Source of the DNA: Citricoccus zhacaiensis
GTDB taxonomy: Bacteria; Actinomycetota; Actinomycetes; Actinomycetales; Micrococcaceae
Assembly (NCBI RefSeq): GCF_014645315.1
Contig: NZ_BMLQ01000005.1
Coordinates: 62,001 to 126,000 of the forward strand
Length of the DNA: 64,000 nucleotides
Direction: 5' to 3'
Positions 1 through 64,000 of the stretch are shown here, one piece after another. Below the pieces are notes generated by a model. It saw nothing but the letters and a program-made list of their open reading frames with translations. It was not told the origin of the DNA and made no database searches. Numbering within the stretch: position 1 is the first letter of the stretch; every line of letters begins with the position of its first letter. A program made the translations under genes and the position numbers.

Positions 1-2
1 TG

Positions 3-428
3 CTGGTGACGGGCACCTCGAAGACCTTCCGCTCGCTCGCCCGCATCACCGGCGCGGCACCCCTGGCCGCCGGACCGTTCGTCAAGCGCCACCTCCGGCG
101 AGAGGACCTCACGCTGTGGGTCAACCGGATGGCCGCGATGACGGCCAGGGAACGGGCCAGGCTGCCGGGGGTATCCGAGGTGCGGGCCGCCCAGATGCTC
201 GCCGGCGGCATGGTGGCCGAGGCCGCGATGGACGCGTTCGGTGTCACCCAGGTGGAGATCTGCCCCTGGGCCCTGCGCGAGGGACTCATCATGCGCCGGC
301 TGGACGCCCTGGTCCAGGAGGGCATCCTGGGGCGGGAGACCACTCCGGGCGTCGGGAACGTCTACCTCAACCCGGACCCGATGCTGCCCGGCTTCTCCGT
401 GGGGGTGACCAGTGACTGGACCGGCTGA
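3..428 (+). CDS. Exopolyphosphatase / Ppx-GppA family phosphatase, C-terminal part (5' end outside window)
   Basis: The reading frame is open from the first bases, so only the last ~141 residues are present. The tail carries the conserved Ppx/GppA C-terminal signature: [15 protein letters not shown], then an [16 protein letters not shown] stretch and PWALREG near the end. Family members hydrolyse polyphosphate or pppGpp in the cytoplasm and have an actin-like ATPase fold. The stop lies 17 bp inside the next gene, so the two are probably translationally coupled. A GTG at 6 is only an internal codon. Whether it prefers polyP or pppGpp cannot be judged from the tail. Confidence 0.88.
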
Positions 429-1284
429 GATCCCGGTGACCCTGTCCTCGTCCTCCGTGTTCCCGCTGGGCACACAGGACGTGTTCGCGATGGCCGAGGA
501 CCTCGGATACGACGGGGTGGAGGTCATGGTCACGCACAATGCGTGGTCCCAGGACCCCGTGAAGTTGAACCGGCTGTCCGAGAAGCACGGCATGCCGATC
601 CACTCGATCCACGCCCCGACGCTGCTGTTCACCCAGCAGGTGTGGGGTTCGGCCTGGAACAAGCTGGCCAAGAGCGCGGACCTCGCCCGTGAGGTCGGAG
701 CCGAGGTGGTGGTGGCCCACCCGCCGTTCCGGTGGCAGGGCAACTACGCCTCCGGCTTCGCCGAGGGCATCCGGCAGATCATGGACGCCACCGGCGTGCT
801 GATCTGTGTGGAGAACATGTATCCGTGGCGGGCCGGCGGCCGCGAGGCCACGATGTACCTGCCGCACTGGGACCCGGTCCCGGAGGACTACGACTACGTC
901 ATCTGGGACTTCTCCCACGCCGCCATCGCCCAGGAGAACTCACTCGACGCGTTCCGCTCCCTCGGCGAGCGGCTGCGCCATGTCCACCTCACGGACGGCA
1001 CCGCCAACGGCAAGGACGAGCACATGCTCCCCGGTGACGGGGACCAGCCCGTGGCCGAGTGCATCGAATACCTCGGGGAGACCGGCTGGGACGGCGCCGT
1101 GTGCGTGGAGGTCGGCACCCGCAAGACGAAATATGCCGGGGAGCGCGAGGAGATGCTGATCTACTCGCTCGAGTTCGCCCGCCACCACCTCGCCGCCGGT
1201 GCCGCCCGCTCCGCCTCCGGGGGAGATCCAGACCACGATCAAGACACCGATCAAGACACCGTCGAAAGGTCCCCCCTTCCATGA
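412..1284 (+). CDS. Sugar phosphate isomerase/epimerase family protein (AP endonuclease 2-like TIM barrel)
   Basis: This 290-residue protein fits the xylose-isomerase-like TIM-barrel family. Near the N terminus is GYDGVEVMV, where a metal-ligand Glu follows a strand. Mid-protein ICVENMYPW supplies another Glu, and later HVHLTDG and VCVEVGTR resemble the metal-binding strands of this fold. The GTG start at 412 overlaps the upstream phosphatase gene, and its stop shares ATGA with proC, so the three form one coupled transcription unit. This ppx-isomerase-proC order is common in Micrococcales. The substrate is unknown; a sugar phosphate or inositol-type compound is the family guess. Confidence 0.8.
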
Positions 1285-2108
1285 AGATCGCCCTGCTCGG
1301 ACTCGGGAACATGAACGGCGCCATCCTGGCCGGGATGCTCGCGGCCGGAACGGACGCCGCCTCCGTGCGCGCCACCGGCCACTCCGCCGAGCGGGCCCGG
1401 GAGAACCAGGAGCGCTACGGGGTCACCGTGGCCGCCACCGAGTCCGATCCCGACGCGAACCGCACCGCGGCCGCAGGGGCGGACCTCGTGGTCCTGGGGG
1501 TCAAGCCGAAGGACATCCTGGCCCTGTGCCGGGAGATCCACGGCGCCCTGCGCCCCGGCACCGTGGTGGTGTCCGTGGCCGCCGGGATCCCGCTGGCGGC
1601 CATGGAGGCGAACCTGCCCGAGGGGCAGCCGGTGGTGCGGACCATGCCGAACACGCCTTTGACGGTGGGCATGGGTGTGGTCGGGCTGGCCGGCGGGACC
1701 GCCGTGACCGAGCACCACGTGGACCTGGCCGCCGGGCTCTTCCGTGGCTCCGGCTCCGTGTACCAGGTCGAGGAGTCCCAGCTCGACGCCGTGGCCGCCG
1801 TCTCCGGGTCCGGGCCCGCCTACGCCTTCCTGCTGGCCGAGCTGATGGCCGCCGGGGGAGCGGGAATGGGCCTGGACGAGGACCTGGCGAAGGACCTGGC
1901 CCGCGCCACCGTCGCCGGAGCTGGCCGGATGCTCGCGGAGCCGGAGGTGGACCCGGCGGCGCTGCGCCGGGCGGTGACCAGCCCCCACGGCACCACGGAG
2001 GCCGCGGTCAACTCGTTCCTGGACTCCGGGCTCGCCGACCTGATCGCCCGGGGCATGCGGGCCTCTGCCGCCCGCGGTCAGGCGATGAGCCGCGAATACG
2101 GGTCCTGA
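1281..2108 (+). CDS. proC: Pyrroline-5-carboxylate reductase
   Basis: A 275-residue ProC that reduces 1-pyrroline-5-carboxylate to L-proline with NAD(P)H in the last step of proline synthesis. The N terminus [15 protein letters not shown] is the Rossmann GxGxMxxA motif. RTMPNTPLTVGMG and the C-terminal dimerisation-domain signature AVSGSGPAYAF followed by TSPHGTTEA are diagnostic. The ATG at 1281 overlaps the upstream stop by 4 bp (ATGA). An in-frame extension back to 1059 exists but lies inside the isomerase gene and does not look like ProC. It ends 3 bp from the convergent trkA. Confidence 0.96.
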   Translation: MKIALLGLGNMNGAILAGMLAAGTDAASVRATGHSAERARENQERYGVTVAATESDPDANRTAAAGADLVVLGVKPKDILALCREIHGALRPGTVVVSVAAGIPLAAMEANLPEGQPVVRTMPNTPLTVGMGVVGLAGGTAVTEHHVDLAAGLFRGSGSVYQVEESQLDAVAAVSGSGPAYAFLLAELMAAGGAGMGLDEDLAKDLARATVAGAGRMLAEPEVDPAALRRAVTSPHGTTEAAVNSFLDSGLADLIARGMRASAARGQAMSREYGS

Positions 2109-2111
2109 CGC

Positions 2112-2783
2112 TCAGGGCCGGGAGGCGAAGCGCTCCAGCAGGTCGGTGTGCCCGGAGACGATGAGCGTGTCCCGCGGCCCGACCTTGGTGTCCGGTTGCG
2201 CGTAGGTGAAGTCCTCGCCGGGCGTCTTCACGCCCACGATCGTCACCCCGTACTTGGCGCGGATGTCCGACTCGGCCAGGGTGAAGCCCACGGCCTCTGC
2301 CGGCGGGTACATCTTGACGATCGCGAAGTCGTCGTCGAATTCGATGAAGTCCAGCATGCGCCCGCCCACCAAGTGGGCGGCCCGGACGCCGGCGTCGTGC
2401 TCGGGGAAGATCACGTGGTGCGCGCCGATCCGGCGCAGGATCTTGCCGTGGGCCGGGGTGATGGCCTTGACCCAGATGTGCTCTACGCCCAGGTCCACCA
2501 GGTTCACGGTGATGAGCACGGAGGACTCGATCGAGGTACCCACGCCCACCACGGCGGTGGCGAACTCCTGGGCGCCGAGCTGGCGCAACGCCTGGAGATC
2601 GGTGGCATCCGCCTCGACCACGTGCGTCAGCGTGCCGGCGAACTTCTGCACCAGGGCCGCGTCGCGCTCGATCGCCATGACCTCGCGGCCCTGGGCCACC
2701 AGCTGCTCGCCCACGGCCGAACCGAAGCGGCCCAGGCCGATCAGCAGCACCGGGGCGTGGGGATCCGGACGGTTCTCAGCCAA
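2112..2783 (-). CDS. trkA: Trk/Ktr potassium uptake system, cytoplasmic NAD-binding subunit TrkA
   Basis: A 223-residue RCK protein gating the TrkH/KtrB potassium channel. VLLIGLGRFGSAV is the N-terminal Rossmann nucleotide-binding motif, and a TrkA-C domain occupies the last ~75 residues (AVGFTLAESDIRAKYGV onward). A TTG start at 2783 is chosen. It overlaps the last codons of trkH by 8 bp, GAGGAAAGG sits 7-8 nt upstream as a ribosome site, and the resulting length matches the family. The longer frame to 2867 adds a nonhomologous basic stretch read from inside trkH. trkH-trkA form an operon. Confidence 0.93.
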   Translation of the reverse strand: MAENRPDPHAPVLLIGLGRFGSAVGEQLVAQGREVMAIERDAALVQKFAGTLTHVVEADATDLQALRQLGAQEFATAVVGVGTSIESSVLITVNLVDLGVEHIWVKAITPAHGKILRRIGAHHVIFPEHDAGVRAAHLVGGRMLDFIEFDDDFAIVKMYPPAEAVGFTLAESDIRAKYGVTIVGVKTPGEDFTYAQPDTKVGPRDTLIVSGHTDLLERFASRP

Positions 2784-4332
2784 TGATCGGCCTTTCCTCG
2801 GGGTACCGGAACAGGATGCGGCGCTGACGCAGGGCCAGCGCGGACGCGAAGGTGATCGTACCAACACGGCCGGCGAACATCAGGACGGTCAGCACGTACT
2901 TGCCCGACGGCGGCAGCTCGGCCGTCAGCCCCGTGGTCAGCCCGCACGTGCCGAACGCGCTGAGTACCTCGAACAGCGGGCGCTGCAGGGACTCGTCGCT
3001 GATGGCCACCAGGGCCATGGTGCCGACCAGGATGAGGGTGGCGCCCAGGGCGAGGACGGAGATGGCCACACGGACCGAACCCGGGGTGATGGTGCGCCCA
3101 TGGGCGGTGACCTCGCGGTCGCCGCGGGCCTCGGCCACGATCGCCAGGAACATCACCGCCAGGGTGGTGACCTTGATGCCGCCGGCGGTGGACGCCGAAC
3201 CGCCGCCCACGAACATCAGGGCGTCCGTCAGCAGCAGGGTCTCGGGCGACTGTTCGTTGATGTCATAGACGGAGAAGCCCCCGGACCGGGACATCACCGA
3301 GCCGAACAGCGAGTACTGGAGGCGCTCGGCCACCCCGAACTGGCCGAGCGTGGCCTGGTTGGACCACTCGAAGATCCCGATCAGCAGGGCCCCGCCGAGC
3401 ACCAGGGCGGTGGTGGTGGTGACGGTCAGCTTGGTGTGCAGGTTCCACCGGGACCACCGCCAGCGCTGCTGCATCAGCACCATGACCACCGGGAAGCCCA
3501 GGGCACCGGCGAAGACCCCGGCCATGAGGGTCCAGATGATCCACGGGTCGTGCATGAAGGATTCCAACCCGTCCGTGTGGAGGGTGAAGCCGGCGTTGTT
3601 GAAGGCGGAGACCGAGTAGAAGATCCCGTTCCACAGCCCTTCACCCCAGGAGCCGGTGTGCACCACGAACCGGGGCACCAGCACCACCGCCAGGACCGCC
3701 TCGAAGAAGAACGTGGTGCCGACCACCACGCGCAGCAGGGCCCCGACCTCCCCGATCCGGCCGGTGGTCATGCCCTCCTGCGTGATCAGCTTGGACCGTA
3801 CGCCCAGCCGCTTGGACACGGCCAACGTCAGCAGCGCCGCCATGGAGAGGATCCCCAGCCCGCCGATCTGCATGGCCACGAGGATGACCAGCTGCCCGGC
3901 GAAGCTCCAGTGCTCCGCCGTGTTCACCGGAGTCAACCCCGTGACGGAAACCGCGGAAGTGGCCACGAACAGGGCGTCGTGGAAGGCGGTGATGCGCCCG
4001 GTCCTCGAGGCGAAGGGCAGGGACAACAGGGCGGTGAACACCAGGATGACGACGGCGAAGGCCAGCAGCGCGGCCCGTGCCGGTGACGCTCCGGCCACCG
4101 TGGAGACGAACAACCGGAGGCGTTCGAGCACCTCGCGGAGCCCGGAGCGGTCCGGACCGCCGGCCGGGGGGCCGACCCGGGGGGACAAGGCCCTGCTCAG
4201 GGCGGAGGGTGGGCGGACTGTGCGGCCGCCCGACGGCGTCGGGATCCGGCCTCCGGTCTTTCGGCGGGCCTGGGGCCGGGGCAGGGAGCGAGACAGGGAG
4301 CGGGGGCGGGGGATGCGCTGGTGCCGGGTCAT
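2776..4332 (-). CDS. trkH: Trk/Ktr potassium transporter membrane subunit TrkH/KtrB
   Basis: A 518-residue integral membrane protein of the SKT superfamily, with four pseudo-repeated pore units. Selectivity-filter-like loops with conserved Gly are visible (SVTGLTPVN, NAGFTLH, RSGGFSVYD, CGLTTGL). A basic N-terminal extension of ~75 residues (HQRIPRPRSLSRSLPRPQ) precedes the first helix, unusually long for the family. A downstream start cannot be excluded; ATG 4332 has GGAAGGG about 14 nt upstream. It is read together with trkA. The pair takes up K+ for turgor and pH control. Confidence 0.93.
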   Translation of the reverse strand: MTRHQRIPRPRSLSRSLPRPQARRKTGGRIPTPSGGRTVRPPSALSRALSPRVGPPAGGPDRSGLREVLERLRLFVSTVAGASPARAALLAFAVVILVFTALLSLPFASRTGRITAFHDALFVATSAVSVTGLTPVNTAEHWSFAGQLVILVAMQIGGLGILSMAALLTLAVSKRLGVRSKLITQEGMTTGRIGEVGALLRVVVGTTFFFEAVLAVVLVPRFVVHTGSWGEGLWNGIFYSVSAFNNAGFTLHTDGLESFMHDPWIIWTLMAGVFAGALGFPVVMVLMQQRWRWSRWNLHTKLTVTTTTALVLGGALLIGIFEWSNQATLGQFGVAERLQYSLFGSVMSRSGGFSVYDINEQSPETLLLTDALMFVGGGSASTAGGIKVTTLAVMFLAIVAEARGDREVTAHGRTITPGSVRVAISVLALGATLILVGTMALVAISDESLQRPLFEVLSAFGTCGLTTGLTAELPPSGKYVLTVLMFAGRVGTITFASALALRQRRILFRYPEERPIIG

Positions 4333-4473
4333 GCGCCGGTGATCACGTCCCTTCCGTTCCGCCTGTTCCGTCCCTGGTCACGAACGATCCCATCATCCAC
4401 CATCCGGTGTGAGATGCCGCCCATGACGTCATCACCTGCCGGTGGTGACGCCGGAAGCATAGTCTGTGTGGTG

Positions 4474-5799
4474 ATGACCAACACACCGAACGACGCGACC
4501 GGCACCGTTCCAGGTGCCGATCCAGGTACCGCACCGGGCGCCGTGTCCAGTCGCGCCCCCAGGACCGCACCCGTCCCGGCCCCCGCTGGCCGTCCCCCGA
4601 CGGCCACGGCCGTGGTCTGGGACGAGGCGCTGCTGGGCTACAAGTTCAGCACCGCCCACCCCATGGCGCCGGTACGCCTTGACCTGACCCACCGGCTGTC
4701 CCAGGCTCTCGGTCTGCTCGACCGGCCCGGAGTGGGGATCATCAAGCCCGAGGTGGCCTCTGACGAGGTCTTGGCCTCCGTCCACGATCCCGAGTACATC
4801 CGCGCCGTCCGTGCCGTCAGCACGGGCGAGGCGGCCGAGGACCTGGAGCGGGGGCTGGGGACTGACGACAATCCGGTGTTCCCCCACGTCCACGAGGCCT
4901 CAGCCCGGATCCTCGGCGGCTCCGTGGCCGCAGCGGAGGCCATCTGGTCGGGGGAGGTCCTGCATGCCGTGAACTTCGCCGGCGGGCTCCATCACGCCGG
5001 CCGTGGCAAGGCCAGTGGATTCTGCATCTACAACGACTGCGCCGCGGCCATCCAGCGGCTGCTCGATCGAGGAGCCCGGCGGGTCGCCTATGTGGATCTG
5101 GACGCCCATCATGGTGACGGCGTCGAGTCCATCTTCTGGAACGATCCGCGCGTGCTGACCATCTCCATCCACGAGACCGGCATCTCCCTGTTCCCGGGGA
5201 GTGGCTTCGCGAACGACTCCGGCGGACCCGTGGCGCTCGGTTCCGCCGTCAATGTGGCGCTCCCACCGGGCACCGGTGATGCGGGCTACCTGCGGGCCAC
5301 GCATTCCGTGGTCCCGCAGCTGCTCCGGGCCTTCGACCCGCAGGTACTGGTCACCCAGCATGGTTGCGACGGCCACAGGGAGGATCCCCTGACGAATCTG
5401 CGGATGTCCGTGGATGGCCAGCGCCAACTGGCGCTGGACGCCTCCGACTGGGCCCGCGACTTCGCCGGGGACCGATGGCTGGCCACCGGGGGCGGTGGCT
5501 ACAGTCCCTTCTCCGTGGTCCCGCGGACCTGGACGCATCTGGTGGCCGCTGCCACCGGGCAGCCGCTCCGGACCAGCACGGTCATCCCGCAGGAATGGCG
5601 CGACTACGCCGCACGGGCCGCCGGGTGGGGCCCCGGTAACGAGATGGCGGGAATTCCGGACACCATGTCGGACGGGGTGGATGTCTGGTGGCGCTCCTGG
5701 GAGGTCGGCTACGATCCCTCAGACCCCGTCGACCAGACCATCATGGCGACCCGGAAGGAGATCTTTCCCTATCATGGGCTGGATCCCTGGTTCGACTGA
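4474..5799 (+). CDS. acuC: Histone-deacetylase superfamily protein, AcuC-like
   Basis: A 441-residue arginase/deacetylase-fold protein. Zn-dependent deacetylase motifs are present: the catalytic His pair in GGLHHAGRGKASGFCIYND, the metal-ligand motif DLDAHHGDG, and a late GGGGYS. In Bacillus and other bacteria AcuC removes acetyl groups from acetyl-CoA synthetase, controlling acetate/acetoin use. That role here is by homology. ATG 4474 is chosen from in-frame starts 4468, 4471 and 4474. TAGTCT at 4460-4465 could be a -10 box giving a nearly leaderless mRNA. The in-frame extension back to 4321 would overlap the divergent trkH start. It has no other family gene beside it. Confidence 0.9.
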   Translation: MTNTPNDATGTVPGADPGTAPGAVSSRAPRTAPVPAPAGRPPTATAVVWDEALLGYKFSTAHPMAPVRLDLTHRLSQALGLLDRPGVGIIKPEVASDEVLASVHDPEYIRAVRAVSTGEAAEDLERGLGTDDNPVFPHVHEASARILGGSVAAAEAIWSGEVLHAVNFAGGLHHAGRGKASGFCIYNDCAAAIQRLLDRGARRVAYVDLDAHHGDGVESIFWNDPRVLTISIHETGISLFPGSGFANDSGGPVALGSAVNVALPPGTGDAGYLRATHSVVPQLLRAFDPQVLVTQHGCDGHREDPLTNLRMSVDGQRQLALDASDWARDFAGDRWLATGGGGYSPFSVVPRTWTHLVAAATGQPLRTSTVIPQEWRDYAARAAGWGPGNEMAGIPDTMSDGVDVWWRSWEVGYDPSDPVDQTIMATRKEIFPYHGLDPWFD

Positions 5800-5953
5800 C
5801 ACGCCGTTGTATGCTCTGTAGGTGTGCCTGTGGTGACACGAGTGCACCGTGTGTTCGATAGGATGTCTGAGAATGCCACGCCTGGCGCGGCAGATGTACT
5901 GTGCCGCCAGATCGAGACAGTTCGAAGCAAGGCAGTGGAAATGGGGAACGCAA

Positions 5954-6181
5954 GTGGTTGATGCCGGTAACTTCGCCGACACGCGCTTCATGACGGTCAC
6001 AGAGGTGGCCGAGATGATGCGTGTGTCCCGTATGACCGTCTACCGGATGATCCATGCCGGCGAGCTCCCCGCTGTGCGTTTCGGCCGTTCCTACCGGGTG
6101 CCCGAGTCCGCCGTCGAGCAGATACTGCAGACCGGCGCCACGGACCACCGGGCCACCGGCACGGATGGCCGGCACGCCTGA
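5954..6181 (+). CDS. BldC-like helix-turn-helix regulator (MerR/excisionase-type DNA-binding domain)
   Basis: A small single-domain regulator of 75 residues. DTRFMTVTEVAEMMRVSRMTVYRMIHAGELPAVRFGRSYRVPESAVEQ is a complete winged-helix excisionase/MerR-type domain, here given only by its features: the recognition helix MTVYRMI and the wing AVRFGRSYRVP. Actinobacterial BldC, a development regulator in Streptomyces, has this architecture. GTG 5954 is chosen because GGGGAACG precedes it and homologues begin shortly before the TVxEVA motif. ATG 5990 is an alternative. It sits directly upstream of the bS22 gene, a pairing common in Actinobacteria. Confidence 0.82.
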   Translation: MVDAGNFADTRFMTVTEVAEMMRVSRMTVYRMIHAGELPAVRFGRSYRVPESAVEQILQTGATDHRATGTDGRHA

Positions 6182-6263
6182 CCTCGCCTGCCACACCTGA
6201 TGTCTGCCGGTCCCTGTGCCGGCATTCTGGCCGGTCCTGACGCCGGCCGATGTTCCCGGTTCG

Positions 6264-6290
6264 TTGCCACACCCGAGTGCAGGGTAAGGT
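6264..6290 (+). promoter_or_regulatory. Candidate promoter of the bS22 gene
   Basis: TTGCCA at 6264-6269 and TAAGGT at 6285-6290 (15 bp spacer, somewhat short) lie about 85 nt upstream of the bS22 start. This would leave a long leader for such a short gene. Weak, because the spacing is suboptimal. Confidence 0.35.
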
Positions 6291-6374
6291 GTTAGGGAAC
6301 GTTTTTGACCAAAGATGTACGGATCTTCAACAGGCGTCTGTTGCGGATTCACCAACCACACAAGAGGTTTCCCT

Positions 6375-6473
6375 ATGGGTTCAGTGATCAAGAAGCGCCG
6401 CAAGCGGATGTCCAAGAAGAAGCACCGCAAGCAACTGCGCAAGACTCGCCACCAGCGCCGCAACAAGAAGTAG
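6375..6473 (+). CDS. Small ribosomal subunit protein bS22 (AURKAIP1/COX24-domain family), 32 aa
   Basis: A 32-residue protein beginning MGSVIKKRRKRMSKKK and ending in RNKK, almost entirely Lys/Arg/His. It nearly matches the start of bS22, the tiny 30S protein seen in mycobacterial ribosome structures, which belongs to the AURKAIP1/COX24 family. AAGAGG at 6362-6367 is the ribosome site, 7 nt before ATG 6375. A strong hairpin terminator follows at 6501. Because of its size it is easily missed by gene callers. The neighbouring BldC-like gene upstream is a conserved context. The assignment rests on remembered sequence similarity. Confidence 0.9.
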   Translation: MGSVIKKRRKRMSKKKHRKQLRKTRHQRRNKK

Positions 6474-6500
6474 GCGCTTCACCGCGAGGTTTCGCTGCAT

Positions 6501-6536
6501 CCGGGGCCGTCCCGCCGCAAGGCAGGACGGCCCCGG
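6501..6536 (+). terminator. Hairpin terminator after bS22
   Basis: A perfect 12-bp stem CCGGGGCCGTCC / GGACGGCCCCGG with a 12-nt loop starts 27 nt after the bS22 stop. A short T-containing run (TGTTTAAG) follows. It separates bS22 from the glutaredoxin gene. Confidence 0.8.
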
Positions 6537-6578
6537 AGCTGTTTAAGCCGCTCGGAGCTGTCGAACCTCCGCCGGGCC

Positions 6579-6584
6579 TACGAT
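6579..6584 (+). promoter_or_regulatory. -10 box TACGAT for a leaderless glutaredoxin-like mRNA
   Basis: TACGAT lies 7 nt before ATG 6592. The same TANNNT-N6/7-start arrangement recurs across the window, and this decides the start over the upstream ATG 6583, which overlaps the box. Confidence 0.5.
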
Positions 6585-6591
6585 GGAGCGG

Positions 6592-6891
6592 ATGACTGAG
6601 ATGCAGCCCCCGCCAGCACCCCGACCAGCCTCCGGCCCCCGTGCCGTCCCCGCCGTCGAACTCCTCGTCAAGGACGGCTGCCACCTGTGCGCGGACGCGC
6701 TGGCCGTGGTGGAGGAGGTCTGTGACCGGCTCGGGGTGGACTGGCAGGCCGTGGACATCGCCGGGCGTCCTGACCTGGCCGAGCGGCATGCCGAGGAGAT
6801 TCCCGTCCTGATGGTGGACGGCGTGCAGCGGGACTTCTGGCGCATCGATCCGATCCGCCTGGAGCGGATGCTGACCGCGGACCGGCCATGA
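6592..6891 (+). CDS. Glutaredoxin family (thioredoxin-fold) protein
   Basis: A 99-residue thioredoxin-fold protein. VELLVKDGCHLCADAL carries a CxxC redox pair (C-H-L-C), and EIPVLMVDG contains the cis-Pro loop typical of glutaredoxin-like proteins (DUF836 group). It probably acts in cytoplasmic thiol exchange; its partner is unknown. It overlaps rex by 4 bp (ATGA), and glutaredoxin-like gene plus rex is also the order in Streptomyces. No hem genes follow here, unlike Streptomyces. Confidence 0.85.
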   Translation: MTEMQPPPAPRPASGPRAVPAVELLVKDGCHLCADALAVVEEVCDRLGVDWQAVDIAGRPDLAERHAEEIPVLMVDGVQRDFWRIDPIRLERMLTADRP

Positions 6892-7550
6892 GCAGCGACG
6901 GAGCCGGTCACCACCGGGGTCCGGGGTCCGGCCTCTCCCGGCCCACCGTGTCCCGGTTGCCCGGCTACCTGCGCGCCTTGTCCGCCTTGGCCCGGGCCGG
7001 GACCGTTCGGGTGTCCTCCACCGACCTGGCCGGGCACACCGGGGTCAGCTCGGCAGTGCTGCGCCGGGACCTGTCCAGCCTGGGCCAGTTGGGCAGACGC
7101 GGGGTCGGCTATCCCGTGGCCGCGCTCCAGCAGGCCATCAGCCGGGCCCTGGGCCTCGTGGAGGACCAACCCGTGGTCCTGGTGGGCGCCGGGCACCTCG
7201 GCTCGGCGCTGGCCGGGTATGCCGGCTTCGGGGAGCGCGGGATGCGCCTGTGCGCAGTGCTCGACGCCGACCCCCGCCTGGTCGGGGAGCGGCGCGGTTC
7301 CGTGGTGGTCCGGCCGCTCGAGGAGCTGGAGGGAAGCGTCGCCGAGTCCGGGGCGAGGCTGGCGATCATGGCGGTGCCGGCCGGCGTCGCGCAGACCGTG
7401 GCCGACCGTCTGGTGGCGGCGGGGATCCGGGGACTGCTGAACTTCGCCCCCGTGGACCTGGTGGTGCCCCGCGGGGTGACGGTGCGTGCCGTGGACCTGT
7501 CCACCGAACTGCAGATCCTGGCCTTCCACCAGGCCGAGTTGCGGCAGTAG
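6888..7550 (+). CDS. rex: Redox-sensing transcriptional repressor Rex
   Basis: A 220-residue Rex. An N-terminal winged helix (about residues 20-75: TVSRLPGYLRALSALA, then VLRRDLSSLGQLGRRGVGY) is followed by a Rossmann domain with VVLVGAGHLGSAL (G100, G102, G105) that senses NADH/NAD+. FAPVDLVVP and VDLSTELQILAF at the end are typical of the swapped C-terminal helix. In Actinobacteria Rex represses respiratory genes such as cydAB when NADH is low. It is translationally coupled to the glutaredoxin gene. Its own target sites in the window were not identified. Confidence 0.95.
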   Translation: MSSDGAGHHRGPGSGLSRPTVSRLPGYLRALSALARAGTVRVSSTDLAGHTGVSSAVLRRDLSSLGQLGRRGVGYPVAALQQAISRALGLVEDQPVVLVGAGHLGSALAGYAGFGERGMRLCAVLDADPRLVGERRGSVVVRPLEELEGSVAESGARLAIMAVPAGVAQTVADRLVAAGIRGLLNFAPVDLVVPRGVTVRAVDLSTELQILAFHQAELRQ

Positions 7551-7590
7551 CGGCGCCCGCCGGGGCGGTTGACCGGGAGGTGCGGGAGGT

Positions 7591-8445
7591 CTAGCGGCGC
7601 ATGGCCTTCTCCCACGCCTTGGCGCGGAGGTACTCACTGGAGGGGCGCAGGTAGGCGAAGACGATTCCGGCGATTCCCAGGGCCACGTAGATGAGGCCGG
7701 GGCCGAAGACGGAGGTCAGGGAGAGCACGGCGAAGATCGTGCCGAAGATCCGGGCCACGTTGGAGCCGCGGCGGATACCGGTGGCGATCAGCCAGTACAG
7801 CACCACCAGGAGCACCGTGAAGACCACGGCGAAGATGCGCACCGAGGCCAGGAATGACTCCATCTCGATCGCCACGCCGGCCGCATCCATCTGCTCCTGG
7901 TAGAGGTCCAGCATCTCTGGGGTCAGCCCCATGTTCGGCGAGAACAGGGAGAACAGCTCGATGACCAGGAACGCGAGGCCGGCCGCGAGGATCAGCCAAT
8001 AGGACCGGTCGATCGTGCTCGGCTTGGTGATCGGACCGAGCTGCTGCGGGACGTCCTGACCCGGGTAGCCGTACCCCGGGCCGGGCTGGTTGGCCGGCGG
8101 CTGCCCGTAGGGGGAGTAGCCCTGGGGGTGCTGTCCGTAGGGAGACTGACCGTAGGGAGCTTGGCCGTAGGCGTTCTGCCCCTGCGGCGGCTGGCCATAC
8201 GGGGACGGGCCCTGCGGCGGTTGGCCGTAGGGCGGGGCCGGATGCTGGCCCTGCTGGGCCTGCCGTTCCTGCCGTTCCTGCTGAGCCTGGCTCAGCCGGG
8301 CCTGGTGCTCGGCCTGCTGCTCCGGCGTCAGGCGGATGCCGTACTGGGGGCGATCGTCTCGGGGCTGACCCGGTTGCTGGCCCGGCTGCTGGGGCGCTTC
8401 AGGCTGCTCGGGCTGCTCGGGGTGTTCGGGATGCTGCTCGTTCAT
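7591..8445 (-). CDS. Proline/glutamine-rich membrane protein with YGQ-type repeats, function unknown
   Basis: A 284-residue protein of two parts. Residues 1 to ~145 are hydrophilic and low in complexity: E/P/Q clusters, then about ten PYGQPPQG-like units and a GYGYPGQ end. Residues ~145-284 contain about four predicted membrane helices ([35 protein letters not shown], and two near the end). ATG 8445 follows AGGAAGAG; the longer frame up to 9690 runs through the opposite-strand genes and is not real. Similar Tyr/Pro-rich cytoplasmic tails on small membrane proteins are common in Actinobacteria. It is convergent with rex. Confidence 0.75.
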
Positions 8446-8511
8446 GGCGGGCTCTTCCTGCGGGACTCTCGGGTCGAATGGTCTTGGGTCAACGCTATCG
8501 CCCGATTCTGA

Positions 8512-8517
8512 CAGTAT
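8512..8517 (+). promoter_or_regulatory. -10-like box CAGTAT for the histidine phosphatase gene
   Basis: CAGTAT ends 6 nt before ATG 8524, with A at position 2 and T at position 6. It fits the leaderless pattern of the window, and no ribosome site is visible. Confidence 0.35.
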
Positions 8518-8523
8518 GGACGC

Positions 8524-9192
8524 ATGCCTTCTGCGACCGTCCACCTTGTCCGCCATGGAGAAGTCCACAACCCGGACAGGGTCCTCTACGGTCGAATCCC
8601 CGGCTACCACCTCTCGGAACTCGGGCACCGGATGGCGGCGGACATCGGAGACTGGTTCGCCGGTGAGGCTCGCGCCTCCGGGCGGACCCCGGCCCTGCTC
8701 GTCTCCTCCTCCCTGCAGCGCGCCCAGGAGACGGCGGACCCCATCGGCCAGGCCCTGTCCCTGGAGCCGGGCATCGATGATCGGTTCATCGAGGCCACGA
8801 ACCACTTCGAGGGCGGGTCGCGGGTGGCCAGGCAGCTCTGGAAGCCGCGACACTGGCCCTTCCTGCTCAACCCGATGCGCCCGTCCTGGGGTGAGCCGTA
8901 CCGATCCCAGGTGAGCCGGATGAGCGAGGGCATCATCGAGCTGCGTGACCGGGCCGTGGAACTCGGGGGAGAGGGCGCCGAGGCGATCGTCGTCTCCCAC
9001 CAGCTGCCCATCTGGGTCACCCGGCTCTCGGCCGAGGGCAGGCCCCTCTGGCACGATCCACGCCAGCGCGAGTGCACCCTGACCTCCGTCACCTCCCTGC
9101 ACTTCGAACGGGGACAGTCCGTCCCGCGGGTGGAGTACCGGGAGCCCAACGCCGCCCTGCTGGCCCACGCCTCCAACCTGCCGGGCGCCTGA
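8524..9192 (+). CDS. Histidine phosphatase (phosphoglycerate-mutase-like) family protein
   Basis: A 222-residue protein. The catalytic RHG motif is in VHLVRHGEV (residues ~7-15), [11 protein letters not shown] is the typical T/SxxG turn, [11 protein letters not shown] is the second Arg motif, and [10 protein letters not shown] holds the second catalytic His. Such enzymes hydrolyse phosphate monoesters; the substrate here is unknown. It stands directly before the cytochrome c maturation cluster, as in related Micrococcales, but is separated by 126 bp with its own promoter signals. Confidence 0.88.
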
Positions 9193-9258
9193 CACGCTCC
9201 ATACGCCCCCGGCCACCCAGGCCATCCCCGTTGCTCTAGACGCCGGATTCCACCCGCG

Positions 9259-9278
9259 TCTACTACAGGCGGTAGAAT
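9259..9278 (+). promoter_or_regulatory. Dyad over the -10 region of the cytochrome c maturation operon
   Basis: TCTAC-N8-GTAGA overlaps a -10 hexamer TAGAAT (9273-9278), 40 nt upstream of the tlpA start. The left part reads TACTACA, the half site of BlaI/CopY-type repressors, and the right half is an imperfect match. A flanking inverted GGATTC/GAATCC pair adds to the symmetry. Confidence 0.4.
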
Positions 9279-9318
9279 CCAACGGACGCCCAATCCCCAC
9301 TGGAGTATCCGAGCTGCC

Positions 9319-9993
9319 ATGACCGTTCCACATCAGCACCGACCAGCCCACGGCTCCGGTCCCCGATCCGGGACCGGCCCGAGCCGGCGGAACGTGCTGG
9401 CCGGGCTCGCCGGGCTGGCGGCCCTGCCGCTGCTGGCGGCCTGCTCCACCGAGGACCCGCTGGCCGCCCAGGCCGGGAACGCGGACGGCAAGAACTACAT
9501 CGCCGGTGACGGTTCCGTGCTGGAGATCGCCGCCGAGGACCGCGGCGAACCCGTGCAGTTCGCATCCACCGCCTTCTCCGGTGAATCCGTCCGTTCTTCG
9601 GACTGGCTCGGGGAACCCGTGGTGCTGAACTTCTGGTACGCGGCCTGCGCCCCGTGCCGTGTGGAGGCCCCGGACCTGCAGTCCCTGCATGAGGAGTGGG
9701 AGCCGCAGGGCGTGCGGTTCGTAGGCGTGAACGTGCGGGACACCGCCGGCACCGCCGAGGCCTTCGAGCGGAACTTCGGGATCACCTACCCCTCGCTGGA
9801 GGACCGCGGCGGCCAGGTGTTGCTGGCCATGACGGACTATGTCCCGCCGCAGGCCGTGCCCACCACGATCGTCCTGGACCGCCAGGGCCGCGTCTCGGCC
9901 CGCATCCTCGGGGTCGCGGAGCTTTCCACGCTCAAGACGTTGATCGCCACCGTTGTCGATGAACCGGCCGACCCTGCCGACGAGCAGGCCTGA
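9319..9993 (+). CDS. TlpA/ResA-type thiol-disulfide lipoprotein for cytochrome c maturation
   Basis: A 224-residue lipoprotein. After a basic start, [21 protein letters not shown] is a lipobox signal with acceptor Cys42, and the SRR suggests possible Tat export. The thioredoxin-like domain has [14 protein letters not shown] with the active pair C110-x-x-C113 and the cis-Pro segment AVPTT. ResA/CcsX proteins reduce apocytochrome CxxCH cysteines outside the membrane, with electrons from CcdA. The next gene, ccdA, starts 9 bp after the stop, and resB and ccsB follow, so the role is well supported by context. Confidence 0.92.
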
Positions 9994-10001
9994 GCCGCCC
10001 G

Positions 10002-10796
10002 ATGCTGCAGGCCGCCATCGCCACCGCCACCGGCACCACCACTGTCAACAATCCCTTTGCCGAGATCGTCATGGACGGCTCGATGCTGCTGGCCGTGCCC
10101 ATCGCCCTGCTGGCCGGTCTCGTCTCCTTCCTCTCGCCGTGCGTGCTGCCGCTCGTGCCGGGCTACCTGGGCTATGTGACCGGACTGACCGGCGCGGACC
10201 TGCAGGACCAGAAGCGTGGTCGCATGCTCCTCGGCATCGCCCTGTTCGTCCTGGGCTTCTCCGCGGTGTTCGTGCTCGTGGGCATCGTGTTCTCCCAGGT
10301 CACCATCTGGCTGCAGGGTGACGGGGAATGGCTGACCCGAGTGCTCGGCGTGGTGGTGATGGTCCTGGGTGTGGTGTTCATGGGCGGGCTCGACCGGCTG
10401 CAGCAGGACCGCCGCCTGCACCTCCAGCCCAAGGCCGGGCTGTGGGGTGCCCCGGTGCTCGGCGTGACCTTCGGCCTGGGCTGGGCGCCCTGCATCGGCC
10501 CGACCATGGCCGCCGTCCTCGCCATGTCCACCGCCGGCTCCACCAACCCCGGCAAGGGCGCGCTGCTGGCGTTCATCTACTGCCTGGGCCTGGGCCTGCC
10601 GTTCCTGCTCATCGCCCTCGGCCTGCGCCGCGGTATGGGTGCCATGGCCTTCTTCCGCCGGCACCGGGTGGCCGTGATGCGCTTCGGTGGCGGGCTGCTG
10701 ATCGTGCTCGGCGCGTTGATGGTGTCCGGGCTGTGGAACTCCTGGGTCGTCCAGCTGCAGACCTGGTTCGCCAACGAAGTGAGGCTGCCGATTTGA
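10002..10796 (+). CDS. ccdA: Cytochrome c biogenesis membrane protein CcdA
   Basis: A 264-residue protein with six membrane helices. The two conserved redox Cys sit in [12 protein letters not shown] (helix 1) and GWAPCIGPT (helix 4). CcdA carries electrons from cytoplasmic thioredoxin across the membrane to the TlpA/ResA protein encoded next to it. It begins 9 bp after tlpA and overlaps resB by 4 bp. The initial stretch [17 protein letters not shown] precedes the first helix. Confidence 0.95.
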
Positions 10797-12520
10797 GTCA
10801 AGAAGACAACCTGCGGGCCACCCGGGCCGAGGAGGCCCAGTCGGGCGGGAAGAACCGCCAGCGTGAAGACCGCAGGGATGTTGCCGTCCCCGCGCTCGGC
10901 TTCAAGGACTCCCTGCGCTTTGCCTGGCGGCAGCTGACCTCCATGCGCACCGCGCTGATGCTCCTGCTGTTGCTAGCCGTGGCCGCCGTGCCCGGCTCCC
11001 TGTTCCCGCAGCGCCCGGCCGGTCCGGAGATCGTCAACCAGTACCTCGAGGACAACCCCGTCCAGGGTGAATGGCTGGACCGCTTCCAGATGTTCGACGT
11101 GTACTCGTCCGTCTGGTTCTCCGCCATCTACATCCTGTTGTTCGTCTCCCTGATCGGCTGCGTCCTGCCGCGCGCAGCCAAGCACGCCAAGGACCTGCGC
11201 TCCGCCCCGCCGCGGACCCCACGCCGGCTGAACCGCCTGCCCGAGTACGGCAAGGTGGTCCTCGAGTCCACCGGACCGTCTCCCCGGGACGCCGTGGCCG
11301 AGGCCGCACGGATCCTGAAGAAGCGCGGCTACCGCACCGACATCCGGGAGGAGCCCGACGGCGGCGCCTCCGTGGGTGCCGAGCGCGGCTATGTGCGGGA
11401 GATCGGCAACATCTTCTTTCACCTGTCCCTGATCGGTGTGCTGGCCTTCATGGCCGTCGGTGGCCTCCTGAGCTACTCCGGGCAGAAGATCATCGTGGAG
11501 GGGGAGGGCTTCGCCAACACCCTCGTGGCCTATGACTCCTTCACTCCCGGCAGCGCCTTCTCCGAGGACCGGCTGGAGCCGTTCTCGATGACCCTGGACG
11601 GCTTCGAGGCCGTGTTCGACCGTGAGTCGGAGACCCACTACGGCCAGCCCCTGGACTTCACCGCGCACATGACGGTCCAGGAGGGAACCGACGGCGAGGC
11701 GACGCAGCAGGACCTCAAGGTCAACCACCCGTTCGACATCGGCGGCACCCGCGTCTACCTCGTCGGCAACGGCTACGCCCCGGAGGTCACCGTCCGGGAC
11801 GGCAATGGGGACATCGCGTTCCAGGGACCCGTCGTCGCGCAGGTCCAGGATCAGCTCTACACCTCGTTGATGGTCATCAAGGCCCCGGATGCTCAACCGG
11901 AGCAGCTGGGTTTCGTCGGCTTCTTCCTGCCGACGGCCTACACCGGGGAGGACGGCGTGGCCGTCTCGATCGACCCGGAGCTGTACGAGCCCGAGCTGAA
12001 CCTGAACTCGTACTACGGTGACCTCGGCCTGGATGACGGCGAGCCGCAGAACGTGTACGTGCTGGACACGGACAACCTCACCGAGCTGAACAACCGGGAC
12101 CTCGAGTCCGGCGGCATCACGCTGAGCCCGGGGGAGTCCTACGACCTGCCGGAGGGCAAGGGCTCCATCAGCTTCGACGGCGTCCAGCGGTACGTCGGCC
12201 TGGACATCCACCACGATCCGGGCAAGTGGGGCGTCGGCTTCTTCGCCGTCCTGGCCCTGGTGTCCCTGGGCGTGAGCCTGTTCGTGCGCCGCCGCCGTGT
12301 CTGGGTCCGTAGCGCCACCGGCCCTGACGGGTCCACCATGGTGGAGTACGGCCTGCTCGCCCGCGGCGAGGACTTCGGGCTGCGCGAGGAGAACGTCTCC
12401 TTGCGCCGCCAGTTCGAGAAGGCCTGGCCGGTGGTCGCCCCGGAGGACGATCCCGACAACCGCCAGACAGCATCATCCACCGCCGGGACCACCGGCGCCA
12501 CCGAGAACCGACCGGAGTAA
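10793..12520 (+). CDS. resB: Cytochrome c biogenesis protein ResB (CcsB/Ccs1 type)
   Basis: A 575-residue ResB. A hydrophilic start is followed by a helix ([21 protein letters not shown]), further helices near residues 105 and 205, a long extracytoplasmic domain and a last helix ([19 protein letters not shown]). With CcsA/ResC it forms the system II synthase attaching haem to apocytochromes c. The start is TTG 10793, overlapping the ccdA stop (TTGA), with GAGG 9 nt upstream. The open frame back to 10328 lies inside ccdA and is a shadow. Confidence 0.93.
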
Positions 12521-12523
12521 CCC

Positions 12524-13636
12524 ATGCAGTCCATCAACCTGCAGCTGGCCAGCTACAGCGACCTGTTCATGCTGATCGCTGCGCTGGTCTACGCCGCGGC
12601 CTTCATCGTGTTCGCCATCGACATGGCGACCTCGTCGAAGACGATCCGCATCCTCGAGGCCGAACTGGCCGCCGAGTCCGGGGCATCCGGTGATGCCTCC
12701 GCAGCGGCGCAGCGCCGCGAGCAGCTGGTGGGGGCCGGCGTCGTGGGCCAGGAGCCGGCAGCCGGCTCCTCCGCGACCGTCACGGGCCGCGGGGGTACGG
12801 GGGAGAAGACCGGTGCGGGGAACACCGATCAGAACCTCGTGGACGAAGACATGGCGTACCTGGGCACCACGCGGCGGCCGGCCGCCAACGTGGCCGTGGC
12901 CCTGATGGTCATCAGCGTGCTGCTGCACGCCTTCGCCGTGATCGCCCGCGGTGTCTCGGCCAACAGGGTCCCGTGGGGCAACATGTACGAGTTCTGCACC
13001 ACCGGCGCACTGCTGGTCGCCGCGGTCTACCTGCTGTTCCTCATCCGCAAGGACCTGCGCTTCCTGGGCACCTTCGTCTCCGGGCTGGTCGTGGTGATGA
13101 TGTGCGCGGCCACCATGGGCTTCCCGACCCCGATCGCCCACCTGCAGCCGGCACTGCAGTCTCCGTGGATCGTCATCCACGTCTCCGTGGCCGTGCTCGC
13201 CTCCGCCCTGTTCGGCCTGACCTGCGCGATGAGCGTGCTGCAGCTGCTCCAGCACCGCCGCGAGGCCCGTCTGCGGACCGGGGGCGAGGGCAAGCCCGCC
13301 TTCATGCGCCTGGTCCCGTCCGCCTTCAGCCTCGAGAACTGGTCCTACCGCATCAACGCCGTGGGCTTCGTGATGTGGACCTTCACCCTGATCGCCGGCG
13401 CCATCTGGGCGGAGGCCGCCTGGGGCCGCTACTGGGGCTGGGACACCAAGGAGGTGTGGACCTTCGTCATCTGGGTGGTCTACGCCGGATACCTGCACGC
13501 CCGCGCCACCCGCGGTTGGACCGGGGACCGCGCCGCCTGGCTCTCGATCATCGGCTTCGCATGCCTGGTCTTCAACTTCACCATCGTCAACACCTACTTC
13601 CCGGGCCTGCACTCCTACGCGGGCATCCCGGAGTAG
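12524..13636 (+). CDS. ccsB: Cytochrome c synthase subunit CcsB (CcsA/ResC family)
   Basis: A 370-residue polytopic protein. The haem-handling WWD-type signature WGRYWGWDTKEVW lies at about residues 300-312, followed by VNTYFPGLHSY. Conserved His for haem transport lie in flanking helices. A hydrophilic stretch of ~80 residues between helices 1 and 2 (SGASGDASAAAQRREQ onward) is typical of actinobacterial members. It begins 3 bp after resB and ends 3 bp from the convergent lipoprotein gene. It exports haem and ligates it to apocytochrome c together with ResB. Confidence 0.95.
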   Translation: MQSINLQLASYSDLFMLIAALVYAAAFIVFAIDMATSSKTIRILEAELAAESGASGDASAAAQRREQLVGAGVVGQEPAAGSSATVTGRGGTGEKTGAGNTDQNLVDEDMAYLGTTRRPAANVAVALMVISVLLHAFAVIARGVSANRVPWGNMYEFCTTGALLVAAVYLLFLIRKDLRFLGTFVSGLVVVMMCAATMGFPTPIAHLQPALQSPWIVIHVSVAVLASALFGLTCAMSVLQLLQHRREARLRTGGEGKPAFMRLVPSAFSLENWSYRINAVGFVMWTFTLIAGAIWAEAAWGRYWGWDTKEVWTFVIWVVYAGYLHARATRGWTGDRAAWLSIIGFACLVFNFTIVNTYFPGLHSYAGIPE

Positions 13637-13639
13637 AGG

Positions 13640-14266
13640 TCACTCCGGCAGGGGCTCCGGCTCCGGGAGCTGCTTGACCTGTTCGTTCGTGAATTCGGAG
13701 CGGTCGTCGTTGGGGTACATCGGGTCCGAGGACCCGTATCGGGGATCGAGTTCGGATCGGGTCATGGTGTGCCCTGAGGGCATGTCCAGGCACGGCGTCG
13801 AGATCTCCACGCTGAGCGGGCCCTCATCCGCGGTGGTCGCGTAGCGGACCACCAGGGTCAGGTCATCCCGGGAGGCCGCGTAAAGCAGACGCGGACCACC
13901 CGTCGATTCGTGGGGAGTCCACCCCGTGGACTCCGCATGCTCCCGCACGGCCTCCGTGACAGACTCGGCCTCCGCCCGCCTGACGTCGCCTCGGCCTGAG
14001 CTGGCAAACCATCGAGTCGAGGCGGCGGCCCGCTCCGGGTCCGGCGAGTCAGTGCAACTGCGTTCACGCAGATTGCTCAAGGTGTCCCAGCCGGCGGCCC
14101 GCACCAGCCCGGGCATGAGCTCCTCGATCAGAGCTCCCCGGGCCGTCGACGTCCGTTCAGCATCAGAGTCGCCCGTTCCTGGCGTGTTCATGCATCCTCC
14201 GAGGGTCAGGGCGGCGAGGGCGAGGGCACCGGCCGCCGCCAGAGTACGTGGTCGATTCGGCCTCAT
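13640..14266 (-). CDS. Small lipoprotein encoded with a secreted-hydrolase candidate; possible immunity partner
   Basis: A 208-residue predicted lipoprotein: MRPNRPRTLAAAGALALAALTLGGC gives a basic n-region, a hydrophobic stretch and a lipobox with the acceptor Cys at ~25. The mature part is polar, with one Cys pair candidate (CTDSP and TPCLDM) and a proline-rich end. No family is recognised. ATG 14266 is chosen because it yields the signal; the longer frame reads into the hydrolase gene. It starts 4 bp after the upstream hydrolase stop, so the two are co-expressed. In Staphylococcus, a type VII-secreted lipase is paired with an immunity lipoprotein; a similar pairing here is inference. Confidence 0.75.
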   Translation of the reverse strand: MRPNRPRTLAAAGALALAALTLGGCMNTPGTGDSDAERTSTARGALIEELMPGLVRAAGWDTLSNLRERSCTDSPDPERAAASTRWFASSGRGDVRRAEAESVTEAVREHAESTGWTPHESTGGPRLLYAASRDDLTLVVRYATTADEGPLSVEISTPCLDMPSGHTMTRSELDPRYGSSDPMYPNDDRSEFTNEQVKQLPEPEPLPE

Positions 14267-14270
14267 GGCC

Positions 14271-16253
14271 TCAGTCTTCCAGGTCGGAGACCGGTGTGGT
14301 CGGCAGGCCGTCCGCGTAGTACCGGTCGCGGTCGGTGGCCAAGGGGTATTCAAAGTAGCCGGATCCCCCGTAGCCATGGTGGTAGACCGGTTCGAGGTAG
14401 AGCGACACCTCGGTTCCCTGGATGACCCCGGAGAGGTTCAGGGCGCTGTCCGAGCCCCGGTCGAAGTAACTGGAGTGGCCGCCGGTCAGGCCGTCGCCCT
14501 CGCCCATGATGGTGTCGGTGCCGTCGCGCAGAAAGCCGGACTCGAGGCGGATGGCGCCCATGTGGCCGTCGATGTCCGATCCTTCCCACCAGGACCGTCC
14601 GTGGGCACCTCCGCCGAGTCCCTGGGCCAGGGAGATGGGGTCCTGATTGGTTTGGATCCAATAGCGATGGGCGTCCGGATTGGCGGTGTCCTGCGGTGAA
14701 CCGACATTGTTGCCCTGTCCTGCCGGAGCCACGTAGACGATGTTCGTCGAGTCCAGGCCCTCCCGCTCAGCGGTGCCCAGCATCGAGCCTCCGGCACTAT
14801 GGCCCACATAGGTGCTGCGGACATCCGCAGGGAAGTCCAGGTCGGTGGACATGTCGAAGGCCGCCAGGAGAGGGGCACCGGCCTCGTTGTAGTGCGCGGT
14901 GGCATTGTCCCGGATGAGGGACTGGGGCAGGTCCGCACCCTGCCAATAGATCGAGACGGTTCCGACGGGGTCGTTCCCGTCGATGTTCCGGAGGCTGGTG
15001 TTGTGGCCCTCCACGCTGGCCATGGTCGTGCCCGTCCCGGGGACGAGAACCGCGAGGCTCGTGGTCCTGGTCGAGGGCTCCCCGCGCATGGTGGCGATCT
15101 GGCCGGCGCCGTCGGTGGAGACGAAGAGGGTCGTGTAGCCGGCGGCCGCGTCGGGGTCGGTGGGATGGGGGTCGAGGGCGTAGGCGGCCCAGGCCTGGTC
15201 CAGGCCATCGAGCACGGTCCCGAGCCGGGCCTGTTCGGCTTCCCACTCCAGGCGGTCGCTGGCTGCTCCGGGACCGTTGCTGGGCCTGTCCCCGTTGTGC
15301 GCGTCCAGCCGCTCCCGTGTCTGTTCCCGCAGTCCGGCCACGGTGACCTGGTTGGTCCGCCCACGCGTGGTCAGCGGGATGCCGTTGAGGTTGCCGATGA
15401 CGCCCGGGAACAACAGCATCAGGCGCTCGCGTTCGTGGTCCTCCAGGCCCAGCCAGGCCACGCGGATGCCGGCGATGCCGTCCTCGCTGAGCTGCGCATC
15501 ATCCGCCATGGCCTCGATCATGGTCTCCTCGGCCGAACCGGGGATCGGGTTCCCGGGCAGTTCGTTCTCCGCCAGAGCCCGCGCCGCCTCTGGGTTGGCC
15601 TCGAGCCAATCCCGCAGTTCCTCCTCGGTCAGGCCCCGTAGATCCCGCCAGATGCTCCGGGGATCAAGCTCACCGAACATCGAGTCCAACTCGCTGGTCA
15701 TGGCCGCCCAGTCCAGGGTCTCCGCGTCCCGGGAGACGCTGACGATCGGAAGCCCCTCCGTGGTGCCGATGGAGATGGCCCCGATCGCCGCCTCGAAGGT
15801 CTCCTGGGCGTTGGCCCAATCGGTCGTCAGGCTGGTGGCCCGCTCATTGAAGGCGAGGATGGCCGCCCGGACCTCCTCCACCTCGGCCTCATCGTCCGAG
15901 GACAGGGCGGCACTGCGGCGCGAGGACAGCCCAGGCTCTTCCTGGTCCAGGGCCTCCCGTTCGGTCTGCAGCGGCCTGCCGGTGGCGACGAAGTCGTCAA
16001 CGGCCTCCTTGGCGGACGCCAGCGCGGCGGCCCAGTCCTCGGCATGGGGTTCGAGCGGGGCCAGCCCGGTCCACACCGCCTCCTCGGTGTCATCATGCCG
16101 GTACCACGTTCGGAGCCCCTGCCAGGAGGACTGGGCATCCGCCATGGACTCCTGGACGTTCTTCGACTCCGCCTTCAGGTCCGCGGCCGCATCGCTGAGC
16201 GTGTCCCACGCGGACTCGACCGCCGGGTAGGTCCCCAAGGTGGGAAGGGTCAT
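14271..16253 (-). CDS. WXG-headed alpha/beta hydrolase (DUF1023-like), candidate type VII secretion substrate
   Basis: A 660-residue protein. Residues 1 to ~180 are helical and WXG100-like: SSWQGL gives W44-Q-G46 and YRHDD gives Y51-x-x-x-D55, resembling the turn and YxxxD/E signal of ESX substrates. A second helical linker (SIWRDLRGLTEEELRDWLEANPEAA) resembles linkers in actinobacterial WXG proteins. Residues ~350-660 form an alpha/beta hydrolase: VLVPGTGTTMAS, IYWQGADLP and the nucleophile elbow GHSAGG with Ser486, as in DUF1023. A late GGHSSYFD offers the catalytic His. No signal peptide is seen. It sits between an EspC-like gene and a lipoprotein gene. Substrate unknown; esterase/lipase is the fold-based guess. 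Confidence 0.82.
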   Translation of the reverse strand: MTLPTLGTYPAVESAWDTLSDAAADLKAESKNVQESMADAQSSWQGLRTWYRHDDTEEAVWTGLAPLEPHAEDWAAALASAKEAVDDFVATGRPLQTEREALDQEEPGLSSRRSAALSSDDEAEVEEVRAAILAFNERATSLTTDWANAQETFEAAIGAISIGTTEGLPIVSVSRDAETLDWAAMTSELDSMFGELDPRSIWRDLRGLTEEELRDWLEANPEAARALAENELPGNPIPGSAEETMIEAMADDAQLSEDGIAGIRVAWLGLEDHERERLMLLFPGVIGNLNGIPLTTRGRTNQVTVAGLREQTRERLDAHNGDRPSNGPGAASDRLEWEAEQARLGTVLDGLDQAWAAYALDPHPTDPDAAAGYTTLFVSTDGAGQIATMRGEPSTRTTSLAVLVPGTGTTMASVEGHNTSLRNIDGNDPVGTVSIYWQGADLPQSLIRDNATAHYNEAGAPLLAAFDMSTDLDFPADVRSTYVGHSAGGSMLGTAEREGLDSTNIVYVAPAGQGNNVGSPQDTANPDAHRYWIQTNQDPISLAQGLGGGAHGRSWWEGSDIDGHMGAIRLESGFLRDGTDTIMGEGDGLTGGHSSYFDRGSDSALNLSGVIQGTEVSLYLEPVYHHGYGGSGYFEYPLATDRDRYYADGLPTTPVSDLED

Positions 16254-16263
16254 GGTCTGCGGA

Positions 16264-16617
16264 TCACCCCTCGTCCGCGGGTGCGGTGATGTCCGCCAGG
16301 GAACCCATGGCCGATCGGCCGTCGGAACTCATGGTGCCGTCGGACTCGATGAAGGCCTCGGCGGCATCGGCCACGCAGGAGGCCTGGTGCAGGATCAGAT
16401 TCGAGAGGCGCTCACCGGTGCCGGAGCACTCTGTCCAGAACACGGAGAAGGCCGTCTGCGCGGTGGATGCCGTGCCGAAGGCGCCGGAGAGGTCATCCCC
16501 GGCCGAGCGGGCCGTCACGGCGGCCGTGTCCAGGATCTGTCCGTCTCCGGCCACCCGGACCAGGGTGGAGTGGATGCCCTCGGGCTGGATGTCGTGTGCC
16601 ACGATCCTCAGCCTCAC
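16264..16617 (-). CDS. EspC-like / WXG100-like helical protein of the type VII secretion group
   Basis: A 117-residue protein with no signal peptide. After a short beta-like start (VRLRIVAHDIQPEGIHS) come two amphipathic helices separated by a turn with W and a small-residue cluster (AFSVFWTECSGTGERLSNL). This matches the size and shape of EspC/ESX-associated proteins that accompany larger substrates. GTG 16617 is chosen because the motif RLRIVAxDI begins there; the frame extends to 16677 across the palindrome at 16636. It lies 10 bp upstream of the hydrolase. It probably acts as a partner or targeting factor for it; this is inference. Confidence 0.6.
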   Translation of the reverse strand: MRLRIVAHDIQPEGIHSTLVRVAGDGQILDTAAVTARSAGDDLSGAFGTASTAQTAFSVFWTECSGTGERLSNLILHQASCVADAAEAFIESDGTMSSDGRSAMGSLADITAPADEG

Positions 16618-16635
16618 ACCGATGACGGGACACGG

Positions 16636-16657
16636 CGATGGGGACAACTCCCCATCG
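16636..16657. promoter_or_regulatory. Palindrome CGATGGGGA-CAAC-TCCCCATCG upstream of the EspC-like/hydrolase operon
   Basis: A perfect 9-bp dyad with a 4-bp spacer, ending 18 bp before the GTG of the EspC-like gene. Its core ATGGGGA-N4-TCCCCAT is repeated at 60828-60845 in the type VII secretion promoter region, so a common regulator is likely. Confidence 0.75.
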
Positions 16658-16707
16658 CGGTTCACGCCCCGGTTCACGCCACGGTGCCGGGCACCCGGGG
16701 CGGGGCG

Positions 16708-17139
16708 TCAGGACTGGTCGGCGCCGCCGTCGGGCTTGGGGGTGTTGGACCCACCGGACTCGCCGGTGCCGTTGTCCTTCGGCTCCCGCTTCTCCTGGGC
16801 CTTCAGTTCGGCCTCGCGGCGGTCCAGTTCGGCCTGGCGTGCGGCCTGCTTGCGCTGGACGTCGAGCTGGCGCAGGAAGGCCGCATCGTCGTCAGGGGAT
16901 TGCGGGCGCTGGGGACGGGCCGGGCCGCCGGCGGTGCCACCGCCGCTCGAGGACCCACGACGCCGGCCCAGGAAGAGCCACAGCAGCGCACCCACCAGCG
17001 GGACCAGCACGATGATCAGGATCCACACGGCCTTCGGCATGGCCCGCACCTGGTGCCGCGGGGTCATCAGGCACTCGATCAGCGAATAGATGATGAGGCC
17101 GGCGGCGACGATGCCGAGGGGGATGAGGAAGCGGGGCAT
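16708..17139 (-). CDS. Phospholipase D-nuclease N-terminal domain (PLDc_N) membrane protein
   Basis: A 143-residue protein with two membrane helices at residues ~4-24 and ~38-58 (AVWILIIVLVPLVGALLWLFLGR), the PLDc_N pattern. A hydrophilic tail is Gly/Ser-rich, then has a predicted coiled coil (QLDVQRKQAARQAELDRREAELKAQEK) and ends acidic. No phospholipase domain follows. The start ATG 17139 lies 6 nt after TAGACT, so the mRNA is probably leaderless. Function unknown. It is divergent from the DUF4229 gene. Confidence 0.8.
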   Translation of the reverse strand: MPRFLIPLGIVAAGLIIYSLIECLMTPRHQVRAMPKAVWILIIVLVPLVGALLWLFLGRRRGSSSGGGTAGGPARPQRPQSPDDDAAFLRQLDVQRKQAARQAELDRREAELKAQEKREPKDNGTGESGGSNTPKPDGGADQS

Positions 17140-17145
17140 GGCTCC

Positions 17146-17151
17146 AGTCTA
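17146..17151 (-). promoter_or_regulatory. -10 box TAGACT, leaderless promoter of the PLDc_N gene
   Basis: On the minus strand TAGACT is followed by GGAGCC and then ATG 17139, a 6-nt spacing. No separate ribosome site is needed. Confidence 0.55.
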
Positions 17152-17215
17152 CGGACCGGTGCCGGCACAGCTAAACCGGCTGACTGCGCGCCGATCGTGC
17201 GCCTGCTGATCCCGG

Positions 17216-17221
17216 TAGACT
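17216..17221 (+). promoter_or_regulatory. -10 box TAGACT, leaderless promoter of the DUF4229 gene
   Basis: TAGACT ends 6 nt before GTG 17228, which selects this start over the adjacent GTG 17225. Confidence 0.5.
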
Positions 17222-17227
17222 GCCGTG

Positions 17228-17542
17228 GTGCGAGTTTTCAAGTATGCCGTGATCCGCCTGGCCGTCTTCTTCGTGGTCTGGGGCGCCTGCATGCTGCTCG
17301 GACTCGGATGGATCTTCTCCACCATCGCGGCGGCCGTCATCGCGCTGGCCGCGGGCTACCTCTTCTTCAACGACCTGCGCACCGGCGCCGGCAGTGACGT
17401 GGCCAGCGCCTGGGAGGGCCGGGGGAAGCGGGAGCAGTTCAAGTCCGAGCAGGCTGATGCGGACGCCGAGGACTCCTACACCGAGGGCCGGTACTTCGAG
17501 CCGGGTTCCGATGCGGGTCCGTGGGAGCCGAAGGGCAAGTAG
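17228..17542 (+). CDS. DUF4229 family small membrane protein
   Basis: A 104-residue protein with two membrane helices (FKYAVIRLAVFFVVWGACMLLG and WIFSTIAAAVIALAAGYLFF) and a charged tail. The pattern VFKYxxIRLxxF at the start and a small-residue second helix correspond to DUF4229, a family without known function that often lies near menA in Micrococcales, as here (10 bp from the convergent menA). The tail contains EGRGKREQFKSEQADADAED. Confidence 0.8.
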   Translation: MRVFKYAVIRLAVFFVVWGACMLLGLGWIFSTIAAAVIALAAGYLFFNDLRTGAGSDVASAWEGRGKREQFKSEQADADAEDSYTEGRYFEPGSDAGPWEPKGK

Positions 17543-17551
17543 CCTGAGCCG

Positions 17552-18421
17552 CTACAGCACCAACCCGGCCGAGAACAGCACCGCGTAGACCAGGCCGAGG
17601 ATCCCGGTCAGCTTCAGCACCGGGATGAGCTCCCGGCGCTCGGTGGACCGGACCATCGTGAGGGAGGGCTTCACAGCCACCGCGGCGGTCAGCAGCACGA
17701 GCCACAGCCAGGGGTGCTGCCCGGTGAAGAACAGCGGCAGCGCCACGGCCACGGCCAGCATCACCACGTAGGACCAGCGCGCGGGGGCGTCCCCGAGCCG
17801 GGCCGCCAGCGTCATCTTGCCGGTCTCGCGGTCGGTAGGGATGTCCCGGACGTTGTTGGCCATCAGCAGCGCGGTGGAGACCAGCCCGCAGCCCACCGCG
17901 CCCGCCCAGGCGGGCCCGGACAGCGCCAGCGCCTGGGTGTAGGTGGTGCCGAGCACCGCCACCAGCCCGAAGAAGATGAACACGAAGACCTCGCCCAGGC
18001 CCATGTACCCGTACGGCTTCTTGCCGCCCGTGTAGTACCAGGCGGCCGCGATGGCCAGCACCCCGACGGCGATCAGCCACCAGGTGCCGGCCCAGACCAC
18101 CAGGGCCAGGCCGGCGAGGGCGCCGAGGCCGAAGCAGGCGAACGCGGCGGCCTTGACGGTGCGGGCCGGTGCCGCCCCCGAGCCGGTCAGCCGCATCGGT
18201 CCCACGCGCTCGTCGTCGGTGCCGCGGATGCCGTCCGAGTAGTCGTTGGAGTAGTTCACCCCGACCTGCAGGGCCAGGGCGACCAGCAGCGCCAGCAGGG
18301 CCCGGCCCAGGTGGAAGCCGCCCAGGGCGTGGGCGGCGGCGGAGCCGATGAGCACGGGTGCGATCGCCATCGGCAGGGTGCGCAGGCGAGCGCCCTCGAT
18401 CCACTGGGCGGCTGTGGCCAT
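17552..18421 (-). CDS. menA: 1,4-dihydroxy-2-naphthoate polyprenyltransferase
   Basis: A 289-residue UbiA-superfamily membrane enzyme. The first Asp-rich motif is in NYSNDYSDGIRGTDD, and the second in NNVRDIPTDRETGKMTLA. It joins dihydroxynaphthoate with a polyprenyl diphosphate to give demethylmenaquinone. It starts 20 bp after menE stops, with GGAAGGA as ribosome site, so menE-menA are an operon. The polyprenyl donor is probably made by the synthase gene at 50.6 kb. Confidence 0.95.
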   Translation of the reverse strand: MATAAQWIEGARLRTLPMAIAPVLIGSAAAHALGGFHLGRALLALLVALALQVGVNYSNDYSDGIRGTDDERVGPMRLTGSGAAPARTVKAAAFACFGLGALAGLALVVWAGTWWLIAVGVLAIAAAWYYTGGKKPYGYMGLGEVFVFIFFGLVAVLGTTYTQALALSGPAWAGAVGCGLVSTALLMANNVRDIPTDRETGKMTLAARLGDAPARWSYVVMLAVAVALPLFFTGQHPWLWLVLLTAAVAVKPSLTMVRSTERRELIPVLKLTGILGLVYAVLFSAGLVL

Positions 18422-18441
18422 GGGGTGGTCCTTCCGGAACG

Positions 18442-19674
18442 TCAGGGGGTGGGGGTGAAGCGGGTCAGCAGTGCCTGCCGATCGGTCTTGCCATTTGGCA
18501 GCAGCGGCAGCTCATCGAGGACCAGCCAGTCCTTGGGGACCGCGGCCGGTCCCAGCTCGGCCCGGATCGCGTCCCGGGCGGCGGCCTCGCTGAAGGGATG
18601 GCCCACGACGCCGGCCCCCGGCCGGGCAGGTATCGGCGCCAGTGCGACGGCGGCACAGACGCGGTGGCCCCACTCGTCGTCGGGCACCCCGCCGGCGAAG
18701 GCGGCGTGGACCCCGGGGAGGGACTCCAGGACCTGCTGGATCCGGGCGGCGGAGACCTTGACCCCGCCGGTGTTGATCACATCATCCACGCGTCCGGTCA
18801 CGGAGAGCAGCTGCTGCCCGGGACGCCGCGGGTGCGGGGCCACGGTGCCGGTGTCCTCGGTCAGGAAGGACCCGGCGCCGAAGTGGGCGGCCGTGCGCTC
18901 CGGGTCGTCGAGGTAACCGGCGGCGACCATGGGGCCCGCCAGGCGAAGCCGCGGCACGTCCTCCCCGACGAGGTCGGCGGTGACGCCGTCCAGGGGGACG
19001 CCGTCGTACACGCAGCCCCCGCAGGTCTCGGACATGCCGTAGGTCAGGTGGATCCGCAGGTCGGCCTCCGCGGCGATCTCCCGGACCCGGTCCGGCAGGC
19101 GGGCACCCCCGATGAGGATCGCGTCGAAGGTGCGCAGGGCGTCCACGGCGGCCCCGGCGAAGCCCGCGCCCGAAGGGTTCGAGGCTCCGGGGCCGGCATC
19201 GGGCACCAGGAGGCGGGAGAGCATGGTGGGCACGAGGGACACGGCGCGGAAACCAGTGCCGCGCTCCATCCTGTCCACGGCCTCCACGAAGGACTGCGGT
19301 GTGAACGGGCCGGGGGCCATCGGGATTGGGGTGGTGCCGGCCGCGATGGAGCGGGAGAGCACGGCCAGTCCGGCCACGTAGTGCAGGCCCACGGCCAGCA
19401 GCCACTGGCCCTCGCCGCCGATCCGCCTGGCGGTCGCCGCGGCCGAGGCGGCCAGAGCCTCGCGCGTGAGCAGGGTCTGCTTGGGGGTCCCGGTGGAGCC
19501 GGAGGTGCGCACGACGGCGACCGTCCCCTTGGCACCGCCGCGCGACGGATCGGTGGCCTCGGGGCGGGGGAGCACCCGGCCGTCCGCGGTGAACTCCACC
19601 GGCGGCCCAGAGCCGTCCAGGGCGGCGGTCAGCGCACGCTGGGCGCGGTCGAGGTCGGCAGGGGTCACAGGCAC
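18442..19674 (-). CDS. menE: o-Succinylbenzoate-CoA ligase
   Basis: A 410-residue member of the AMP-binding (ANL) family. The P-loop-like VRTSGSTGTPKQTLLT is present, the A5 motif is GMSETCGGCVYDG, and the late GRVDDVINTGGVKVSAARI and PLLPNGKTDR complete the adenylation and C-terminal domains. It activates o-succinylbenzoate with ATP and CoA in menaquinone synthesis. It starts with GTG 19674, 6 nt after TAGACT. Slightly short for the family, but all core motifs are present. Confidence 0.93.
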   Translation of the reverse strand: MPVTPADLDRAQRALTAALDGSGPPVEFTADGRVLPRPEATDPSRGGAKGTVAVVRTSGSTGTPKQTLLTREALAASAAATARRIGGEGQWLLAVGLHYVAGLAVLSRSIAAGTTPIPMAPGPFTPQSFVEAVDRMERGTGFRAVSLVPTMLSRLLVPDAGPGASNPSGAGFAGAAVDALRTFDAILIGGARLPDRVREIAAEADLRIHLTYGMSETCGGCVYDGVPLDGVTADLVGEDVPRLRLAGPMVAAGYLDDPERTAAHFGAGSFLTEDTGTVAPHPRRPGQQLLSVTGRVDDVINTGGVKVSAARIQQVLESLPGVHAAFAGGVPDDEWGHRVCAAVALAPIPARPGAGVVGHPFSEAAARDAIRAELGPAAVPKDWLVLDELPLLPNGKTDRQALLTRFTPTP

Positions 19675-19680
19675 GGATCG

Positions 19681-19686
19681 AGTCTA
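19681..19686 (-). promoter_or_regulatory. -10 box TAGACT, leaderless promoter of menE-menA
   Basis: The minus strand reads TAGACT, then CGATCC, then GTG 19674. Confidence 0.55.
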
Positions 19687-19731
19687 GCCAGTGGCGGCGC
19701 GGTGTAACCCCGAGGGCATGGGGCACCACAC

Positions 19732-19737
19732 TAGGAT
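19732..19737 (+). promoter_or_regulatory. -10 box TAGGAT, leaderless promoter of the GNAT gene
   Basis: TAGGAT ends 6 nt before ATG 19744, in the divergent region with menE. Confidence 0.5.
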
Positions 19738-19743
19738 CGGTCC

Positions 19744-20349
19744 ATGATCACGCCCAGCCGCACCATAGGCCCGGTTGCGATGACCGGCCGACTCGTTGGC
19801 CTTGAACCCCTGACAGTGGACCATGCGCGGGGCTTGCGCACGGCTGTGTCAGACGGGCGGCAATGGGAGCTGTGGTACACGAATGTTCCCACTCCGGAGG
19901 GCATGGCGGCAGAGATCGACCGGAGGCTGGGCTTGCAGGAGACCGGCATGATGGTTCCCTATGCGACGCGGCGGCTGTCCGACGGTGTTCTCATCGGCAT
20001 GACGACGTTCCTGAACGTGGACCACAACATTCCCCGTCTGGAAATCGGAGCCACCTGGAATGCCGCTTCCGTCTCGGGCACGGGGACCAACGCCGAGTCA
20101 AAGCTCTTGATGATGACACAGGCCTTCGACGTGTGGGGAGTGGCCGCCGTCGAGTTCCGGACCGACTGGATGAACAACCCATCCCGCGGCGCCATCGAGC
20201 GGCTGGGCGCCAAGCTCGACGGAGTACTCCGCCAACAGGCCCAGCGCGACGGCTATGTTCGCGACACTGCCGTCTACTCTGTGGTTGCGGCCGAGTGGGC
20301 GGCGGTCAGGAAGGGCCTTGAATTTCGGGTCCGACGGCATGCGGGGTGA
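19744..20349 (+). CDS. GNAT family N-acetyltransferase (RimJ/RimL-like)
   Basis: A 201-residue acetyltransferase. LVGLEPLTVDHARGLRTA is the start of RimJ/RimL-type proteins. The core strand PRLEIGATWNAASVSGTGTNAESKLLMMTQAF is the acetyl-CoA-binding region, with a GTGTNAESK loop in place of the usual R/QGxGxA. FRTDWMNNPSRGAIERLGAKLDG matches the family end. It would transfer acetyl to an amino group of a protein or small molecule; target unknown. It is a lone gene between menE and menB and appears less GC-rich than its neighbours. Confidence 0.85.
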   Translation: MITPSRTIGPVAMTGRLVGLEPLTVDHARGLRTAVSDGRQWELWYTNVPTPEGMAAEIDRRLGLQETGMMVPYATRRLSDGVLIGMTTFLNVDHNIPRLEIGATWNAASVSGTGTNAESKLLMMTQAFDVWGVAAVEFRTDWMNNPSRGAIERLGAKLDGVLRQQAQRDGYVRDTAVYSVVAAEWAAVRKGLEFRVRRHAG

Positions 20350-20413
20350 TGTTGGACGGATCTGACGGATCCTTAAACGCACGTACGGAACGCACTTTGA
20401 GACGCTCGGCCGC

Positions 20414-21406
20414 TCAGAAGTAGTACGGAAAGTTGGACCAGTCCGGGTCCCGCTTCTGCAGGAACGCGTCCCGGCCCTCCACGGCCTCGTCCGTCATGTA
20501 GCCCATGCGGGTGGCCTCGCCGGCGAAGACCTGCTGACCGGCCATGCCGTCGTCCGCCATGTTGAAGGCGAACTTGAGCATCCGGATGGCCTGGGGGGAC
20601 TGGCGGTTGATGTCCGCGGCGTACTCGAGGGCCACCTCCTCGAGGCGCTCGTGGTCCACCGCTTCGTTGACTGCGCCCATCTGCACCATCTGCTCGGCGG
20701 AGTACTCGCGGCCAAGGAAGAAGATGGCCCGGGCATTCTTCTGGCCGGCGTGGCGGGCCAGCAGCTCGGAGCCGTAGCCGGCGTCGAAGGAACCCACCGT
20801 GGCGTCGGTCTGCTTGAACTTCCCGTGCTGCCGTGAGGCGATCGTCAGGTCGGCCACCACGTGCAGGGAGTGCCCGCCGCCGGCCGCCCAGCCGTTGACG
20901 ACGGCGATGACCGGCTTGGGCGTGGTCCGCATGAGCCGCTGGACCTCGAGGATATGCAGGCGGCCGGCGCGGGCCGGGTCCACGGTCTCGGCGGTGTCCC
21001 CCTCGGCGTAGCGGTAGCCGTCCCGGCCGCGGATGCGCTGATCGCCGCCGGAGCAGAACGAATGGCCGCCGTCCTTGGGGGAGGGGCCGTTGCCGGTGAG
21101 CAGGATGCAGCCGACGTCCGTGGTCATGCGGGCGTGGTCCAGCGCCCGGTAGAGCTCGTCCACGGTGCCGGGACGGAACGCGTTGCGGACCTCCGGGCGG
21201 TCGAAGGCGATGCGGACGGTCGGCAGGTCCCGCACGATCGCCCCGGAGGCGTCCCGCTCCACCTGGCGGTGGTAGGTGAGATCCTCGAAGTCGAAGCCGT
21301 TCACCACCCGCCAGTGCTGCGGGTCGAAGAGGTCCGACACCTTCTCCGGCAGAGCAGCTGCGGAGGTGGGATCGGTCGGGGTCTGGGGCGTCTGCTGTCC
21401 GTTCAC
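20414..21406 (-). CDS. menB: 1,4-dihydroxy-2-naphthoyl-CoA synthase
   Basis: A 330-residue crotonase-fold enzyme that cyclises o-succinylbenzoyl-CoA. VRIAFDRPEVRNAFRPGTVDEL, SFCSGGDQRIRG (oxyanion hole), VNGWAAGGGHSLHVVADLTIAS and TDATVGSFDAGYGS are MenB hallmarks, and the C terminus ends in DWSNFPYYF as in typical MenB. GTG 21406 lies 7 nt after a TAGACT box. A leaderless mRNA and a separate promoter from menE are implied. Confidence 0.96.
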   Translation of the reverse strand: MNGQQTPQTPTDPTSAAALPEKVSDLFDPQHWRVVNGFDFEDLTYHRQVERDASGAIVRDLPTVRIAFDRPEVRNAFRPGTVDELYRALDHARMTTDVGCILLTGNGPSPKDGGHSFCSGGDQRIRGRDGYRYAEGDTAETVDPARAGRLHILEVQRLMRTTPKPVIAVVNGWAAGGGHSLHVVADLTIASRQHGKFKQTDATVGSFDAGYGSELLARHAGQKNARAIFFLGREYSAEQMVQMGAVNEAVDHERLEEVALEYAADINRQSPQAIRMLKFAFNMADDGMAGQQVFAGEATRMGYMTDEAVEGRDAFLQKRDPDWSNFPYYF

Positions 21407-21413
21407 CCGGCCG

Positions 21414-21419
21414 AGTCTA
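21414..21419 (-). promoter_or_regulatory. -10 box TAGACT, leaderless promoter of menB
   Basis: The minus strand reads TAGACT, then CGGCCGG, then GTG 21406 (7 nt). Confidence 0.55.
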
Positions 21420-21449
21420 GCCAGACGGAGGCAGCCGGACCTCGCACAT

Positions 21450-21504
21450 GAGTCTGGACCTTTTCACGCGAGACGGGGGTCTCCGCGTGAAAAGGTCCAG
21501 ACTC
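21450..21504. repeat. Long perfect inverted repeat between menB and the MHS transporter gene
   Basis: Two 21-nt arms (21450-21470 and 21484-21504) are exact reverse complements. The 13-nt centre can pair further (AGAC/GTCT), so one hairpin of about 25 bp forms. It lies 20 bp after the transporter stop and 44 bp before the menB start. The arms contain TTTTCACGCG and its complement. There is no U-tract, so it may be a REP-like element or an RNA-processing/termination hairpin. Confidence 0.8.
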
Positions 21505-21524
21505 AACGGATCCCTGACCCAGCG

Positions 21525-23288
21525 TCAGGTAACGGGCGCACCAGCCCGGGCGCCGTCCTCGGGGTCCCCGGCTGTGTCGGCCCCAGCGACTCCGGCACCG
21601 GTTCCGTCCGTCTGCATGGCCACGCCGCCGGCGCCGGTGGCGGCGGCCTCGCGGGCCTCGGCGGCCAGGGTGAGCATCTGCTCCTCGTCCATGGTCCGCT
21701 GCTCGGGCTGGCGCCCCTCCTCGAGGGCCGTCTCGGCCGGGGAACCGGGGACCACGGCGGAACCGATGGAACCGGGGACCTCGGAGCCGCGCAGGGAGGC
21801 ACCGGCGGTCTCCCGCATGAACCAGGCGCAGACCAAGCCCACCGCGCAGGCGGCCATCATGTAGTACGCCGGGAACTGCACATCGCCCGTCACGCCGATG
21901 CCCCACTCGTTCACCAGGGCGGCGGTGCCGCCGAAGAGGGATGTGGCGATGTTGTAGGTGATCGCGAAGCCGGAGAACCGGGCCTGGGTGGGGAACATGG
22001 CCGGGAACGTCGCGGTGATCGTGGACAGCTGCGGGATGTACAGCAGGCCCAGCACAGCGAAGCCGAGGATCGCCAGTCCGAAGTTCATGCCCATCAGCAT
22101 GAACATCGGGATGGCCAGCAGGATCAGCCCGCCCAGGGAGAAGAACCAGGACGGCTTGCGCCCGTGCTGGTCCGAGAGGCCGCCGGCCCACGGCATCAGC
22201 GCCATCATGGCGATCTCGCCGATGAGGATGACCATCAGCCCGGCCGCGGCCGGCAGGCCGATCTGCTGCTCCAGATAGGTCGGCATGTAGGACAACAGCG
22301 TGTAGTTGACCACGTTCACCGAGATCACCAGCCCGGTCATCACCAGCATCGGCTTCCAGTGCTCGCGGAACAGCGCCGGCAACGACGGCGGCGCTGGAGT
22401 CTCGCTCGCCGGGGTGCCGTCCGCGGTGGCTAGGCCGGCCGAGGCGGCCGAAGCGGCCGATGCGGTGGGGGCGTCGGCCGGGGCACCGGCGTCGTGCGCG
22501 GTGTTCTCGGTGTGCCCGGAAGCCGAGCCGTTCATCTCCTCGTAGACCGGGGTGTCATCCAGCTTGGAGCGCAGGTAGAAGCCGATCAGGCCCATGGGGG
22601 CGGCCAGCAGGAAGGGCAGGCGCCAGCCCCAGGAGGACATCTGCTCGGGGGAGAGGAGGAGCTCCAGCAGCAGCATGATCGCCGTGCCCAGGGCGAAGCC
22701 GCCCAGGGTGCCGAACTCCAGGAACGAGCCGAGGAAGCCGCGGCGGCGGTCCGGGGCATACTCGGACATATAGGTGGCCGCACCGCCGTACTCGCCGCCG
22801 GTGGAGAAGCCCTGGACCATGCGCAGCACGATCAGCAGGACCGGGGCCAAGACGCCGACCTGTTCGAACGTCGGCAGCACGCCGATGAGGAACGTGGCAC
22901 CGGACATCATCAGGATGGTCAACGCGAGGATGCCCTTGCGGCCGATCCTGTCGCCCAGCGGACCCCAGACGAGGCCGCCGATCGGGCGGACCAGGAAGGA
23001 GATCGCAAACGTCGCCAGAGTCAGCAGCATGCCGCCCTCGCCCGGGAAGAAGTTCTGCGTGATGTAGGCGGTGGCCACCGCGTAGACGCCGTAGTCGTAC
23101 CACTCCGTCGCGTTGCCGAGGGCCGAGGCGGCCGTGGCCTTGCGGATGGCGGCGGCCGGGATCCTCTTCCGCGGTGGACGGGTCGGCCTGGAGAAGCGGT
23201 TGCGCCGCCGGGGCTGCCCGGACTGCAGGGCCGTCTGGGGTGAGCCAGAGGGGAGAACTACCGAGGGATGGGACTCTGTTTCAGACAC
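21525..23288 (-). CDS. MFS transporter of the metabolite:H+ symporter (MHS/ProP-like) family
   Basis: A 587-residue protein with 12 membrane helices. The N-terminal basic tail (~45 residues) precedes SALGNATEWYDYGVYAVAT, the MHS signature. GDRIGRKGILALTI is the inter-helix 2-3 motif and RMVQGFSTGGEYGGAATYMSE is typical of ProP/KgtP/ShiA carriers. The central loop carries an Ala-rich insert (~60 residues) and the C-terminal tail of ~90 residues is acidic and low in complexity, longer than usual. Substrate could be proline/betaine or a dicarboxylate; not decidable. A CRP-like site lies upstream at 23493. Confidence 0.9.
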   Translation of the reverse strand: MSETESHPSVVLPSGSPQTALQSGQPRRRNRFSRPTRPPRKRIPAAAIRKATAASALGNATEWYDYGVYAVATAYITQNFFPGEGGMLLTLATFAISFLVRPIGGLVWGPLGDRIGRKGILALTILMMSGATFLIGVLPTFEQVGVLAPVLLIVLRMVQGFSTGGEYGGAATYMSEYAPDRRRGFLGSFLEFGTLGGFALGTAIMLLLELLLSPEQMSSWGWRLPFLLAAPMGLIGFYLRSKLDDTPVYEEMNGSASGHTENTAHDAGAPADAPTASAASAASAGLATADGTPASETPAPPSLPALFREHWKPMLVMTGLVISVNVVNYTLLSYMPTYLEQQIGLPAAAGLMVILIGEIAMMALMPWAGGLSDQHGRKPSWFFSLGGLILLAIPMFMLMGMNFGLAILGFAVLGLLYIPQLSTITATFPAMFPTQARFSGFAITYNIATSLFGGTAALVNEWGIGVTGDVQFPAYYMMAACAVGLVCAWFMRETAGASLRGSEVPGSIGSAVVPGSPAETALEEGRQPEQRTMDEEQMLTLAAEAREAAATGAGGVAMQTDGTGAGVAGADTAGDPEDGARAGAPVT

Positions 23289-23492
23289 AGGTGATCTTCC
23301 TGGTGCGGTTCACCCCGCCAGGGGTGTTCCAGGGCCGATCGGGCGTGAGGCCCGGTCTCTCCCGGGGAGGGAGGACCAGGGGCGCCGGAGTCGAGTCCGG
23401 TGAGGACGGCCCCGGAATGCTGACCCGGAAGCCCACCTGGGATTGCAGACAATCGACCGTAGCCGAGTCGGTCGGGGGTAGGTCAAATCTGA

Positions 23493-23506
23493 GTGAGGTG
23501 CATCAC
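23493..23506. promoter_or_regulatory. CRP/GlxR-like site GTGA-GGTGCA-TCAC
   Basis: The half sites GTGA and TCAC with a 6-bp spacer match the core of the CRP/GlxR consensus. On the minus strand TTGACC (23481-23486) and TACGGT (23456-23461) follow as possible -35/-10 of the MHS transporter, although the spacer is 19 bp. It is also 51 bp upstream of the phosphatase gene. Confidence 0.4.
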
Positions 23507-23556
23507 GGCCGGCACCGGGGGCGGCAAAAGTGGCCGAGAGTGGCACAGTGGGATGC

Positions 23557-24291
23557 ATGAGCGAGGATGTCACGGGCCCCGTGACCTGGGAGGGGGCCGT
23601 CAACGCCCGCCGTGTCCTGGGCGGGATCTACCGGATGGGACGGCAGGAATGGCTGACGGATCACGGGTGGCAGCAACTGCGCCGGGACGGCGTGAGTACG
23701 GTGATCGATCTCCGCGGCGCACCCGAGCGCCAGCGCCGCCCCACCGATCCCGAGGTGTCCGAGGAGGCCCATGCCGGCATCGAGATCCTGCACCGCCCCG
23801 TGGAGGATCACACGCATGACGGTTATGAGGACTATCTGGCCCCCGCGCTGGCCGACGGGGCGCCCTATCCCAACCATCCGCAGTACTATCCGGCCACGCT
23901 CCGGTACTTCCCGGACCGTGTGGCCGCCGTGTTCACGGCCATCGCCGCCGCGCCCGGCTCGGTGGTGTTGCACTGCTCGGCCGGACGGGACCGGACCGGT
24001 CTGGTGGTCACCCTGCTGCTGTTGCTCGCCGGCCGCCGGGACCTGGTCGGACCCCAGTACGATGCCGGCGCTCGCGGCATCAACGAATGGCACCGCATCA
24101 GCCCCGTGCCCCATCCCCACGAGCGGCACCTCGACGGTACGGAGCTCGACGCGTTCCTCTCCGGCCGGATCGAGGCCTTGGAGGAGTTCGCCTCCTCGCT
24201 GCCCGATGCTGATGCCGTGGCTGATCTCCTGACCGCCCACGGCGTGACGCCCGCCGAGGTGGATGCGGTGCGAGCCAAACTGCGCGGCTGA
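23557..24291 (+). CDS. Tyrosine-specific protein phosphatase family protein
   Basis: A 244-residue protein. The phosphatase loop HCSAGRDRTG (CX5R) is intact, and VIDLRGAPERQRRP at residues ~50-65 is the typical upstream DLR motif of the MptpB/PTP-like family. It would dephosphorylate phospho-Tyr/Ser/Thr proteins or phosphoinositides; target unknown. ATG 23557 is chosen over GTG 23530, which adds nine unmatched residues. A weak CACAGT box lies 7 nt before ATG. It has no operon partner. Confidence 0.85.
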   Translation: MSEDVTGPVTWEGAVNARRVLGGIYRMGRQEWLTDHGWQQLRRDGVSTVIDLRGAPERQRRPTDPEVSEEAHAGIEILHRPVEDHTHDGYEDYLAPALADGAPYPNHPQYYPATLRYFPDRVAAVFTAIAAAPGSVVLHCSAGRDRTGLVVTLLLLLAGRRDLVGPQYDAGARGINEWHRISPVPHPHERHLDGTELDAFLSGRIEALEEFASSLPDADAVADLLTAHGVTPAEVDAVRAKLRG

Positions 24292-24311
24292 TTCTCCTAC
24301 TTGCCGTCGGA

Positions 24312-24350
24312 CCTACCGGGTATGCATACTGAGTGTGCATACCCGGTAGG
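24312..24350. promoter_or_regulatory. PadR-type operator palindrome
   Basis: Perfect 15-bp arms CCTACCGGGTATGCA / TGCATACCCGGTAGG with a 9-bp centre lie 62 bp before padR. The inner GTATGCA-N9-TGCATAC is the kind of dyad PadR repressors bind, so autoregulation of the padR-ABC-FtsX operon is expected. Confidence 0.8.
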
Positions 24351-24411
24351 CCATTGCGTGTGACGGCTCCGGCGTTCGACCCCCACGAGTTCGTTCAGTC
24401 CAGGAGAATCC

Positions 24412-25068
24412 ATGTCCGTCAAGCACAGCCTGCTGGCCCTGCTCACCCAGGGCCCGCGCTACGGGTACCACCTCCGCGCCGAGTTCGAGGAGCGGACGGG
24501 CAGCACCTGGCCGCTGAACATCGGTCAGGTCTACACCACGCTGGACCGGCTGGAGCGCGACGGTCTCATCGAGGACCAGGGCGACGACGGCGCGGGCCAC
24601 CGCATCTACGCCATCACCGAGGCCGGCCGTGCCGAGACCGAGGACTGGTTCGCCCAGCCCTCGCGCCCTTCGAACCCCCCGCGCAACGAGTTGGCCATCA
24701 AGCTCGCGATCGCCGTGACCACCCCGGGCGTGGACGTGGAACGCGTCATCCAGGCTCAGCGCTCGGCCACGCTTCGGGCCCTGCAGGACGTCACCCGGGC
24801 CAAACGGTCCACCGGCGGGGAATCGCGCCCGGCGGACCTGGCCGGCCTGCTCGTCCTGGAATCCCTCATCTTCACCGCGGAGGCGGAGATCCGCTGGCTC
24901 GACCACTGCGAGGCCGCCGTCTTGCGCGCCGCCCGCTCCGGCCAGCTGCCGGCGGTGCCGGCCGCAGTGTCAGCCCCCGCACCAGCCGCGATGCCTTCCC
25001 GGACCGCCGTCCCGACGACGGCCGGCACCTCGCGGCGCCACACCTCCTCCCAGCAGAAAGACCGGTGA
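24412..25068 (+). CDS. PadR family transcriptional regulator
   Basis: A 218-residue repressor. MSVKHSLLALLTQGPRYGYHLRAEFEE, then VYTTLDRLERDGLIEDQGDD and IYAITEAGRAETEDWF form the complete PadR winged helix (residues 1-90). The C-terminal Vir_act_alpha-C-like helical part is present and the last ~50 residues are Ala/Pro/Thr-rich. It begins 62 bp after a near-ideal palindrome and overlaps the ABC ATPase start by 4 bp (GTGA). It most likely represses this operon and is released by the exported compound. Confidence 0.92.
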   Translation: MSVKHSLLALLTQGPRYGYHLRAEFEERTGSTWPLNIGQVYTTLDRLERDGLIEDQGDDGAGHRIYAITEAGRAETEDWFAQPSRPSNPPRNELAIKLAIAVTTPGVDVERVIQAQRSATLRALQDVTRAKRSTGGESRPADLAGLLVLESLIFTAEAEIRWLDHCEAAVLRAARSGQLPAVPAAVSAPAPAAMPSRTAVPTTAGTSRRHTSSQQKDR

Positions 25069-25865
25069 CCGGCGTGGCACGGCACAGCATCCCCCAGCAT
25101 CCCCTGGAGCCGACGGTCCGCCCGGTCACGCAGGGCATGCCGCCCCGCCAGATCCTGGAACTCCACCAGGTCTCCAAGGTGTACGGCGACGGCATTACCG
25201 TGGTCGCGGCTCTCCGAGAGGTCGACCTCACGGTCAACGCCGGAGAGTTCGTGGCCGTCATGGGCCCCTCCGGCTCGGGCAAGTCCTCCCTCCTCGCCCT
25301 CGCCGGTGGACTGGACTCCACCAGTCAGGGGGAGATCTATGTCCGCGGCACCCCGCTGAGCGCGCTCTCGACGGCAGAGCGGGCCCGGCTGCGGCGCCGC
25401 GCCGTGGGCTACGTCTTCCAGGACTACAACCTCATCCCGACCCTCAATGCCACCGAGAACGTGTCCCTACCGCTCGAACTGGACGGCGTGAAGCCGGCCA
25501 AGGCGCAGCGTCAGGCCAAGGACGCCCTGCGCCAGGTCGGCATCGAGGATCTGGCAAACCGGTTCATCGACGAGCTCTCCGGCGGCCAGCAGCAGCGCGT
25601 CGCCATCGCCCGGGCCATCGTGGGGGACAAGGCGCTGATCCTCGCCGACGAACCCACCGGTGCCCTGGACTCCGTCACCGGCGAGGAGATCATGGCGGTG
25701 CTGCGCCGCCGCGCGGACGCCGGGGCCGGCGTCGTGCTCGTGACCCATGAGGCCCGGCATGCCGGCTGGGCGGACCGCGTGGTCTTCCTGCGGGACGGCC
25801 GCGTGGTGGACCAGGCCACCGCCCAGAACGATCCCCACTCCCTGCTCGCGGACCCTATCCGGTGA
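25065..25865 (+). CDS. ABC transporter ATP-binding protein (MacB/LolD-type exporter)
   Basis: A 266-residue ATPase. Walker A is GPSGSGKSS, the Q-loop follows in YVFQDYNLIPTLNATENVSLPLEL, the signature is LSGGQQQRVAIARA, and Walker B is LILADEPTGALDS with switch His in LVTHEARHA. The LNATENVSLPL segment is typical of the MacB/LolCDE class. GTG 25065 overlaps the padR stop. ATG 25138 is a possible shorter start. It overlaps the FtsX gene by 4 bp (GTGA). It energises export with the FtsX-like permease. Confidence 0.93.
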   Translation: MTGVARHSIPQHPLEPTVRPVTQGMPPRQILELHQVSKVYGDGITVVAALREVDLTVNAGEFVAVMGPSGSGKSSLLALAGGLDSTSQGEIYVRGTPLSALSTAERARLRRRAVGYVFQDYNLIPTLNATENVSLPLELDGVKPAKAQRQAKDALRQVGIEDLANRFIDELSGGQQQRVAIARAIVGDKALILADEPTGALDSVTGEEIMAVLRRRADAGAGVVLVTHEARHAGWADRVVFLRDGRVVDQATAQNDPHSLLADPIR

Positions 25866-28800
25866 GCGCGGACGTGACCCCGGCAGCCAGCTCTGTCGGT
25901 GCTGCTGGACCTTCTGGACCCGCCGCCGGACCCGAGGGTCAGCGTGCCCGGGCCGACGTCGGGCCCCGCCCGGGTGCCGCGGCGGGCTCCCGGCGCTCCG
26001 CGGCCCGCATGGCCGCACGGGACCTGCGCCGCCACCCCTGGCGGACCCTGCTGATCCTGCTGCTGATCGGTCTGCCCGTGTTCGGGGTGGCCTTCGGCTC
26101 AGTGATCACGGCCTCCACCTCGCTACCGACCCCGGCCGAGGAACACCGGCAGTGGCTGTGGGGGTTCGACGGCTACCTGGCGCCCGGGGAGTTCTCGGAG
26201 TCGGACCTGCAGTCGCCCACCGACCCGTACGGGGCGATCAACGCGGAGGACGCGGCCGACGGCACCTACGGGGCCTCGATCGACCTGGACGCCCTGGAAC
26301 AAGCGGCCCAGGACTGGCCGGTCTGCCCGGCCGGCACTGAGTCCGGCACTGAGTCCAGCACTGCTCCCGCCGCCGGTTCCGGTGCAGGGTCCAGTGCAGG
26401 GCCCAGTGCCGAGCCGGCCGCCGGCTGCTCCCTCCAGGACGCGGTCCCGGCGGGCACGGAGGCGACCTTCGTGACGAGCGCCAGTGGTGCCCTCGAGGTG
26501 CCCGGCTCGAGCGTGGATGTGGAGATCATCGTCGCCGACTTCGGCCGTCCGGACCTGCAGGGCGAGGATCGCCGGTTCCAGCTGCTGGACGGGTCTCTCG
26601 CCGGGGACGGGCAGGCCATGGCCAGCCCCGGCCTGCTGAAGGAACTGGACGCGGCCAACGAGAGGGCCGAGGCCCGAGGTCTGGAGGCGGCGCCCACGGA
26701 TCGAGTCGAACTGGAGCTGCCCAGTGAAGGCTCGGCCGGTTCGACTGACCCGATCAGTCTGGCCATCAGCGGAACCCAGCTGGATCGCACCCACCAGTGG
26801 GCCTCGGCCATGGACCTGATCCTGCCGCTGCAGGACGGGTATCCCGTGCTCTACGTTCCCGCCGGATCCGCGGCCGCAGCGGCCTTCGAGGCGTCCGGCG
26901 AAGTCACCGCCTACCTCACGGGCGACGTGCCGGATGACTATGCCGCCTACCGCGCCTTCAACGAGGCGGGCTTCAGCGTCCTCTTCGCCCCCGTGATGGA
27001 GAACCCCGGCGAGATCGGGGAGACGTTCGACAGCATGTGGTCCTCGGCCCAGAGGTGGATGATCTACCTTCCCCTGGTGTTCATCGGTGTCCTGGCCCTG
27101 GCTGAGACGGGGCTGTTGGCCGGAGCGGCCTTCGCCGTCGGGGCACGCCAGCAGCGGCGGGCCACCGCCCTGCTCTCCGTGACCGGCGCGGAGCCCGCCA
27201 CCCTGCGTCAGACCATGGTGTTCTCTGGACTCTGGTGCGGACTGGCCGGTGCCTTCGGCGCGGCCCTGCTCGGCGTGGCCCTCGCCCTGGGGCTGTTGTG
27301 GGCCGCTGATACCCGGCATGTGCTGGTCTACGGCCCCCATGTGCCCTGGTGGGTCGTCATCCTCGCCGTAGTGCTGGGGCTGTCCTGCGCCGTCGTCGCC
27401 GCCTGGATCCCGGCTCGGGCCGCCGCCCGGCAGGACGCCTGGGCTGCCATCAAGGGAGCGTCCGGAGAACGCAGGCCAGTGAGCCGCCGTCTGTTCGTGG
27501 CCGGACTGGTCCTGGTGGGCACGGGGGTGCTGATCGCGGCCGGGGCCATGGTCGTCGGGATGGCACTGCCTACCATCGGGGATCTCTATCGCCTCCTGGG
27601 CCTGCTGGCCCTGTTGTTCGTCGGCTCGGCCGTGCTCTTGCTGCTCGGGATGCTGATGCTGCTGCCCTCGGCCATCACGGGACTGGCGCGGCTGGGTGGG
27701 CGGCTGCCGGTGTCCCTACGGATGGCGGCACGCGATGCCCACCGGAACAGGACCCGTACCGTGCCGGTGGCGGCTGCCGTGGTGGCCGCCACAGCCGTCG
27801 GGGCTGCGGTGCTGTGTTCCGTCGCCATGACGGCCCACGGGTTTGACGGTGGTCGGCAGGGCGCGCCGACGGCGGACACCGGCTATGTCTGGGTCCAGGA
27901 CCGGGCGGAGATCCAGCGCGCGCTGGACCAGGAGGCCAGCTACGCGGAGGATGGTGAGGCGCCCACGGCCGATGACCTCGGCCTGTACACCGATGGCGCG
28001 AGAGGCGTGGTGAACGAGCTGCAGGGGCTCTCCGCCGTTCCGGGAGCACCCCGGATGGTGGAGCAGTGGCAGGTCCACCGGCCGCGGTCCTCCTGCGCGG
28101 TGGACTACGCGGCCGACTGCTTCGAACTCCTGCCGCTGTATCCGGAGGGCTCCAGCTGCCACATCCCCATCCCGGATGGGCCGACCGTGGACGGCCGGCG
28201 CCTGGCGGTGGATGAGGCCGGGCAGGCGATGTCCCGCGCGGACGGCGTGAGCTGCGGGATCCAGGCGGGGATGATGGGCAGCCCCCTCGACCCCGACCCG
28301 CTGACGAGCATCATGGTGGTCGACCCGCTGCGCCCCGAGACGGTCCCGCTGCCGATGTTCGGCGGGGATGAGGACGCGCTGGCGGCCGTGCGGTCCGGGC
28401 AGGCGGTGGTCTTCGACCCGGAGTACGTGGACGCCGACGGCCGGATCACCCTGGGCGAGTTCACCATGGACGTCAGCAGGGTGCCGGGTGTGGAGCTCGG
28501 GGAGGAGGACCGGAGCTGGATCGAGGAGATGGAGGCCAGCGGCGATCCGATGGCCGGAACCACCGGTTTCAGCGCCGTCCAGGGCCGCAACGTCCTGTGG
28601 GAAGCGGAGCACTCGGTGACCCTGGACGCCGTGGTGGCGCCCGAACTCGAGGGAGACCAGCCGATCGCCATCATCCCGGTCACCGCCTTGGCCGGCATGG
28701 ACCAGTCCATGGTGCTCGACGGGGTGCTGGCACGGTTCGCCGAACCGGTCACGGAGGAGCAGCAGGCCCTGGCCAGTGACGTCCTGGGATCGGAGGACCT

Positions 28801-29212
28801 CTGGCTGTCCTCGATGTTCCAGGGTGGCAGTGGAATGCAGTCGCTGCTGTGGGGCATCGCCGGGGCCACCGCGCTGCTGGTGATCTCGGTGGCCGGCATG
28901 ACCACGGGGCTGGCACTGGCCGACGCCCGGCGTGACCAGACCGTCCTGTCCTCCATCGGCGCCAATCCCCGCACCCGGAAGTCGATGGTGGCCGCCCAGA
29001 CCTTCACCGGTGCCCTCTTGGGCACCCTGCTGGGTGTACCCGTGGGGGCGGTCGCGGTCATCGGGATCGGAGCCGTGCAGTTCTACTCCGTCGAGTGGAT
29101 CCCGTGGCTGCAACTCGCCGTCCTCGTGATCGGGGTGCCGGTGCTGGCCGCCGCCCTGACCTGGCTCGTGGTGCCCGGCACGCTCCCGGTCCGCCAGCGG
29201 GACCGGGACTGA
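25862..29212 (+). CDS. FtsX-like ABC exporter permease
   Basis: An 1116-residue permease with two FtsX units. A helix at ~65-85 (TLLILLLIGLPVFGVAFGSV) is followed by a large extracytoplasmic domain of ~300 residues. Next come helices around 400-640 including a duplicated MARMAxxARRN-type segment (SLRMAARDAHRNRTRTVP), a second extracytoplasmic domain of ~330 residues, and three last helices. The second FtsX core has TTGLALADARRDQTVLSSIGANPRTRKSM. Long actinobacterial permeases of this type pair with one ATPase and a PadR regulator to export antimicrobial peptides or lipids; substrate unknown. Confidence 0.9.
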   Translation: MSADVTPAASSVGAAGPSGPAAGPEGQRARADVGPRPGAAAGSRRSAARMAARDLRRHPWRTLLILLLIGLPVFGVAFGSVITASTSLPTPAEEHRQWLWGFDGYLAPGEFSESDLQSPTDPYGAINAEDAADGTYGASIDLDALEQAAQDWPVCPAGTESGTESSTAPAAGSGAGSSAGPSAEPAAGCSLQDAVPAGTEATFVTSASGALEVPGSSVDVEIIVADFGRPDLQGEDRRFQLLDGSLAGDGQAMASPGLLKELDAANERAEARGLEAAPTDRVELELPSEGSAGSTDPISLAISGTQLDRTHQWASAMDLILPLQDGYPVLYVPAGSAAAAAFEASGEVTAYLTGDVPDDYAAYRAFNEAGFSVLFAPVMENPGEIGETFDSMWSSAQRWMIYLPLVFIGVLALAETGLLAGAAFAVGARQQRRATALLSVTGAEPATLRQTMVFSGLWCGLAGAFGAALLGVALALGLLWAADTRHVLVYGPHVPWWVVILAVVLGLSCAVVAAWIPARAAARQDAWAAIKGASGERRPVSRRLFVAGLVLVGTGVLIAAGAMVVGMALPTIGDLYRLLGLLALLFVGSAVLLLLGMLMLLPSAITGLARLGGRLPVSLRMAARDAHRNRTRTVPVAAAVVAATAVGAAVLCSVAMTAHGFDGGRQGAPTADTGYVWVQDRAEIQRALDQEASYAEDGEAPTADDLGLYTDGARGVVNELQGLSAVPGAPRMVEQWQVHRPRSSCAVDYAADCFELLPLYPEGSSCHIPIPDGPTVDGRRLAVDEAGQAMSRADGVSCGIQAGMMGSPLDPDPLTSIMVVDPLRPETVPLPMFGGDEDALAAVRSGQAVVFDPEYVDADGRITLGEFTMDVSRVPGVELGEEDRSWIEEMEASGDPMAGTTGFSAVQGRNVLWEAEHSVTLDAVVAPELEGDQPIAIIPVTALAGMDQSMVLDGVLARFAEPVTEEQQALASDVLGSEDLWLSSMFQGGSGMQSLLWGIAGATALLVISVAGMTTGLALADARRDQTVLSSIGANPRTRKSMVAAQTFTGALLGTLLGVPVGAVAVIGIGAVQFYSVEWIPWLQLAVLVIGVPVLAAALTWLVVPGTLPVRQRDRD

Positions 29213-29249
29213 CACCTCGACCTGACTCGCCCGATCGCGGCTGAGCTGA

Positions 29250-31544
29250 TCAGGCGCGGAGCTCGGTGGCACCCAGGGCCGTCAGCAGGAAGGCGTAGTC
29301 CCAGGCCCGGTCCTCCCAGGCCCGGTACCGGCCGGAGGCGCCGCCGTGGCCGCCGTCCATCTCGGTCTTGAGCACGATCGGGGCACCGCCCTCGGCCAGC
29401 GGCGTGGTCTGGTCCGAGGTGACGGTGCGGCGCAGCTGCTGGACCCACTTGGCCGGTTCCACGTACAGCACCCGGGTGTCGTTCAGGGAGGTCACGGCGG
29501 CGATCGCCGGGTAGTCCACCGCACGCACGTTCTCGTAGGGGGTGTACTCCTGCATGTACCGGTAGACCTCGGGATCGGTGATGGGGTTGCCCCACTCCTC
29601 CCACTCCAGGGCGGACAGCGGCAGATCCGGGTCCAGGATGGAGGTCAGCGCATCCACGAACGGCACCTGGGCCACGCAGGCCCGGTACAGCTGGGGGGCC
29701 AGGTTCAGTACGCCGCCCATCAACAGTCCGCCGGCGGAACCGCCCATCGCCGCGATCCGGTCCGGGTCCACCCAGCCGGACTGGGCCACGAAGCGGGTGG
29801 CGTCCACGAAGTCGGTGAACGAGTTCTTCTTGTGCAGCTTCTTGCCGTGGTCGTACCAGCCACGGCCCAGCTCGCCACCGCCGCGCACGTGCGCCACCAC
29901 GTAGACCACGCCCCGGTCCAGCAGGGACAGCCGCGCCGCGGTGAAGCCCGGGTCCATGGACATCTCGTAGCTGCCGTAGCCGTAGACCACACACGGGTTC
30001 GAGCCGTCCCACTCGGTGTCCTGGCGGCGGATCACGGTCAGCGGGATGGCGGCCTTGCGGGCGTCCCCTGCGGCGCTCTCGGCCGGGGCCCACCAGCGCT
30101 CCACCAGGTACTGCTCCGGGTCATAGCCCGGGACCTCGACCTGCCGGCGCAGGTGCAGCCGGCCCGAGTTCTCCCAGCCGTCGACCTCGTAGTCCAGGAC
30201 CTGGGTGGGCGTGACCCAGGAGGAATAGCCCAGCCGCAGGAACGGCGAGTCGAAGGGAGCACCCCCGAGTTCGCAGGAGTACAGCTCCTCGCCGAAGTCC
30301 GGCTCCACCGGGGCCGCCTGCTGCGCGGTCCCGAGGCCGGCCAGCGGCATGACCAGGGTGCGCGGGGTCGTCTCCCGGCGCACGCCCAGGGCCAGATGAG
30401 TGGCGGTGACGGCGGTGCCGTCCACCTTCGTGGTGGCGGAATGCCCGACGACGGTGCGCCAGAACCGCGGATCCGTCACCGTGTCCCGGGCGGCCAGGGA
30501 CACCATGTTGTTCGGGGCGGGCGTGGGGCCGTGCTCCTCGTCCTCGCTGGAGAAGTCCTTGTTGTGCACGATCACGTAGTGACGCTGTCCGTCCAGGGTG
30601 ACCGGGTCCACGTCGTGCAGCAGGCCGAGGTCCCGGGAGACCAGCATCCGCAACTCGCTCAGCGGCTCGTCGGGGGAGTCGGGCAGGTCCAGGGCGAGCG
30701 TCTCGGCGATCTCCGAGTTGCCCACGGAGATCAGCAACTCGGTACGGTCCGCGGAGAGTCCGAGGCCGGACCACATGCCGGGATCGTCCTCCTGGAACAG
30801 CAGCTGGTCCTGCTCCACGCCGGTGCCGAGGGTGTGGGCGAGGATCCGGTAGGGGCGCCAGGAGTCGTCCGGGACGGTGTAGAACACCCGGGTGCCGGTG
30901 GCGTCGAACACCAGCCCGTAGGACACGTTGGGGATCTCATCCGCCAGGTCCGTACCGGTGCGCAGGTCCCGGATGCGCAGGGTGAAGCGCTCGTCTGCGG
31001 CGTGGTCCACGGCGTAGGCCATCAGGTTCCCGTCCCGCGAGACGGCGATCCCGCCCAGGGAGAAGAAGGGCTGACCCTCGGCCTCGGCGTTGCCGTCCAG
31101 GATGACCTGCTCGCCGGCCACCGGCACGCCGGGCTCGATCACCGGTGGGGTCCAGTCGGCCAGCCGGTCGCCGGTGTCGGTGGCCTGCACGCGGCAGTGG
31201 GTGGCGTACTGCTGGCCCTCCTCGGTGCGCACGAAGTACCACCAGCCGTCCTTGCGGGAGGGCACGGACAGGTCGGTCTCCACGGTGTGGGCCTTGATCT
31301 CCCCGAAGATCGCCGCGCGCAACGGCTCCTGGTCCGCCGTCACGGATGCCGTGTACGCGTTCTCGGCGTTGAGGTGCGCGATGACCTCGTCGGACTCCTT
31401 GTCTCGCAGCCAGTCGAAGTCGTCGGTGAACGTGTGCCCGTGGTGCGTGCGGGCCACGGGCCGCGCCTCGGCCACCGGGGGCTGGGAGACGCCGGCCGGC
31501 GTCGTGGTATCCGTGCTGGTCTGCTGGGAGCTCGCGGAAGTCAT
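29250..31544 (-). CDS. ptrB: Oligopeptidase B / S9A prolyl oligopeptidase family peptidase
   Basis: A 764-residue peptidase. An N-terminal seven-bladed propeller region is followed by a catalytic alpha/beta hydrolase domain. VRGGGELGRGWYDHGKKLHKKNSFTDF precedes the nucleophile in MGGSAGGLLMGG (Ser at ~603), and DGGHGGASGRY holds the catalytic His. LNDTRVLYVEPAKW near the C terminus has the Asp. It cleaves short peptides after Arg/Lys in the cytoplasm; EWEEWGNP and HDYGP-like features match the OpdB subgroup. Start ATG 31544 is chosen; ATG 31553 adds three residues. No signal peptide. Confidence 0.9.
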   Translation of the reverse strand: MTSASSQQTSTDTTTPAGVSQPPVAEARPVARTHHGHTFTDDFDWLRDKESDEVIAHLNAENAYTASVTADQEPLRAAIFGEIKAHTVETDLSVPSRKDGWWYFVRTEEGQQYATHCRVQATDTGDRLADWTPPVIEPGVPVAGEQVILDGNAEAEGQPFFSLGGIAVSRDGNLMAYAVDHAADERFTLRIRDLRTGTDLADEIPNVSYGLVFDATGTRVFYTVPDDSWRPYRILAHTLGTGVEQDQLLFQEDDPGMWSGLGLSADRTELLISVGNSEIAETLALDLPDSPDEPLSELRMLVSRDLGLLHDVDPVTLDGQRHYVIVHNKDFSSEDEEHGPTPAPNNMVSLAARDTVTDPRFWRTVVGHSATTKVDGTAVTATHLALGVRRETTPRTLVMPLAGLGTAQQAAPVEPDFGEELYSCELGGAPFDSPFLRLGYSSWVTPTQVLDYEVDGWENSGRLHLRRQVEVPGYDPEQYLVERWWAPAESAAGDARKAAIPLTVIRRQDTEWDGSNPCVVYGYGSYEMSMDPGFTAARLSLLDRGVVYVVAHVRGGGELGRGWYDHGKKLHKKNSFTDFVDATRFVAQSGWVDPDRIAAMGGSAGGLLMGGVLNLAPQLYRACVAQVPFVDALTSILDPDLPLSALEWEEWGNPITDPEVYRYMQEYTPYENVRAVDYPAIAAVTSLNDTRVLYVEPAKWVQQLRRTVTSDQTTPLAEGGAPIVLKTEMDGGHGGASGRYRAWEDRAWDYAFLLTALGATELRA

Positions 31545-31562
31545 ACAGGCCATTCAACAGCA

Positions 31563-31599
31563 CGGACCGCAGGCCCCGGGTGTGGGGGCGGGCGGTCCG
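31563..31599 (-). terminator. Hairpin between the SDR and oligopeptidase genes
   Basis: CGGACCGC (31563-31570) and GCGGTCCG (31592-31599) form an 8-bp stem with a 21-nt loop, 16 bp after the end of the SDR gene on the minus strand. No U-tract. It could stop transcription or separate the two messages. Confidence 0.4.
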
Positions 31600-31615
31600 C
31601 TCTCGGCTGAGGAGT

Positions 31616-32359
31616 TTACTTCGGGGCCATGCGGATGGCGCCGTCCAGGCGGATGGTCTCCCCGTTGAGCATCCGGTTCTGCATGATGTGCAGGGCCAGT
31701 TCTGCGTACTCCTCCGGCTGGCCGAGGCGGGACGGGAACGGGACCTGCTGGCCCAGCGACTCCTGCGCGGCCTCGGGCAGCCCCGCCATCATGGGGGTCC
31801 AGAAGATGCCCGGGGCGATCGTCATGACGCGGATGCCGTGGCGGGCCAGCTCGCGGGCGATCGGCAGGGTCATGGCGGCCACGCCGCCCTTGGAGGCCGA
31901 GTACGCGGCCTGGCCGATCTGTCCGTCGAAGGCCGCCACGGAGGCGGTGTTGATGATGATCCCGCGCTCGCCGTCCTCCCCGGGCTCGTTCTGTGCCATC
32001 GCCTCGGAGGCCAGACGGATCACGTTGAACGTGCCGACGAGGTTGATCTGCACGGTCAGCGCGAAGGACTCCAGCTCATGCGGCCCCTGCTTGCCGAGCA
32101 CCTTCTCCGCGGTGGCGATACCGGCACAGTTCACGACGCCGGCCAGCGGCCCGCCCTGCTGGCCCGCCACCTCCACGGCGTGGGCCACCTGCGCGGGGTC
32201 CGTCACGTCGGTCTCGACGAGCACGGCGCCCTCGGGGGGCGTGCCCTTGAGGTCGGCGGCCACCACGTGGGCGCCCCGGGCGAGCAGGGCCCGGGCGGTG
32301 GCGGCGCCGAGGCCCGAGGCCCCTCCGGTGACGAGGAACGTGCGGTCGGTGAACTCCAT
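31616..32359 (-). CDS. 3-hydroxyacyl-CoA dehydrogenase type, short-chain dehydrogenase/reductase
   Basis: A 247-residue [33 protein letters not shown] is the NAD(H) site, [12 protein letters not shown] the NAG motif, and [22 protein letters not shown] contains the catalytic Tyr-x-x-x-Lys. Its pattern matches human HSD17B10-like 3-hydroxyacyl-CoA dehydrogenases, which act in fatty-acid or branched-chain amino-acid breakdown. That fits the branched-chain transport operon nearby, but the substrate is not proven. The start ATG 32359 has AGGAG as ribosome site. Confidence 0.88.
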
Positions 32360-32385
32360 GGTGCTCCTGGGGTGCGGTTGGTTGG

Positions 32386-32401
32386 GTTAATGGTTCTTAA
32401 C
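32386..32401. promoter_or_regulatory. Dyad GTTAA-TGGTTC-TTAAC upstream of the SDR gene
   Basis: A perfect 5-bp dyad with a 6-bp spacer lies 27 bp upstream of the SDR start. It is AT-rich in a GC-rich genome, so it may be an operator, perhaps TetR or MarR type. Confidence 0.4.
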
Positions 32402-32421
32402 GACTCAGACCGTACCGCAGG

Positions 32422-32453
32422 GTGACTGTGGAGTGCGTCACAACCGCAGTCAC
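32422..32453 (-). terminator. Hairpin after the purine permease gene
   Basis: GTGACTGTGG (32422-32431) and CCGCAGTCAC (32444-32453) match at 9 of 10 bases with a 12-nt loop. It begins at the permease stop on the minus strand, so it probably terminates that message. Confidence 0.4.
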
Positions 32454-33955
32454 AACCCGAGTAGACCGCGGAAGACGCCCATGCCGAAGTAGACGACGAA
32501 GGCCGCCGCCACCACCCACAGCAGCGGGTGGACGTCCTTGGCCCGGCCCTGCGCCGTGCGGATCACGGCGTAGGCGATCATGCCGGCGCCGATGCCGTTG
32601 GCGATCGAGTAGGTGAACGGCATCAGGATGAAGGTCAGGAAGGCCGGCAGGGCGGCACCCCAGTCCGCCCAGTCGATCTGGACCACCTGGGTGGCCATCA
32701 TGAAGCCGACCACCACGAGGGCGGGGGCCACTGCCTCGAACGGCACCAGGTAGATCAGGGGTGTCAGGAACATCGCCAACAGGAACAGCACGCCGGTGAC
32801 CACGGAGGCGAAGCCGGTGCGGGCGCCCTCGCCGATGCCGGTGCCGGACTCCACGAAGATCTGGTTTGCGGAGCCGGAGGCGCCGCCGCCGGCAGACACC
32901 GCCAGGGCATCCACCATGAGGACGCGGTTCAGGTGCGGGATGTCCCCGTCCTTCGTGACGTTGCCGGCCTCCCGGGCCAGGCCCACGGAGGTGCCCATGG
33001 CATCGAAGAACACGGACAGCAGGATGGCGAAGACCAGCAACAGTGCCATCAGCGGGCCGACCTGGGTGAAGGCGCCGAGGAGATCGGCCCGGCCCACGAG
33101 GGAGAGGTCCGGCGCGGTCCACTCGGGGAAGGAGGGTGCCACCAGGGACCAGCCGGTGGGGTTGGCGTTGCCCGCCTCGTCCACGGACGGGCCGATGTGG
33201 AAGACGGCCTCCAGGATGTTGGCCAGCACCGTGGCCACCACGATCCCGATGAGGATGGCGCCGCGGGTCTTGCGGACCACGAGTACGGCGGTCACCAGCA
33301 GCCCGACGACGAAGACCAGTACCGGCCAGCCCTCCAGTTCCCCGCCGGTCCCCAGCCCGACCGGCACGGTGGTCCCGGCGGCATCGGGCACCCGGCGGAT
33401 GAAGCCCGAGTTGACCAGGCCGATCAGGGCGATGAAGAGGCCGATGCCAACCACGATCGCGGTCTTCAGGGCGTCCGGGACGGCATTGAACACGGCCTGC
33501 CGGAAGCCGGTGGCCACGAGGAGGACCATGACCAGCCCGGCGATCACCACCAGGCCCATGACGGCGGGCCAGGTGATCCCGGTGGTGGTGGCGACCGTGA
33601 TGGCCACGAGCGCGTTGACGCCCAGGCCGGCGGCCAGGGCGAAGGGGTGGCGGGCCCACACACCCATGGCGATGGTGGAGATGCCGGCCACCAGCGCCGT
33701 CACCGCGGCCACCCGGGCGATGCCGAGAGTGTCCCCGTTGGCGTCAGGGCCGGAGAGGACCAGGGGGTTGAGCACGATGATGTAGCTCATCGCTAGGAAC
33801 GTGGCGAGGCCGCCGCGGATCTCCTGGGCCACCGTGGAGCCGCGTCTGGAGATCAGGAAGAACCGGTCCAGGGCGTTCGTCGATCCAGGGGTGTCCGTGC
33901 TGTCCACGGAGTTCACGGTGTCCAGTGCGGAGGAGGGCGACTCTGGCGAAGGCAT
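32450..33955 (-). CDS. NCS2 family permease, guanine/hypoxanthine/adenine type
   Basis: A 501-residue transporter with about 12-14 membrane helices. STVAQEIRGGLATFLAMSYIIVLNPLVL is the typical start of PbuG/AdeQ/GhxP permeases. The purine-binding region is reflected by LGVNALVAITVATTTGITWP, and VSAGGGASGSANQIFVESGTGIGEGARTGFASVVTG is the conserved late motif. It takes up purine bases with H+. ATG 33955 is chosen because TAACAT ends exactly 7 nt upstream, as at other leaderless genes. ATG 33964 is possible. Confidence 0.93.
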   Translation of the reverse strand: MPSPESPSSALDTVNSVDSTDTPGSTNALDRFFLISRRGSTVAQEIRGGLATFLAMSYIIVLNPLVLSGPDANGDTLGIARVAAVTALVAGISTIAMGVWARHPFALAAGLGVNALVAITVATTTGITWPAVMGLVVIAGLVMVLLVATGFRQAVFNAVPDALKTAIVVGIGLFIALIGLVNSGFIRRVPDAAGTTVPVGLGTGGELEGWPVLVFVVGLLVTAVLVVRKTRGAILIGIVVATVLANILEAVFHIGPSVDEAGNANPTGWSLVAPSFPEWTAPDLSLVGRADLLGAFTQVGPLMALLLVFAILLSVFFDAMGTSVGLAREAGNVTKDGDIPHLNRVLMVDALAVSAGGGASGSANQIFVESGTGIGEGARTGFASVVTGVLFLLAMFLTPLIYLVPFEAVAPALVVVGFMMATQVVQIDWADWGAALPAFLTFILMPFTYSIANGIGAGMIAYAVIRTAQGRAKDVHPLLWVVAAAFVVYFGMGVFRGLLGL

Positions 33956-33962
33956 GGAGGAC

Positions 33963-33968
33963 ATGTTA
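33963..33968 (-). promoter_or_regulatory. -10 box TAACAT, leaderless promoter of the purine permease gene
   Basis: The minus strand reads TAACAT, then GTCCTCC, then ATG 33955 (7 nt). Confidence 0.5.
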
Positions 33969-34083
33969 GCGGCGACGGGCTGGTGCCGAGGTGGGCATGC
34001 AGGCTCTGAGGCTGGCCTTGTGCGGGAGATCACAGGCGACGGGATTTTCGGCCGGACGTCACGAAACGGGCACGGTCCCCCTG

Positions 34084-34107
34084 ATTGCCACCAATATTGT
34101 TGGCAAT
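34084..34107. promoter_or_regulatory. Double palindrome ATTG-N4-CAAT, tandem, overlapping the liv promoter
   Basis: Two adjacent 12-bp sites, ATTGCCACCAAT and ATTGTTGGCAAT, together form a 24-bp near-palindrome with one mismatch pair. The right site contains the -35 element of the liv promoter, so a bound regulator would block or remodel polymerase binding. GntR-type regulators favour this kind of symmetry; the actual one is unknown. Confidence 0.65.
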
Positions 34108-34129
34108 CCGGCCCGGATGCGCCTACGAT
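34100..34129 (+). promoter_or_regulatory. Promoter of the livGFHMK operon
   Basis: TTGGCA (34100-34105) and TACGAT (34124-34129) are separated by 18 bp, giving a standard promoter with its -35 inside the operator. Transcription would start near 34136, leaving a ~107-nt leader before livG. Confidence 0.6.
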
Positions 34130-34145
34130 CCAAGCCAGACGCGGT

Positions 34146-34161
34146 TGTGATCCGGATCACC
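34146..34161. promoter_or_regulatory. CRP/GlxR-type site TGTGATCCGGATCACC downstream of the liv start
   Basis: The core GTGATCCGGATCAC is an exact 14-bp palindrome and agrees with the CRP-family consensus TGTGA-N6-TCACA in 9 of 10 fixed bases. It lies ~10 bp after the predicted transcription start, a position that suggests repression by roadblock. Confidence 0.55.
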
Positions 34162-34242
34162 CCCCTCTGGCCTCGCCCGTCTGCGCTACTCCCACGGGAG
34201 TGGTGTCTCCCTTCACCCTGCACCGGAAGAGTCAGTGGGCAC

Positions 34243-35064
34243 ATGGCAGCACGTTTGACGTTGGCGGATGTCAACCTCCACTTCGGCGGAGTGACCGTCC
34301 TGAAGGACGTCGGCTTCACCGTGGAACCGGGAACGGTCCTCGGCCTGGTCGGCCCCAACGGCGCGGGCAAGACCTCCCTGTTCAATTGCATCTCCGGCCA
34401 CTACCGGCCGAGCTCCGGCTCCATCCGGATCGACGATGCCGAGATCAGCCAGACCCGGCCGGCGGGCATGTCCCGCCACGGCCTCGCCCGGACCTTCCAG
34501 CATCCGGCGCTGCAACTGGAGTCCACCGTCCTGGACAACGTGCTGTTGGGAGGACACGCGCGCCTGCCCGGCGGGCCGGCGTCGTGGGCCGTGCGCCTGC
34601 CGCCGATGGTCCGCAGCGAACGCGAACTGAGGGCCGAGGCGCTGGACCGGTTGGAGGAGCTCGGCCTCGGCTGGGCTGCGCACCGCAGCGCGGACGAACT
34701 CTCCCATGGCCTGCACAAAGGCGTTGAACTGTGCCGGGCCCTGATGGCGCGGCCGCAGGTGCTGCTGCTGGACGAGCCCGCCGCCGGGCTGTCCCACGGC
34801 GAGGTCGACTCGTTCATCCAGACCATCCACGGCCTCAAGGCCGCCGGCGAGATCACGCTCGTGATCGTGGAACACCACATGGGGGTGATCTCCGCCCTGG
34901 CAGACCGGGTGGTCGTGCTGAACCACGGCAGCAAGCTCATGGAGGGCACCGCGTGTCAGGCCCAGTCCGATCCCCGGGTGATCGAGGCGTACTTGGGCAA
35001 GGACAGCATGGACAGCAACGACAGTACGGACACGAGGGACGGTATCGGCGATGACGCTGCTTGA
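34243..35064 (+). CDS. livG: Branched-chain amino-acid-type ABC transporter ATP-binding protein LivG
   Basis: A 273-residue ATPase. Walker A is VGPNGAGKTSLF, and ISGHYRPSSGSIRIDDAEI with LARTFQHPALQLESTVLDNVLLG is the LivG-type Q-loop. The signature is the variant LSHGLHKGVELCRALM in place of LSYGQQR, with Walker B LLLDEPAAGLSH and switch His in VIVEHHMGVI. The C terminus has an Asp/Ser-rich tail. ATG 34243 is chosen; the open frame reaches upstream through the leader. It overlaps livF by 14 bp. The substrate may be an amino acid or a related compound such as urea or an amide. Confidence 0.92.
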   Translation: MAARLTLADVNLHFGGVTVLKDVGFTVEPGTVLGLVGPNGAGKTSLFNCISGHYRPSSGSIRIDDAEISQTRPAGMSRHGLARTFQHPALQLESTVLDNVLLGGHARLPGGPASWAVRLPPMVRSERELRAEALDRLEELGLGWAAHRSADELSHGLHKGVELCRALMARPQVLLLDEPAAGLSHGEVDSFIQTIHGLKAAGEITLVIVEHHMGVISALADRVVVLNHGSKLMEGTACQAQSDPRVIEAYLGKDSMDSNDSTDTRDGIGDDAA

Positions 35065-35761
35065 GATCACGGACCTGACGGCGCACTACGGCCCCGTCCA
35101 AGTGCTCCACGGGGTCTCCTTGAGCGTCCCCGAGCGGGGGGCCGTGGGCATCCTCGGCGCCAACGGCGCGGGGAAGACCACCACCCTGCGCGCCATCAGC
35201 GGCGCCGTCAGGACCGGCGGACAGATCCGCTTCGAGGGCCAGGACCTCCGCGGCCGGAAGCCGAATGAGGTCGCCGCCCTCGGGATCGCCCACGTCCCGG
35301 AGGGACGCGGGACCCTGGGCAACCTCACGGTCAAGGAGAACCTCCAGGTGGGCGCGTACCTGCGCAAGGACCGCAGGCGGATCCAGCAGGACATCGACCA
35401 CCTGCTGGAGCTGTTCCCCAACCTGCAGGAGCGCTACACCTCGAACGCCTCGGCCCTGTCCGGAGGCGAGCAGCAGATGCTGGCCGTGGGCCGCGCCTAC
35501 ATGGCCCGACCCAAGCTCCTGCTGCTGGACGAGGCCTCCCTCGGGCTGGCCCCCAGCACCGCGAAGACCGTCTATGACGCGATCCGGGTGCTGCGGGAGG
35601 AGACCGGGGTGGCCATGCTGCTCGTGGAGCAGAACGCCAACCTCGCCTTCACGATCGTGGACACGGCGACCGTCCTGGAGACGGGCCGCAGCGTCCTGAG
35701 CGGAACCTCGGCGGAGCTCAAGGGCCGTGACGAGATCCGCAAGGCATACCTGGGAGGCTGA
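35051..35761 (+). CDS. livF: Branched-chain amino-acid-type ABC transporter ATP-binding protein LivF
   Basis: A 236-residue ATPase. Walker A GANGAGKTTTLRAI, LivF-type Q-loop region LGIAHVPEGRGTLGNLTVKENL, signature ALSGGEQQMLAVGRA, Walker B LLLDEASLGLAP and switch region MLLVEQNANLAF with Gln in place of His, as is usual in LivF. It starts inside livG (14-bp overlap) and ends 1 bp into livH. Confidence 0.95.
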   Translation: MTLLEITDLTAHYGPVQVLHGVSLSVPERGAVGILGANGAGKTTTLRAISGAVRTGGQIRFEGQDLRGRKPNEVAALGIAHVPEGRGTLGNLTVKENLQVGAYLRKDRRRIQQDIDHLLELFPNLQERYTSNASALSGGEQQMLAVGRAYMARPKLLLLDEASLGLAPSTAKTVYDAIRVLREETGVAMLLVEQNANLAFTIVDTATVLETGRSVLSGTSAELKGRDEIRKAYLGG

Positions 35762-36645
35762 TGATGGGAACCTTCATCCAATTGGTGGTCGACGGCCTCG
35801 CCATGGGCTCTGTCTACGGGGCGATCGCGCTGGCGATCGTCCTGGTCAACCAGTCCACCGGCATGATCAACTTCGCCCAGGGCGGCATGGCCGTGCTCTC
35901 GGCCTACCTCGCCTTCACCTTCCTCGGGCTGGGGCTGCCCCTGATCGTGGCCATCCTGCTCTCCGTGGCGGCCTCGTTCATCATCGGGGCACTGATCGAA
36001 CGCTTCCTGATGCGCCGCTTCATGGGCCGGGCGGAGGACACCCAGGTGGTGGTCACGGTGGGCCTGCTGACCCTGCTCACCGGCATCTGCGGGTGGCTCT
36101 GGTCCTACAACAACCTGCAGTTCCCCTCCCTGTTCCCGTCCTCGGCCTTCACGTTCCTGGGTGCCGCGATCAGCTGGCGGTCCTTCGGCACCTTCCTGGC
36201 GATCGCCGGGATCATGGTCCTGCTGCAGCTGCTGTTCCGCCAGACCAAGCTGGGCCTGGCCCTGCGGGCCGTGGCGGACAACCGGCAGTCCGCGTCCTTC
36301 GCGGGCTTGCCGGTCGGGCGGCTGCTCATGGTCGGCTGGGGGCTGGCCGCCGCCCTTGGGGCGGTCGCCGGTGCCCTCGTGGCACCGCGGCTCTCCTTGA
36401 CCCCGGGCATGCTGGACACCACCCTTGTCTACGCGCTGGCCGCCGTCATCCTCGGTGGGATCACCAGCCCTGTCGGGGTGGTGGTCGCCGCCTGGCTGAT
36501 CGGCGTCCTGGAGAACCTGGCAGCCGTCTACGTGCCGATCATCGGCCATGACCTGAAGATCGCCGTGCCGTTCATCCTGCTCTTCGTGGTCCTCCTGCTG
36601 AGGCCTCAGGGTCTGTTCGGACGCAAGACCGTGGTGCGAGTCTGA
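35761..36645 (+). CDS. livH: Branched-chain amino-acid-type ABC transporter permease LivH
   Basis: A 294-residue permease with about eight helices. The start MGTFIQLVVDGLAMGSVYGAIALAIVLVNQSTGMINFAQGGMAVLSAYLAF is the LivH hallmark region, with GMINFAQGGMAV the motif common to this family. LRAVADNRQSASFAGLPVGRLLMVGW is the EAA-like loop contacting the ATPases. Stop and start of neighbours overlap by 1 bp (TGATG) on both sides. Confidence 0.94.
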   Translation: MMGTFIQLVVDGLAMGSVYGAIALAIVLVNQSTGMINFAQGGMAVLSAYLAFTFLGLGLPLIVAILLSVAASFIIGALIERFLMRRFMGRAEDTQVVVTVGLLTLLTGICGWLWSYNNLQFPSLFPSSAFTFLGAAISWRSFGTFLAIAGIMVLLQLLFRQTKLGLALRAVADNRQSASFAGLPVGRLLMVGWGLAAALGAVAGALVAPRLSLTPGMLDTTLVYALAAVILGGITSPVGVVVAAWLIGVLENLAAVYVPIIGHDLKIAVPFILLFVVLLLRPQGLFGRKTVVRV

Positions 36646-37757
36646 TGGGCGCGCAGAAGACCGGACTGCTCCGGACGCCGTGGTTCCAGCTCACCCTCGC
36701 CCTGGTGGCCGTGGTGCTGCTCGTGGTGGCCCCCTTGCTGCTGCCCATCCCCGTCAACCAGACGCTGGCGCGGATCGGCGTCTTCGCCGTCGCCGTGCTC
36801 GGCCTGAACGTCATCATGGGCTACACGGGGCAGGTCTCCCTGGGCCAGATCTTCTTCCTGGGCCTCGGCGCCTATGTCACCGCCTACGGGGTGGAGAACG
36901 GCTGGAACATCGCGCTGGTGTTCCTCGCCGCCGTCGTCATCCCCGGCGTGGTCGGCCTGATCGTGGCCCTGGCGGCAGCGCGCCTCGGGGGACTGGCGAT
37001 CGCCATGGTGACCATCGCCCTGCCGATCATCGGCGTCCCCCTGGCCAAGCGGCTCAGCGATGTCACCGGCGGCTCCCAGGGCATCTCCGCCCGGTTCTCC
37101 TCCGCGCCCGACTGGACCGGGCTGGCCAACGACCAGTGGCAGTACTACCTCGTGCTGGCCATCGGCGGAATCTCCTTCCTGCTGGTCTTCAACCTGGTCC
37201 GCGGCAAGTACGGCCGGGCCTTCCGAATCGTCAAGGAGAACGAGGCCGTGGCCGGGGCCATGGGCATCTCGCCCTACCGGTACAAGGTCCTCGCCTTCAC
37301 GATCGCCTCGATGGTCGGCGGTGTCAGCGGCTTCCTCTACATGGTGGTCGTGCAGTACACGTCCCCCGAGACCCTGGCCTTCCACCACTCGATCAGCCTG
37401 CTGGCCGCCATGGTGGTTGGCGGCGCCGGCAGCATCATCGGCTCGCTGATCGGTGGCATCTACTACGTGCTGGTCCCCAACTTCACCAACGAGGTGGCCC
37501 CCACGCTCACCTCACTCATCCAGGGCGCGATCCTGCTGCTGGTGCTGTTCATCCTGCCCGGCGGCATCGCCAGCCTGCCCCGGGTGCTGCGCCGCTGGAC
37601 CGGCCGCTCATCACGCTCGTCGCCCCCAGCTTCCTCACCCCCAGAGGCGTCAGCGCCATCATCCGACCCATCGCCCAGTACTCCACCCAACACCTCTCCC
37701 AGTACTTCATCCACTACCCCACCCAGTACCGCGTCAGTAAAGGAAGACTCGCCATGA
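36645..37757 (+). CDS. livM: Branched-chain amino-acid-type ABC transporter permease LivM
   Basis: A 370-residue permease. VFAVAVLGLNVIMGYTGQVSLGQIFFLGLGAYVTAYG is the LivM core motif, FRIVKENEAVAGAMGISPYRYKVLAFTIASMVGGVSGFLYM the EAA-like region. After residue ~320 the helices end and a ~50-residue Ser/Pro/Thr-rich tail follows (SSPPASSPPEASAPSS), unlike other LivM proteins. The DNA under it is a run of near-repeats (CCCAGTACT/CCACTAC units) of lower GC. The stop overlaps the livK start (ATGA). Confidence 0.93.
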   Translation: MGAQKTGLLRTPWFQLTLALVAVVLLVVAPLLLPIPVNQTLARIGVFAVAVLGLNVIMGYTGQVSLGQIFFLGLGAYVTAYGVENGWNIALVFLAAVVIPGVVGLIVALAAARLGGLAIAMVTIALPIIGVPLAKRLSDVTGGSQGISARFSSAPDWTGLANDQWQYYLVLAIGGISFLLVFNLVRGKYGRAFRIVKENEAVAGAMGISPYRYKVLAFTIASMVGGVSGFLYMVVVQYTSPETLAFHHSISLLAAMVVGGAGSIIGSLIGGIYYVLVPNFTNEVAPTLTSLIQGAILLLVLFILPGGIASLPRVLRRWTGRSSRSSPPASSPPEASAPSSDPSPSTPPNTSPSTSSTTPPSTASVKEDSP

Positions 37758-39019
37758 TCCTGAAGAAGAAGGTCCTCAGTGCCGTTGCCATGGGCGCCGT
37801 CGCCGCCATGGCCCTGTCCGGATGCGGCCGTTCTGACGGCGGCGGATCGGACGGCGGTGGAGACGGCGGCGGCGCGGCAGCCAGCCCCGGCATCACGGAC
37901 GAGGCCATCACCCTGGGCGTCACCACCCCGCTCAGCGGCGGCACGGCCGGCCCGGGCACCTGCACGGTGGCCGGCCTGGCCGCGTACATGGGCGCGGCCA
38001 ATGAGGCCGGCGGCATCGAGTTCGGGGACGGTAAGACCCGCACGGTGGAGATCGAGGCGTTCGATGACACCTACGATCCGCAGAAGGCCCTGTCCAACTT
38101 CCAGCAGAACCAGGGCGACGTCTTCGCCTTCACCTCCGGCCTCGGCACGCCCACCAACCGGGCCTACCGGGAGGCCGCCATCGATTCCGAGGTCCCCCAG
38201 GTGCTCGTCCAGACCGGCGACCCCATCTTCAGCGACCAGACCGAGAGCCCCTGGCAGCTGGGCTTCGTGCCGATCTACCAGAACGAGGGCGAGGCCTTCG
38301 GTGAACTGCTGGCCGGTTCCGACGGGGACCTGACCGTCGCCATCCTGTCCCAGAACGACGACTACGGCGAAGGCTACGTCGAGGGCTTCAAGGAGGCCAT
38401 CTCCGGTTCGGAGAACATCGAGATCGTCTCGGAGTTGACCTACGAGGCCACAGACACCTCGGTCGACGCCCAGCTCACCGAACTCGCCGGGACGGACGCG
38501 GACGTGTTCTTCAACGCCATGTCCATCACCCCGCTCGTGATCTCCTCGATCGAGAAGAGCCGCGAGCTGGGCTGGTCCCCGAGCTGGTTCCTGCCGTCCA
38601 ACACCTCCAGCCCGGTCGCCATCCTCGAGCCGGCCGCCGCTGACGCCGAGGACGGCTTCTACTCGGTGTCCTTCGCCAAGGCGCCGCAGAGCCCGGCCTT
38701 CGCCGAGGACGAGGATGTGGTGACCTTCCTGGAGAACCTCGAGCAGTACGCCGCCGAGTACACGACCACGCCGGACTTCCCGCACTGCATGTGGAGCTAC
38801 ATGGTCGGTGCCACCCTGGAGGAGGCCTTCAAGAACATGACCGAACCGACCCGGGAGAACTTCATGGAGGCCTTGCGCAGCATCGAGGACCTGCAGGCCC
38901 CGCTGATGCTGGAGGGCACCTCGGTCAACACCACCGAGGACGGCCAGCCGGCCGTGTCCACCGTGGTGGTCCAGAAGTACAACGGGCAGGGCTACGAGAC
39001 CGCGGAGTCCTTCGACTAG
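37754..39019 (+). CDS. livK: Branched-chain amino-acid-type ABC transporter substrate-binding lipoprotein
   Basis: A 421-residue lipoprotein. MILKKKVLSAVAMGAVAAMALSGC is a lipobox signal with Cys24. A Gly/Ser-rich linker (GRSDGGGSDGGGDGGG) precedes the type I periplasmic-binding domain (ITLGVTTPLSGGTAG and AYMGAANEAGGI). ILSQNDDYGEGYVEGF is the family's Y/D motif. It captures the substrate outside the cell for LivHMGF. Start ATG 37754 overlaps livM and has AGGAAG upstream. A strong terminator follows at 39035. Confidence 0.93.
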   Translation: MILKKKVLSAVAMGAVAAMALSGCGRSDGGGSDGGGDGGGAAASPGITDEAITLGVTTPLSGGTAGPGTCTVAGLAAYMGAANEAGGIEFGDGKTRTVEIEAFDDTYDPQKALSNFQQNQGDVFAFTSGLGTPTNRAYREAAIDSEVPQVLVQTGDPIFSDQTESPWQLGFVPIYQNEGEAFGELLAGSDGDLTVAILSQNDDYGEGYVEGFKEAISGSENIEIVSELTYEATDTSVDAQLTELAGTDADVFFNAMSITPLVISSIEKSRELGWSPSWFLPSNTSSPVAILEPAAADAEDGFYSVSFAKAPQSPAFAEDEDVVTFLENLEQYAAEYTTTPDFPHCMWSYMVGATLEEAFKNMTEPTRENFMEALRSIEDLQAPLMLEGTSVNTTEDGQPAVSTVVVQKYNGQGYETAESFD

Positions 39020-39034
39020 GCCCGTCCCGCGCTG

Positions 39035-39062
39035 GCCCGGCCGGTCCCTTGACCGGCCGGGC
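39035..39062 (+). terminator. Terminator hairpin after the liv operon
   Basis: A perfect 12-bp stem GCCCGGCCGGTC / GACCGGCCGGGC with a CCTT loop starts 15 bp after the livK stop. No U-tract follows, as is common in high-GC Actinobacteria. Confidence 0.8.
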
Positions 39063-39109
39063 TGACGTGCTCCGGTAGCGTGGCTCCCGAATCCAGCGAA
39101 AGGCGAGCC

Positions 39110-40426
39110 ATGTCCGCAGCCGAGCGCCGGCGTCGCCGATTCGGGGGGTTCCGCGGCGGACCGCTGGAACAGGCCTTCCAGATCTATGCGCCCTCGGCCG
39201 TCTACGCGGTGGGCCTCGGCGCCATCATGCCGGCCATGGCCCCCGCCGCCACGGCGTTCGGCGCCTCGCTGGCACTGGCGGCCGCGTCGGTCACCCTGGT
39301 CAGCATCGGCTCCCTCCTGGCCAATGCGCCGGCCGCCTGGTTGGCCTCCCGTGCCGGCGAACGCACCACGATCATCGTCTCCGCCTGGGTGGGATCCGTC
39401 GGCGCCCTGGTGACGCTGGCCGCCGTGGCCGGATGGCTGCCGGTGGCGGATCACACCGGGCTCGGCCTGCTGCTCGCCGGCCTGGTGATCGTGGGCATGG
39501 CCGGCGCCGGCTTCAACCTCGCCCGCCAGTCCTACCTCGCGGTGGCCGTCCCGGGCAGTCACCGGGCCCGGGCGATGTCCACCCTCGGCGGCACCATCCG
39601 CATCGGCATGTTCGCCGGGCCATTCCTCGGGGCCGGACTGCAGACCGTCATGGGCCTGCAGGGAGCCTTTGTGGTGGCCACGGCGGCCATGGTGCTCGCC
39701 GCCGGCATGAGCTTCACCATCAAGGACCTGCCCGTCCCGGGAACGACGCCGGCCGGCAGCTCCCAGCCCGCCTCGCCCACCGCAGTGCCCGCTCCTTCAG
39801 CCACCACCGGGCCGGGCCCCCGGCCCACGATGCGGTGGCTGGCGCGCCGGCACCGCCGGGTGCTGCTGACCGCCGGGATCGGCGTGATGTGCCTGTCCGC
39901 GGCGCGGGCCAGCCGCTCGGCGGTGATCCCGCTGTGGGCCACGGAACTCGGCTTGAGCCCAGCGGCGGCCTCGGCCGTCTACGGGCTCACGGGGCTGGCC
40001 GACCTGGTGATGTTCTACCCCTCGGGGTTCCTCATGGACCGCCGGGGACGCCGTGTGGTGGCCGTGTCCTGCATGGCCGGACTGGCCCTGGGCACGGCAC
40101 TGGTGCCGTTGACCGGATCCCCGTGGTGGTTCGCCGCGGTGGCCGTGGTGGTGGGCTTGGGCAACGGCTTCGGCTCCGGGATCGTGATGACGCTCGGAGC
40201 CGACTACTCGCCGCCGGAGGGCAGGCCCCAGTTCCTGGCGCTGTGGCGGCAGCTGTCCGATGTCGGCATGCTCACCGGACCGGCGGTGCTCTCCGCCGTC
40301 ACGGGGCTGGCCGGACTGGCCTTCGGCATCTGGGCGGTGGCGGCGATCGCGGCGACCGGTGCCGTCATCTTCGCCCGCTCGCTCCCCAAGGGGCCCGGCT
40401 CGGTGGCGGACCTGGTGGCCCGTTAG
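39110..40426 (+). CDS. MFS transporter
   Basis: A 438-residue protein with 12 helices. The start (MSAAERRRRRFGGFRGG) is basic, LASRAGERTTIIVSAW resembles the loop 2-3 motif, and GFLMDRRGRRVVAVSCMAG the loop 8-9 motif. A ~35-residue Ser/Pro-rich loop (TPAGSSQPASPTAVPAPSATT) separates the two halves. ATG 39110 has GAAAGGCGAG before it; the GTG at 39080 is rejected. Substrate unknown. The end overlaps the convergent PAP2 gene by 4 bp. Confidence 0.88.
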   Translation: MSAAERRRRRFGGFRGGPLEQAFQIYAPSAVYAVGLGAIMPAMAPAATAFGASLALAAASVTLVSIGSLLANAPAAWLASRAGERTTIIVSAWVGSVGALVTLAAVAGWLPVADHTGLGLLLAGLVIVGMAGAGFNLARQSYLAVAVPGSHRARAMSTLGGTIRIGMFAGPFLGAGLQTVMGLQGAFVVATAAMVLAAGMSFTIKDLPVPGTTPAGSSQPASPTAVPAPSATTGPGPRPTMRWLARRHRRVLLTAGIGVMCLSAARASRSAVIPLWATELGLSPAAASAVYGLTGLADLVMFYPSGFLMDRRGRRVVAVSCMAGLALGTALVPLTGSPWWFAAVAVVVGLGNGFGSGIVMTLGADYSPPEGRPQFLALWRQLSDVGMLTGPAVLSAVTGLAGLAFGIWAVAAIAATGAVIFARSLPKGPGSVADLVAR

Positions 40427-41433
40427 TCACGTGGTGCTGCCAGCCGGCGCCGCCCGGACTGCCAGCGGAAGAAGCCGGAGAGCGCCGCGAAGACCAGCAG
40501 CCCCGGACCGGTGGCGAACAGCACGCCGTAGAGGAAGTGCCAGCCGGAATTCCAGTCCGGTTCGGCGGTCAGGGCGGCGGTGCCCCCGGCCGACTCGAAA
40601 CCCCACCAGGCTCCCAGCAGCATCGCGGCACCGGCGGCCCAGAGGGCCGCATCCCAGAGAGGGTGTCCGCCAGGATGCGGGTGGCGGGCGGACCGGGTGC
40701 CGCGGATGTTCCAGTCGGGCCCGTTCCGCAGGATCACGTAACCGGCCACCAGCCCCCAGAACGCGGCCACCAGGTACGCCGCCACCATGTCCGCGGGGCG
40801 GTGCCACGTCTCGATGTAGGTCCCGGCCCCCACCGCGGTGGCGAACACGGCCCCCACGGCGGCGGTCAACGGACGCCACCGCGGGGCGACCATGAGGAAC
40901 ACCGCCACCACGGCGGCCGCGGCGAACGTCGTGTGGCCGGAGGGCAGCGAATTACCCGTGTAGTACGGCACCCCGTTGTCCAGGTCCGGGCGCACCAGCA
41001 CCCAGTTCTTCAGCAGTTGCGTGGTCAGGTTCGCCGCGCCGAACGCCATCGCCGCCACCAGGGACGCGAACCAGCGCCGCCGGTAGACCGTCAACACCAG
41101 GAACACCCCGACGCCGGCCACGCCCACGATCTCCGGCAGCCGGTTGAGCACGGCGAGGGTGGACCCTCGCAGCCCCTCGAGCCGGTGTGTGGCCGCTTCC
41201 AGGGCCATGAACTCGGCCAGCTGGCCGGTCTGCGTGGTCACGAAGACGCAGTACACCAACAGCAGCAGCGCGGCGGTCACCGCGGCGGCCAGTACCCAGG
41301 CCCACGTGCTGCGGGCCGGCCGGAGCAACACGGTGGCTCGGGCGGCGCCGGAGGCACCGGCAGCACTGGCAGCACGGACGCGCCGGCCAGGGCCGGTGCC
41401 GGCGCCCGCGGGGTCGGAGACAGCAGGGGACAT
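40423..41433 (-). CDS. PAP2 superfamily membrane phosphatase
   Basis: A 336-residue protein with about eight helices. The catalytic triad motifs are KNWVLVRP (K-x6-RP), NSLPSGHTTF (PSGH) and TYIETWHRPADMVA (R/S-x5-H-x3-D class, here with TYIETWHRPAD). It would hydrolyse lipid phosphates such as undecaprenyl diphosphate or phosphatidate on the outer leaflet. ATG 41433 is chosen: CACAAT lies 7 nt upstream and the frame back to 41475 has no ribosome site. Confidence 0.85.
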   Translation of the reverse strand: MSPAVSDPAGAGTGPGRRVRAASAAGASGAARATVLLRPARSTWAWVLAAAVTAALLLLVYCVFVTTQTGQLAEFMALEAATHRLEGLRGSTLAVLNRLPEIVGVAGVGVFLVLTVYRRRWFASLVAAMAFGAANLTTQLLKNWVLVRPDLDNGVPYYTGNSLPSGHTTFAAAAVVAVFLMVAPRWRPLTAAVGAVFATAVGAGTYIETWHRPADMVAAYLVAAFWGLVAGYVILRNGPDWNIRGTRSARHPHPGGHPLWDAALWAAGAAMLLGAWWGFESAGGTAALTAEPDWNSGWHFLYGVLFATGPGLLVFAALSGFFRWQSGRRRLAAPRD

Positions 41434-41440
41434 GCACGCC

Positions 41441-41446
41441 ATTGTG
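41441..41446 (-). promoter_or_regulatory. -10-like box CACAAT for the PAP2 gene
   Basis: The minus strand reads CACAAT, then GGCGTGC, then ATG 41433 (7 nt). The first base deviates from TANNNT. Confidence 0.35.
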
Positions 41447-41583
41447 GTCCACACGGCTGGGAGGACTCCGAACATCCGGCCGTGGCGGTCATCACTCGAC
41501 CGTCCACCTCAGAGTCGGGTGTTCTTCGCCGAATCGTCATCCCGGGGTCAGCGGATGCTGGACCGTAGGTGTGGGTTCCGGCT

Positions 41584-41589
41584 TACTGT
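41584..41589 (+). promoter_or_regulatory. -10 box TACTGT, leaderless promoter of the SUKH-like gene
   Basis: TACTGT ends 7 nt before ATG 41597. Confidence 0.5.
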
Positions 41590-41596
41590 AGGGGCC

Positions 41597-42199
41597 ATGT
41601 CACACCTTGCGGGTCCCACTCCCGAGCTGGCTACGGTCCGTCATGCCCTGTCCGTCTTCGGGCCGTTGAGCCGCCAGGAACCCCTCGACTGGGCCGGGGA
41701 GTCGCCGTTGGCGCCCCAACTCGCCCGGTTCTACCGGGAGGTCGGGCCGGAGTGGATCGAGATCGACACCGCTGGCCTGCCCTTTCTGTTCTTCCCGCTG
41801 GAACGGCTCTGGGACGAACAGGCCGGCTACCGCTGGAACCCCCGCACCGGCGCGCTGCTGGTGGACTGGAACGACGAGTGGACCGTGGTGGCCAAGCAGG
41901 GCCCCGACCCCTTCATCCTGGACGGTCTGACCGGCAAGATCCTCACCGCACCGGGTGAGGACGGCTGGGAGGACCGTCTCGAGGAGCCCGAGGCCACCTT
42001 CGGCTCCGTCGAGGAGATGGCACTGGCCCTCACCGCCACCGGCAACGCCTGGGCGCGCTGGGACGACCCGTTCGACGAGGACTGGAACCTGCGCCCGGAG
42101 ACCACAGCCTCGGTGGTCGACGCCCTGGAGTCCGTCCTCGGCGATCACGCCCGCGCGGTGTCCGTGGCGCGCAAGTTCGGCTACTTCGCCGCGGTGTAG
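41597..42199 (+). CDS. SMI1/KNR4 (SUKH)-like protein
   Basis: A 200-residue soluble protein rich in Trp and acids. PLAPQLARFYREVGPEWIEID fits the SUKH start (helix with FYRxxG), and GLPFLFFPLERLWDEQAGYRWNP, DWNDEWTVVAKQGPDPFILDG match the strand region with the DPF/ILD element. SUKH proteins in bacteria are often immunity proteins of polymorphic toxins, but many are free-standing. Here no toxin gene stands beside it, and the role is unknown. ATG 41597 is set by the -10 box; the frame back to 41144 runs antisense to PAP2. Confidence 0.65.
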   Translation: MSHLAGPTPELATVRHALSVFGPLSRQEPLDWAGESPLAPQLARFYREVGPEWIEIDTAGLPFLFFPLERLWDEQAGYRWNPRTGALLVDWNDEWTVVAKQGPDPFILDGLTGKILTAPGEDGWEDRLEEPEATFGSVEEMALALTATGNAWARWDDPFDEDWNLRPETTASVVDALESVLGDHARAVSVARKFGYFAAV

Positions 42200-42218
42200 C
42201 CGGATCCGCTGGCCTTCC

Positions 42219-42224
42219 TAGACT
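42219..42224 (+). promoter_or_regulatory. -10 box TAGACT, leaderless promoter of menC
   Basis: TAGACT ends 6 nt before GTG 42231. It lies 19 bp after the SUKH-like gene. Confidence 0.5.
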
Positions 42225-42230
42225 GGCGGG

Positions 42231-43352
42231 GTGACTGAATCCAGTAACCGACACCGCGACCCCCTCGGTTCCCGGAGCTCCGTCGGCGCCCACGCCGAGA
42301 TCCCGCCCCTGCTGGACGGAACGCGGCTGCCGGAGGTGGGCGAGCTCCTGGAGGGCGCCGTCGTCGTGGCCCAGCCGATGCACACCCGCTTCCGCGGCGT
42401 CACCGTGCGCGAGGCCATGCTGCTGCACGGACCCGCCGGCTGGGCGGAGTTCTCCCCGTTCGCGGAGTACGGTCCGGAGGAGTCCGCGCGCTGGCTGGCC
42501 GCCGCGATCGAGGCGGGCTGGCAGGGCTGGCCGACGCCGGTGCGGGACTGGGTCCCCGTGAACGCGACGGTACCCGCGGTGCCCGCGGCCGACGTCGGGC
42601 GGGTGCTGGACTCCTTCGGTGAGGTGCCTGCCGTCAAGGTGAAGGTCGCGGAATCAGGCCGGACCGGCCCCGAGGGGGTGGCCGAGGACGTGGCCCGCGT
42701 GGCCGAGGTCCGACGCCTGCGCCCGGGGGCGGCGCTGCGGATCGACGCCAACCAGGGCTGGGATCACGCCACGGCGCTCGCCGCCCTGCAGCGGCTCGCC
42801 GAGCACGGACTCGAGTACGCCGAGCAGCCCGTGGCCGGGATCGAGGGGCTGGCCCGGCTGCGGGAGGCGCTCCACGCCGCGGGGACGCCGGTGCGGATCG
42901 CCGCCGATGAATCCGTGCGCCGGGAGACGGATCCGCTCGCCGTGGCCCGGGCCGGTGCGGCGGATCTCGTGGTGGTCAAGGTCCAGCCCCTCGGCGGGGT
43001 GCGGCGGGCCCTGGGCATCGTCGGGGCGGCCGGCCTGGACGCCGTCGTGTCCTCCGCCCTGGACACCTCCGTGGGGATCGCTGCCGGCGTGGCGCTCGCC
43101 GCGAGCCTGCCCGCGCTGCCCTACGCCTGCGGACTGGGCACCGTGGCGCTGTTCACCGAGGACGTGGTGGTCCCGCGTTGGCTTCCCGACGCCGGCCGGC
43201 TGGCTTCCTGTGTTTCCGGTGCGTCCGGTGCCTCGCGTGCCCGCCCCGTCCCCGACCCCGCGGCCCTGGCGCGGCTGCGTGCGGACGAGGGCCGGCAACA
43301 GTGGTGGCGTCAACGCCTGGTGCAGGCCCACGGGGTGCTGTCCGCGACCTGA
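42231..43352 (+). CDS. menC: o-Succinylbenzoate synthase
   Basis: A 373-residue enolase-superfamily enzyme. VKVKVAESG holds the catalytic Lys region, ALRIDANQGWDHATALAAL the first metal Asp, YAEQP the Glu, IAADESVR the second Asp, and DLVVVKVQPLGG the other catalytic Lys. It dehydrates SHCHC to o-succinylbenzoate. The frame continues from GTG 42231 (leaderless). A C-terminal extension (SGASGASRARPVPDP) is polar. It stands apart from the other men genes but near phoX and menD. Confidence 0.92.
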   Translation: MTESSNRHRDPLGSRSSVGAHAEIPPLLDGTRLPEVGELLEGAVVVAQPMHTRFRGVTVREAMLLHGPAGWAEFSPFAEYGPEESARWLAAAIEAGWQGWPTPVRDWVPVNATVPAVPAADVGRVLDSFGEVPAVKVKVAESGRTGPEGVAEDVARVAEVRRLRPGAALRIDANQGWDHATALAALQRLAEHGLEYAEQPVAGIEGLARLREALHAAGTPVRIAADESVRRETDPLAVARAGAADLVVVKVQPLGGVRRALGIVGAAGLDAVVSSALDTSVGIAAGVALAASLPALPYACGLGTVALFTEDVVVPRWLPDAGRLASCVSGASGASRARPVPDPAALARLRADEGRQQWWRQRLVQAHGVLSAT

Positions 43353-43398
43353 CCGCACCCGACGGCGAATTGAGTGGCACGGGCATGACCTAAATACA

Positions 43399-43442
43399 CC
43401 TCACCCAGTGTTCACCGGGACGTCACCGGGCGGTGACCGGAC
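43399..43442 (+). promoter_or_regulatory. Four 11-bp direct repeats: PHO box array for phoX
   Basis: Units CCTCACCCAGT, GTTCACCGGGA, CGTCACCGGGC and GGTGACCGGAC follow in exact 11-bp register at 43399, 43410, 43421 and 43432. The second is the Streptomyces PhoP-box consensus (GTTCACC...). The array ends 6 bp before TTGACG (43449-43454), a likely -35, the usual place for PhoP activation under phosphate starvation. Confidence 0.8.
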
Positions 43443-43511
43443 GGCGGATTGACGAGGCCAGGCTGTGAAGGCCTTGTGAACGCCACCGTCACCACCTGAA
43501 GAGGGAAACCC

Positions 43512-45578
43512 ATGCTGAAGCGTCACCTGCCCATGGTCGGGCACACTCGCGGCAACCGCCTGCCGATCACCTGTGAACTCAAGTGCGGCAGCGCCTGTTC
43601 TCACCCCGTGCCGAACACCTCGGACAACCCGCACTTCCGGGACATCGCCAACGCCGCGATCTCCCGACGCGCCGCACTCGGGCTGGGCGGTGGCCTCGCC
43701 GCCGCCGTGGTCGTCGGCGCCACCGCACTGCAGAAGGCCCCCGTGGCCCAGGCCGCGAACGGGTTCCACCCCACGGGCGGCGGGAAGCTGCCCTTCGAGG
43801 CCATCGCCCCGGTGGAGCGCACCGTGGACGCCATGACCGTCCCGTCCGGCTACGACTGGGCCGCCATCATCCGCTGGGGAGACCCGCTGTTCGATGACTC
43901 GCCGGAATTCGACCTGGAGAACCAGACAGGCGCCTCCCAGGCGAAGCAGTTCGGCTACAACTCGGACTACCTCGATGTCTTCTCGGACGGCGGCAACGAC
44001 CGCACCGGCTTCCTGGTGAACAGCCACGAGTACACCAACGAGAACATCATGTTCTCCCCGGAGTACCGCAAGTCCAACCCGCAGGACGTCATCGAGGCCG
44101 CCATCGAGGCCCACGGGCTCTCGATCGTGGACCTGAAGCGCGGCGGCAAGGGCCAGAAGTGGGAGTACGTCCGGGGCGGCCGCCGCAACCGCCGCATCAC
44201 CGGCTCCACCCTGTTCACCGTGGACGGCCCGGCCGCCGGTTCGGACCTGCTGAAGACCAAGGACGACACCACCGGCACCAAGGTGCTCGGCACCCTGAAC
44301 AACTGCGCCGGCGGCACCACCCCGTGGGGCACCGTGCTCTCCGGGGAGGAGAACTTCGACCAGTACTTCGTGGGCACCGGGGCCCCGGAACAGACCCGCA
44401 TCGGCATCTCGCCCGGGCCGACCTCGCGTCGCTGGGAGACCGTGGACCCGCGTTTCAACCTGAACACCGAGGGCTACGCCAACGAGGCCAACCGCTTCGG
44501 CTGGATCGTGGAGATCGACCCGGAGGACCCGAGGTCCACCCCGGTCAAGCACACCGCCCTGGGCCGCTTCAAGCATGAGGCCGGCACCGCGGTCATCTCC
44601 CGGGACGGCCACGCCGTGGTCTACTCCGGCGACGACCAGGCCCATGACTACGTGTACAAGTTCGTCTCGAAGCAGAAGTACCGCAAGGGCGACAAGAAGC
44701 ACAACATGACCCTGCTCTCCGAGGGCACCCTCTACGTCGCCCAGTACTCCGGCAACTCCCCGGCCTCCGAGATCGACGGCACCGGTGCCGTTCCCTCGGA
44801 CGGCGACTTCGACGGCTGGGGCCGCTGGATCCCGTTGGTGAAGAACGACAAGTCGCTGGTCCCGGACATGACCGTGGACGAGGTGCTGGTCAACACCCGG
44901 CTCGCCGGTGACAAGGTCGGCGCCACCAAGATGGACCGCCCGGAGGACATGGAGACCAATCCCGTCACCGGCAAGATCTATCTGGCTCTGACCAACAACT
45001 CCGGCCGCACCCTCGACGGCGTGGACGAGGCCAACCCGGTGGCCAAGGCAGATGGCGGCAACCGCGACGGCCACGTCATCGAGATGATCGAACGCCGCGG
45101 CGACCACGCCTCCGAGCGCTTCAACTGGAACATCCTGTTGCTCGCCGGCGATCCGGCGAAATCCGACTCGGTGTACTTCTCCGGGTTCCCGGCAGACCAG
45201 GTCTCACCGATCTCCTGCCCGGACAACCTGGCTTTCGACTCCGAGGGCAACCTCTGGGTCTCCACGGACGGTCAGCCCGGCAAGATCGGCTACTCGGACG
45301 CCCTGCACAAGGTCTCCCTCGAGGGCCGCAACCGCGGCCGCGTGGAGCAGTTCCTGGCGGTGCCGGCCGATGCCGAGACCTGTGGCCCGGTGATCCACGA
45401 TCAGGACAACTCCGTGTTCGTGGCCGTGCAGCACCCCGGTGAGGGCGGCGACTGGGGGGCCCACACCTCCTACTTCCCGGACTTCGTCCCGGAGGGCCCG
45501 CTGAAGGGGGACCGGGTCGCCGTCCCGCGCCCGGCCGTCGTCCAGGTCTTCTCGACCACGGGCAACAACGGCCGCTGA
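43512..45578 (+). CDS. phoX: Secreted alkaline phosphatase PhoX (DUF839 family)
   Basis: A 688-residue protein. The Tat signal is ISRRAALGLGGGLAAAVVVGA (Arg52-Arg53) with cleavage near AQA-AN. The ~45 residues before it (including CELKCGSACS) are normal for actinobacterial PhoX. The body is the DUF839 beta-propeller: VNSHEYTNE, FKHEAGTAVISRDGHAVVYSGDDQ and NLAFDSEGNLWVSTDGQ are characteristic segments with Ca/Fe ligands. It releases phosphate from organic phosphates outside the cell. GAGGGAAA precedes ATG 43512, and a PHO box array lies upstream, consistent with PhoPR control. Confidence 0.93.
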   Translation: MLKRHLPMVGHTRGNRLPITCELKCGSACSHPVPNTSDNPHFRDIANAAISRRAALGLGGGLAAAVVVGATALQKAPVAQAANGFHPTGGGKLPFEAIAPVERTVDAMTVPSGYDWAAIIRWGDPLFDDSPEFDLENQTGASQAKQFGYNSDYLDVFSDGGNDRTGFLVNSHEYTNENIMFSPEYRKSNPQDVIEAAIEAHGLSIVDLKRGGKGQKWEYVRGGRRNRRITGSTLFTVDGPAAGSDLLKTKDDTTGTKVLGTLNNCAGGTTPWGTVLSGEENFDQYFVGTGAPEQTRIGISPGPTSRRWETVDPRFNLNTEGYANEANRFGWIVEIDPEDPRSTPVKHTALGRFKHEAGTAVISRDGHAVVYSGDDQAHDYVYKFVSKQKYRKGDKKHNMTLLSEGTLYVAQYSGNSPASEIDGTGAVPSDGDFDGWGRWIPLVKNDKSLVPDMTVDEVLVNTRLAGDKVGATKMDRPEDMETNPVTGKIYLALTNNSGRTLDGVDEANPVAKADGGNRDGHVIEMIERRGDHASERFNWNILLLAGDPAKSDSVYFSGFPADQVSPISCPDNLAFDSEGNLWVSTDGQPGKIGYSDALHKVSLEGRNRGRVEQFLAVPADAETCGPVIHDQDNSVFVAVQHPGEGGDWGAHTSYFPDFVPEGPLKGDRVAVPRPAVVQVFSTTGNNGR

Positions 45579-45593
45579 CCCGCGGCGCGCAGA

Positions 45594-45657
45594 GTGACGC
45601 CACCCCCCGAAGCCACGCCCGGCTCCACGCCGGTGGTGGTGACGGGGGTGGCGTCAC
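45594..45657 (+). terminator. Inverted repeat downstream of phoX
   Basis: Perfect 14-bp arms GTGACGCCACCCCC (45594-45607) and GGGGGTGGCGTCAC (45644-45657) enclose a 36-nt loop with further GC-rich pairing. It starts 16 bp after the phoX stop. Probably a terminator, or a repeated intergenic hairpin; no U-tract. Confidence 0.6.
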
Positions 45658-45737
45658 GGTGCGTTTCAGGGACCAGCCAGTCCCGCCAGACCAGCCAGAC
45701 CAGCACCGGAGTTAACCTCCCACTCAGGCTTCCTCCG

Positions 45738-45743
45738 TAGGAT
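45738..45743 (+). promoter_or_regulatory. -10 box TAGGAT, leaderless promoter of menD
   Basis: TAGGAT ends 7 nt before ATG 45751. The alternative ATG 45742 lies inside the box, so 45751 is preferred. Confidence 0.55.
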
Positions 45744-45750
45744 GAGGACC

Positions 45751-47673
45751 ATGGAGCGAACCCCGGATCACCCGCCCACCCTGAATCCGGCCCTGGACGC
45801 CCTGCAGGTGGCCCGGACCGTGACCGCAGCGCTGGTCGACGGCGGCCTGCGCGAGGCCGTGATCGCCCCCGGTTCCCGTTCCGCGCCCTTGGTCTATGCC
45901 CTCGCCGAGGCCGAACGGGCCGGCCGGCTCCGGCTCCACGTGCGCATCGACGAGCGCTCGGCTGCCTTCACCGCGCTGGGGCTGGCCCTGGCCTCGGGGC
46001 GGCCGGTCGGTGTGGTGACGACGTCTGGGACGGCCGTGGGCAACCTGCTGCCGGCCCTCATGGAAGCCGATCACGCGGGGATCCAGCTGGTGGCGCTGAC
46101 AGCTGACCGCCCGGAGGAGCTGCAGGGCACCGGTGCCAACCAGACCACCTGCCAGGAGGGGCTCTTCCCGCTGCATGTGCGCTTCGCCCAGACCCTGAGC
46201 GGGGACACCGTCCCGGAGGTGGACCCGGACGAGGTCCCGGACTGGCTGGCCGCGGAGGCTGCCGAGGTCTCCGGTGCAGACGCCCATCCGCGCACCACCG
46301 CTCTGCGCCGGCACCGGGAGCACCTGGCCTCCGTGGTCTCCCGGGCACTGCTCGCGGCCGGTGGCTTCGACACCGAGGACGTGGAGGGGTTCGCCGGCGT
46401 GCCGGGGGTCGCCGTGCGCGAGTCCGCACCTGGCCCCATCCACCTGAACCTGCGGTTCCGGGAGCCGTTGGTCCCGGCCGAGGACGACGCCGGCGCGGAG
46501 GCGTGGGTCGGTGAGGTCACCGGCCAGCCCGCCGGCCCCGTCCGGGTGAACCCCATGGACCTGACCGAGCAGCTGGACCTGGACGTCTCCGAGCTGCACG
46601 AGTCCCGCACCGTGGTGGTGGCCGGCCACGGGTCCGGACCCCTGCCCGCCGCCTTCGCGCACGCGCTCGGCCTGCCCCTGCTCGCCGAGCCCAGCTCCAA
46701 CGCCCGCTTCGGCCACAACGCCATTGGCGCCTACCCGTGGCTCCTCGGGTCCGCCGGCGGGCTGGGGGAGGACTCCCATCCGCTGGCCGCCCGGATCGAG
46801 CAGGTCATCCTCTTTGGCCGGCCCACCCTGACCCGGCAGGTCTCCGCACTCCTGGCCCGGGCCGACCTGGCCACGGCGTTCCACCAGCCCGAGCCGGTGG
46901 CCTGGTTCGAGCCCGGTGCCCGCCGCGAACGTCCAGTGGAAGACCTGGGGGAGCTGGCCGTCGTCGCCGGCCATGGCCCCGCCGGATGGCTGACGGACTG
47001 GCAGCAGGCCGGGGTGCGCGCGCAGGCCGCGCTGGACGACGCCCTGGCGACCCGGCATGACGAGGTCGGCCGGCCCGGCGCGCTGCGCACCAGCCAACTC
47101 GTGGCCAGCACTGTCCGTGGCCCCCTCGTGCTGGGCTCGTCCTCGGTGATCCGGGACGTGGACCTGTCCTGGCGTCCGCCCACGGTGCCGCAGTCCATCG
47201 TCTATGCCAACCGCGGGCTCGCCGGCATCGACGGCACGGTCTCCACGGCCTCCGGCGTCGCGCTGGGCACCGGCCAGCGCACCGTGCTGCTGTGCGGTGA
47301 CCTGACCCTGCTCCATGATGTGGGGGGCCTGCTGGTCGGGCCGGGGGAGCGGGAACCGGACCTGGACATCGTGGTGGTCAATGACGCGGGCGGGGCGATC
47401 TTCGCCGGGCTCGAACACGGCCTGGTGGCCCAGCGCGAGGGCATGGCCGAGGTGGTGGAGCGCTTCTTCGGCACCCCGCAGGACGTGGAGGTGCGCGCCC
47501 TGTGTGCCGCCTACGGCCTGGAGTGGATCCCGGTGGACAGCGAGGACGACCTGCTGTCCACCCTCGGTGGCAGCCCGGGCCCGGGCCGCCGGGTGCTCGA
47601 GCTGCGTTCGGACCGTTCCGCCCGTCCCCGCGTCCGCGGCCAGGTGGAGGCCGCGGTCCGCGCGACCTTCTGA
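45751..47673 (+). CDS. menD: SEPHCHC synthase (2-succinyl-5-enolpyruvyl-6-hydroxy-3-cyclohexene-1-carboxylate synthase)
   Basis: A 640-residue ThDP enzyme. IAPGSRSAPLVYALAEA and RIDERSAAFTALGLA are the MenD substrate and cofactor signatures of the N-terminal domain, and TSGTAVGNLLPALMEADHAG and LTADRPEELQGTGANQTT follow. The ThDP/Mg domain has GDLTLLHDVGGLL, then VVNDAGGAIF. It joins isochorismate and 2-oxoglutarate. A long acidic/variable middle section (residues 160-240) is slightly expanded. The neighbour menF is convergent. Confidence 0.95.
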   Translation: MERTPDHPPTLNPALDALQVARTVTAALVDGGLREAVIAPGSRSAPLVYALAEAERAGRLRLHVRIDERSAAFTALGLALASGRPVGVVTTSGTAVGNLLPALMEADHAGIQLVALTADRPEELQGTGANQTTCQEGLFPLHVRFAQTLSGDTVPEVDPDEVPDWLAAEAAEVSGADAHPRTTALRRHREHLASVVSRALLAAGGFDTEDVEGFAGVPGVAVRESAPGPIHLNLRFREPLVPAEDDAGAEAWVGEVTGQPAGPVRVNPMDLTEQLDLDVSELHESRTVVVAGHGSGPLPAAFAHALGLPLLAEPSSNARFGHNAIGAYPWLLGSAGGLGEDSHPLAARIEQVILFGRPTLTRQVSALLARADLATAFHQPEPVAWFEPGARRERPVEDLGELAVVAGHGPAGWLTDWQQAGVRAQAALDDALATRHDEVGRPGALRTSQLVASTVRGPLVLGSSSVIRDVDLSWRPPTVPQSIVYANRGLAGIDGTVSTASGVALGTGQRTVLLCGDLTLLHDVGGLLVGPGEREPDLDIVVVNDAGGAIFAGLEHGLVAQREGMAEVVERFFGTPQDVEVRALCAAYGLEWIPVDSEDDLLSTLGGSPGPGRRVLELRSDRSARPRVRGQVEAAVRATF

Positions 47674-47678
47674 CCCCG

Positions 47679-47739
47679 ATCACGAGAGCGCCAACTGTGG
47701 TGTTCATCGGCGTGTCTCGACGCCAACTGCGGCCGTGAT
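47679..47739. repeat. Structured intergenic element between menD and menF with doubled CGCCAACTGyGG
   Basis: ATCACG (47679-47684) and CGTGAT (47734-47739) are inverted ends. Inside lie two direct copies of CGCCAACTGTGG/CGCCAACTGCGG (47689, 47721), 32 bp apart, each preceded by a related tC-CGA segment. The site lies between convergent genes. Its repeat character suggests a dispersed genomic element. Confidence 0.45.
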
Positions 47740-47764
47740 GCGGGGGTGGTGGTGGGGCGGGCGA

Positions 47765-49204
47765 TCAGGCCCGCAGCCCCAGCGCCTGCAGCATGGGCCG
47801 CATCTTCGCGTGGGTCTCGGCCAGCTCGGCCTCAGGGTCCGAGGCCGCCACGATCCCGCAGCCGGCGTAGAGGCGCACGGTGTGATCGTCCTCCACGACG
47901 GCCCCACGCAGGGCGATCCCGAACTCGCCGTTCCCATTGCCGTCCAGCCACCCCACCGGTCCGGCGAAGAGTCCGCGGTCCAGCCCGTGGTCCTCGGACT
48001 CCAGCCGGTTGATGAGCGTGGCGGCAGCCTCGCGCGGGGTGCCGCACACGGCCGCCGTGGGATGCAGCGCCTCGGTGAGTGCCAGCGCGCCGGGCCCCGT
48101 GCGCCGTGCGCCCTCCGCCCCCACGAGACGTGCCGTGACGTCAGTTGCGAGATGCCACACGTTGGGTAGCTCGAGGACGAACGGCTCGTCCGGGGCCTCG
48201 AGGGAGGTGGTGAAGGGCTCGAGGCGCTCCGTCAGGGAGTCCACGGCCAGCCGATGTTCGTGGCGTTGCTTGGGGTCGTCGGTGAGCAGCTGACGGGCAT
48301 AGTCGGTCCCGTCCGTTCCGACCGGTGCCCCATCACGGTCCAGGGTCCCGGCCAGCACACGAGCCCGGGCGACGTCCCCGTCCACCTTGACCAACATCTC
48401 CGGGGTCGAGCCGATCAGGCCGTTCACGGCGTAGGTCCAGCAGTCCCGGTACTGCACCGCCAGGGTGCGCAGCACCTGTGGGACGTCCACGGGATCGGCG
48501 GAGCTGACCACGGCGTCGCGGGCCAGCACGATCTTCGTCAGGGTTCCGGCCTCGATCTGCCGCACCCCGCGAACGACGGCGGCCCGGTACCCGTCCTGGG
48601 AGAGCACCCCGTCGGTGAGTCCGAGTCCGTCTGCCGCGGATCCTGCCCCGGTACCCGCGGGGGAGCCGGCGCGGTTCGGCCGCCGGCCGGCCGCCTCGGC
48701 GAGCAGCGCGCCCAGCCGCCGTTCGGCGCCGGCCCGGTCCGGCCGCCAGCCGGCGGCTGCCTTCTCGGCGTAACAGGGGGAGTCGAGGTCCACCTGCCAG
48801 GTCAGCCAGGACCGCCCCTGGGCCGAGCCGACGACGAACTCCGGGACCACGAGGACCGAGTCGACAGGACTGTCGTCGGCGAAGGCAAACGCGGCGAAGG
48901 CGAGCGGGGAGCGCCGGGGCAGGCCGTCGTCGGGCACGGTGCTCCGGTCCGCAGCCCCTGATTCAGCCGCCTCGGCCTCCGTGGCGGCCATCCACCAGTG
49001 GCGGGCCGCTTCGAAACGACCGGGTCCAGTGGTGGCGAAGCGGGCGGCGGTTCCCAGGCCGACCATGCCCTCACCGAAGCGGATCCAGGCACACTCCGAG
49101 CCGGTGGACAGGAGATCAGCCAGTCCGTTCCCGCCGGGCAGGGGGGCGCTATACGTGCAGGACGCCAATCGGGGTGCGGGCGCCGTGAATCCAGGGTTGT
49201 TCAT
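47765..49204 (-). CDS. menF: Isochorismate synthase (MenF/EntC type)
   Basis: A 479-residue chorismate-binding enzyme. GTLTKIVLARDAVV, then YAVNGLIGSTPEMLVKVDG, ARVLAGTLDRDG and HPTAAVCGTPREAA, RGLFAGPVGWLDGNGNGEFGIALRGAVV, and YAGCGIVAASDPEAELAET are the conserved MST-enzyme motifs (catalytic Lys/Glu region, Mg-binding Glu). It converts chorismate to isochorismate, the first menaquinone-specific step. ATG 49204; a TAGGCT box lies 9 nt upstream at 49214-49219 (minus). An N-terminal Ala/Glu-rich half is variable. Confidence 0.93.
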   Translation of the reverse strand: MNNPGFTAPAPRLASCTYSAPLPGGNGLADLLSTGSECAWIRFGEGMVGLGTAARFATTGPGRFEAARHWWMAATEAEAAESGAADRSTVPDDGLPRRSPLAFAAFAFADDSPVDSVLVVPEFVVGSAQGRSWLTWQVDLDSPCYAEKAAAGWRPDRAGAERRLGALLAEAAGRRPNRAGSPAGTGAGSAADGLGLTDGVLSQDGYRAAVVRGVRQIEAGTLTKIVLARDAVVSSADPVDVPQVLRTLAVQYRDCWTYAVNGLIGSTPEMLVKVDGDVARARVLAGTLDRDGAPVGTDGTDYARQLLTDDPKQRHEHRLAVDSLTERLEPFTTSLEAPDEPFVLELPNVWHLATDVTARLVGAEGARRTGPGALALTEALHPTAAVCGTPREAAATLINRLESEDHGLDRGLFAGPVGWLDGNGNGEFGIALRGAVVEDDHTVRLYAGCGIVAASDPEAELAETHAKMRPMLQALGLRA

Positions 49205-49213
49205 GACCTGTCA

Positions 49214-49219
49214 AGCCTA
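49214..49219 (-). promoter_or_regulatory. -10 box TAGGCT of menF
   Basis: The minus strand reads TAGGCT, then 9 nt, then ATG 49204, so the 5' end would be only 2-3 nt before the start codon. Confidence 0.4.
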
Positions 49220-49257
49220 CCGTCAGTGCCCTGGGCCGGTGCGCGCCGGTGCTCTGG

Positions 49258-49263
49258 GAGAAT
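49258..49263 (+). promoter_or_regulatory. -10-like box GAGAAT of the menaquinone reductase gene
   Basis: GAGAAT ends 6 nt before GTG 49270, with A at position 2 and T at position 6. It selects GTG 49270 over the upstream frame start 49249. Confidence 0.35.
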
Positions 49264-49269
49264 GGCGGG

Positions 49270-50628
49270 GTGGAAAGCGCAACGACACCCGCCCAGACCC
49301 AAGTCCTCATCGCCGGCGGCGGCCCGGCCGGGGCCACGGCGGCCTGGCATCTGGCGAACGCCGGCATCGAGGTCACGGTGCTCGAGAAGACGGCCTACCC
49401 ACGCGAGAAGGTGTGCGGGGACGGGCTCACCCCACAGGCGGTGCGGGAGATGAACCTCATGGGGATCCCGCACGCCGCCGAGGACGGGTGGCAGCACATC
49501 AAGGGGCTGCGGCTGGTGGCCGAGGGCCGCGCGGTGGAGGTCCCCTGGCCGTCCACGCAGACGTGGCCCGACTACGCCCTGGTGCGCACCCGCCACGACT
49601 TCGACGAGCTCCTGGCCCAGCACGCCCGCGCGGCCGGGGCCACCATCCTCGAACGCCATTCCGTCACCACCGTGCTGCGCGCCGAGGACGGCACCGTCAA
49701 CGGCCTGCGTGCCGAGCTGCTGGACGGCCGCGGCCGCAAGACCGGCGAGTTCAAGGACTTCCACGCCCCGATCGTCATCGCCGCTGACGGCAACTCCACG
49801 CGCACCGCCGTCTCCGCGGGCTTGGCCAAGCGGGACGACCGTCCCATGGGCGTGGCCGTCCGCGCCTACTACTCGATCCCGGAGGGCGCCCCGCGCCACG
49901 GCGACGACTGGATGGAGTCCTGGCTGCAGCTGCCGGACGCCGCGGGCAACCTGCTGCCCGGCTACGGCTGGCTGTTCCCGCTGGGGGACGGCACCGTGAA
50001 CGTGGGCCTCGGCATCCTGGACACCTCCCCGCAGTTCGGCAAGCTCGACTACCGCTCCATCCTCAAGGACTGGTCCGGGGCGCTGACCGCCACCTGGGGA
50101 CTGTCCGAGGAGACCCGCACCTCGAGGATCCTCGGGGCCGCCCTGCCCATGGGCTTCAACCGCACGCCCCAGCATGTGCCCGGCATGCTGCTCGTCGGGG
50201 ACTCGGCCGGCATGGTCTCCCCCTTCAACGGCGAGGGGATCTCCTTCGCCATGGAGGCCGCCCGCATCGCGGCGGACCTCGCCGTCACGGCCCTTCAGCG
50301 CCCGACGGCGGCCGGCCGGGAGGCCGAGCTGGCCCGGTATCCGGTGCTCACCCAGGAGACCTGGGGTGGGCACTTCGCGCTCGGCAGCCGGTTCGCCGAA
50401 CTGATCGGCCACCCCGCCGTGCTGAAGGCCGCCCTGGCCACGGGCATGCGCGTCAAGCCGCTGCTGCGCTCCGTGGTGCAGGTCATGGCCAACCTCGTGG
50501 ACGAGAGGGGCACCGCGCCGGTGGACCGAGTGGTGCGGCTGCTGGAGTCCGTGGTCCCCACCGCCACGACGATGGGGGCCGCCCTGCGGCCCGACCCGGA
50601 TGCGCCGACCCCGGCCAACGTTGGTTAG
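49270..50628 (+). CDS. menJ: Geranylgeranyl reductase family flavoprotein, menaquinone reductase (MenJ-like)
   Basis: A 452-residue FAD enzyme. IAGGGPAGATAAWHLANAG is the FAD dinucleotide motif, KVCGDGLTPQAV the substrate-site motif common to GGR enzymes, and VGDSAGMVSPFNGEGISFAMEAARIAAD the second FAD motif. MenJ of mycobacteria saturates one isoprene unit of menaquinone; neighbours menF and a polyprenyl synthase support that role. GTG 49270 is chosen from the -10-like box. It ends 9 bp before the polyprenyl synthase start. Confidence 0.88.
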   Translation: MESATTPAQTQVLIAGGGPAGATAAWHLANAGIEVTVLEKTAYPREKVCGDGLTPQAVREMNLMGIPHAAEDGWQHIKGLRLVAEGRAVEVPWPSTQTWPDYALVRTRHDFDELLAQHARAAGATILERHSVTTVLRAEDGTVNGLRAELLDGRGRKTGEFKDFHAPIVIAADGNSTRTAVSAGLAKRDDRPMGVAVRAYYSIPEGAPRHGDDWMESWLQLPDAAGNLLPGYGWLFPLGDGTVNVGLGILDTSPQFGKLDYRSILKDWSGALTATWGLSEETRTSRILGAALPMGFNRTPQHVPGMLLVGDSAGMVSPFNGEGISFAMEAARIAADLAVTALQRPTAAGREAELARYPVLTQETWGGHFALGSRFAELIGHPAVLKAALATGMRVKPLLRSVVQVMANLVDERGTAPVDRVVRLLESVVPTATTMGAALRPDPDAPTPANVG

Positions 50629-50631
50629 GCT
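50626..50631 (+). promoter_or_regulatory. -10 box TAGGCT, leaderless promoter of the polyprenyl synthase gene
   Basis: TAGGCT ends 6 nt before GTG 50638 and overlaps the stop codon of the upstream gene. Confidence 0.5.
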
Positions 50632-50637
50632 GGCCCG

Positions 50638-51774
50638 GTGACTTCACCCGAGCCCGTATCCCGCGCTGACGTCTCCACCGGCGTCACCTCCGGCGTCCCC
50701 GCTGACGACCTCGCCGGCCTTCCCGGTGTCCCCGTCGGCGGGCTGGTCCTGCCCGCCGGCTTCGAGACCCTCGCGGAGCACGGCGACCTGCTCGACGTGG
50801 TCACCACCGCCCTCGAGCAGGTCGAGCACGAACTCTCCGAGGCCGTCACCAATGCGGACCAGCTGGCGGACCACACCTCCCGGCACCTGCTGGAGGCCGG
50901 CGGCAAGCGGATCCGACCCCTGCTGACCATCCTGTCCTCGCTGCTGGGCGAGGCCGGGGTCGGGGCGGGGCAGGTCGGCGAGGTGGCCGCGGAGGTCCGC
51001 TCGGCCGCCGTCGTGATGGAGCTGACACACCTGGCGACCCTGTATCACGACGACGTCATGGACGAGGCGCCCGTGCGCCGCGGCGCCCCGGCCGCCCACC
51101 AGGTGTGGGGCAACTCGGTGGCCATCCTGGCTGGCGACCTGATCTTCGCGAGGGCCTCCCTGTTGATGGCGACCCTCGGCCCCGAGGCCGTGGCCATCCA
51201 GGCGCGCACCTTCGAGCGGCTGGTCATGGGCCAGCTCTGGGAGACCGTGGGCCCGGAGGAACAGGACGACCAGCTGGAGCACTACCTGCGCGTGATCGGC
51301 GGCAAGACCGGTTCACTGATCGCCTCCGCCGGACGTCTGGGCGCCCACTTCGGCGGCTGTGACGAGGCCACCGTGCAGATCCTGGAGGACTACGGCGAGA
51401 AGGTCGGCATGGCCTTCCAGCTGGCCGATGACGTCATCGACCTCACCAGCACCTCCCACGCCTCCGGCAAGACCCCGGGCACCGATCTCAAGGAACGGGT
51501 GCCCACCCTGCCGGTGCTGCTGCTGCGCCAGGCCGCTCCGACCGATGCGACGGCGGCTGCGGTCCTCGAACTCGTGGACGGCCCCCTGGACACCGACGAA
51601 CAACTGGCTGCCGCGGTGGCCGCCGTCTCCGCGCACCCGGTGATCGAGCGGGCCTGGGACATCACCCGCGGCTGGTCCGCGGATGCCGTCGAGGCTTTGG
51701 CCCCGCTGCCGGAATCCCCGGTCAAGAGTGCCCTCGTGGCCTTTGCCGACTACGTGGTCAACCGCGACAGCTGA
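50638..51774 (+). CDS. Polyprenyl diphosphate synthase (menaquinone side chain)
   Basis: A 378-residue trans-prenyltransferase. The first Asp-rich motif is LYHDDVMDEAPVRRG, the second FQLADDVIDLTS, with GKRIRPLLTILSS upstream. GKTPGTDLKERVPTLPVLLLR is the flexible-loop region. A ~60-residue N-terminal Thr/Val-rich lead is longer than in bacterial enzymes of known structure. It makes the long-chain polyprenyl diphosphate for MenA; chain length (probably C40-C45) cannot be told from sequence. Confidence 0.92.
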   Translation: MTSPEPVSRADVSTGVTSGVPADDLAGLPGVPVGGLVLPAGFETLAEHGDLLDVVTTALEQVEHELSEAVTNADQLADHTSRHLLEAGGKRIRPLLTILSSLLGEAGVGAGQVGEVAAEVRSAAVVMELTHLATLYHDDVMDEAPVRRGAPAAHQVWGNSVAILAGDLIFARASLLMATLGPEAVAIQARTFERLVMGQLWETVGPEEQDDQLEHYLRVIGGKTGSLIASAGRLGAHFGGCDEATVQILEDYGEKVGMAFQLADDVIDLTSTSHASGKTPGTDLKERVPTLPVLLLRQAAPTDATAAAVLELVDGPLDTDEQLAAAVAAVSAHPVIERAWDITRGWSADAVEALAPLPESPVKSALVAFADYVVNRDS

Positions 51775-51790
51775 CGTAGAGGATGTATAG

Positions 51791-52276
51791 CTAGGGCAGG
51801 CGGGTGGGGCCGGCGTCGAGCACGGCCGCCAGTTCGCGGGCCTTGGCCGCCCGCACCTCCGGGGCCACCGGGTGGCGCAGGTGCCGGTAGAGCTGGTCGT
51901 CGTGCCAGCGCGGGAACACGTGCAGGTGGTAGTGCCACACGTGCTGATTCCCGGCAGGCTCGTTGTGCTGGCGGGTGGAGATGCCGTCCGGGGACCACGC
52001 CTGCTTCATGGCCAGTGCCACCTGGCGGGCCATCAGCCCGATCCGCTGCAGCACCCGGTCCGGGAGGTCGTACAACGTCTCGTAGTGCCCGCTGGGGGAG
52101 ACCATGGCGTGGCCCTCGTGGTCGCCGAAGCCGTCCACCGCGATGAAGACGATGATGTCCTCGTCCTGGTAGACGAGGTCGGCGAGTTCGCAGCGGTTCT
52201 CCGGATCGGAGACGTCACCGGCCACCAGGCCGCAGAAGGGGCACACATAGCCCTCGGGGGCGTGGGAGGCGATCAT
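51791..52276 (-). CDS. HIT family protein (histidine triad hydrolase)
   Basis: A 161-residue protein. VCPFCGLVAGD is the Zn Cys pair, and HVWHYHLHVFPRW is the histidine triad H-x-H-x-H. HIT enzymes hydrolyse nucleoside phosphoramidates or dinucleoside polyphosphates (Hint/FHIT-like). ATG 52276 overlaps the SUKH gene by 4 bp. It is convergent with the polyprenyl synthase. Confidence 0.9.
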   Translation of the reverse strand: MIASHAPEGYVCPFCGLVAGDVSDPENRCELADLVYQDEDIIVFIAVDGFGDHEGHAMVSPSGHYETLYDLPDRVLQRIGLMARQVALAMKQAWSPDGISTRQHNEPAGNQHVWHYHLHVFPRWHDDQLYRHLRHPVAPEVRAAKARELAAVLDAGPTRLP

Positions 52277-52800
52277 TCGTCGCCGGGGTTGTCGGGGTCC
52301 TCAGGGTCCTCGAAGGTCCAGGCGAGTAGGTCCACCGCGAACTCGCTGAAGGTCCCGCCCTCACACGTCCACACGCCGTGTTCGGCGTCCGCCCCGGTGG
52401 AGCGGCGCCAGACCAGCGGGTCCGGCAACTCGGCGTCCGCCACGGGCAGGCCCCAGACGGTGCTCTCTTCGGCGTCCTCGAGGAACATCAGGAAGCCGTC
52501 CCGGATCTCCAACTCATCGGCGTCGAAGAAGAAGTGATCGGTCTCCAGCAGGTCCGGGCAGTTGCCCAGGGCACGGTGGAACTCGTAGAGGGAGAGGGGG
52601 ATCGGCACGCCGTCGGATTCACTCCCGGATTCACCGTTGGCCTCCCGTGCGGCCTCGGCGGCGGGCGAGGCCGCCAGCAGGGCCTCCAGTTCCCCGGCAC
52701 CGAGCCCGTCCTCTTCGGCCCAGGGTGTTTCCAAGTGGGTGGGGACGAGCTTCTGGAAGGTCGAGAGGAAGACGGCGGGAGCGGAGGAGTCTGCGGGCAT
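52273..52800 (-). CDS. SMI1/KNR4 (SUKH) family protein
   Basis: A 175-residue acidic protein. VPIPLSLYEFHRALG is the SUKH N-terminal helix; LLETDHFFFDADELEIRDGFLMFLEDAEESTVWGLPV and DPLVWRRS are the strand core, and GTFSEFAVDLLAWTFE the C-terminal helix. The match is good. Bacterial SUKH proteins often neutralise secreted toxins; here it lies just behind the type VII secretion operon, which is suggestive but unproven. ATG 52800 lies 6 nt after TAGACT, giving it its own promoter. It is translationally coupled to the HIT gene. Confidence 0.72.
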   Translation of the reverse strand: MPADSSAPAVFLSTFQKLVPTHLETPWAEEDGLGAGELEALLAASPAAEAAREANGESGSESDGVPIPLSLYEFHRALGNCPDLLETDHFFFDADELEIRDGFLMFLEDAEESTVWGLPVADAELPDPLVWRRSTGADAEHGVWTCEGGTFSEFAVDLLAWTFEDPEDPDNPGDE

Positions 52801-52806
52801 GCCCCC

Positions 52807-52812
52807 AGTCTA
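52807..52812 (-). promoter_or_regulatory. -10 box TAGACT, leaderless promoter of SUKH-HIT
   Basis: The minus strand reads TAGACT, then GGGGGC, then ATG 52800 (6 nt), inside the 22-bp gap after the RarD gene. Confidence 0.5.
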
Positions 52813-52822
52813 GGGTCCCCTC

Positions 52823-53764
52823 CTACGGGCCGTGGCGCGGCCGGGGATTCCGCCGGGCCGCCCGCAGCGAGTCCACCATGAGCACCAGCAGGGCACACCA
52901 GATGAGGATGAAACCGGCCCACCGGCCGGTGCTCATGGCCTCCTGGAACAACAGCAGGCCGATGAGGAATTGGATCAGCGGGTTGATGTACTGCAGCAGC
53001 CCGAGCAGGGTCAGGGGCAACCGGCTGGCGCCGGCACCGAAGAGGATGAGGGGGACCGCCGTCACCACCCCGGACAGGACCAGGATCCAGAAGTGGCCGG
53101 CTCCGTGGGAGAACAGGGTCATCTGGTCCGAGGCCGCCAGCCACCACATCCCGGCCAGGCTCACCGGCAACAGCAGGATAGTCTCGGCCCCCAGGGAGGC
53201 AACCGGGCTGACAGCGGTGGACAGCCGGCTCTTGACCACGCCATAGCCGCCGAAGGTCAGGGCGAGCAGGATCGCGAGCCAGGGGAACGTCCCGTGCCCG
53301 ACCACCATGACCGCCACGGCTGTGACGGACAGGCCGACGGCCACCCACTGGGCCCGTCGGAGCCGCTCCCCGAACAGGACGACGCCGGCCAGCACGGAGA
53401 CCAGCGGGTTGATGAAGTACCCCAGGGCCGCCTCGAGGGTCTGGCCGGAGATCACGGCGTACGTGTAGATCGCCCAGTTGCCGGTGATGAGCACGGAGGC
53501 CAGGGCCGTGGCGCCCAGGCGCCGCCCGCTGCCCAGCTGCCGGCCGACGTCGCGCCACCGCCGCAGGACGAAGAGCAGCGCCGCGCAGGTGACGAGCGTG
53601 AAGGCGATCCGGGCGAAGACCACCTCGAGGGCGGAGGCCGGGGCCGTGGCTGCCATATACAGCGGCAGCCCGCCCCAGAACGTGTACGCGCCGGCACCGT
53701 AGGCGAGCCCGGCCGGGGTGACGGGGCGCGGGGCGCGGCCGGCGGTGGGAGCGGACGCGGTCAC
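52823..53764 (-). CDS. rarD: RarD-type DMT/EamA family transporter
   Basis: A 313-residue protein with ten helices in two EamA repeats. GLAYGAGAYTFWGGLPLYMAATAPASALEVVFARIAFTLV and LEAALGYFINPLVSVLAGVVLFGERL are typical RarD segments. PLTLLGLLQYINPLIQFLIGLLLF is the second-repeat motif. RarD was linked to chloramphenicol sensitivity in Pseudomonas; the general substrate is unknown. GTG 53764 overlaps the eccC stop by 4 bp (GTGA), so it belongs to the secretion operon transcript, although no secretion role is known. Confidence 0.88.
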   Translation of the reverse strand: MTASAPTAGRAPRPVTPAGLAYGAGAYTFWGGLPLYMAATAPASALEVVFARIAFTLVTCAALLFVLRRWRDVGRQLGSGRRLGATALASVLITGNWAIYTYAVISGQTLEAALGYFINPLVSVLAGVVLFGERLRRAQWVAVGLSVTAVAVMVVGHGTFPWLAILLALTFGGYGVVKSRLSTAVSPVASLGAETILLLPVSLAGMWWLAASDQMTLFSHGAGHFWILVLSGVVTAVPLILFGAGASRLPLTLLGLLQYINPLIQFLIGLLLFQEAMSTGRWAGFILIWCALLVLMVDSLRAARRNPRPRHGP

Positions 53765-56700
53765 TCCGGCCGGTCGCCGAGCTCGCCGAAGAACGTCTGC
53801 ACCGTCATCACCGGCTTGCCCGTCATCAGCAGCTGGCCGCGGCCGGGGGGCATCTTGCGGGCCTTGAGTCCGTTGATGAGGTTGCCCTCGCGGCGGTCAC
53901 CGGACATGATCAGCGCCGAGGTCCCGTTGTCCCGCAGAGTGGAGAAGAACGTCTCATACATGCCGCGGGAGGCGCCCCGTACGCGGCGGGTCAGGACGAA
54001 GTTCAGCCGCAGCTCAGCGGCCATGGGGATGAACGGGACGAATCCGCCGAGGGGCGACTGGCCGCCGCCCACCGTCAGGACGTCGTAGTCGTCGATCAAG
54101 GCCACGATGCGCGTCTGGCGTTGTACCGTCTTCTGGTCCTCCTTGGGGTCCTGCCGCTTGCGGAGTTCGTTGACCACGGCGCCCACCAGGTTCTTGGCCA
54201 CCTCGGCGTTGGTGGCGTAGCCGCCCAGGTAGTCGTCCGGGACGACGTCCCCCAGTCCGCGGCGCGGGTCGAACACCACGAACATCAGCTCGTCGTCCCG
54301 GTGGTTCGCGGTGAAGCGCTGCACCACCTGGCGCAGCATGTTGGTCTTGCCGGCCTCCTCGTCTCCCATGACGATCAGGTTCCGGTCCGCGCGTTCCAGG
54401 TCCAGCTGCTGGACACCCAGGTCCAGCTCGCGCAGCCCCAGCGGGAACAGGCCCTTCTGGTCCGAGGTGGGGACCGAGGAGGCCTCCACCACGGGCGGCA
54501 GGACGCGGACCTTCATGGCGGCACCGGTGGAGAACCGGCCCACCTGCTCCACGAGGTCCTTCAAGCCCTCCGTCGCCGACTCCTTCTCGGCCTGGCCGTC
54601 GATCCGCGGCAGGGCCAGGTGGCCCTGGAGCTTCAGGGGGGTCAGGCCGCGGCCGGGGGCCTCGGGGTGGACGTTGGCGGCCAGCTTGCGGTCGACCTGC
54701 GAGTCGCCGGGCTCCGCCAGGGCCAGCTCGATGCGGTGCGTGAAGTAGGTCTGGTGAGTGGCCCGGATCTCGTTGTTCCGGTTCACGGAGGAGATGATGT
54801 GGATGCCGTAGCCGGCGCCACGGGTCATGATCGAGACGATCTTGGGCAGCAGGTCGTCGAACTCCTCCTGGAACTGGCCGTGGCCGTCCACCACCAGGAA
54901 GATGTCCGCACTGGGCAGCTCGGGCAGCCGGCCCTCGGCGTGCATCCGGCGCATGGTCTGCAGCGAGTCGATGGCGTGCTTCTCGAAGACGCGTTCGCGG
55001 TGGGAGAGCATTCCCAGGATCTCGTCCACGGTCCGGGAGATGACCTCGGTGTTGGTCCGGATGGCCACGCCGCCCACGTGGGGCAGATCCTGCAACGGCA
55101 ACAGGCCGGAACCGAGCAGGTCGATGCAGTAGATGCCGACCTGCTGGGGCGAGTGGGTCAGCGCCAAGGAGGCCACGATGGTCCGCAGGGCCGTCGATTT
55201 GCCGGACTGGGGGCCGCCGTGGACGATCATGTTGCCCGAACCGGACGTGAAGTCGATCTCCCACAGGCCCTGCCACTGCCGAGCCGGGTCATCCAGCAGG
55301 CCGACCGGCACGGTGAGGTTCCCGCCGGCGGGCAGCCGCAGCCCGCCCTCGGTGTTCTTCGGCTCGCCGACGACCCGGTCCAGGGTGGTCTCCAGCGGCA
55401 GCGGCGGCAGCCAGATCGGCTTCACGGACGGCGGGTAGGTCCGCAGGGTGTCCATCATCGTGGACATCACGGTCGGTCCGGTGGTGCGCCGGGCCGGGCC
55501 GTCCTTCTTCGGGGCCGGAGCCTGATCCTGATCCTGGCCGGACGCCGGCGACTGCTCCTCCAGGAGGAGGGAGTACTCGGGCGCGGTGAGCACCTCGGGG
55601 ATCTCGTCCTGCGGCGTCACCTCGTGCTCCTCGACGACCTCGTCCTCCAGCGGGCCCGAGACGTAGCCGGACTTGAAGCGCGAGTAGACGGTGGTGTCCA
55701 CCTTGAGGTAGCCGTAGCCGGGCAGTGGCGGCAGGTGGAACGCGTCCGGGGTGTCCAGCACAGTGCGGGACTCGGACTCGGAGAGGGTGCGGAGGCCGAT
55801 CCGATAGGACAGGTAGGTCTCCAGGCCGCGGAGCTTGCCGGACTCCACGCGCTGCGAGCTCAGCAGCAGGTGCACGCCGATGGAGCGGCCGATGCGCCCG
55901 ATGGAGAGGAACAGGTCGATGAAGTCCGGGCGGGCGGTGAGCAGCTCGCCGAACTCGTCGATGATGACGACCAGATGCGGCAGGGGCTCGATGTCCCGGC
56001 CCTTGGACCGCTCCTCGTCACGGTGGATCTGGTAGTCGGTGATGTTGGCGATGTTGCCGGCGGCCTTGAGGACCTCCTGCCGGCGCAGGATCTCGCCGTT
56101 CAGCGACGCGTAGACGCGTTCGATCAGGGTCAGGTCGTCGGAGAGGTTCGTGATGATGCCGGTGACGTGCGGAGCGCCCTCGAACGGGGCGAAGGTCGCA
56201 CCGCCCTTGAAGTCCACCAGCACCATGGCCAGGCTGTCCGGGGAGTGGGTGGTCAGCAGGCCGAACACCAGCGACCGCAGCATCTCGGACTTGCCGGAGC
56301 CGGTGGCGCCGACGCAGAGCCCGTGCGGGCCCATCCCGAGCTGGGCGGCCTCCTTGAGGTCCAGCAGCACGGGCTTGCCCTTGTCATCCGGCCCCAGCGG
56401 GACGCGGAGGAAGTCGGCCTGGGAACGCGGCCGCCAATTGCGTTCGACGTCGGCCCGGTCCAGTGCCGGGGAGAGGTGCAGCATCTGCAGGAATGAGGAG
56501 GAGGACGCCGCCTCGGCGCCGGTGTGCTCCAGGGAGTCCAGGGCCAGGCGCAGCGGCGCCAGCTCGCGGACCAGCCCCGAGGCGGTGCTGGTGTCCAGGG
56601 GGTCCAGGACCCCCTCGGTGCGTACCGGGTTCCCCTGGTCCCGGGTGCGGTCCTCCAACAGGAAGCCGGGACGTCCGTCGTTCCGCCGGGAGTCCAGCCC

Positions 56701-57831
56701 GTCGTGCAGCGTGACCCGGTAGGACACCTCGGAGGGCTCGTGGAGCCGGTTCTCGCACAGGTGGATGGCAGTGATCCCGCGGGACTGCAGGCTGAAGTGC
56801 GAATCGCCGAAGGCCAGGTCCTCGGAGGTGTGGCCGTAGCGGTCCACGATCACGATGAGCCGCGAGAGCAGGGCGGGGCCCTTGAGCGTCTCCTCGCCGA
56901 ACTTGGTGTGCTCACCGGCCACCTTGGACCGGTACTGCAGGTCCTCGTTCAGCAGCTCCACCAGGGCCTCGGGGTCCGGGACGATCAGCTTGACCGGGCC
57001 GGTGAAGTGCTTGGCCGCATTGTCATCCAGGTGGGGGAGCAGCTCGAGCCAGTCCCAGTCCGCGCGGGTGGCCCGGGGCGTGATGAGGGCGATCCTGACA
57101 TCCTCGGGGGACTGCAGGGCCGCCGCGCCGGCCATCAGCGAGCGGACCACCTGGAGGGTCAGGTCCCGTGGGCCCACCAGGGAGATGTTGCCCGCCGAGT
57201 CGAGGGGAACGGTCACCGGCATGTCCGGGGCCACCTCGAACCTGCTCTTGAGGGCCTCGGCCTCACGCAGCATGAACTCGTCCTGCAGCGCGGTGGAGGT
57301 CTCCGTGACGGAGATGTCGATCTCCCGGGTGGGACGGCGTCCCGAGCCGAGACGCATTCGCAGGAAGTCCTCGTGGTAGCGCCGCCGCTCCCACACTCTG
57401 GCTGGATCACGGACGATGTCGAACAGGGCCGCCGGCGGTGGGGAGGAGGCCCGGGCCGCCAGCTGCGCCCGCTGCTCGTCATCGCGTAGCTTGACCCGCG
57501 TCCGCTCGAGGTACCGGGCATAGGTGTCCCGCACCGTCTTGCGCAGCCGGCCGGCCTTGCCCCGCTGAGAGAACATCATCACCACGGCGACGATGAGGGA
57601 GAGCATCATCGCGATGGCACCCACGGCCGCGAAGGGGCTCTGGCGGAAGGTCATCATGACCATCATGGACGCGCCTGCCGCGAACATCGGCATGATGCGC
57701 AGGAAGCCCGCGTTGCTCTCGCCCTCGGCCGCCGCCGGGTCGAGTGGCTGGGGCCCCTCGATCCGGAAGGGCCGGTACAGGCGGGCCGGTGCCGAGGTGC
57801 GGGCGGGGCGGTGGATGATCTTCTGCGTCAC
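53761..57831 (-). CDS. eccC: Type VII secretion ATPase EccC (FtsK/SpoIIIE family)
   Basis: A 1356-residue motor with two N-terminal helices (residues ~35-85) and three tandem NTPase domains. The Walker A motifs are GATGSGKS (~507), GGPQSGKS (~871) and GDEEAGKT (~1155). The first has a clear Walker B VVIIDEFGELL; the second has VVDGHGQF and the third LIDDYDVL, both lacking the catalytic Glu after Asp. Full length and single-chain, like Bacillus/Mycobacterium EccC fusions. It recruits Esx substrates and powers export. GTG 57831 overlaps the upstream gene by 4 bp (GTGA). The frame extends to 58116 but only as antisense-like Gly/Arg sequence. Confidence 0.95.
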   Translation of the reverse strand: MTQKIIHRPARTSAPARLYRPFRIEGPQPLDPAAAEGESNAGFLRIMPMFAAGASMMVMMTFRQSPFAAVGAIAMMLSLIVAVVMMFSQRGKAGRLRKTVRDTYARYLERTRVKLRDDEQRAQLAARASSPPPAALFDIVRDPARVWERRRYHEDFLRMRLGSGRRPTREIDISVTETSTALQDEFMLREAEALKSRFEVAPDMPVTVPLDSAGNISLVGPRDLTLQVVRSLMAGAAALQSPEDVRIALITPRATRADWDWLELLPHLDDNAAKHFTGPVKLIVPDPEALVELLNEDLQYRSKVAGEHTKFGEETLKGPALLSRLIVIVDRYGHTSEDLAFGDSHFSLQSRGITAIHLCENRLHEPSEVSYRVTLHDGLDSRRNDGRPGFLLEDRTRDQGNPVRTEGVLDPLDTSTASGLVRELAPLRLALDSLEHTGAEAASSSSFLQMLHLSPALDRADVERNWRPRSQADFLRVPLGPDDKGKPVLLDLKEAAQLGMGPHGLCVGATGSGKSEMLRSLVFGLLTTHSPDSLAMVLVDFKGGATFAPFEGAPHVTGIITNLSDDLTLIERVYASLNGEILRRQEVLKAAGNIANITDYQIHRDEERSKGRDIEPLPHLVVIIDEFGELLTARPDFIDLFLSIGRIGRSIGVHLLLSSQRVESGKLRGLETYLSYRIGLRTLSESESRTVLDTPDAFHLPPLPGYGYLKVDTTVYSRFKSGYVSGPLEDEVVEEHEVTPQDEIPEVLTAPEYSLLLEEQSPASGQDQDQAPAPKKDGPARRTTGPTVMSTMMDTLRTYPPSVKPIWLPPLPLETTLDRVVGEPKNTEGGLRLPAGGNLTVPVGLLDDPARQWQGLWEIDFTSGSGNMIVHGGPQSGKSTALRTIVASLALTHSPQQVGIYCIDLLGSGLLPLQDLPHVGGVAIRTNTEVISRTVDEILGMLSHRERVFEKHAIDSLQTMRRMHAEGRLPELPSADIFLVVDGHGQFQEEFDDLLPKIVSIMTRGAGYGIHIISSVNRNNEIRATHQTYFTHRIELALAEPGDSQVDRKLAANVHPEAPGRGLTPLKLQGHLALPRIDGQAEKESATEGLKDLVEQVGRFSTGAAMKVRVLPPVVEASSVPTSDQKGLFPLGLRELDLGVQQLDLERADRNLIVMGDEEAGKTNMLRQVVQRFTANHRDDELMFVVFDPRRGLGDVVPDDYLGGYATNAEVAKNLVGAVVNELRKRQDPKEDQKTVQRQTRIVALIDDYDVLTVGGGQSPLGGFVPFIPMAAELRLNFVLTRRVRGASRGMYETFFSTLRDNGTSALIMSGDRREGNLINGLKARKMPPGRGQLLMTGKPVMTVQTFFGELGDRPE

Positions 57832-58925
57832 CAGGCCAGTCCCCTCGCCGCCGGCGCCGGGGCACCGGAGGAGTTCGCCGCCGCGAGAGCCTGGGCCGCC
57901 AGTTCCGCGGCGGCCAGCCGGTTCTCCGGCCGGATCAGCGGCAGGGAGATCCCCACCCCGCCGGCGATGTGGCGGTCGTGACGGAGGGCCACGGCGCCCA
58001 CGCCGGTGCGGGTCAGGGCCGCGGCCTGGGCCAGCGGGTCCAGCACCGCGTCCCGGTCGGTGCCCACGACGGCGGCCACCACGGGGATGGCGGAGAGGAA
58101 CGGATCGGTCTGCCAATGGCGCAGGTAGCCGGCGGCCTCGTCCACGGCGGCGGCCGCGGCCGGCACCACGAAGACGGCGGCGTGCGCCCGGGTGAGGACG
58201 GCCGCCGTGTCCGGGTGCTCCGGTCCGGTGGGGCAGTCGATCACGGTGACGGGGAAGTACCGGGACAGCCCGGACAGCAGCGTGGTGGCGGCCGCCTCGC
58301 CCAGGGGCCCGCCGGTGACCCGGGGCCCGGTGTGGTACAGGTCGTTCCGGCCCAGGGACATCCGGGAGGCCACGGCGTCGAACGTGGTGGCGTCCAGCGC
58401 CGCCAGGTCGGCGGCGAGCTGGTCCGCTCCGCGGGCGGGACCGTTGCCGAGGCGCAAGGCCAGGGATCCACAGGCCGGGTCCAGGTCGAGGGCGGCCACG
58501 GGCTCGGGGCGCAGGGCGGCGAAGGTGGAGGCGGTCAGGGCCGTCACGGTGGTCTTGCCCGCACCGCCGCGCAGGGAGACCACGGCCAGGCGGCGCCCCG
58601 TGGTGACGGGGGACTGGACGATCTTCCCCGAGGCCGCCAGCCGGTCACCGCTGCGGTCGTGGCCCCACAGGCCGCCGAGGGCCCGCCAGCCGCGGGTCCA
58701 CAGGGACAAGGCCGGGCGGCGCGAGTAGTCACGCTGCACCCGGGAGGCTACAGACTCGAACCCGGTGGAGGGGTCGTCCTGGGCTCGGTGGACGTCCCGC
58801 CGCAGGTCGGACCGGCTGGACCACTGCACGTCGCCGCCGTCCGTCCGGCCGGAGCCGGAACCGGGGCGGGGCCGGGAGGGGGCGGGGCCGGCGTCGTTCC
58901 AGGGGTCCAGTGGCGCAGAGGACAT
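57828..58925 (-). CDS. MinD/ParA-like ATPase of the type VII secretion locus (EspI-like)
   Basis: A 365-residue protein. A ~110-residue polar, Arg/Asp/Ser-rich N terminus precedes a P-loop domain with SLRGGAGKTTVTALTASTFAAL (deviant Walker A) and the later switch-like VTVIDCPTGPEHPDTAAVL. RHWQTDPFLSAIPVVAAVVG is a MinD-like strand. EspI in mycobacterial ESX-1 has the same layout and tunes secretion with ATP level; here the role is by context. ATG 58925 overlaps eccD stop by 1 bp (TGATG). Found in many actinobacterial type VII loci. Confidence 0.85.
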   Translation of the reverse strand: MSSAPLDPWNDAGPAPSRPRPGSGSGRTDGGDVQWSSRSDLRRDVHRAQDDPSTGFESVASRVQRDYSRRPALSLWTRGWRALGGLWGHDRSGDRLAASGKIVQSPVTTGRRLAVVSLRGGAGKTTVTALTASTFAALRPEPVAALDLDPACGSLALRLGNGPARGADQLAADLAALDATTFDAVASRMSLGRNDLYHTGPRVTGGPLGEAAATTLLSGLSRYFPVTVIDCPTGPEHPDTAAVLTRAHAAVFVVPAAAAAVDEAAGYLRHWQTDPFLSAIPVVAAVVGTDRDAVLDPLAQAAALTRTGVGAVALRHDRHIAGGVGISLPLIRPENRLAAAELAAQALAAANSSGAPAPAARGLAW

Positions 58926-60277
58926 CAGAAGGTCTCCAACAGGGTGGCGTAGATCCCGTAGTAGCCGATGAGCAACGGGATGGGGGCGAGCAGGGCGATG
59001 GCCTCGATGGTGTCCCCGGTCTTGCGCATCCGGGCCTGCGAGTGCTCAGGCAGGTCGACGGACAGGCCGGCCCCGATCACGAGGGCCAGCACCAGCAGCG
59101 CGGCCAGGAAGGCGCTCTCGTAGTCCGGGAGGAAGCCCGTGGCCACCCGGAGCAGGGCGAGGACGCCGAGCCCGGTGGCCAGGTACAGCGGGATGCGCTC
59201 GGCGGCCAGGGGGAAGGAGCGGGCGCGCAGGCCCAGCCCGAGGACCAGGCAGGCGAGCAGCGGCAGGGAGAAGGGGTAGGCCAGGGTGTCCCCGCCCACC
59301 AGCCACAGGGACAGCGCGGCCGAGCCCGCGCACACGATGGCGCTGGAGACGAGACCCCCGTGCGCGGAATCGATGGCGGTCGCCACGTCGCGGCGCAACA
59401 CGGCCGCGCCGTTGGCATGCCGGTCGTCCATCCCGGCCAGGCCGGAGACGCCGAGGGCGATCTGGGGGAGCATCCCCAGCACCAGCAGGGTGACGATGCC
59501 GGCGATGGCGGCCGCCCCGACCAACGGGTCGGCGCTCCGGTCCCCGATGGCCCACACGGAGACCGCCGGGGCCACGGCCCAGACGGCCACCAGCACGCCG
59601 GTCACCGCGGCGGAGATGAACATGGACAGGGGCCGGTTGACGATGAAGCCCAGGACCCCCTGCACGACGGCGGCCAGCCCGGCGAGCGCGATGAAGGACC
59701 ACGGCTCCGGCAGCCCCAGTCCCACCAGCCCGGTGACGGCGAAGAGCGTCCCGGCACCCGCGAGGGTGGCCGCCACCGCCTGTTGGCGCCCGGGGGCGGA
59801 GACCGTCGTGGCCGCCACGAAGGCCACAGCGGCCAGTCCGAGTGCGATCCAGTGCTGCTGCTCCGGCGCGAACGCCTCCAGCAGCCCGGTGATGGCGAAC
59901 CAGGATCCCACGGCGGACAGGAAGCCGCAGATGATGAAGCGGTACACCGGGGACCACCGGCCGGGAACGGCCTCCGTGTGGTCTGACACGGTGTCATTGA
60001 GGTCGTAGACGATCGGGGAGGGCGGTGCCTCGGTACGGGAGACCAGACGCAGCCGCTCGCCGTCGAGCACGCCGGTCTCCCCCAACGTCTGTCCCGCGGG
60101 CAGCTCCCCGCCATCGGGCCGGACCAGCAGCTTGGCCCCCAGGGAGTCGTCCGGCCGGTCGTCCAGCACGTCCAGGATCTGAGGCATCAGGGTTCCGAGC
60201 GGAGTGTCCGAGGGCAGCAGGAGGTCCGCGTTGCGCCGCTGACCGACCAGGGAGACTCGCGTGTAGGGGTTGGGCAC
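58925..60277 (-). CDS. eccD: Type VII secretion membrane protein EccD
   Basis: A 450-residue protein. The N-terminal ~85 residues (VPNPYTRVSLVGQRRNADLLLP, then LVRPDGGELPAGQTLGETGVLDGERLRLV) form the ubiquitin-like YukD domain, and about eleven helices follow from residue ~120 (FIICGFLSAVGSWFAITGLL onward). That matches EccD. It forms the central channel region of the machine. GTG 60277 has GGAGG 8 nt upstream and begins 1 bp after the preceding gene. The frame up to 60385 overlaps the small membrane gene and is rejected. Confidence 0.92.
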   Translation of the reverse strand: MPNPYTRVSLVGQRRNADLLLPSDTPLGTLMPQILDVLDDRPDDSLGAKLLVRPDGGELPAGQTLGETGVLDGERLRLVSRTEAPPSPIVYDLNDTVSDHTEAVPGRWSPVYRFIICGFLSAVGSWFAITGLLEAFAPEQQHWIALGLAAVAFVAATTVSAPGRQQAVAATLAGAGTLFAVTGLVGLGLPEPWSFIALAGLAAVVQGVLGFIVNRPLSMFISAAVTGVLVAVWAVAPAVSVWAIGDRSADPLVGAAAIAGIVTLLVLGMLPQIALGVSGLAGMDDRHANGAAVLRRDVATAIDSAHGGLVSSAIVCAGSAALSLWLVGGDTLAYPFSLPLLACLVLGLGLRARSFPLAAERIPLYLATGLGVLALLRVATGFLPDYESAFLAALLVLALVIGAGLSVDLPEHSQARMRKTGDTIEAIALLAPIPLLIGYYGIYATLLETF

Positions 60278-60278
60278 G

Positions 60279-60704
60279 TCAGGACCTCCAGGGGGTCGGC
60301 GGCAGGGCGTCAGCCTGCGGAGCGGAAGGCTGTGAGACGGGCAGGGACACGAGCAGCGCCGTGGCAGCGGGGGAGACCGGGGCACCTGAGGACTCCGGGT
60401 GCCGGCTGGTGCCCTGGGCCTGTCCGTCCTGCTCCATCTGCTGCCGCTCCAGCTCCTGCTGTTCGCGCTGCTGCTCGCGTTCGTTGCGATCGTTGATGTA
60501 GTTCGTGAGGATGTTGATGACGAAGGAGAGAGCCACGCAGAAGGCGCAGATCAGGGCGGCGATGATCAGTCCGTAGACGAAGGAGGTGGTGCGGTCCTTC
60601 CACCGGCGCTCCGTGGGATTCAGCCCGAACAGGAAGGAGGCGCTGAGCCGATTGCGCCGAACCTCGACCGACTCGATGAGCTGCGAGTCGAAATCCATGG
60701 CCAT
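60279..60704 (-). CDS. Small single-helix membrane protein of the type VII secretion operon; possible EccB-like stub
   Basis: A 141-residue protein. MDFDSQLIESVEVRRNRLSASFLFGLNPTERRWKDRTTSF is a basic N terminus, then one strong helix (VYGLIIAALICAFCVALSFVINIL), then a coiled coil (NDRNEREQQREQQELERQQMEQ) and a Ser/Pro/Ala-rich end. Layout of the start (basic amphipathic segment, helix) recalls the EccB N terminus, but the extracytoplasmic EccB domain is missing. ATG 60704 has AGGAGGGG upstream. First gene of the secretion operon, 1 bp from eccD. Identity is uncertain. Confidence 0.65.
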   Translation of the reverse strand: MAMDFDSQLIESVEVRRNRLSASFLFGLNPTERRWKDRTTSFVYGLIIAALICAFCVALSFVINILTNYINDRNEREQQREQQELERQQMEQDGQAQGTSRHPESSGAPVSPAATALLVSLPVSQPSAPQADALPPTPWRS

Positions 60705-60827
60705 GGGCGGTCCCCTCCTTCCCCCGGTACGCGCCGGGCTCGTCCTGGTGCGGCGCATCCCGGCGCCGTGACCTCCCACATCATTCCAGTGTTTGGACGG
60801 CGGCGGAAACAACGGCACCGGATGCGC

Positions 60828-60845
60828 ATGGGGAGTTCTCCCCAT
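60828..60845. promoter_or_regulatory. Palindrome ATGGGGA-GTTC-TCCCCAT in the type VII secretion divergent region
   Basis: A perfect dyad (8-bp arms ATGGGGAG/CTCCCCAT) between the minus-strand operon and the esx genes. It shares ATGGGGA-N4-TCCCCAT with 16636-16657. Its centre is ~54 bp upstream of the predicted esx transcription start, a place fit for an activator. Confidence 0.75.
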
Positions 60846-60854
60846 CGGATCCGG

Positions 60855-60884
60855 TTGACCGGAGTCCGTCCCAGGCAGAACTAT
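60855..60884 (+). promoter_or_regulatory. Candidate promoter of the esx genes
   Basis: TTGACC (60855-60860) and AACTAT (60879-60884) with 18-bp spacing lie directly downstream of the palindrome; the start would be near 60891, leaving a ~90-nt leader. Confidence 0.5.
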
Positions 60885-60980
60885 GGAGTCATCGGGCCGG
60901 CGGGTTGCCGAACAGGGCACACGTCAGGCACACCAACCACGGACCACCGGTCCGACATTGACCATCACAAGGGGATGAAC

Positions 60981-61346
60981 ATGAGTGACAAGCTAGAGCT
61001 CACAGAGGGCCTGGAAACGTTCGAGAAGGCCGCCCGTGACTCCGGTGACTCCGGAGAGCTGCTGGTCATCGAGGTACAGAACCTCGAGAAGGCGGTCGTC
61101 TCGCTGAAGGAGACCTTCAAGGGCTCCGGTGCCAATGCCTACAACAACTTCATGGTCAAGGTCAACGAGTGCCAGGGCACCCTGGTCGAGGCCTTGTCCC
61201 TGATCAACGCCGGCCAGGGCGAACTGTACAAGGCGTACAGCATCTCCGAGGAGACCACGGTGGACGACGCCAACGCCGCCGGCGGCGACAACCTCGAGCT
61301 CTCCTGGGGCGGCACCGGTGGCGGTGGCGGCGGTTCCATGGCCTGA
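60981..61346 (+). CDS. WXG100-like (Esx) secreted protein with FxG variant
   Basis: A 121-residue helical protein. F46-K-G48 stands where WXG is usual, between two helices, and Y86-S-I-S-E90 is a YxxxE secretion signal right after helix 2. A Gly-rich tail (GGTGGGGGGSMA) ends it. ATG 60981 has AAGGGG as ribosome site; ATG 60975 is also possible. It is the expected small substrate of EccC, forming a dimer with a partner (likely the next gene). No signal peptide. Confidence 0.85.
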   Translation: MSDKLELTEGLETFEKAARDSGDSGELLVIEVQNLEKAVVSLKETFKGSGANAYNNFMVKVNECQGTLVEALSLINAGQGELYKAYSISEETTVDDANAAGGDNLELSWGGTGGGGGGSMA

Positions 61347-61408
61347 TCTTCCCCGTCTCGCCTTCCGTCCGAGCGGTATCGCCCGCTGGATCTTCACTGC
61401 CACACCCA

Positions 61409-61436
61409 CTTCAGATTTCGCCCTTCAGATTTCGCC
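61409..61436 (+). repeat. Tandem 14-bp repeat between the esx genes
   Basis: CTTCAGATTTCGCC occurs twice head to tail (61409-61422, 61423-61436). It is AT-richer than the flanks and lies 30 bp before the second esx gene. It could be a slipped duplication or a double binding site. Confidence 0.5.
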
Positions 61437-61466
61437 GGGACACCCGGACCCCGAAAGGACTAGACC

Positions 61467-61766
61467 ATGGTTATCAAGTATGACGCCGGAGCATCAGCCG
61501 CCTACGAGTGGGAGGTCGGCCAGATCGCCGACCGCATCGAGGGCATCCTGGGCGACCGCGAGCAGCAGAAGGCCTACGTGGAGGAGAACTACGAGGCCAC
61601 CAACACCTCGGAGGACCTCTCCGCCGTGGAGGCCAAGTGGCTCAACGCCTGCGAGCAGGTCCGCGACCTCGTCCGCGAGGCCAAGAGCCTCATGGAGAAG
61701 AACGATGTCACCGCTTCGGAAGCCGCTCGCGCGGCCGGTGTCGCCGTCGGCGGCATGGGCGGCTGA
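61467..61766 (+). CDS. Second Esx-like helical protein, WXG100-like partner
   Basis: A 99-residue protein without signal peptide. Two helices are predicted (residues ~15-48 and ~50-78). The usual WXG is absent; KWLNACEQ at 57-64 has the only internal Trp of the second helix, and YVEEN (37-41) is near the turn. The Gly-rich tail (GVAVGGMGG) resembles that of the first esx gene. AAAGGA at 61454-61459 precedes ATG 61467. It is probably the heterodimer partner of the upstream protein; the fold is inferred from length, helices and location. Confidence 0.72.
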   Translation: MVIKYDAGASAAYEWEVGQIADRIEGILGDREQQKAYVEENYEATNTSEDLSAVEAKWLNACEQVRDLVREAKSLMEKNDVTASEAARAAGVAVGGMGG

Positions 61767-61798
61767 CCACAGCTGACGCGCCCCTTGTGGCGTGGCAT

Positions 61799-61831
61799 CA
61801 GGGGGCCGGTCCACGTGGGGCCGGCCCCCTG
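61799..61831 (+). terminator. Terminator hairpin after the esx genes
   Basis: An 11-bp perfect stem CAGGGGGCCGG / CCGGCCCCCTG with an 11-nt loop, which can itself pair, starts 33 bp after the second esx stop. Confidence 0.75.
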
Positions 61832-61985
61832 GACGTTAACGAGTCGACGTGACGTCCAGGGCAGGTCACGCGTCCGCCGGAAACGTGCATTCCATCACGC
61901 CACTCATGCGTATTCCGGAGGCATCGGTAGAATGGTCCGCTGGTGGCCTGCCCGCCACCGCCGAGCCCAGCCGATTGGACGACCA

Positions 61986-63383
61986 GTGACCTCTGCCCCC
62001 ACCCGCCCCCTCCGCCTCGCCATCATCGGTGCCGGACCGGCCGGCGTGTATACGGCAGACCTGCTGACCAAGGCCGAACGTGACTTCGAGGTCAGCATCG
62101 ACCTCTTCGACCGCTACCCGGCTCCCTACGGACTCATCCGCTATGGCGTGGCCCCGGACCACCCGAGGATCAAGGGCATCGTCAAGGCCCTGCACAAGGT
62201 CATGGACCGCGGGGACATCCGCTTCCTCGGCGGCGTGGACTTCGGCACCGACCTCACCCTGGAGGACCTGCGCGAGCACTATGACGCCATCGTCTTCTCC
62301 ACCGGGGCCGTCCGGGACGCAGACCTGCCCGTTCCCGGCGTGGACCTCGAGGGTTCCTTCGGCGGCGCAGACTTCGTCTCCTGGTATGACGGCCATCCGG
62401 ACGTACCGCGCCAGTGGCCGTTGACCGCGAAGGAGGTCGCGGTGATCGGCAACGGCAATGTGGCCCTGGATGTGGCCCGCATGCTCTCCAAGCATGCCGA
62501 CGACCTACTGGTCACCGAGATCCCGGAGAACGTCTACGAGGGGCTCAAGGCCTCCCCGGTCACGGACGTGCACGTCTTCGGCCGCCGCGGGCCCGCCCAG
62601 GTGAAGTTCACCCCGCTGGAGCTGCGCGAGCTGGCGCACTCCAAGGACGTGGACATCGTGCTGTATCCGGAGGACTTCGAGTTCGATGAGGCCTCGGAGC
62701 AGTTGGCAGCGACGAACAACCAGGTCAAGACCATGGTCGGCACCCTGACCAACTGGCTCGTCGAGGACCAGGACTCCGGCGCCTCGCGCCGCCTGCACCT
62801 GCACTTCCTGCAGCAGCCGGTAGAGATTCTCGGCGGCGAGGGGGACGAGGCCGGCCAGGTCGCCGGCCTGCGGATGGAGCGCATGGAGCTGGACGGCACC
62901 GGCAATGTCAAGGGTACGGGCGAGTACATCGACTACCCGGTCCAGGCCGTGTACCGGGCCATCGGCTACCACGGTTCCCCCGTGCCCGGGCTCGGCTATG
63001 ACGAGCGCAAGGGGGTCATCCCCAACGACGCCGGCCGCATCCTGGACGAGAACGGCATCCCGGTGCCCGGCCTGTATGCCTCCGGCTGGATCAAGCGCGG
63101 CCCGGTGGGCCTGATCGGCCACACCAAGGGCGACGCCCTGGAGACCATCGGCTGCATGCTCGAGGACCAGCCGGACCTGTGGTCTGCGGCGAACCCGGAC
63201 GAGCAGGCGGTCATCGACCTGCTGGAATCGCGCGGCATCGAATACACCACCTGGGAGGGTTGGCTGAAGTTGGACGAGCACGAGCTCGGCCTCGGTGCCA
63301 CCGCCACCGGCTCCGGTCCCGTGCAGCGCGAGCGCGTCAAAGTGGTTCCCCGTGAGGACATGACCCGCATCAGCCGCGGCTGA
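61986..63383 (+). CDS. fprA: Ferredoxin-NADP+ reductase, FprA type (adrenodoxin-reductase-like)
   Basis: A 465-residue flavoprotein. IIGAGPAGVYTADLL is the FAD site (residues ~14-28), VIGNGNVALDVARML the NADP site (~153), FGRRGPAQVKFTPLELRELA the typical Arg-rich NADP motif, and ASGWIKRGPVGLIGHTKGDALETIG the C-terminal FAD motif. It transfers electrons between NADPH and ferredoxin. GTG 61986 is chosen because the family starts just before RLAIIGAG; the frame runs up to 61785 but only through the terminator. It overlaps the next gene by 1 bp. Confidence 0.93.
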   Translation: MTSAPTRPLRLAIIGAGPAGVYTADLLTKAERDFEVSIDLFDRYPAPYGLIRYGVAPDHPRIKGIVKALHKVMDRGDIRFLGGVDFGTDLTLEDLREHYDAIVFSTGAVRDADLPVPGVDLEGSFGGADFVSWYDGHPDVPRQWPLTAKEVAVIGNGNVALDVARMLSKHADDLLVTEIPENVYEGLKASPVTDVHVFGRRGPAQVKFTPLELRELAHSKDVDIVLYPEDFEFDEASEQLAATNNQVKTMVGTLTNWLVEDQDSGASRRLHLHFLQQPVEILGGEGDEAGQVAGLRMERMELDGTGNVKGTGEYIDYPVQAVYRAIGYHGSPVPGLGYDERKGVIPNDAGRILDENGIPVPGLYASGWIKRGPVGLIGHTKGDALETIGCMLEDQPDLWSAANPDEQAVIDLLESRGIEYTTWEGWLKLDEHELGLGATATGSGPVQRERVKVVPREDMTRISRG

Positions 63384-64000
63384 TGGCGCGGCTGCTCGCA
63401 GACCTCACCCCTCTGCGGGTCAGCCCCGCCTACCGGCGGCTCTGGATCGGGAACTCGCTCTCGGCAGTCGGCACGCAACTGACCCTCGTCGCGGTCAGCC
63501 TCGAGGTCTTCCACCTCACCGGTTCATCGCTGGCCGTCGGGATGCTGGGCGCGTTCGCCCTGGTGCCATTGGTGGTGGCCGGGCTCTATGGCGGGGCGGT
63601 GGCCGACCACGTGGACCGGCGCAAGCTCGCCCTGGCCTCCTCCTCCGTGCTGTGGCTGACCGCCGTCCTGATCGCGGCCCAGGCCTGGCTGGGGCTGGAG
63701 AACGTGTGGGTGCTGTACGTGCTGGTGGCCGTCCATTCCGGAGCCTCCGGCATCAATCAGCCCACCCGCGGGGCCATCATCCCCGCACTCGTGGGCCTCA
63801 AATTGCTGCCGGCCGCCAACGCCCTGAACATGATGACGTTCTCGGTGGCCATGATGGTCGGGCCGCTGTTCGCCGGCGTCCTGGTGGCCCAGGTGGGCTA
63901 TGCCTGGACGTACTCCGTGGACGTGGTGACCTTCCTGGCTGCTCTCTATGCCGTGTGGCGCCTGCCCTCCCTGCCGCCGCAGCGGCAGGACGGTGAGGAG
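63383..64000 (+). CDS. MFS transporter (EntS-like), 3' end outside window
   Basis: The reading frame from ATG 63383 (TGATG overlap with fprA) stays open to the end of the window, ~206 residues. MARLLADLTPLRVSPAYRRLWIGNSLSAVGTQLTLVAVSLEVF is the typical MFS_3/EntS start (LxxPxYRRLWxGxxxSxxG), and GGAVADHVDRRKLALASS is the loop 2-3 motif. Around six helices are visible. Such transporters export siderophores or drugs; substrate unknown. Coupled to fprA by overlap. Confidence 0.88.
   Translation, partial: MARLLADLTPLRVSPAYRRLWIGNSLSAVGTQLTLVAVSLEVFHLTGSSLAVGMLGAFALVPLVVAGLYGGAVADHVDRRKLALASSSVLWLTAVLIAAQAWLGLENVWVLYVLVAVHSGASGINQPTRGAIIPALVGLKLLPAANALNMMTFSVAMMVGPLFAGVLVAQVGYAWTYSVDVVTFLAALYAVWRLPSLPPQRQDGEE

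Follow-up and report, generated by a model that had tools for sequence, protein, structure and literature searches.

Does the palindrome found at two loci of Citricoccus zhacaiensis, one beside a type VII secretion operon and one before an unlinked substrate-type gene, mark a common control, and if so, how might it act? The window, the whole 64-kb stretch of DNA that was analysed (contig C5, 62001-126000), contains two copies with no mismatch to ATGGGGA-N4-TCCCCAT, at 16638-16655 and 60828-60845. This confirms the claim of an earlier note on this DNA that the same palindrome occurs at both loci.

The two sites of the window and their genes

The genes and elements surrounding the two copies are:

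14271..16253, minus strand: 660-aa alpha/beta hydrolase (PF06259), with a very weak N-terminal WXG100 match (E=0.3)
16264..16602, minus strand: gene for a small helical EspC-like protein of 112 aa, with a GTG start and possibly leaderless; DUF6507 at E=0.015, below cut-off
16610..16615, minus strand: putative weak -10-like element GAGGCT, offset 23 from site 1, toward the EspC-like gene
16638..16655, no strand: site 1, palindrome ATGGGGACAACTCCCCAT, one mismatch against ATGGGGAGWWCTCCCCAT
53761..57831, minus strand: eccC (FtsK-type ATPase EccC), TIGR03924 706 bits and TIGR03925 640 bits, above cut-offs
57828..58925, minus strand: MinD/ParA-like protein of the ecc operon, matches below cut-offs
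58925..60277, minus strand: eccD, TIGR03920 114 bits, above the cut-off of 95
60279..60704, minus strand: gene for a 141-aa product, probably membrane-bound, that opens the ecc operon; no family match above cut-off
60828..60845, no strand: site 2, palindrome ATGGGGAGTTCTCCCCAT, perfect consensus, separating the divergent ecc and esx genes; kept in homologous regions
60855..60860, plus strand: -35-like element TTGACC, offset 10 from site 2, esx side
60879..60884, plus strand: putative weak -10-like element AACTAT, offset 34 from site 2, 18 bp from the -35
60981..61346, plus strand: esx gene 1, WXG100-like, 121 aa, PF06013 at E=4.9e-4, below cut-off
61467..61766, plus strand: esx gene 2, ESAT-6-like, 99 aa, NF035935 at E=6e-16, 58 bits against a cut-off of 100

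At the ESX locus (53761-61766) EccC and EccD score above their family cut-offs, and the two WXG100 partners match PF06013 (E=4.9e-4) and NF035935 below theirs. The product of 16264-16602 reaches 16 bits against DUF6507 (cut-off 25), has zero matches in an NCBIfam search and none in the PDB at E<=0.001; PDB sequence and fold searches returned nothing specific. Its predicted structure is a helical hairpin (helices 7-40 and 45-102, pLDDT 72.7, pTM 0.41). A YxxxD/E export motif is known from type VII substrates. The product has FIESD, and in an alignment read by eye 15 of 19 rows show [YF]xxxD and 9 of 19 YxxxD. The 660-aa hydrolase encoded at 14271-16253 is presumed to be its partner substrate.

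The arms of the palindrome are not quite those of the earlier note. It had described a 7+4+7 architecture, whereas the nine good sites of the genome give 7+2+7, with conserved bases extending into the supposed 4-base spacer. The spacers of the two copies do differ, as the note had expected of a true regulator site. However, GTTC at 60828 is the consensus centre itself (G-TT-C), and the two copies are unlike each other because 16638 carries a deviating CAAC. The distance from the 16-mer to the predicted start codon is 36 bp for the EspC-like gene, 124 bp on the ecc side and 136 bp on the esx side, all within the 140 bp that had been noted. When up to 3 mismatches are allowed, the window contains 5 matches against 3.8 expected from shuffled sequence, and only the two perfect ones stand out; the case therefore needed evidence from beyond the window.

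Sites in the genome, in relatives and beside type VII secretion genes

The 3.69 Mb genome contains 8 copies of TGGGGA-N4-TCCCCA, against 0 for the reversed control. Matches to ATGGGGAGWWCTCCCCAT number 5 at 0, 4 at 1, 0 at 2 and 4 at 3 mismatches (reversed control 0), so that nine sites with 0-1 mismatch are set clearly apart from background. Random frequency, which the earlier note had named as grounds for refutation, is not what is observed: nine sites stand against a control of 0, and relatives behave likewise. Five of the sites (C2:314465, C2:473801, C4:322148, C4:344766 and window 16638) each precede a small EspC-like gene with a larger gene behind it. The site at window 60828 lies in the esx/ecc divergent region. 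C1:478126 precedes a gene whose 2065-aa product contains Big_9 and FN3 domains and which is followed by a gene that reads MoxR-like; C4:9689 precedes a lipoprotein-like gene and C4:355644 a gene pair with no family match. An 'EspG-like' label for this pair was dropped, given no family match and a poor model (pLDDT 41.8). A profile search for EspC-like genes recovers exactly five copies in the genome, 5/5 with a site, although the profile was built including these same five rows and their recovery is not independent. At E<=1 there is no sixth, site-less copy in the genome, a result independent of the profile seeds. Secretion machine and unlinked substrate-type genes thus both stand behind sites, as had been proposed, in a set much larger than two loci.

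Within the genus, the core with an A/T centre is present in 8/8 genomes, including the window's own. In the family, 69 exact cores occur in 20 of 149 genomes (reversed control 0/149), and in the class 9 of 394 genomes carry the core, 7 of these 9 being among the 40 genomes of the same order. The 18-mer with any centre is found in 58 of 297 genomes of the order, the reversed control in 1. Of the 149 family genomes, 129 lack the exact 16-mer with A/T centre, and 29 of these 129 have EccC; part of the absences correspond to a one-mismatch form or another centre (G037, G089, G124). Named genomes provide at least 117 site loci, most of them from Micrococcales by title, and some come from genomes already counted above, so the sets overlap. 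Among the loci listed are Microbacterium, Brachybacterium, Isoptericola, Agreia, Plantibacter, Terrabacter, Intrasporangium, Promicromonospora, Arthrobacter and others. The list also includes a site before a WXG-type gene in Actinoplanes italicus, a Propionibacteriaceae MAG locus with WXG- and EccC-type genes (by-eye reading), and four loci outside Actinomycetota. Two listed Streptomyces sites adjoin TetR-type genes and are perhaps the operator of another protein.

The link with type VII secretion can be counted. Among the 20 family genomes with the exact core, 18 possess an EccC of the window's type (E<=1e-60), one of these (G059) with only a partial match of 35%, vs 29 of the 129 without it (Fisher p=8e-9). 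In the regions orthologous to the esx/ecc locus, where the earlier note had asked for conservation in relatives, the intergenic site is kept with 0-1 mismatch in 25 of 30 genomes (the best 30 EccC matches of 47). These 25 belong to genera g1, g17, g18, g20, g29, g7 and g32, including genera that seem motif-free under the exact pattern: 20 of the 25 sites are the one-mismatch form TGGGTAG..CTCCCCA or its reverse complement. The five regions lacking a good site are found in g7 (1, at a truncated contig end), g32 (2/5), g4 (1/1) and g14 (1/1). No gene is predicted next to the site in the G035 region, so that its sides are not assignable.

Proteins encoded downstream of the first 80 of the at least 117 named loci match WXG100 in 27 of 86 cases and EspC in 10 of 86 (E<=0.05, some below curated cut-offs). 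With profiles from the wider group of the window, 33 of 86 site-adjacent proteins are marked vs 10 of 467 non-adjacent ones of the same listed loci, a few of which come from genomes that also gave profile seeds. Genes without evident secretion link also stand behind a number of sites (e.g. L135-L138). Taken together, these observations support the reading of co-control, in which machine and substrate form one regulon. TGGG[G/T]AG-NN-CTCCCCA is in all probability the site of a dimeric activator that would co-ordinate the type VII core operon and unlinked substrate-type genes in this genus and many other Micrococcales.

Promoter geometry and the protein that may read the site

The distance between the site and the -10 element was analysed in a first set of 97 site-gene pairs (82 sites) from the genome itself, the family and the class, with base shuffles of each 60-base stretch as control. 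TAnnnT starts 23 or 24 bp after the 16-mer in 38 of the 97 pairs (shuffle mean 1.3, maximum 8), the other neighbouring positions averaging 1.2. Removal of similar sequences leaves 30 of 79. The count is 40 of 86 (shuffle mean 1.0, maximum 6) in the first 80 of the at least 117 named loci, or 36 of 75 without similar sequences, and 19 of 33 (shuffle mean 0.3, maximum 3) in 37 further named loci of the listed set, which were held out. Over all listed named loci there are 121 sites, 18 of them without a gene start in range, and 119 site-gene pairs, with a -10 at 23/24 in 59 and at 33/34 in 4.

A second TAnnnT peak at offset 33/34 appears in 9 of the 97 pairs of the first set (shuffle maximum 7). 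It is missing from the first 80 of the at least 117 named loci (3/86, vs a shuffle mean of 1.0 and maximum of 5), so the evidence for this class comes from the window's family. Site 2 is one of its members: on the esx side TTGACC stands at offset 10, followed at offset 34 by a weak -10; TTGAC at offset 10 of the esx side is present in 16/16 regions of genera g1, g17 and g20. Both window promoters have weak -10 elements with no TAnnnT match. If the -10 occupies its usual place relative to predicted start sites, the palindrome centre would lie at about -43.5, or one helical turn further at about -53.5.

A fixed spacing between site and -10 is what an activator touching polymerase would produce; neither a repressor nor a hairpin is expected to hold it. 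The predicted mechanism is that a dimer with GGGGA-type half-sites would bind the palindrome across its two-base centre. Its place would be immediately ahead of the -35 region (centre about -43.5), shifted at some promoters by one helical turn away from it (about -53.5), and from there it would recruit the housekeeping polymerase. The eccD-eccC operon, the divergent esx genes and the unlinked substrate-type genes could in this way be switched on together. A repressor operator for the same genes would also account for a site that touches the -35 region, where it could block polymerase, and the two Streptomyces copies next to TetR-type genes fit such a role. However, repressors tolerate varied positions, whereas in many genera the spacing, where TAnnnT is present, hardly ever departs from 23/24 bp; in addition, the expected -35 bases of the 23/24 class look poor (by eye, unscored). 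Repression is consequently an unlikely explanation, and an activator site is preferred.

Which protein might be this activator? Operators of LuxR/NarL-type activators are palindromes of 16-20 bp with a two-base centre near -42, and the computed geometry of the site agrees with this layout, given the predicted start sites. The boxes of MalT, RamA and MacR are built similarly. A LuxR/NarL-type helix-turn-helix protein is tentatively proposed as the reader because these operators share the build of dimer half-sites around a two-base centre; other families are possible. LuxR, CRP and neighbour scans identified no regulator gene for the site inside or outside the window, in line with the earlier remark that none was obvious there. 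Of 214 proteins neighbouring the sites, 117 were scanned, and no classical regulator recurs among the 25 commonest Pfam families listed for them (sigma-70 regions in 3, HTH_3 in 2). Of the 16 LuxR-type matches in the genome, none is linked to a site, and a single LuxR gene lies near the scanned sites, an LAL near an Ig/FN3 gene in G030.

Several candidates were tried and rejected. The LAL-LuxR tandem at C1:542-548 kb does not follow the distribution of the motif: its upstream member (E<=1e-15) is present in 12 of 20 exact-core genomes vs 50 of 129 without the core, and is missing from the core genomes G007, G026, G030, G032, G053, G059, G076 and G111. For a CRP/FNR regulator the spacing fits, but there is one evident CRP, with a recognition helix of the usual kind, and the other 8 PF13545 matches in the genome are GntR-, IclR- or DtxR-like by eye. 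A NarL-type regulator gene with a 3-mismatch site 148 bp upstream was dropped, this spacing not being the promoter one. An XRE gene adjoins the site in two relatives (L091, L104), but its side has no -10 at 23/24 or 33/34.

When the LuxR sets of four motif-bearing genomes were compared by eye with that of the window's genome, only widespread DesR-/NarL-type response regulators seemed common to all five, and the scans revealed no LuxR group confined to genomes with the motif. This last result would be expected if several unrelated regulators had converged on similar sites by lineage, with no single regulon protein, and the resemblance of the two Streptomyces sites to TetR operators points the same way. 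Such convergence would nevertheless have had to produce an identical 16-bp core, the same geometry and the same gene classes in Arthrobacter-type, Microbacterium-type, Brachybacterium, Terrabacter/Intrasporangium and Promicromonospora loci (by title), and we consider it improbable. Binding, activation and the action of one regulator are what we infer instead.

It is very improbable that the palindrome acts as an RNA or DNA hairpin (terminator or attenuator) rather than as a protein site. A few copies have longer arms, such as a 40-bp palindrome behind a LysM/resuscitation-factor-like gene, for which a relative has different outer arms, but most barely extend past 18 bp (by eye). Moreover, their position upstream of starts, with a constant spacing to the -10, is not what an RNA function 3' of a gene would give. 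Chance or a spread repeat element, suggested by the shortness of the motif and its few copies per genome, has a negligible probability in view of the reversed controls (0/149 and 1/297 genomes) and of flanks that differ among copies while gene class and promoter spacing are common.

Known systems and significance

PimM operators serve activators of antibiotic clusters and are not known to control type VII genes, DosR/DevR is a NarL-type activator, and CRP reads TGTGA-N6-TCACA. CRP sites share the 16-bp length of the palindrome, and at class II promoters they lie at nearly its position, but their half-site differs. The operator of Streptomyces PimM-type PAS-LuxR proteins, given as CTVGGGAWWTCCCBAG in PMC9774167 and others, is likewise a 16-bp palindrome of 7+2+7 build with GGGA/TCCC half-sites and an A/T centre, whereas its outer bases differ. 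The Mycobacterium DosR/DevR box, TTSGGGACTWWAGTCCCSAA in PMC2275270, shares the palindromic form, the GGG/CCC half-sites and the WW centre; its other inner bases are unlike those of the site, and it governs the hypoxia regulon, not type VII secretion. Regulators known or proposed for type VII secretion include WhiB6 for ESX-1 (PMC6343904), Fur in Corynebacterium glutamicum (PMC12607788) and the LytR-like TsiN, predicted for T7SSi (PMC11217815). They concern the same process, transcription control of type VII secretion, in other lineages, and the excerpts available of these sources do not tie them to the palindrome. In a search of open-access literature, no description of the site or of a Micrococcales type VII regulator was recognised.

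The site is real, widely conserved and apparently undescribed, and ties the type VII machine to unlinked genes on strong computational evidence. A transcription factor regulon is as such familiar; the novelty lies in how far this one reaches and in using it to mark secretion cargo. We lean toward a broader proposal, in which one conserved activator would be the type VII master switch throughout Micrococcales and in some neighbouring Actinomycetes. The 16-bp site would therefore be a genome-wide tag for substrates and accessory genes: EspC-like pairs, Ig/FN3 surface giants with MoxR clusters, lipoproteins and possibly a flagellar operon.

Outside mycobacteria and Firmicutes, type VII secretion has in our judgement received little attention. 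Its cargo is difficult to predict, since a substrate gene can sit far from the machine. A motif marking both machine and cargo would point to candidate substrates across many genera, and the timing of the system's activation becomes a promoter question, open to experiment in harmless strains.

Giant-protein genes and other genes behind the site

The promoter of the gene for a giant protein, which carries Big_9/FN3 domains in the Citricoccus zhacaiensis copy, often includes the putative activator operator, the palindrome TGGG[G/T]AG-NN-CTCCCCA (loci L028, L095, L097, L121, L126, L132, L140, L141, L144 and L148). An N-terminal stretch resembling TADV.LNDGGVWV is conserved in this protein. Reading of the sequences places a MoxR-like gene after the giant-protein gene in C. 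zhacaiensis (G000) and in genome G030, and an HTH-plus-cyclase gene on its opposite side in several genomes.

L028:1812-8009, C. zhacaiensis contig C1: giant-protein gene
L363:416-433, Isoptericola halotolerans: first of two sites
L363:1066-1083, I. halotolerans: second site

In I. halotolerans the site and a WXG-type gene occur twice in tandem, 650 bp apart. Among the 86 proteins encoded behind sites in the first 80 named-genome loci, Pfam identified two of the AIM24 family (L333 and L347), which by sequence are Plantibacter and Pseudoclavibacter genes; in the latter a -10-like TAnnnT starts 23 bp after the 16-mer of the site. The same spacing is observed in Brachybacterium (L343, L344 and L175), where a shared small uncharacterised gene behind the site is a candidate new target.

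Possible promoter elements

A TGACATGATGG stretch precedes the ecc operon, on the ecc side of the divergent esx/ecc region, across genera g17, g20 and g7, and is perhaps an extended -10.

L123, L426, L427, L151, L430, L154, L155: TGACATGATGG stretch, ecc side

In the window, at 16602-16615, a message started from the -10 inferred for the EspC-like gene would have almost no leader ahead of the GTG start and may be leaderless.

Extended palindromes, lipoprotein genes and Streptomyces copies

The copy of the palindrome close to the lipoprotein gene has longer arms and spans 40 bp (L011:7678-7717; also L087, L107 and L114). Since the long arms are also present in genome G007 (L114) with different bases, the extended form may double as a terminator of the upstream LysM/resuscitation-factor-like gene. 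LpqN-type lipoprotein genes recur near sites (4 of the 117 neighbours scanned with Pfam at named loci). The palindrome of the site adjoins TetR-type genes in two Streptomyces species (L330 and L378), where it is probably the operator of another protein.

A possible link to flagellar genes

In two loci, L171 and L352 (the latter from Microbacterium), the gene behind the site looks FlgN-like by its sequence, hinting at a regulator common to flagellar and secretion genes.
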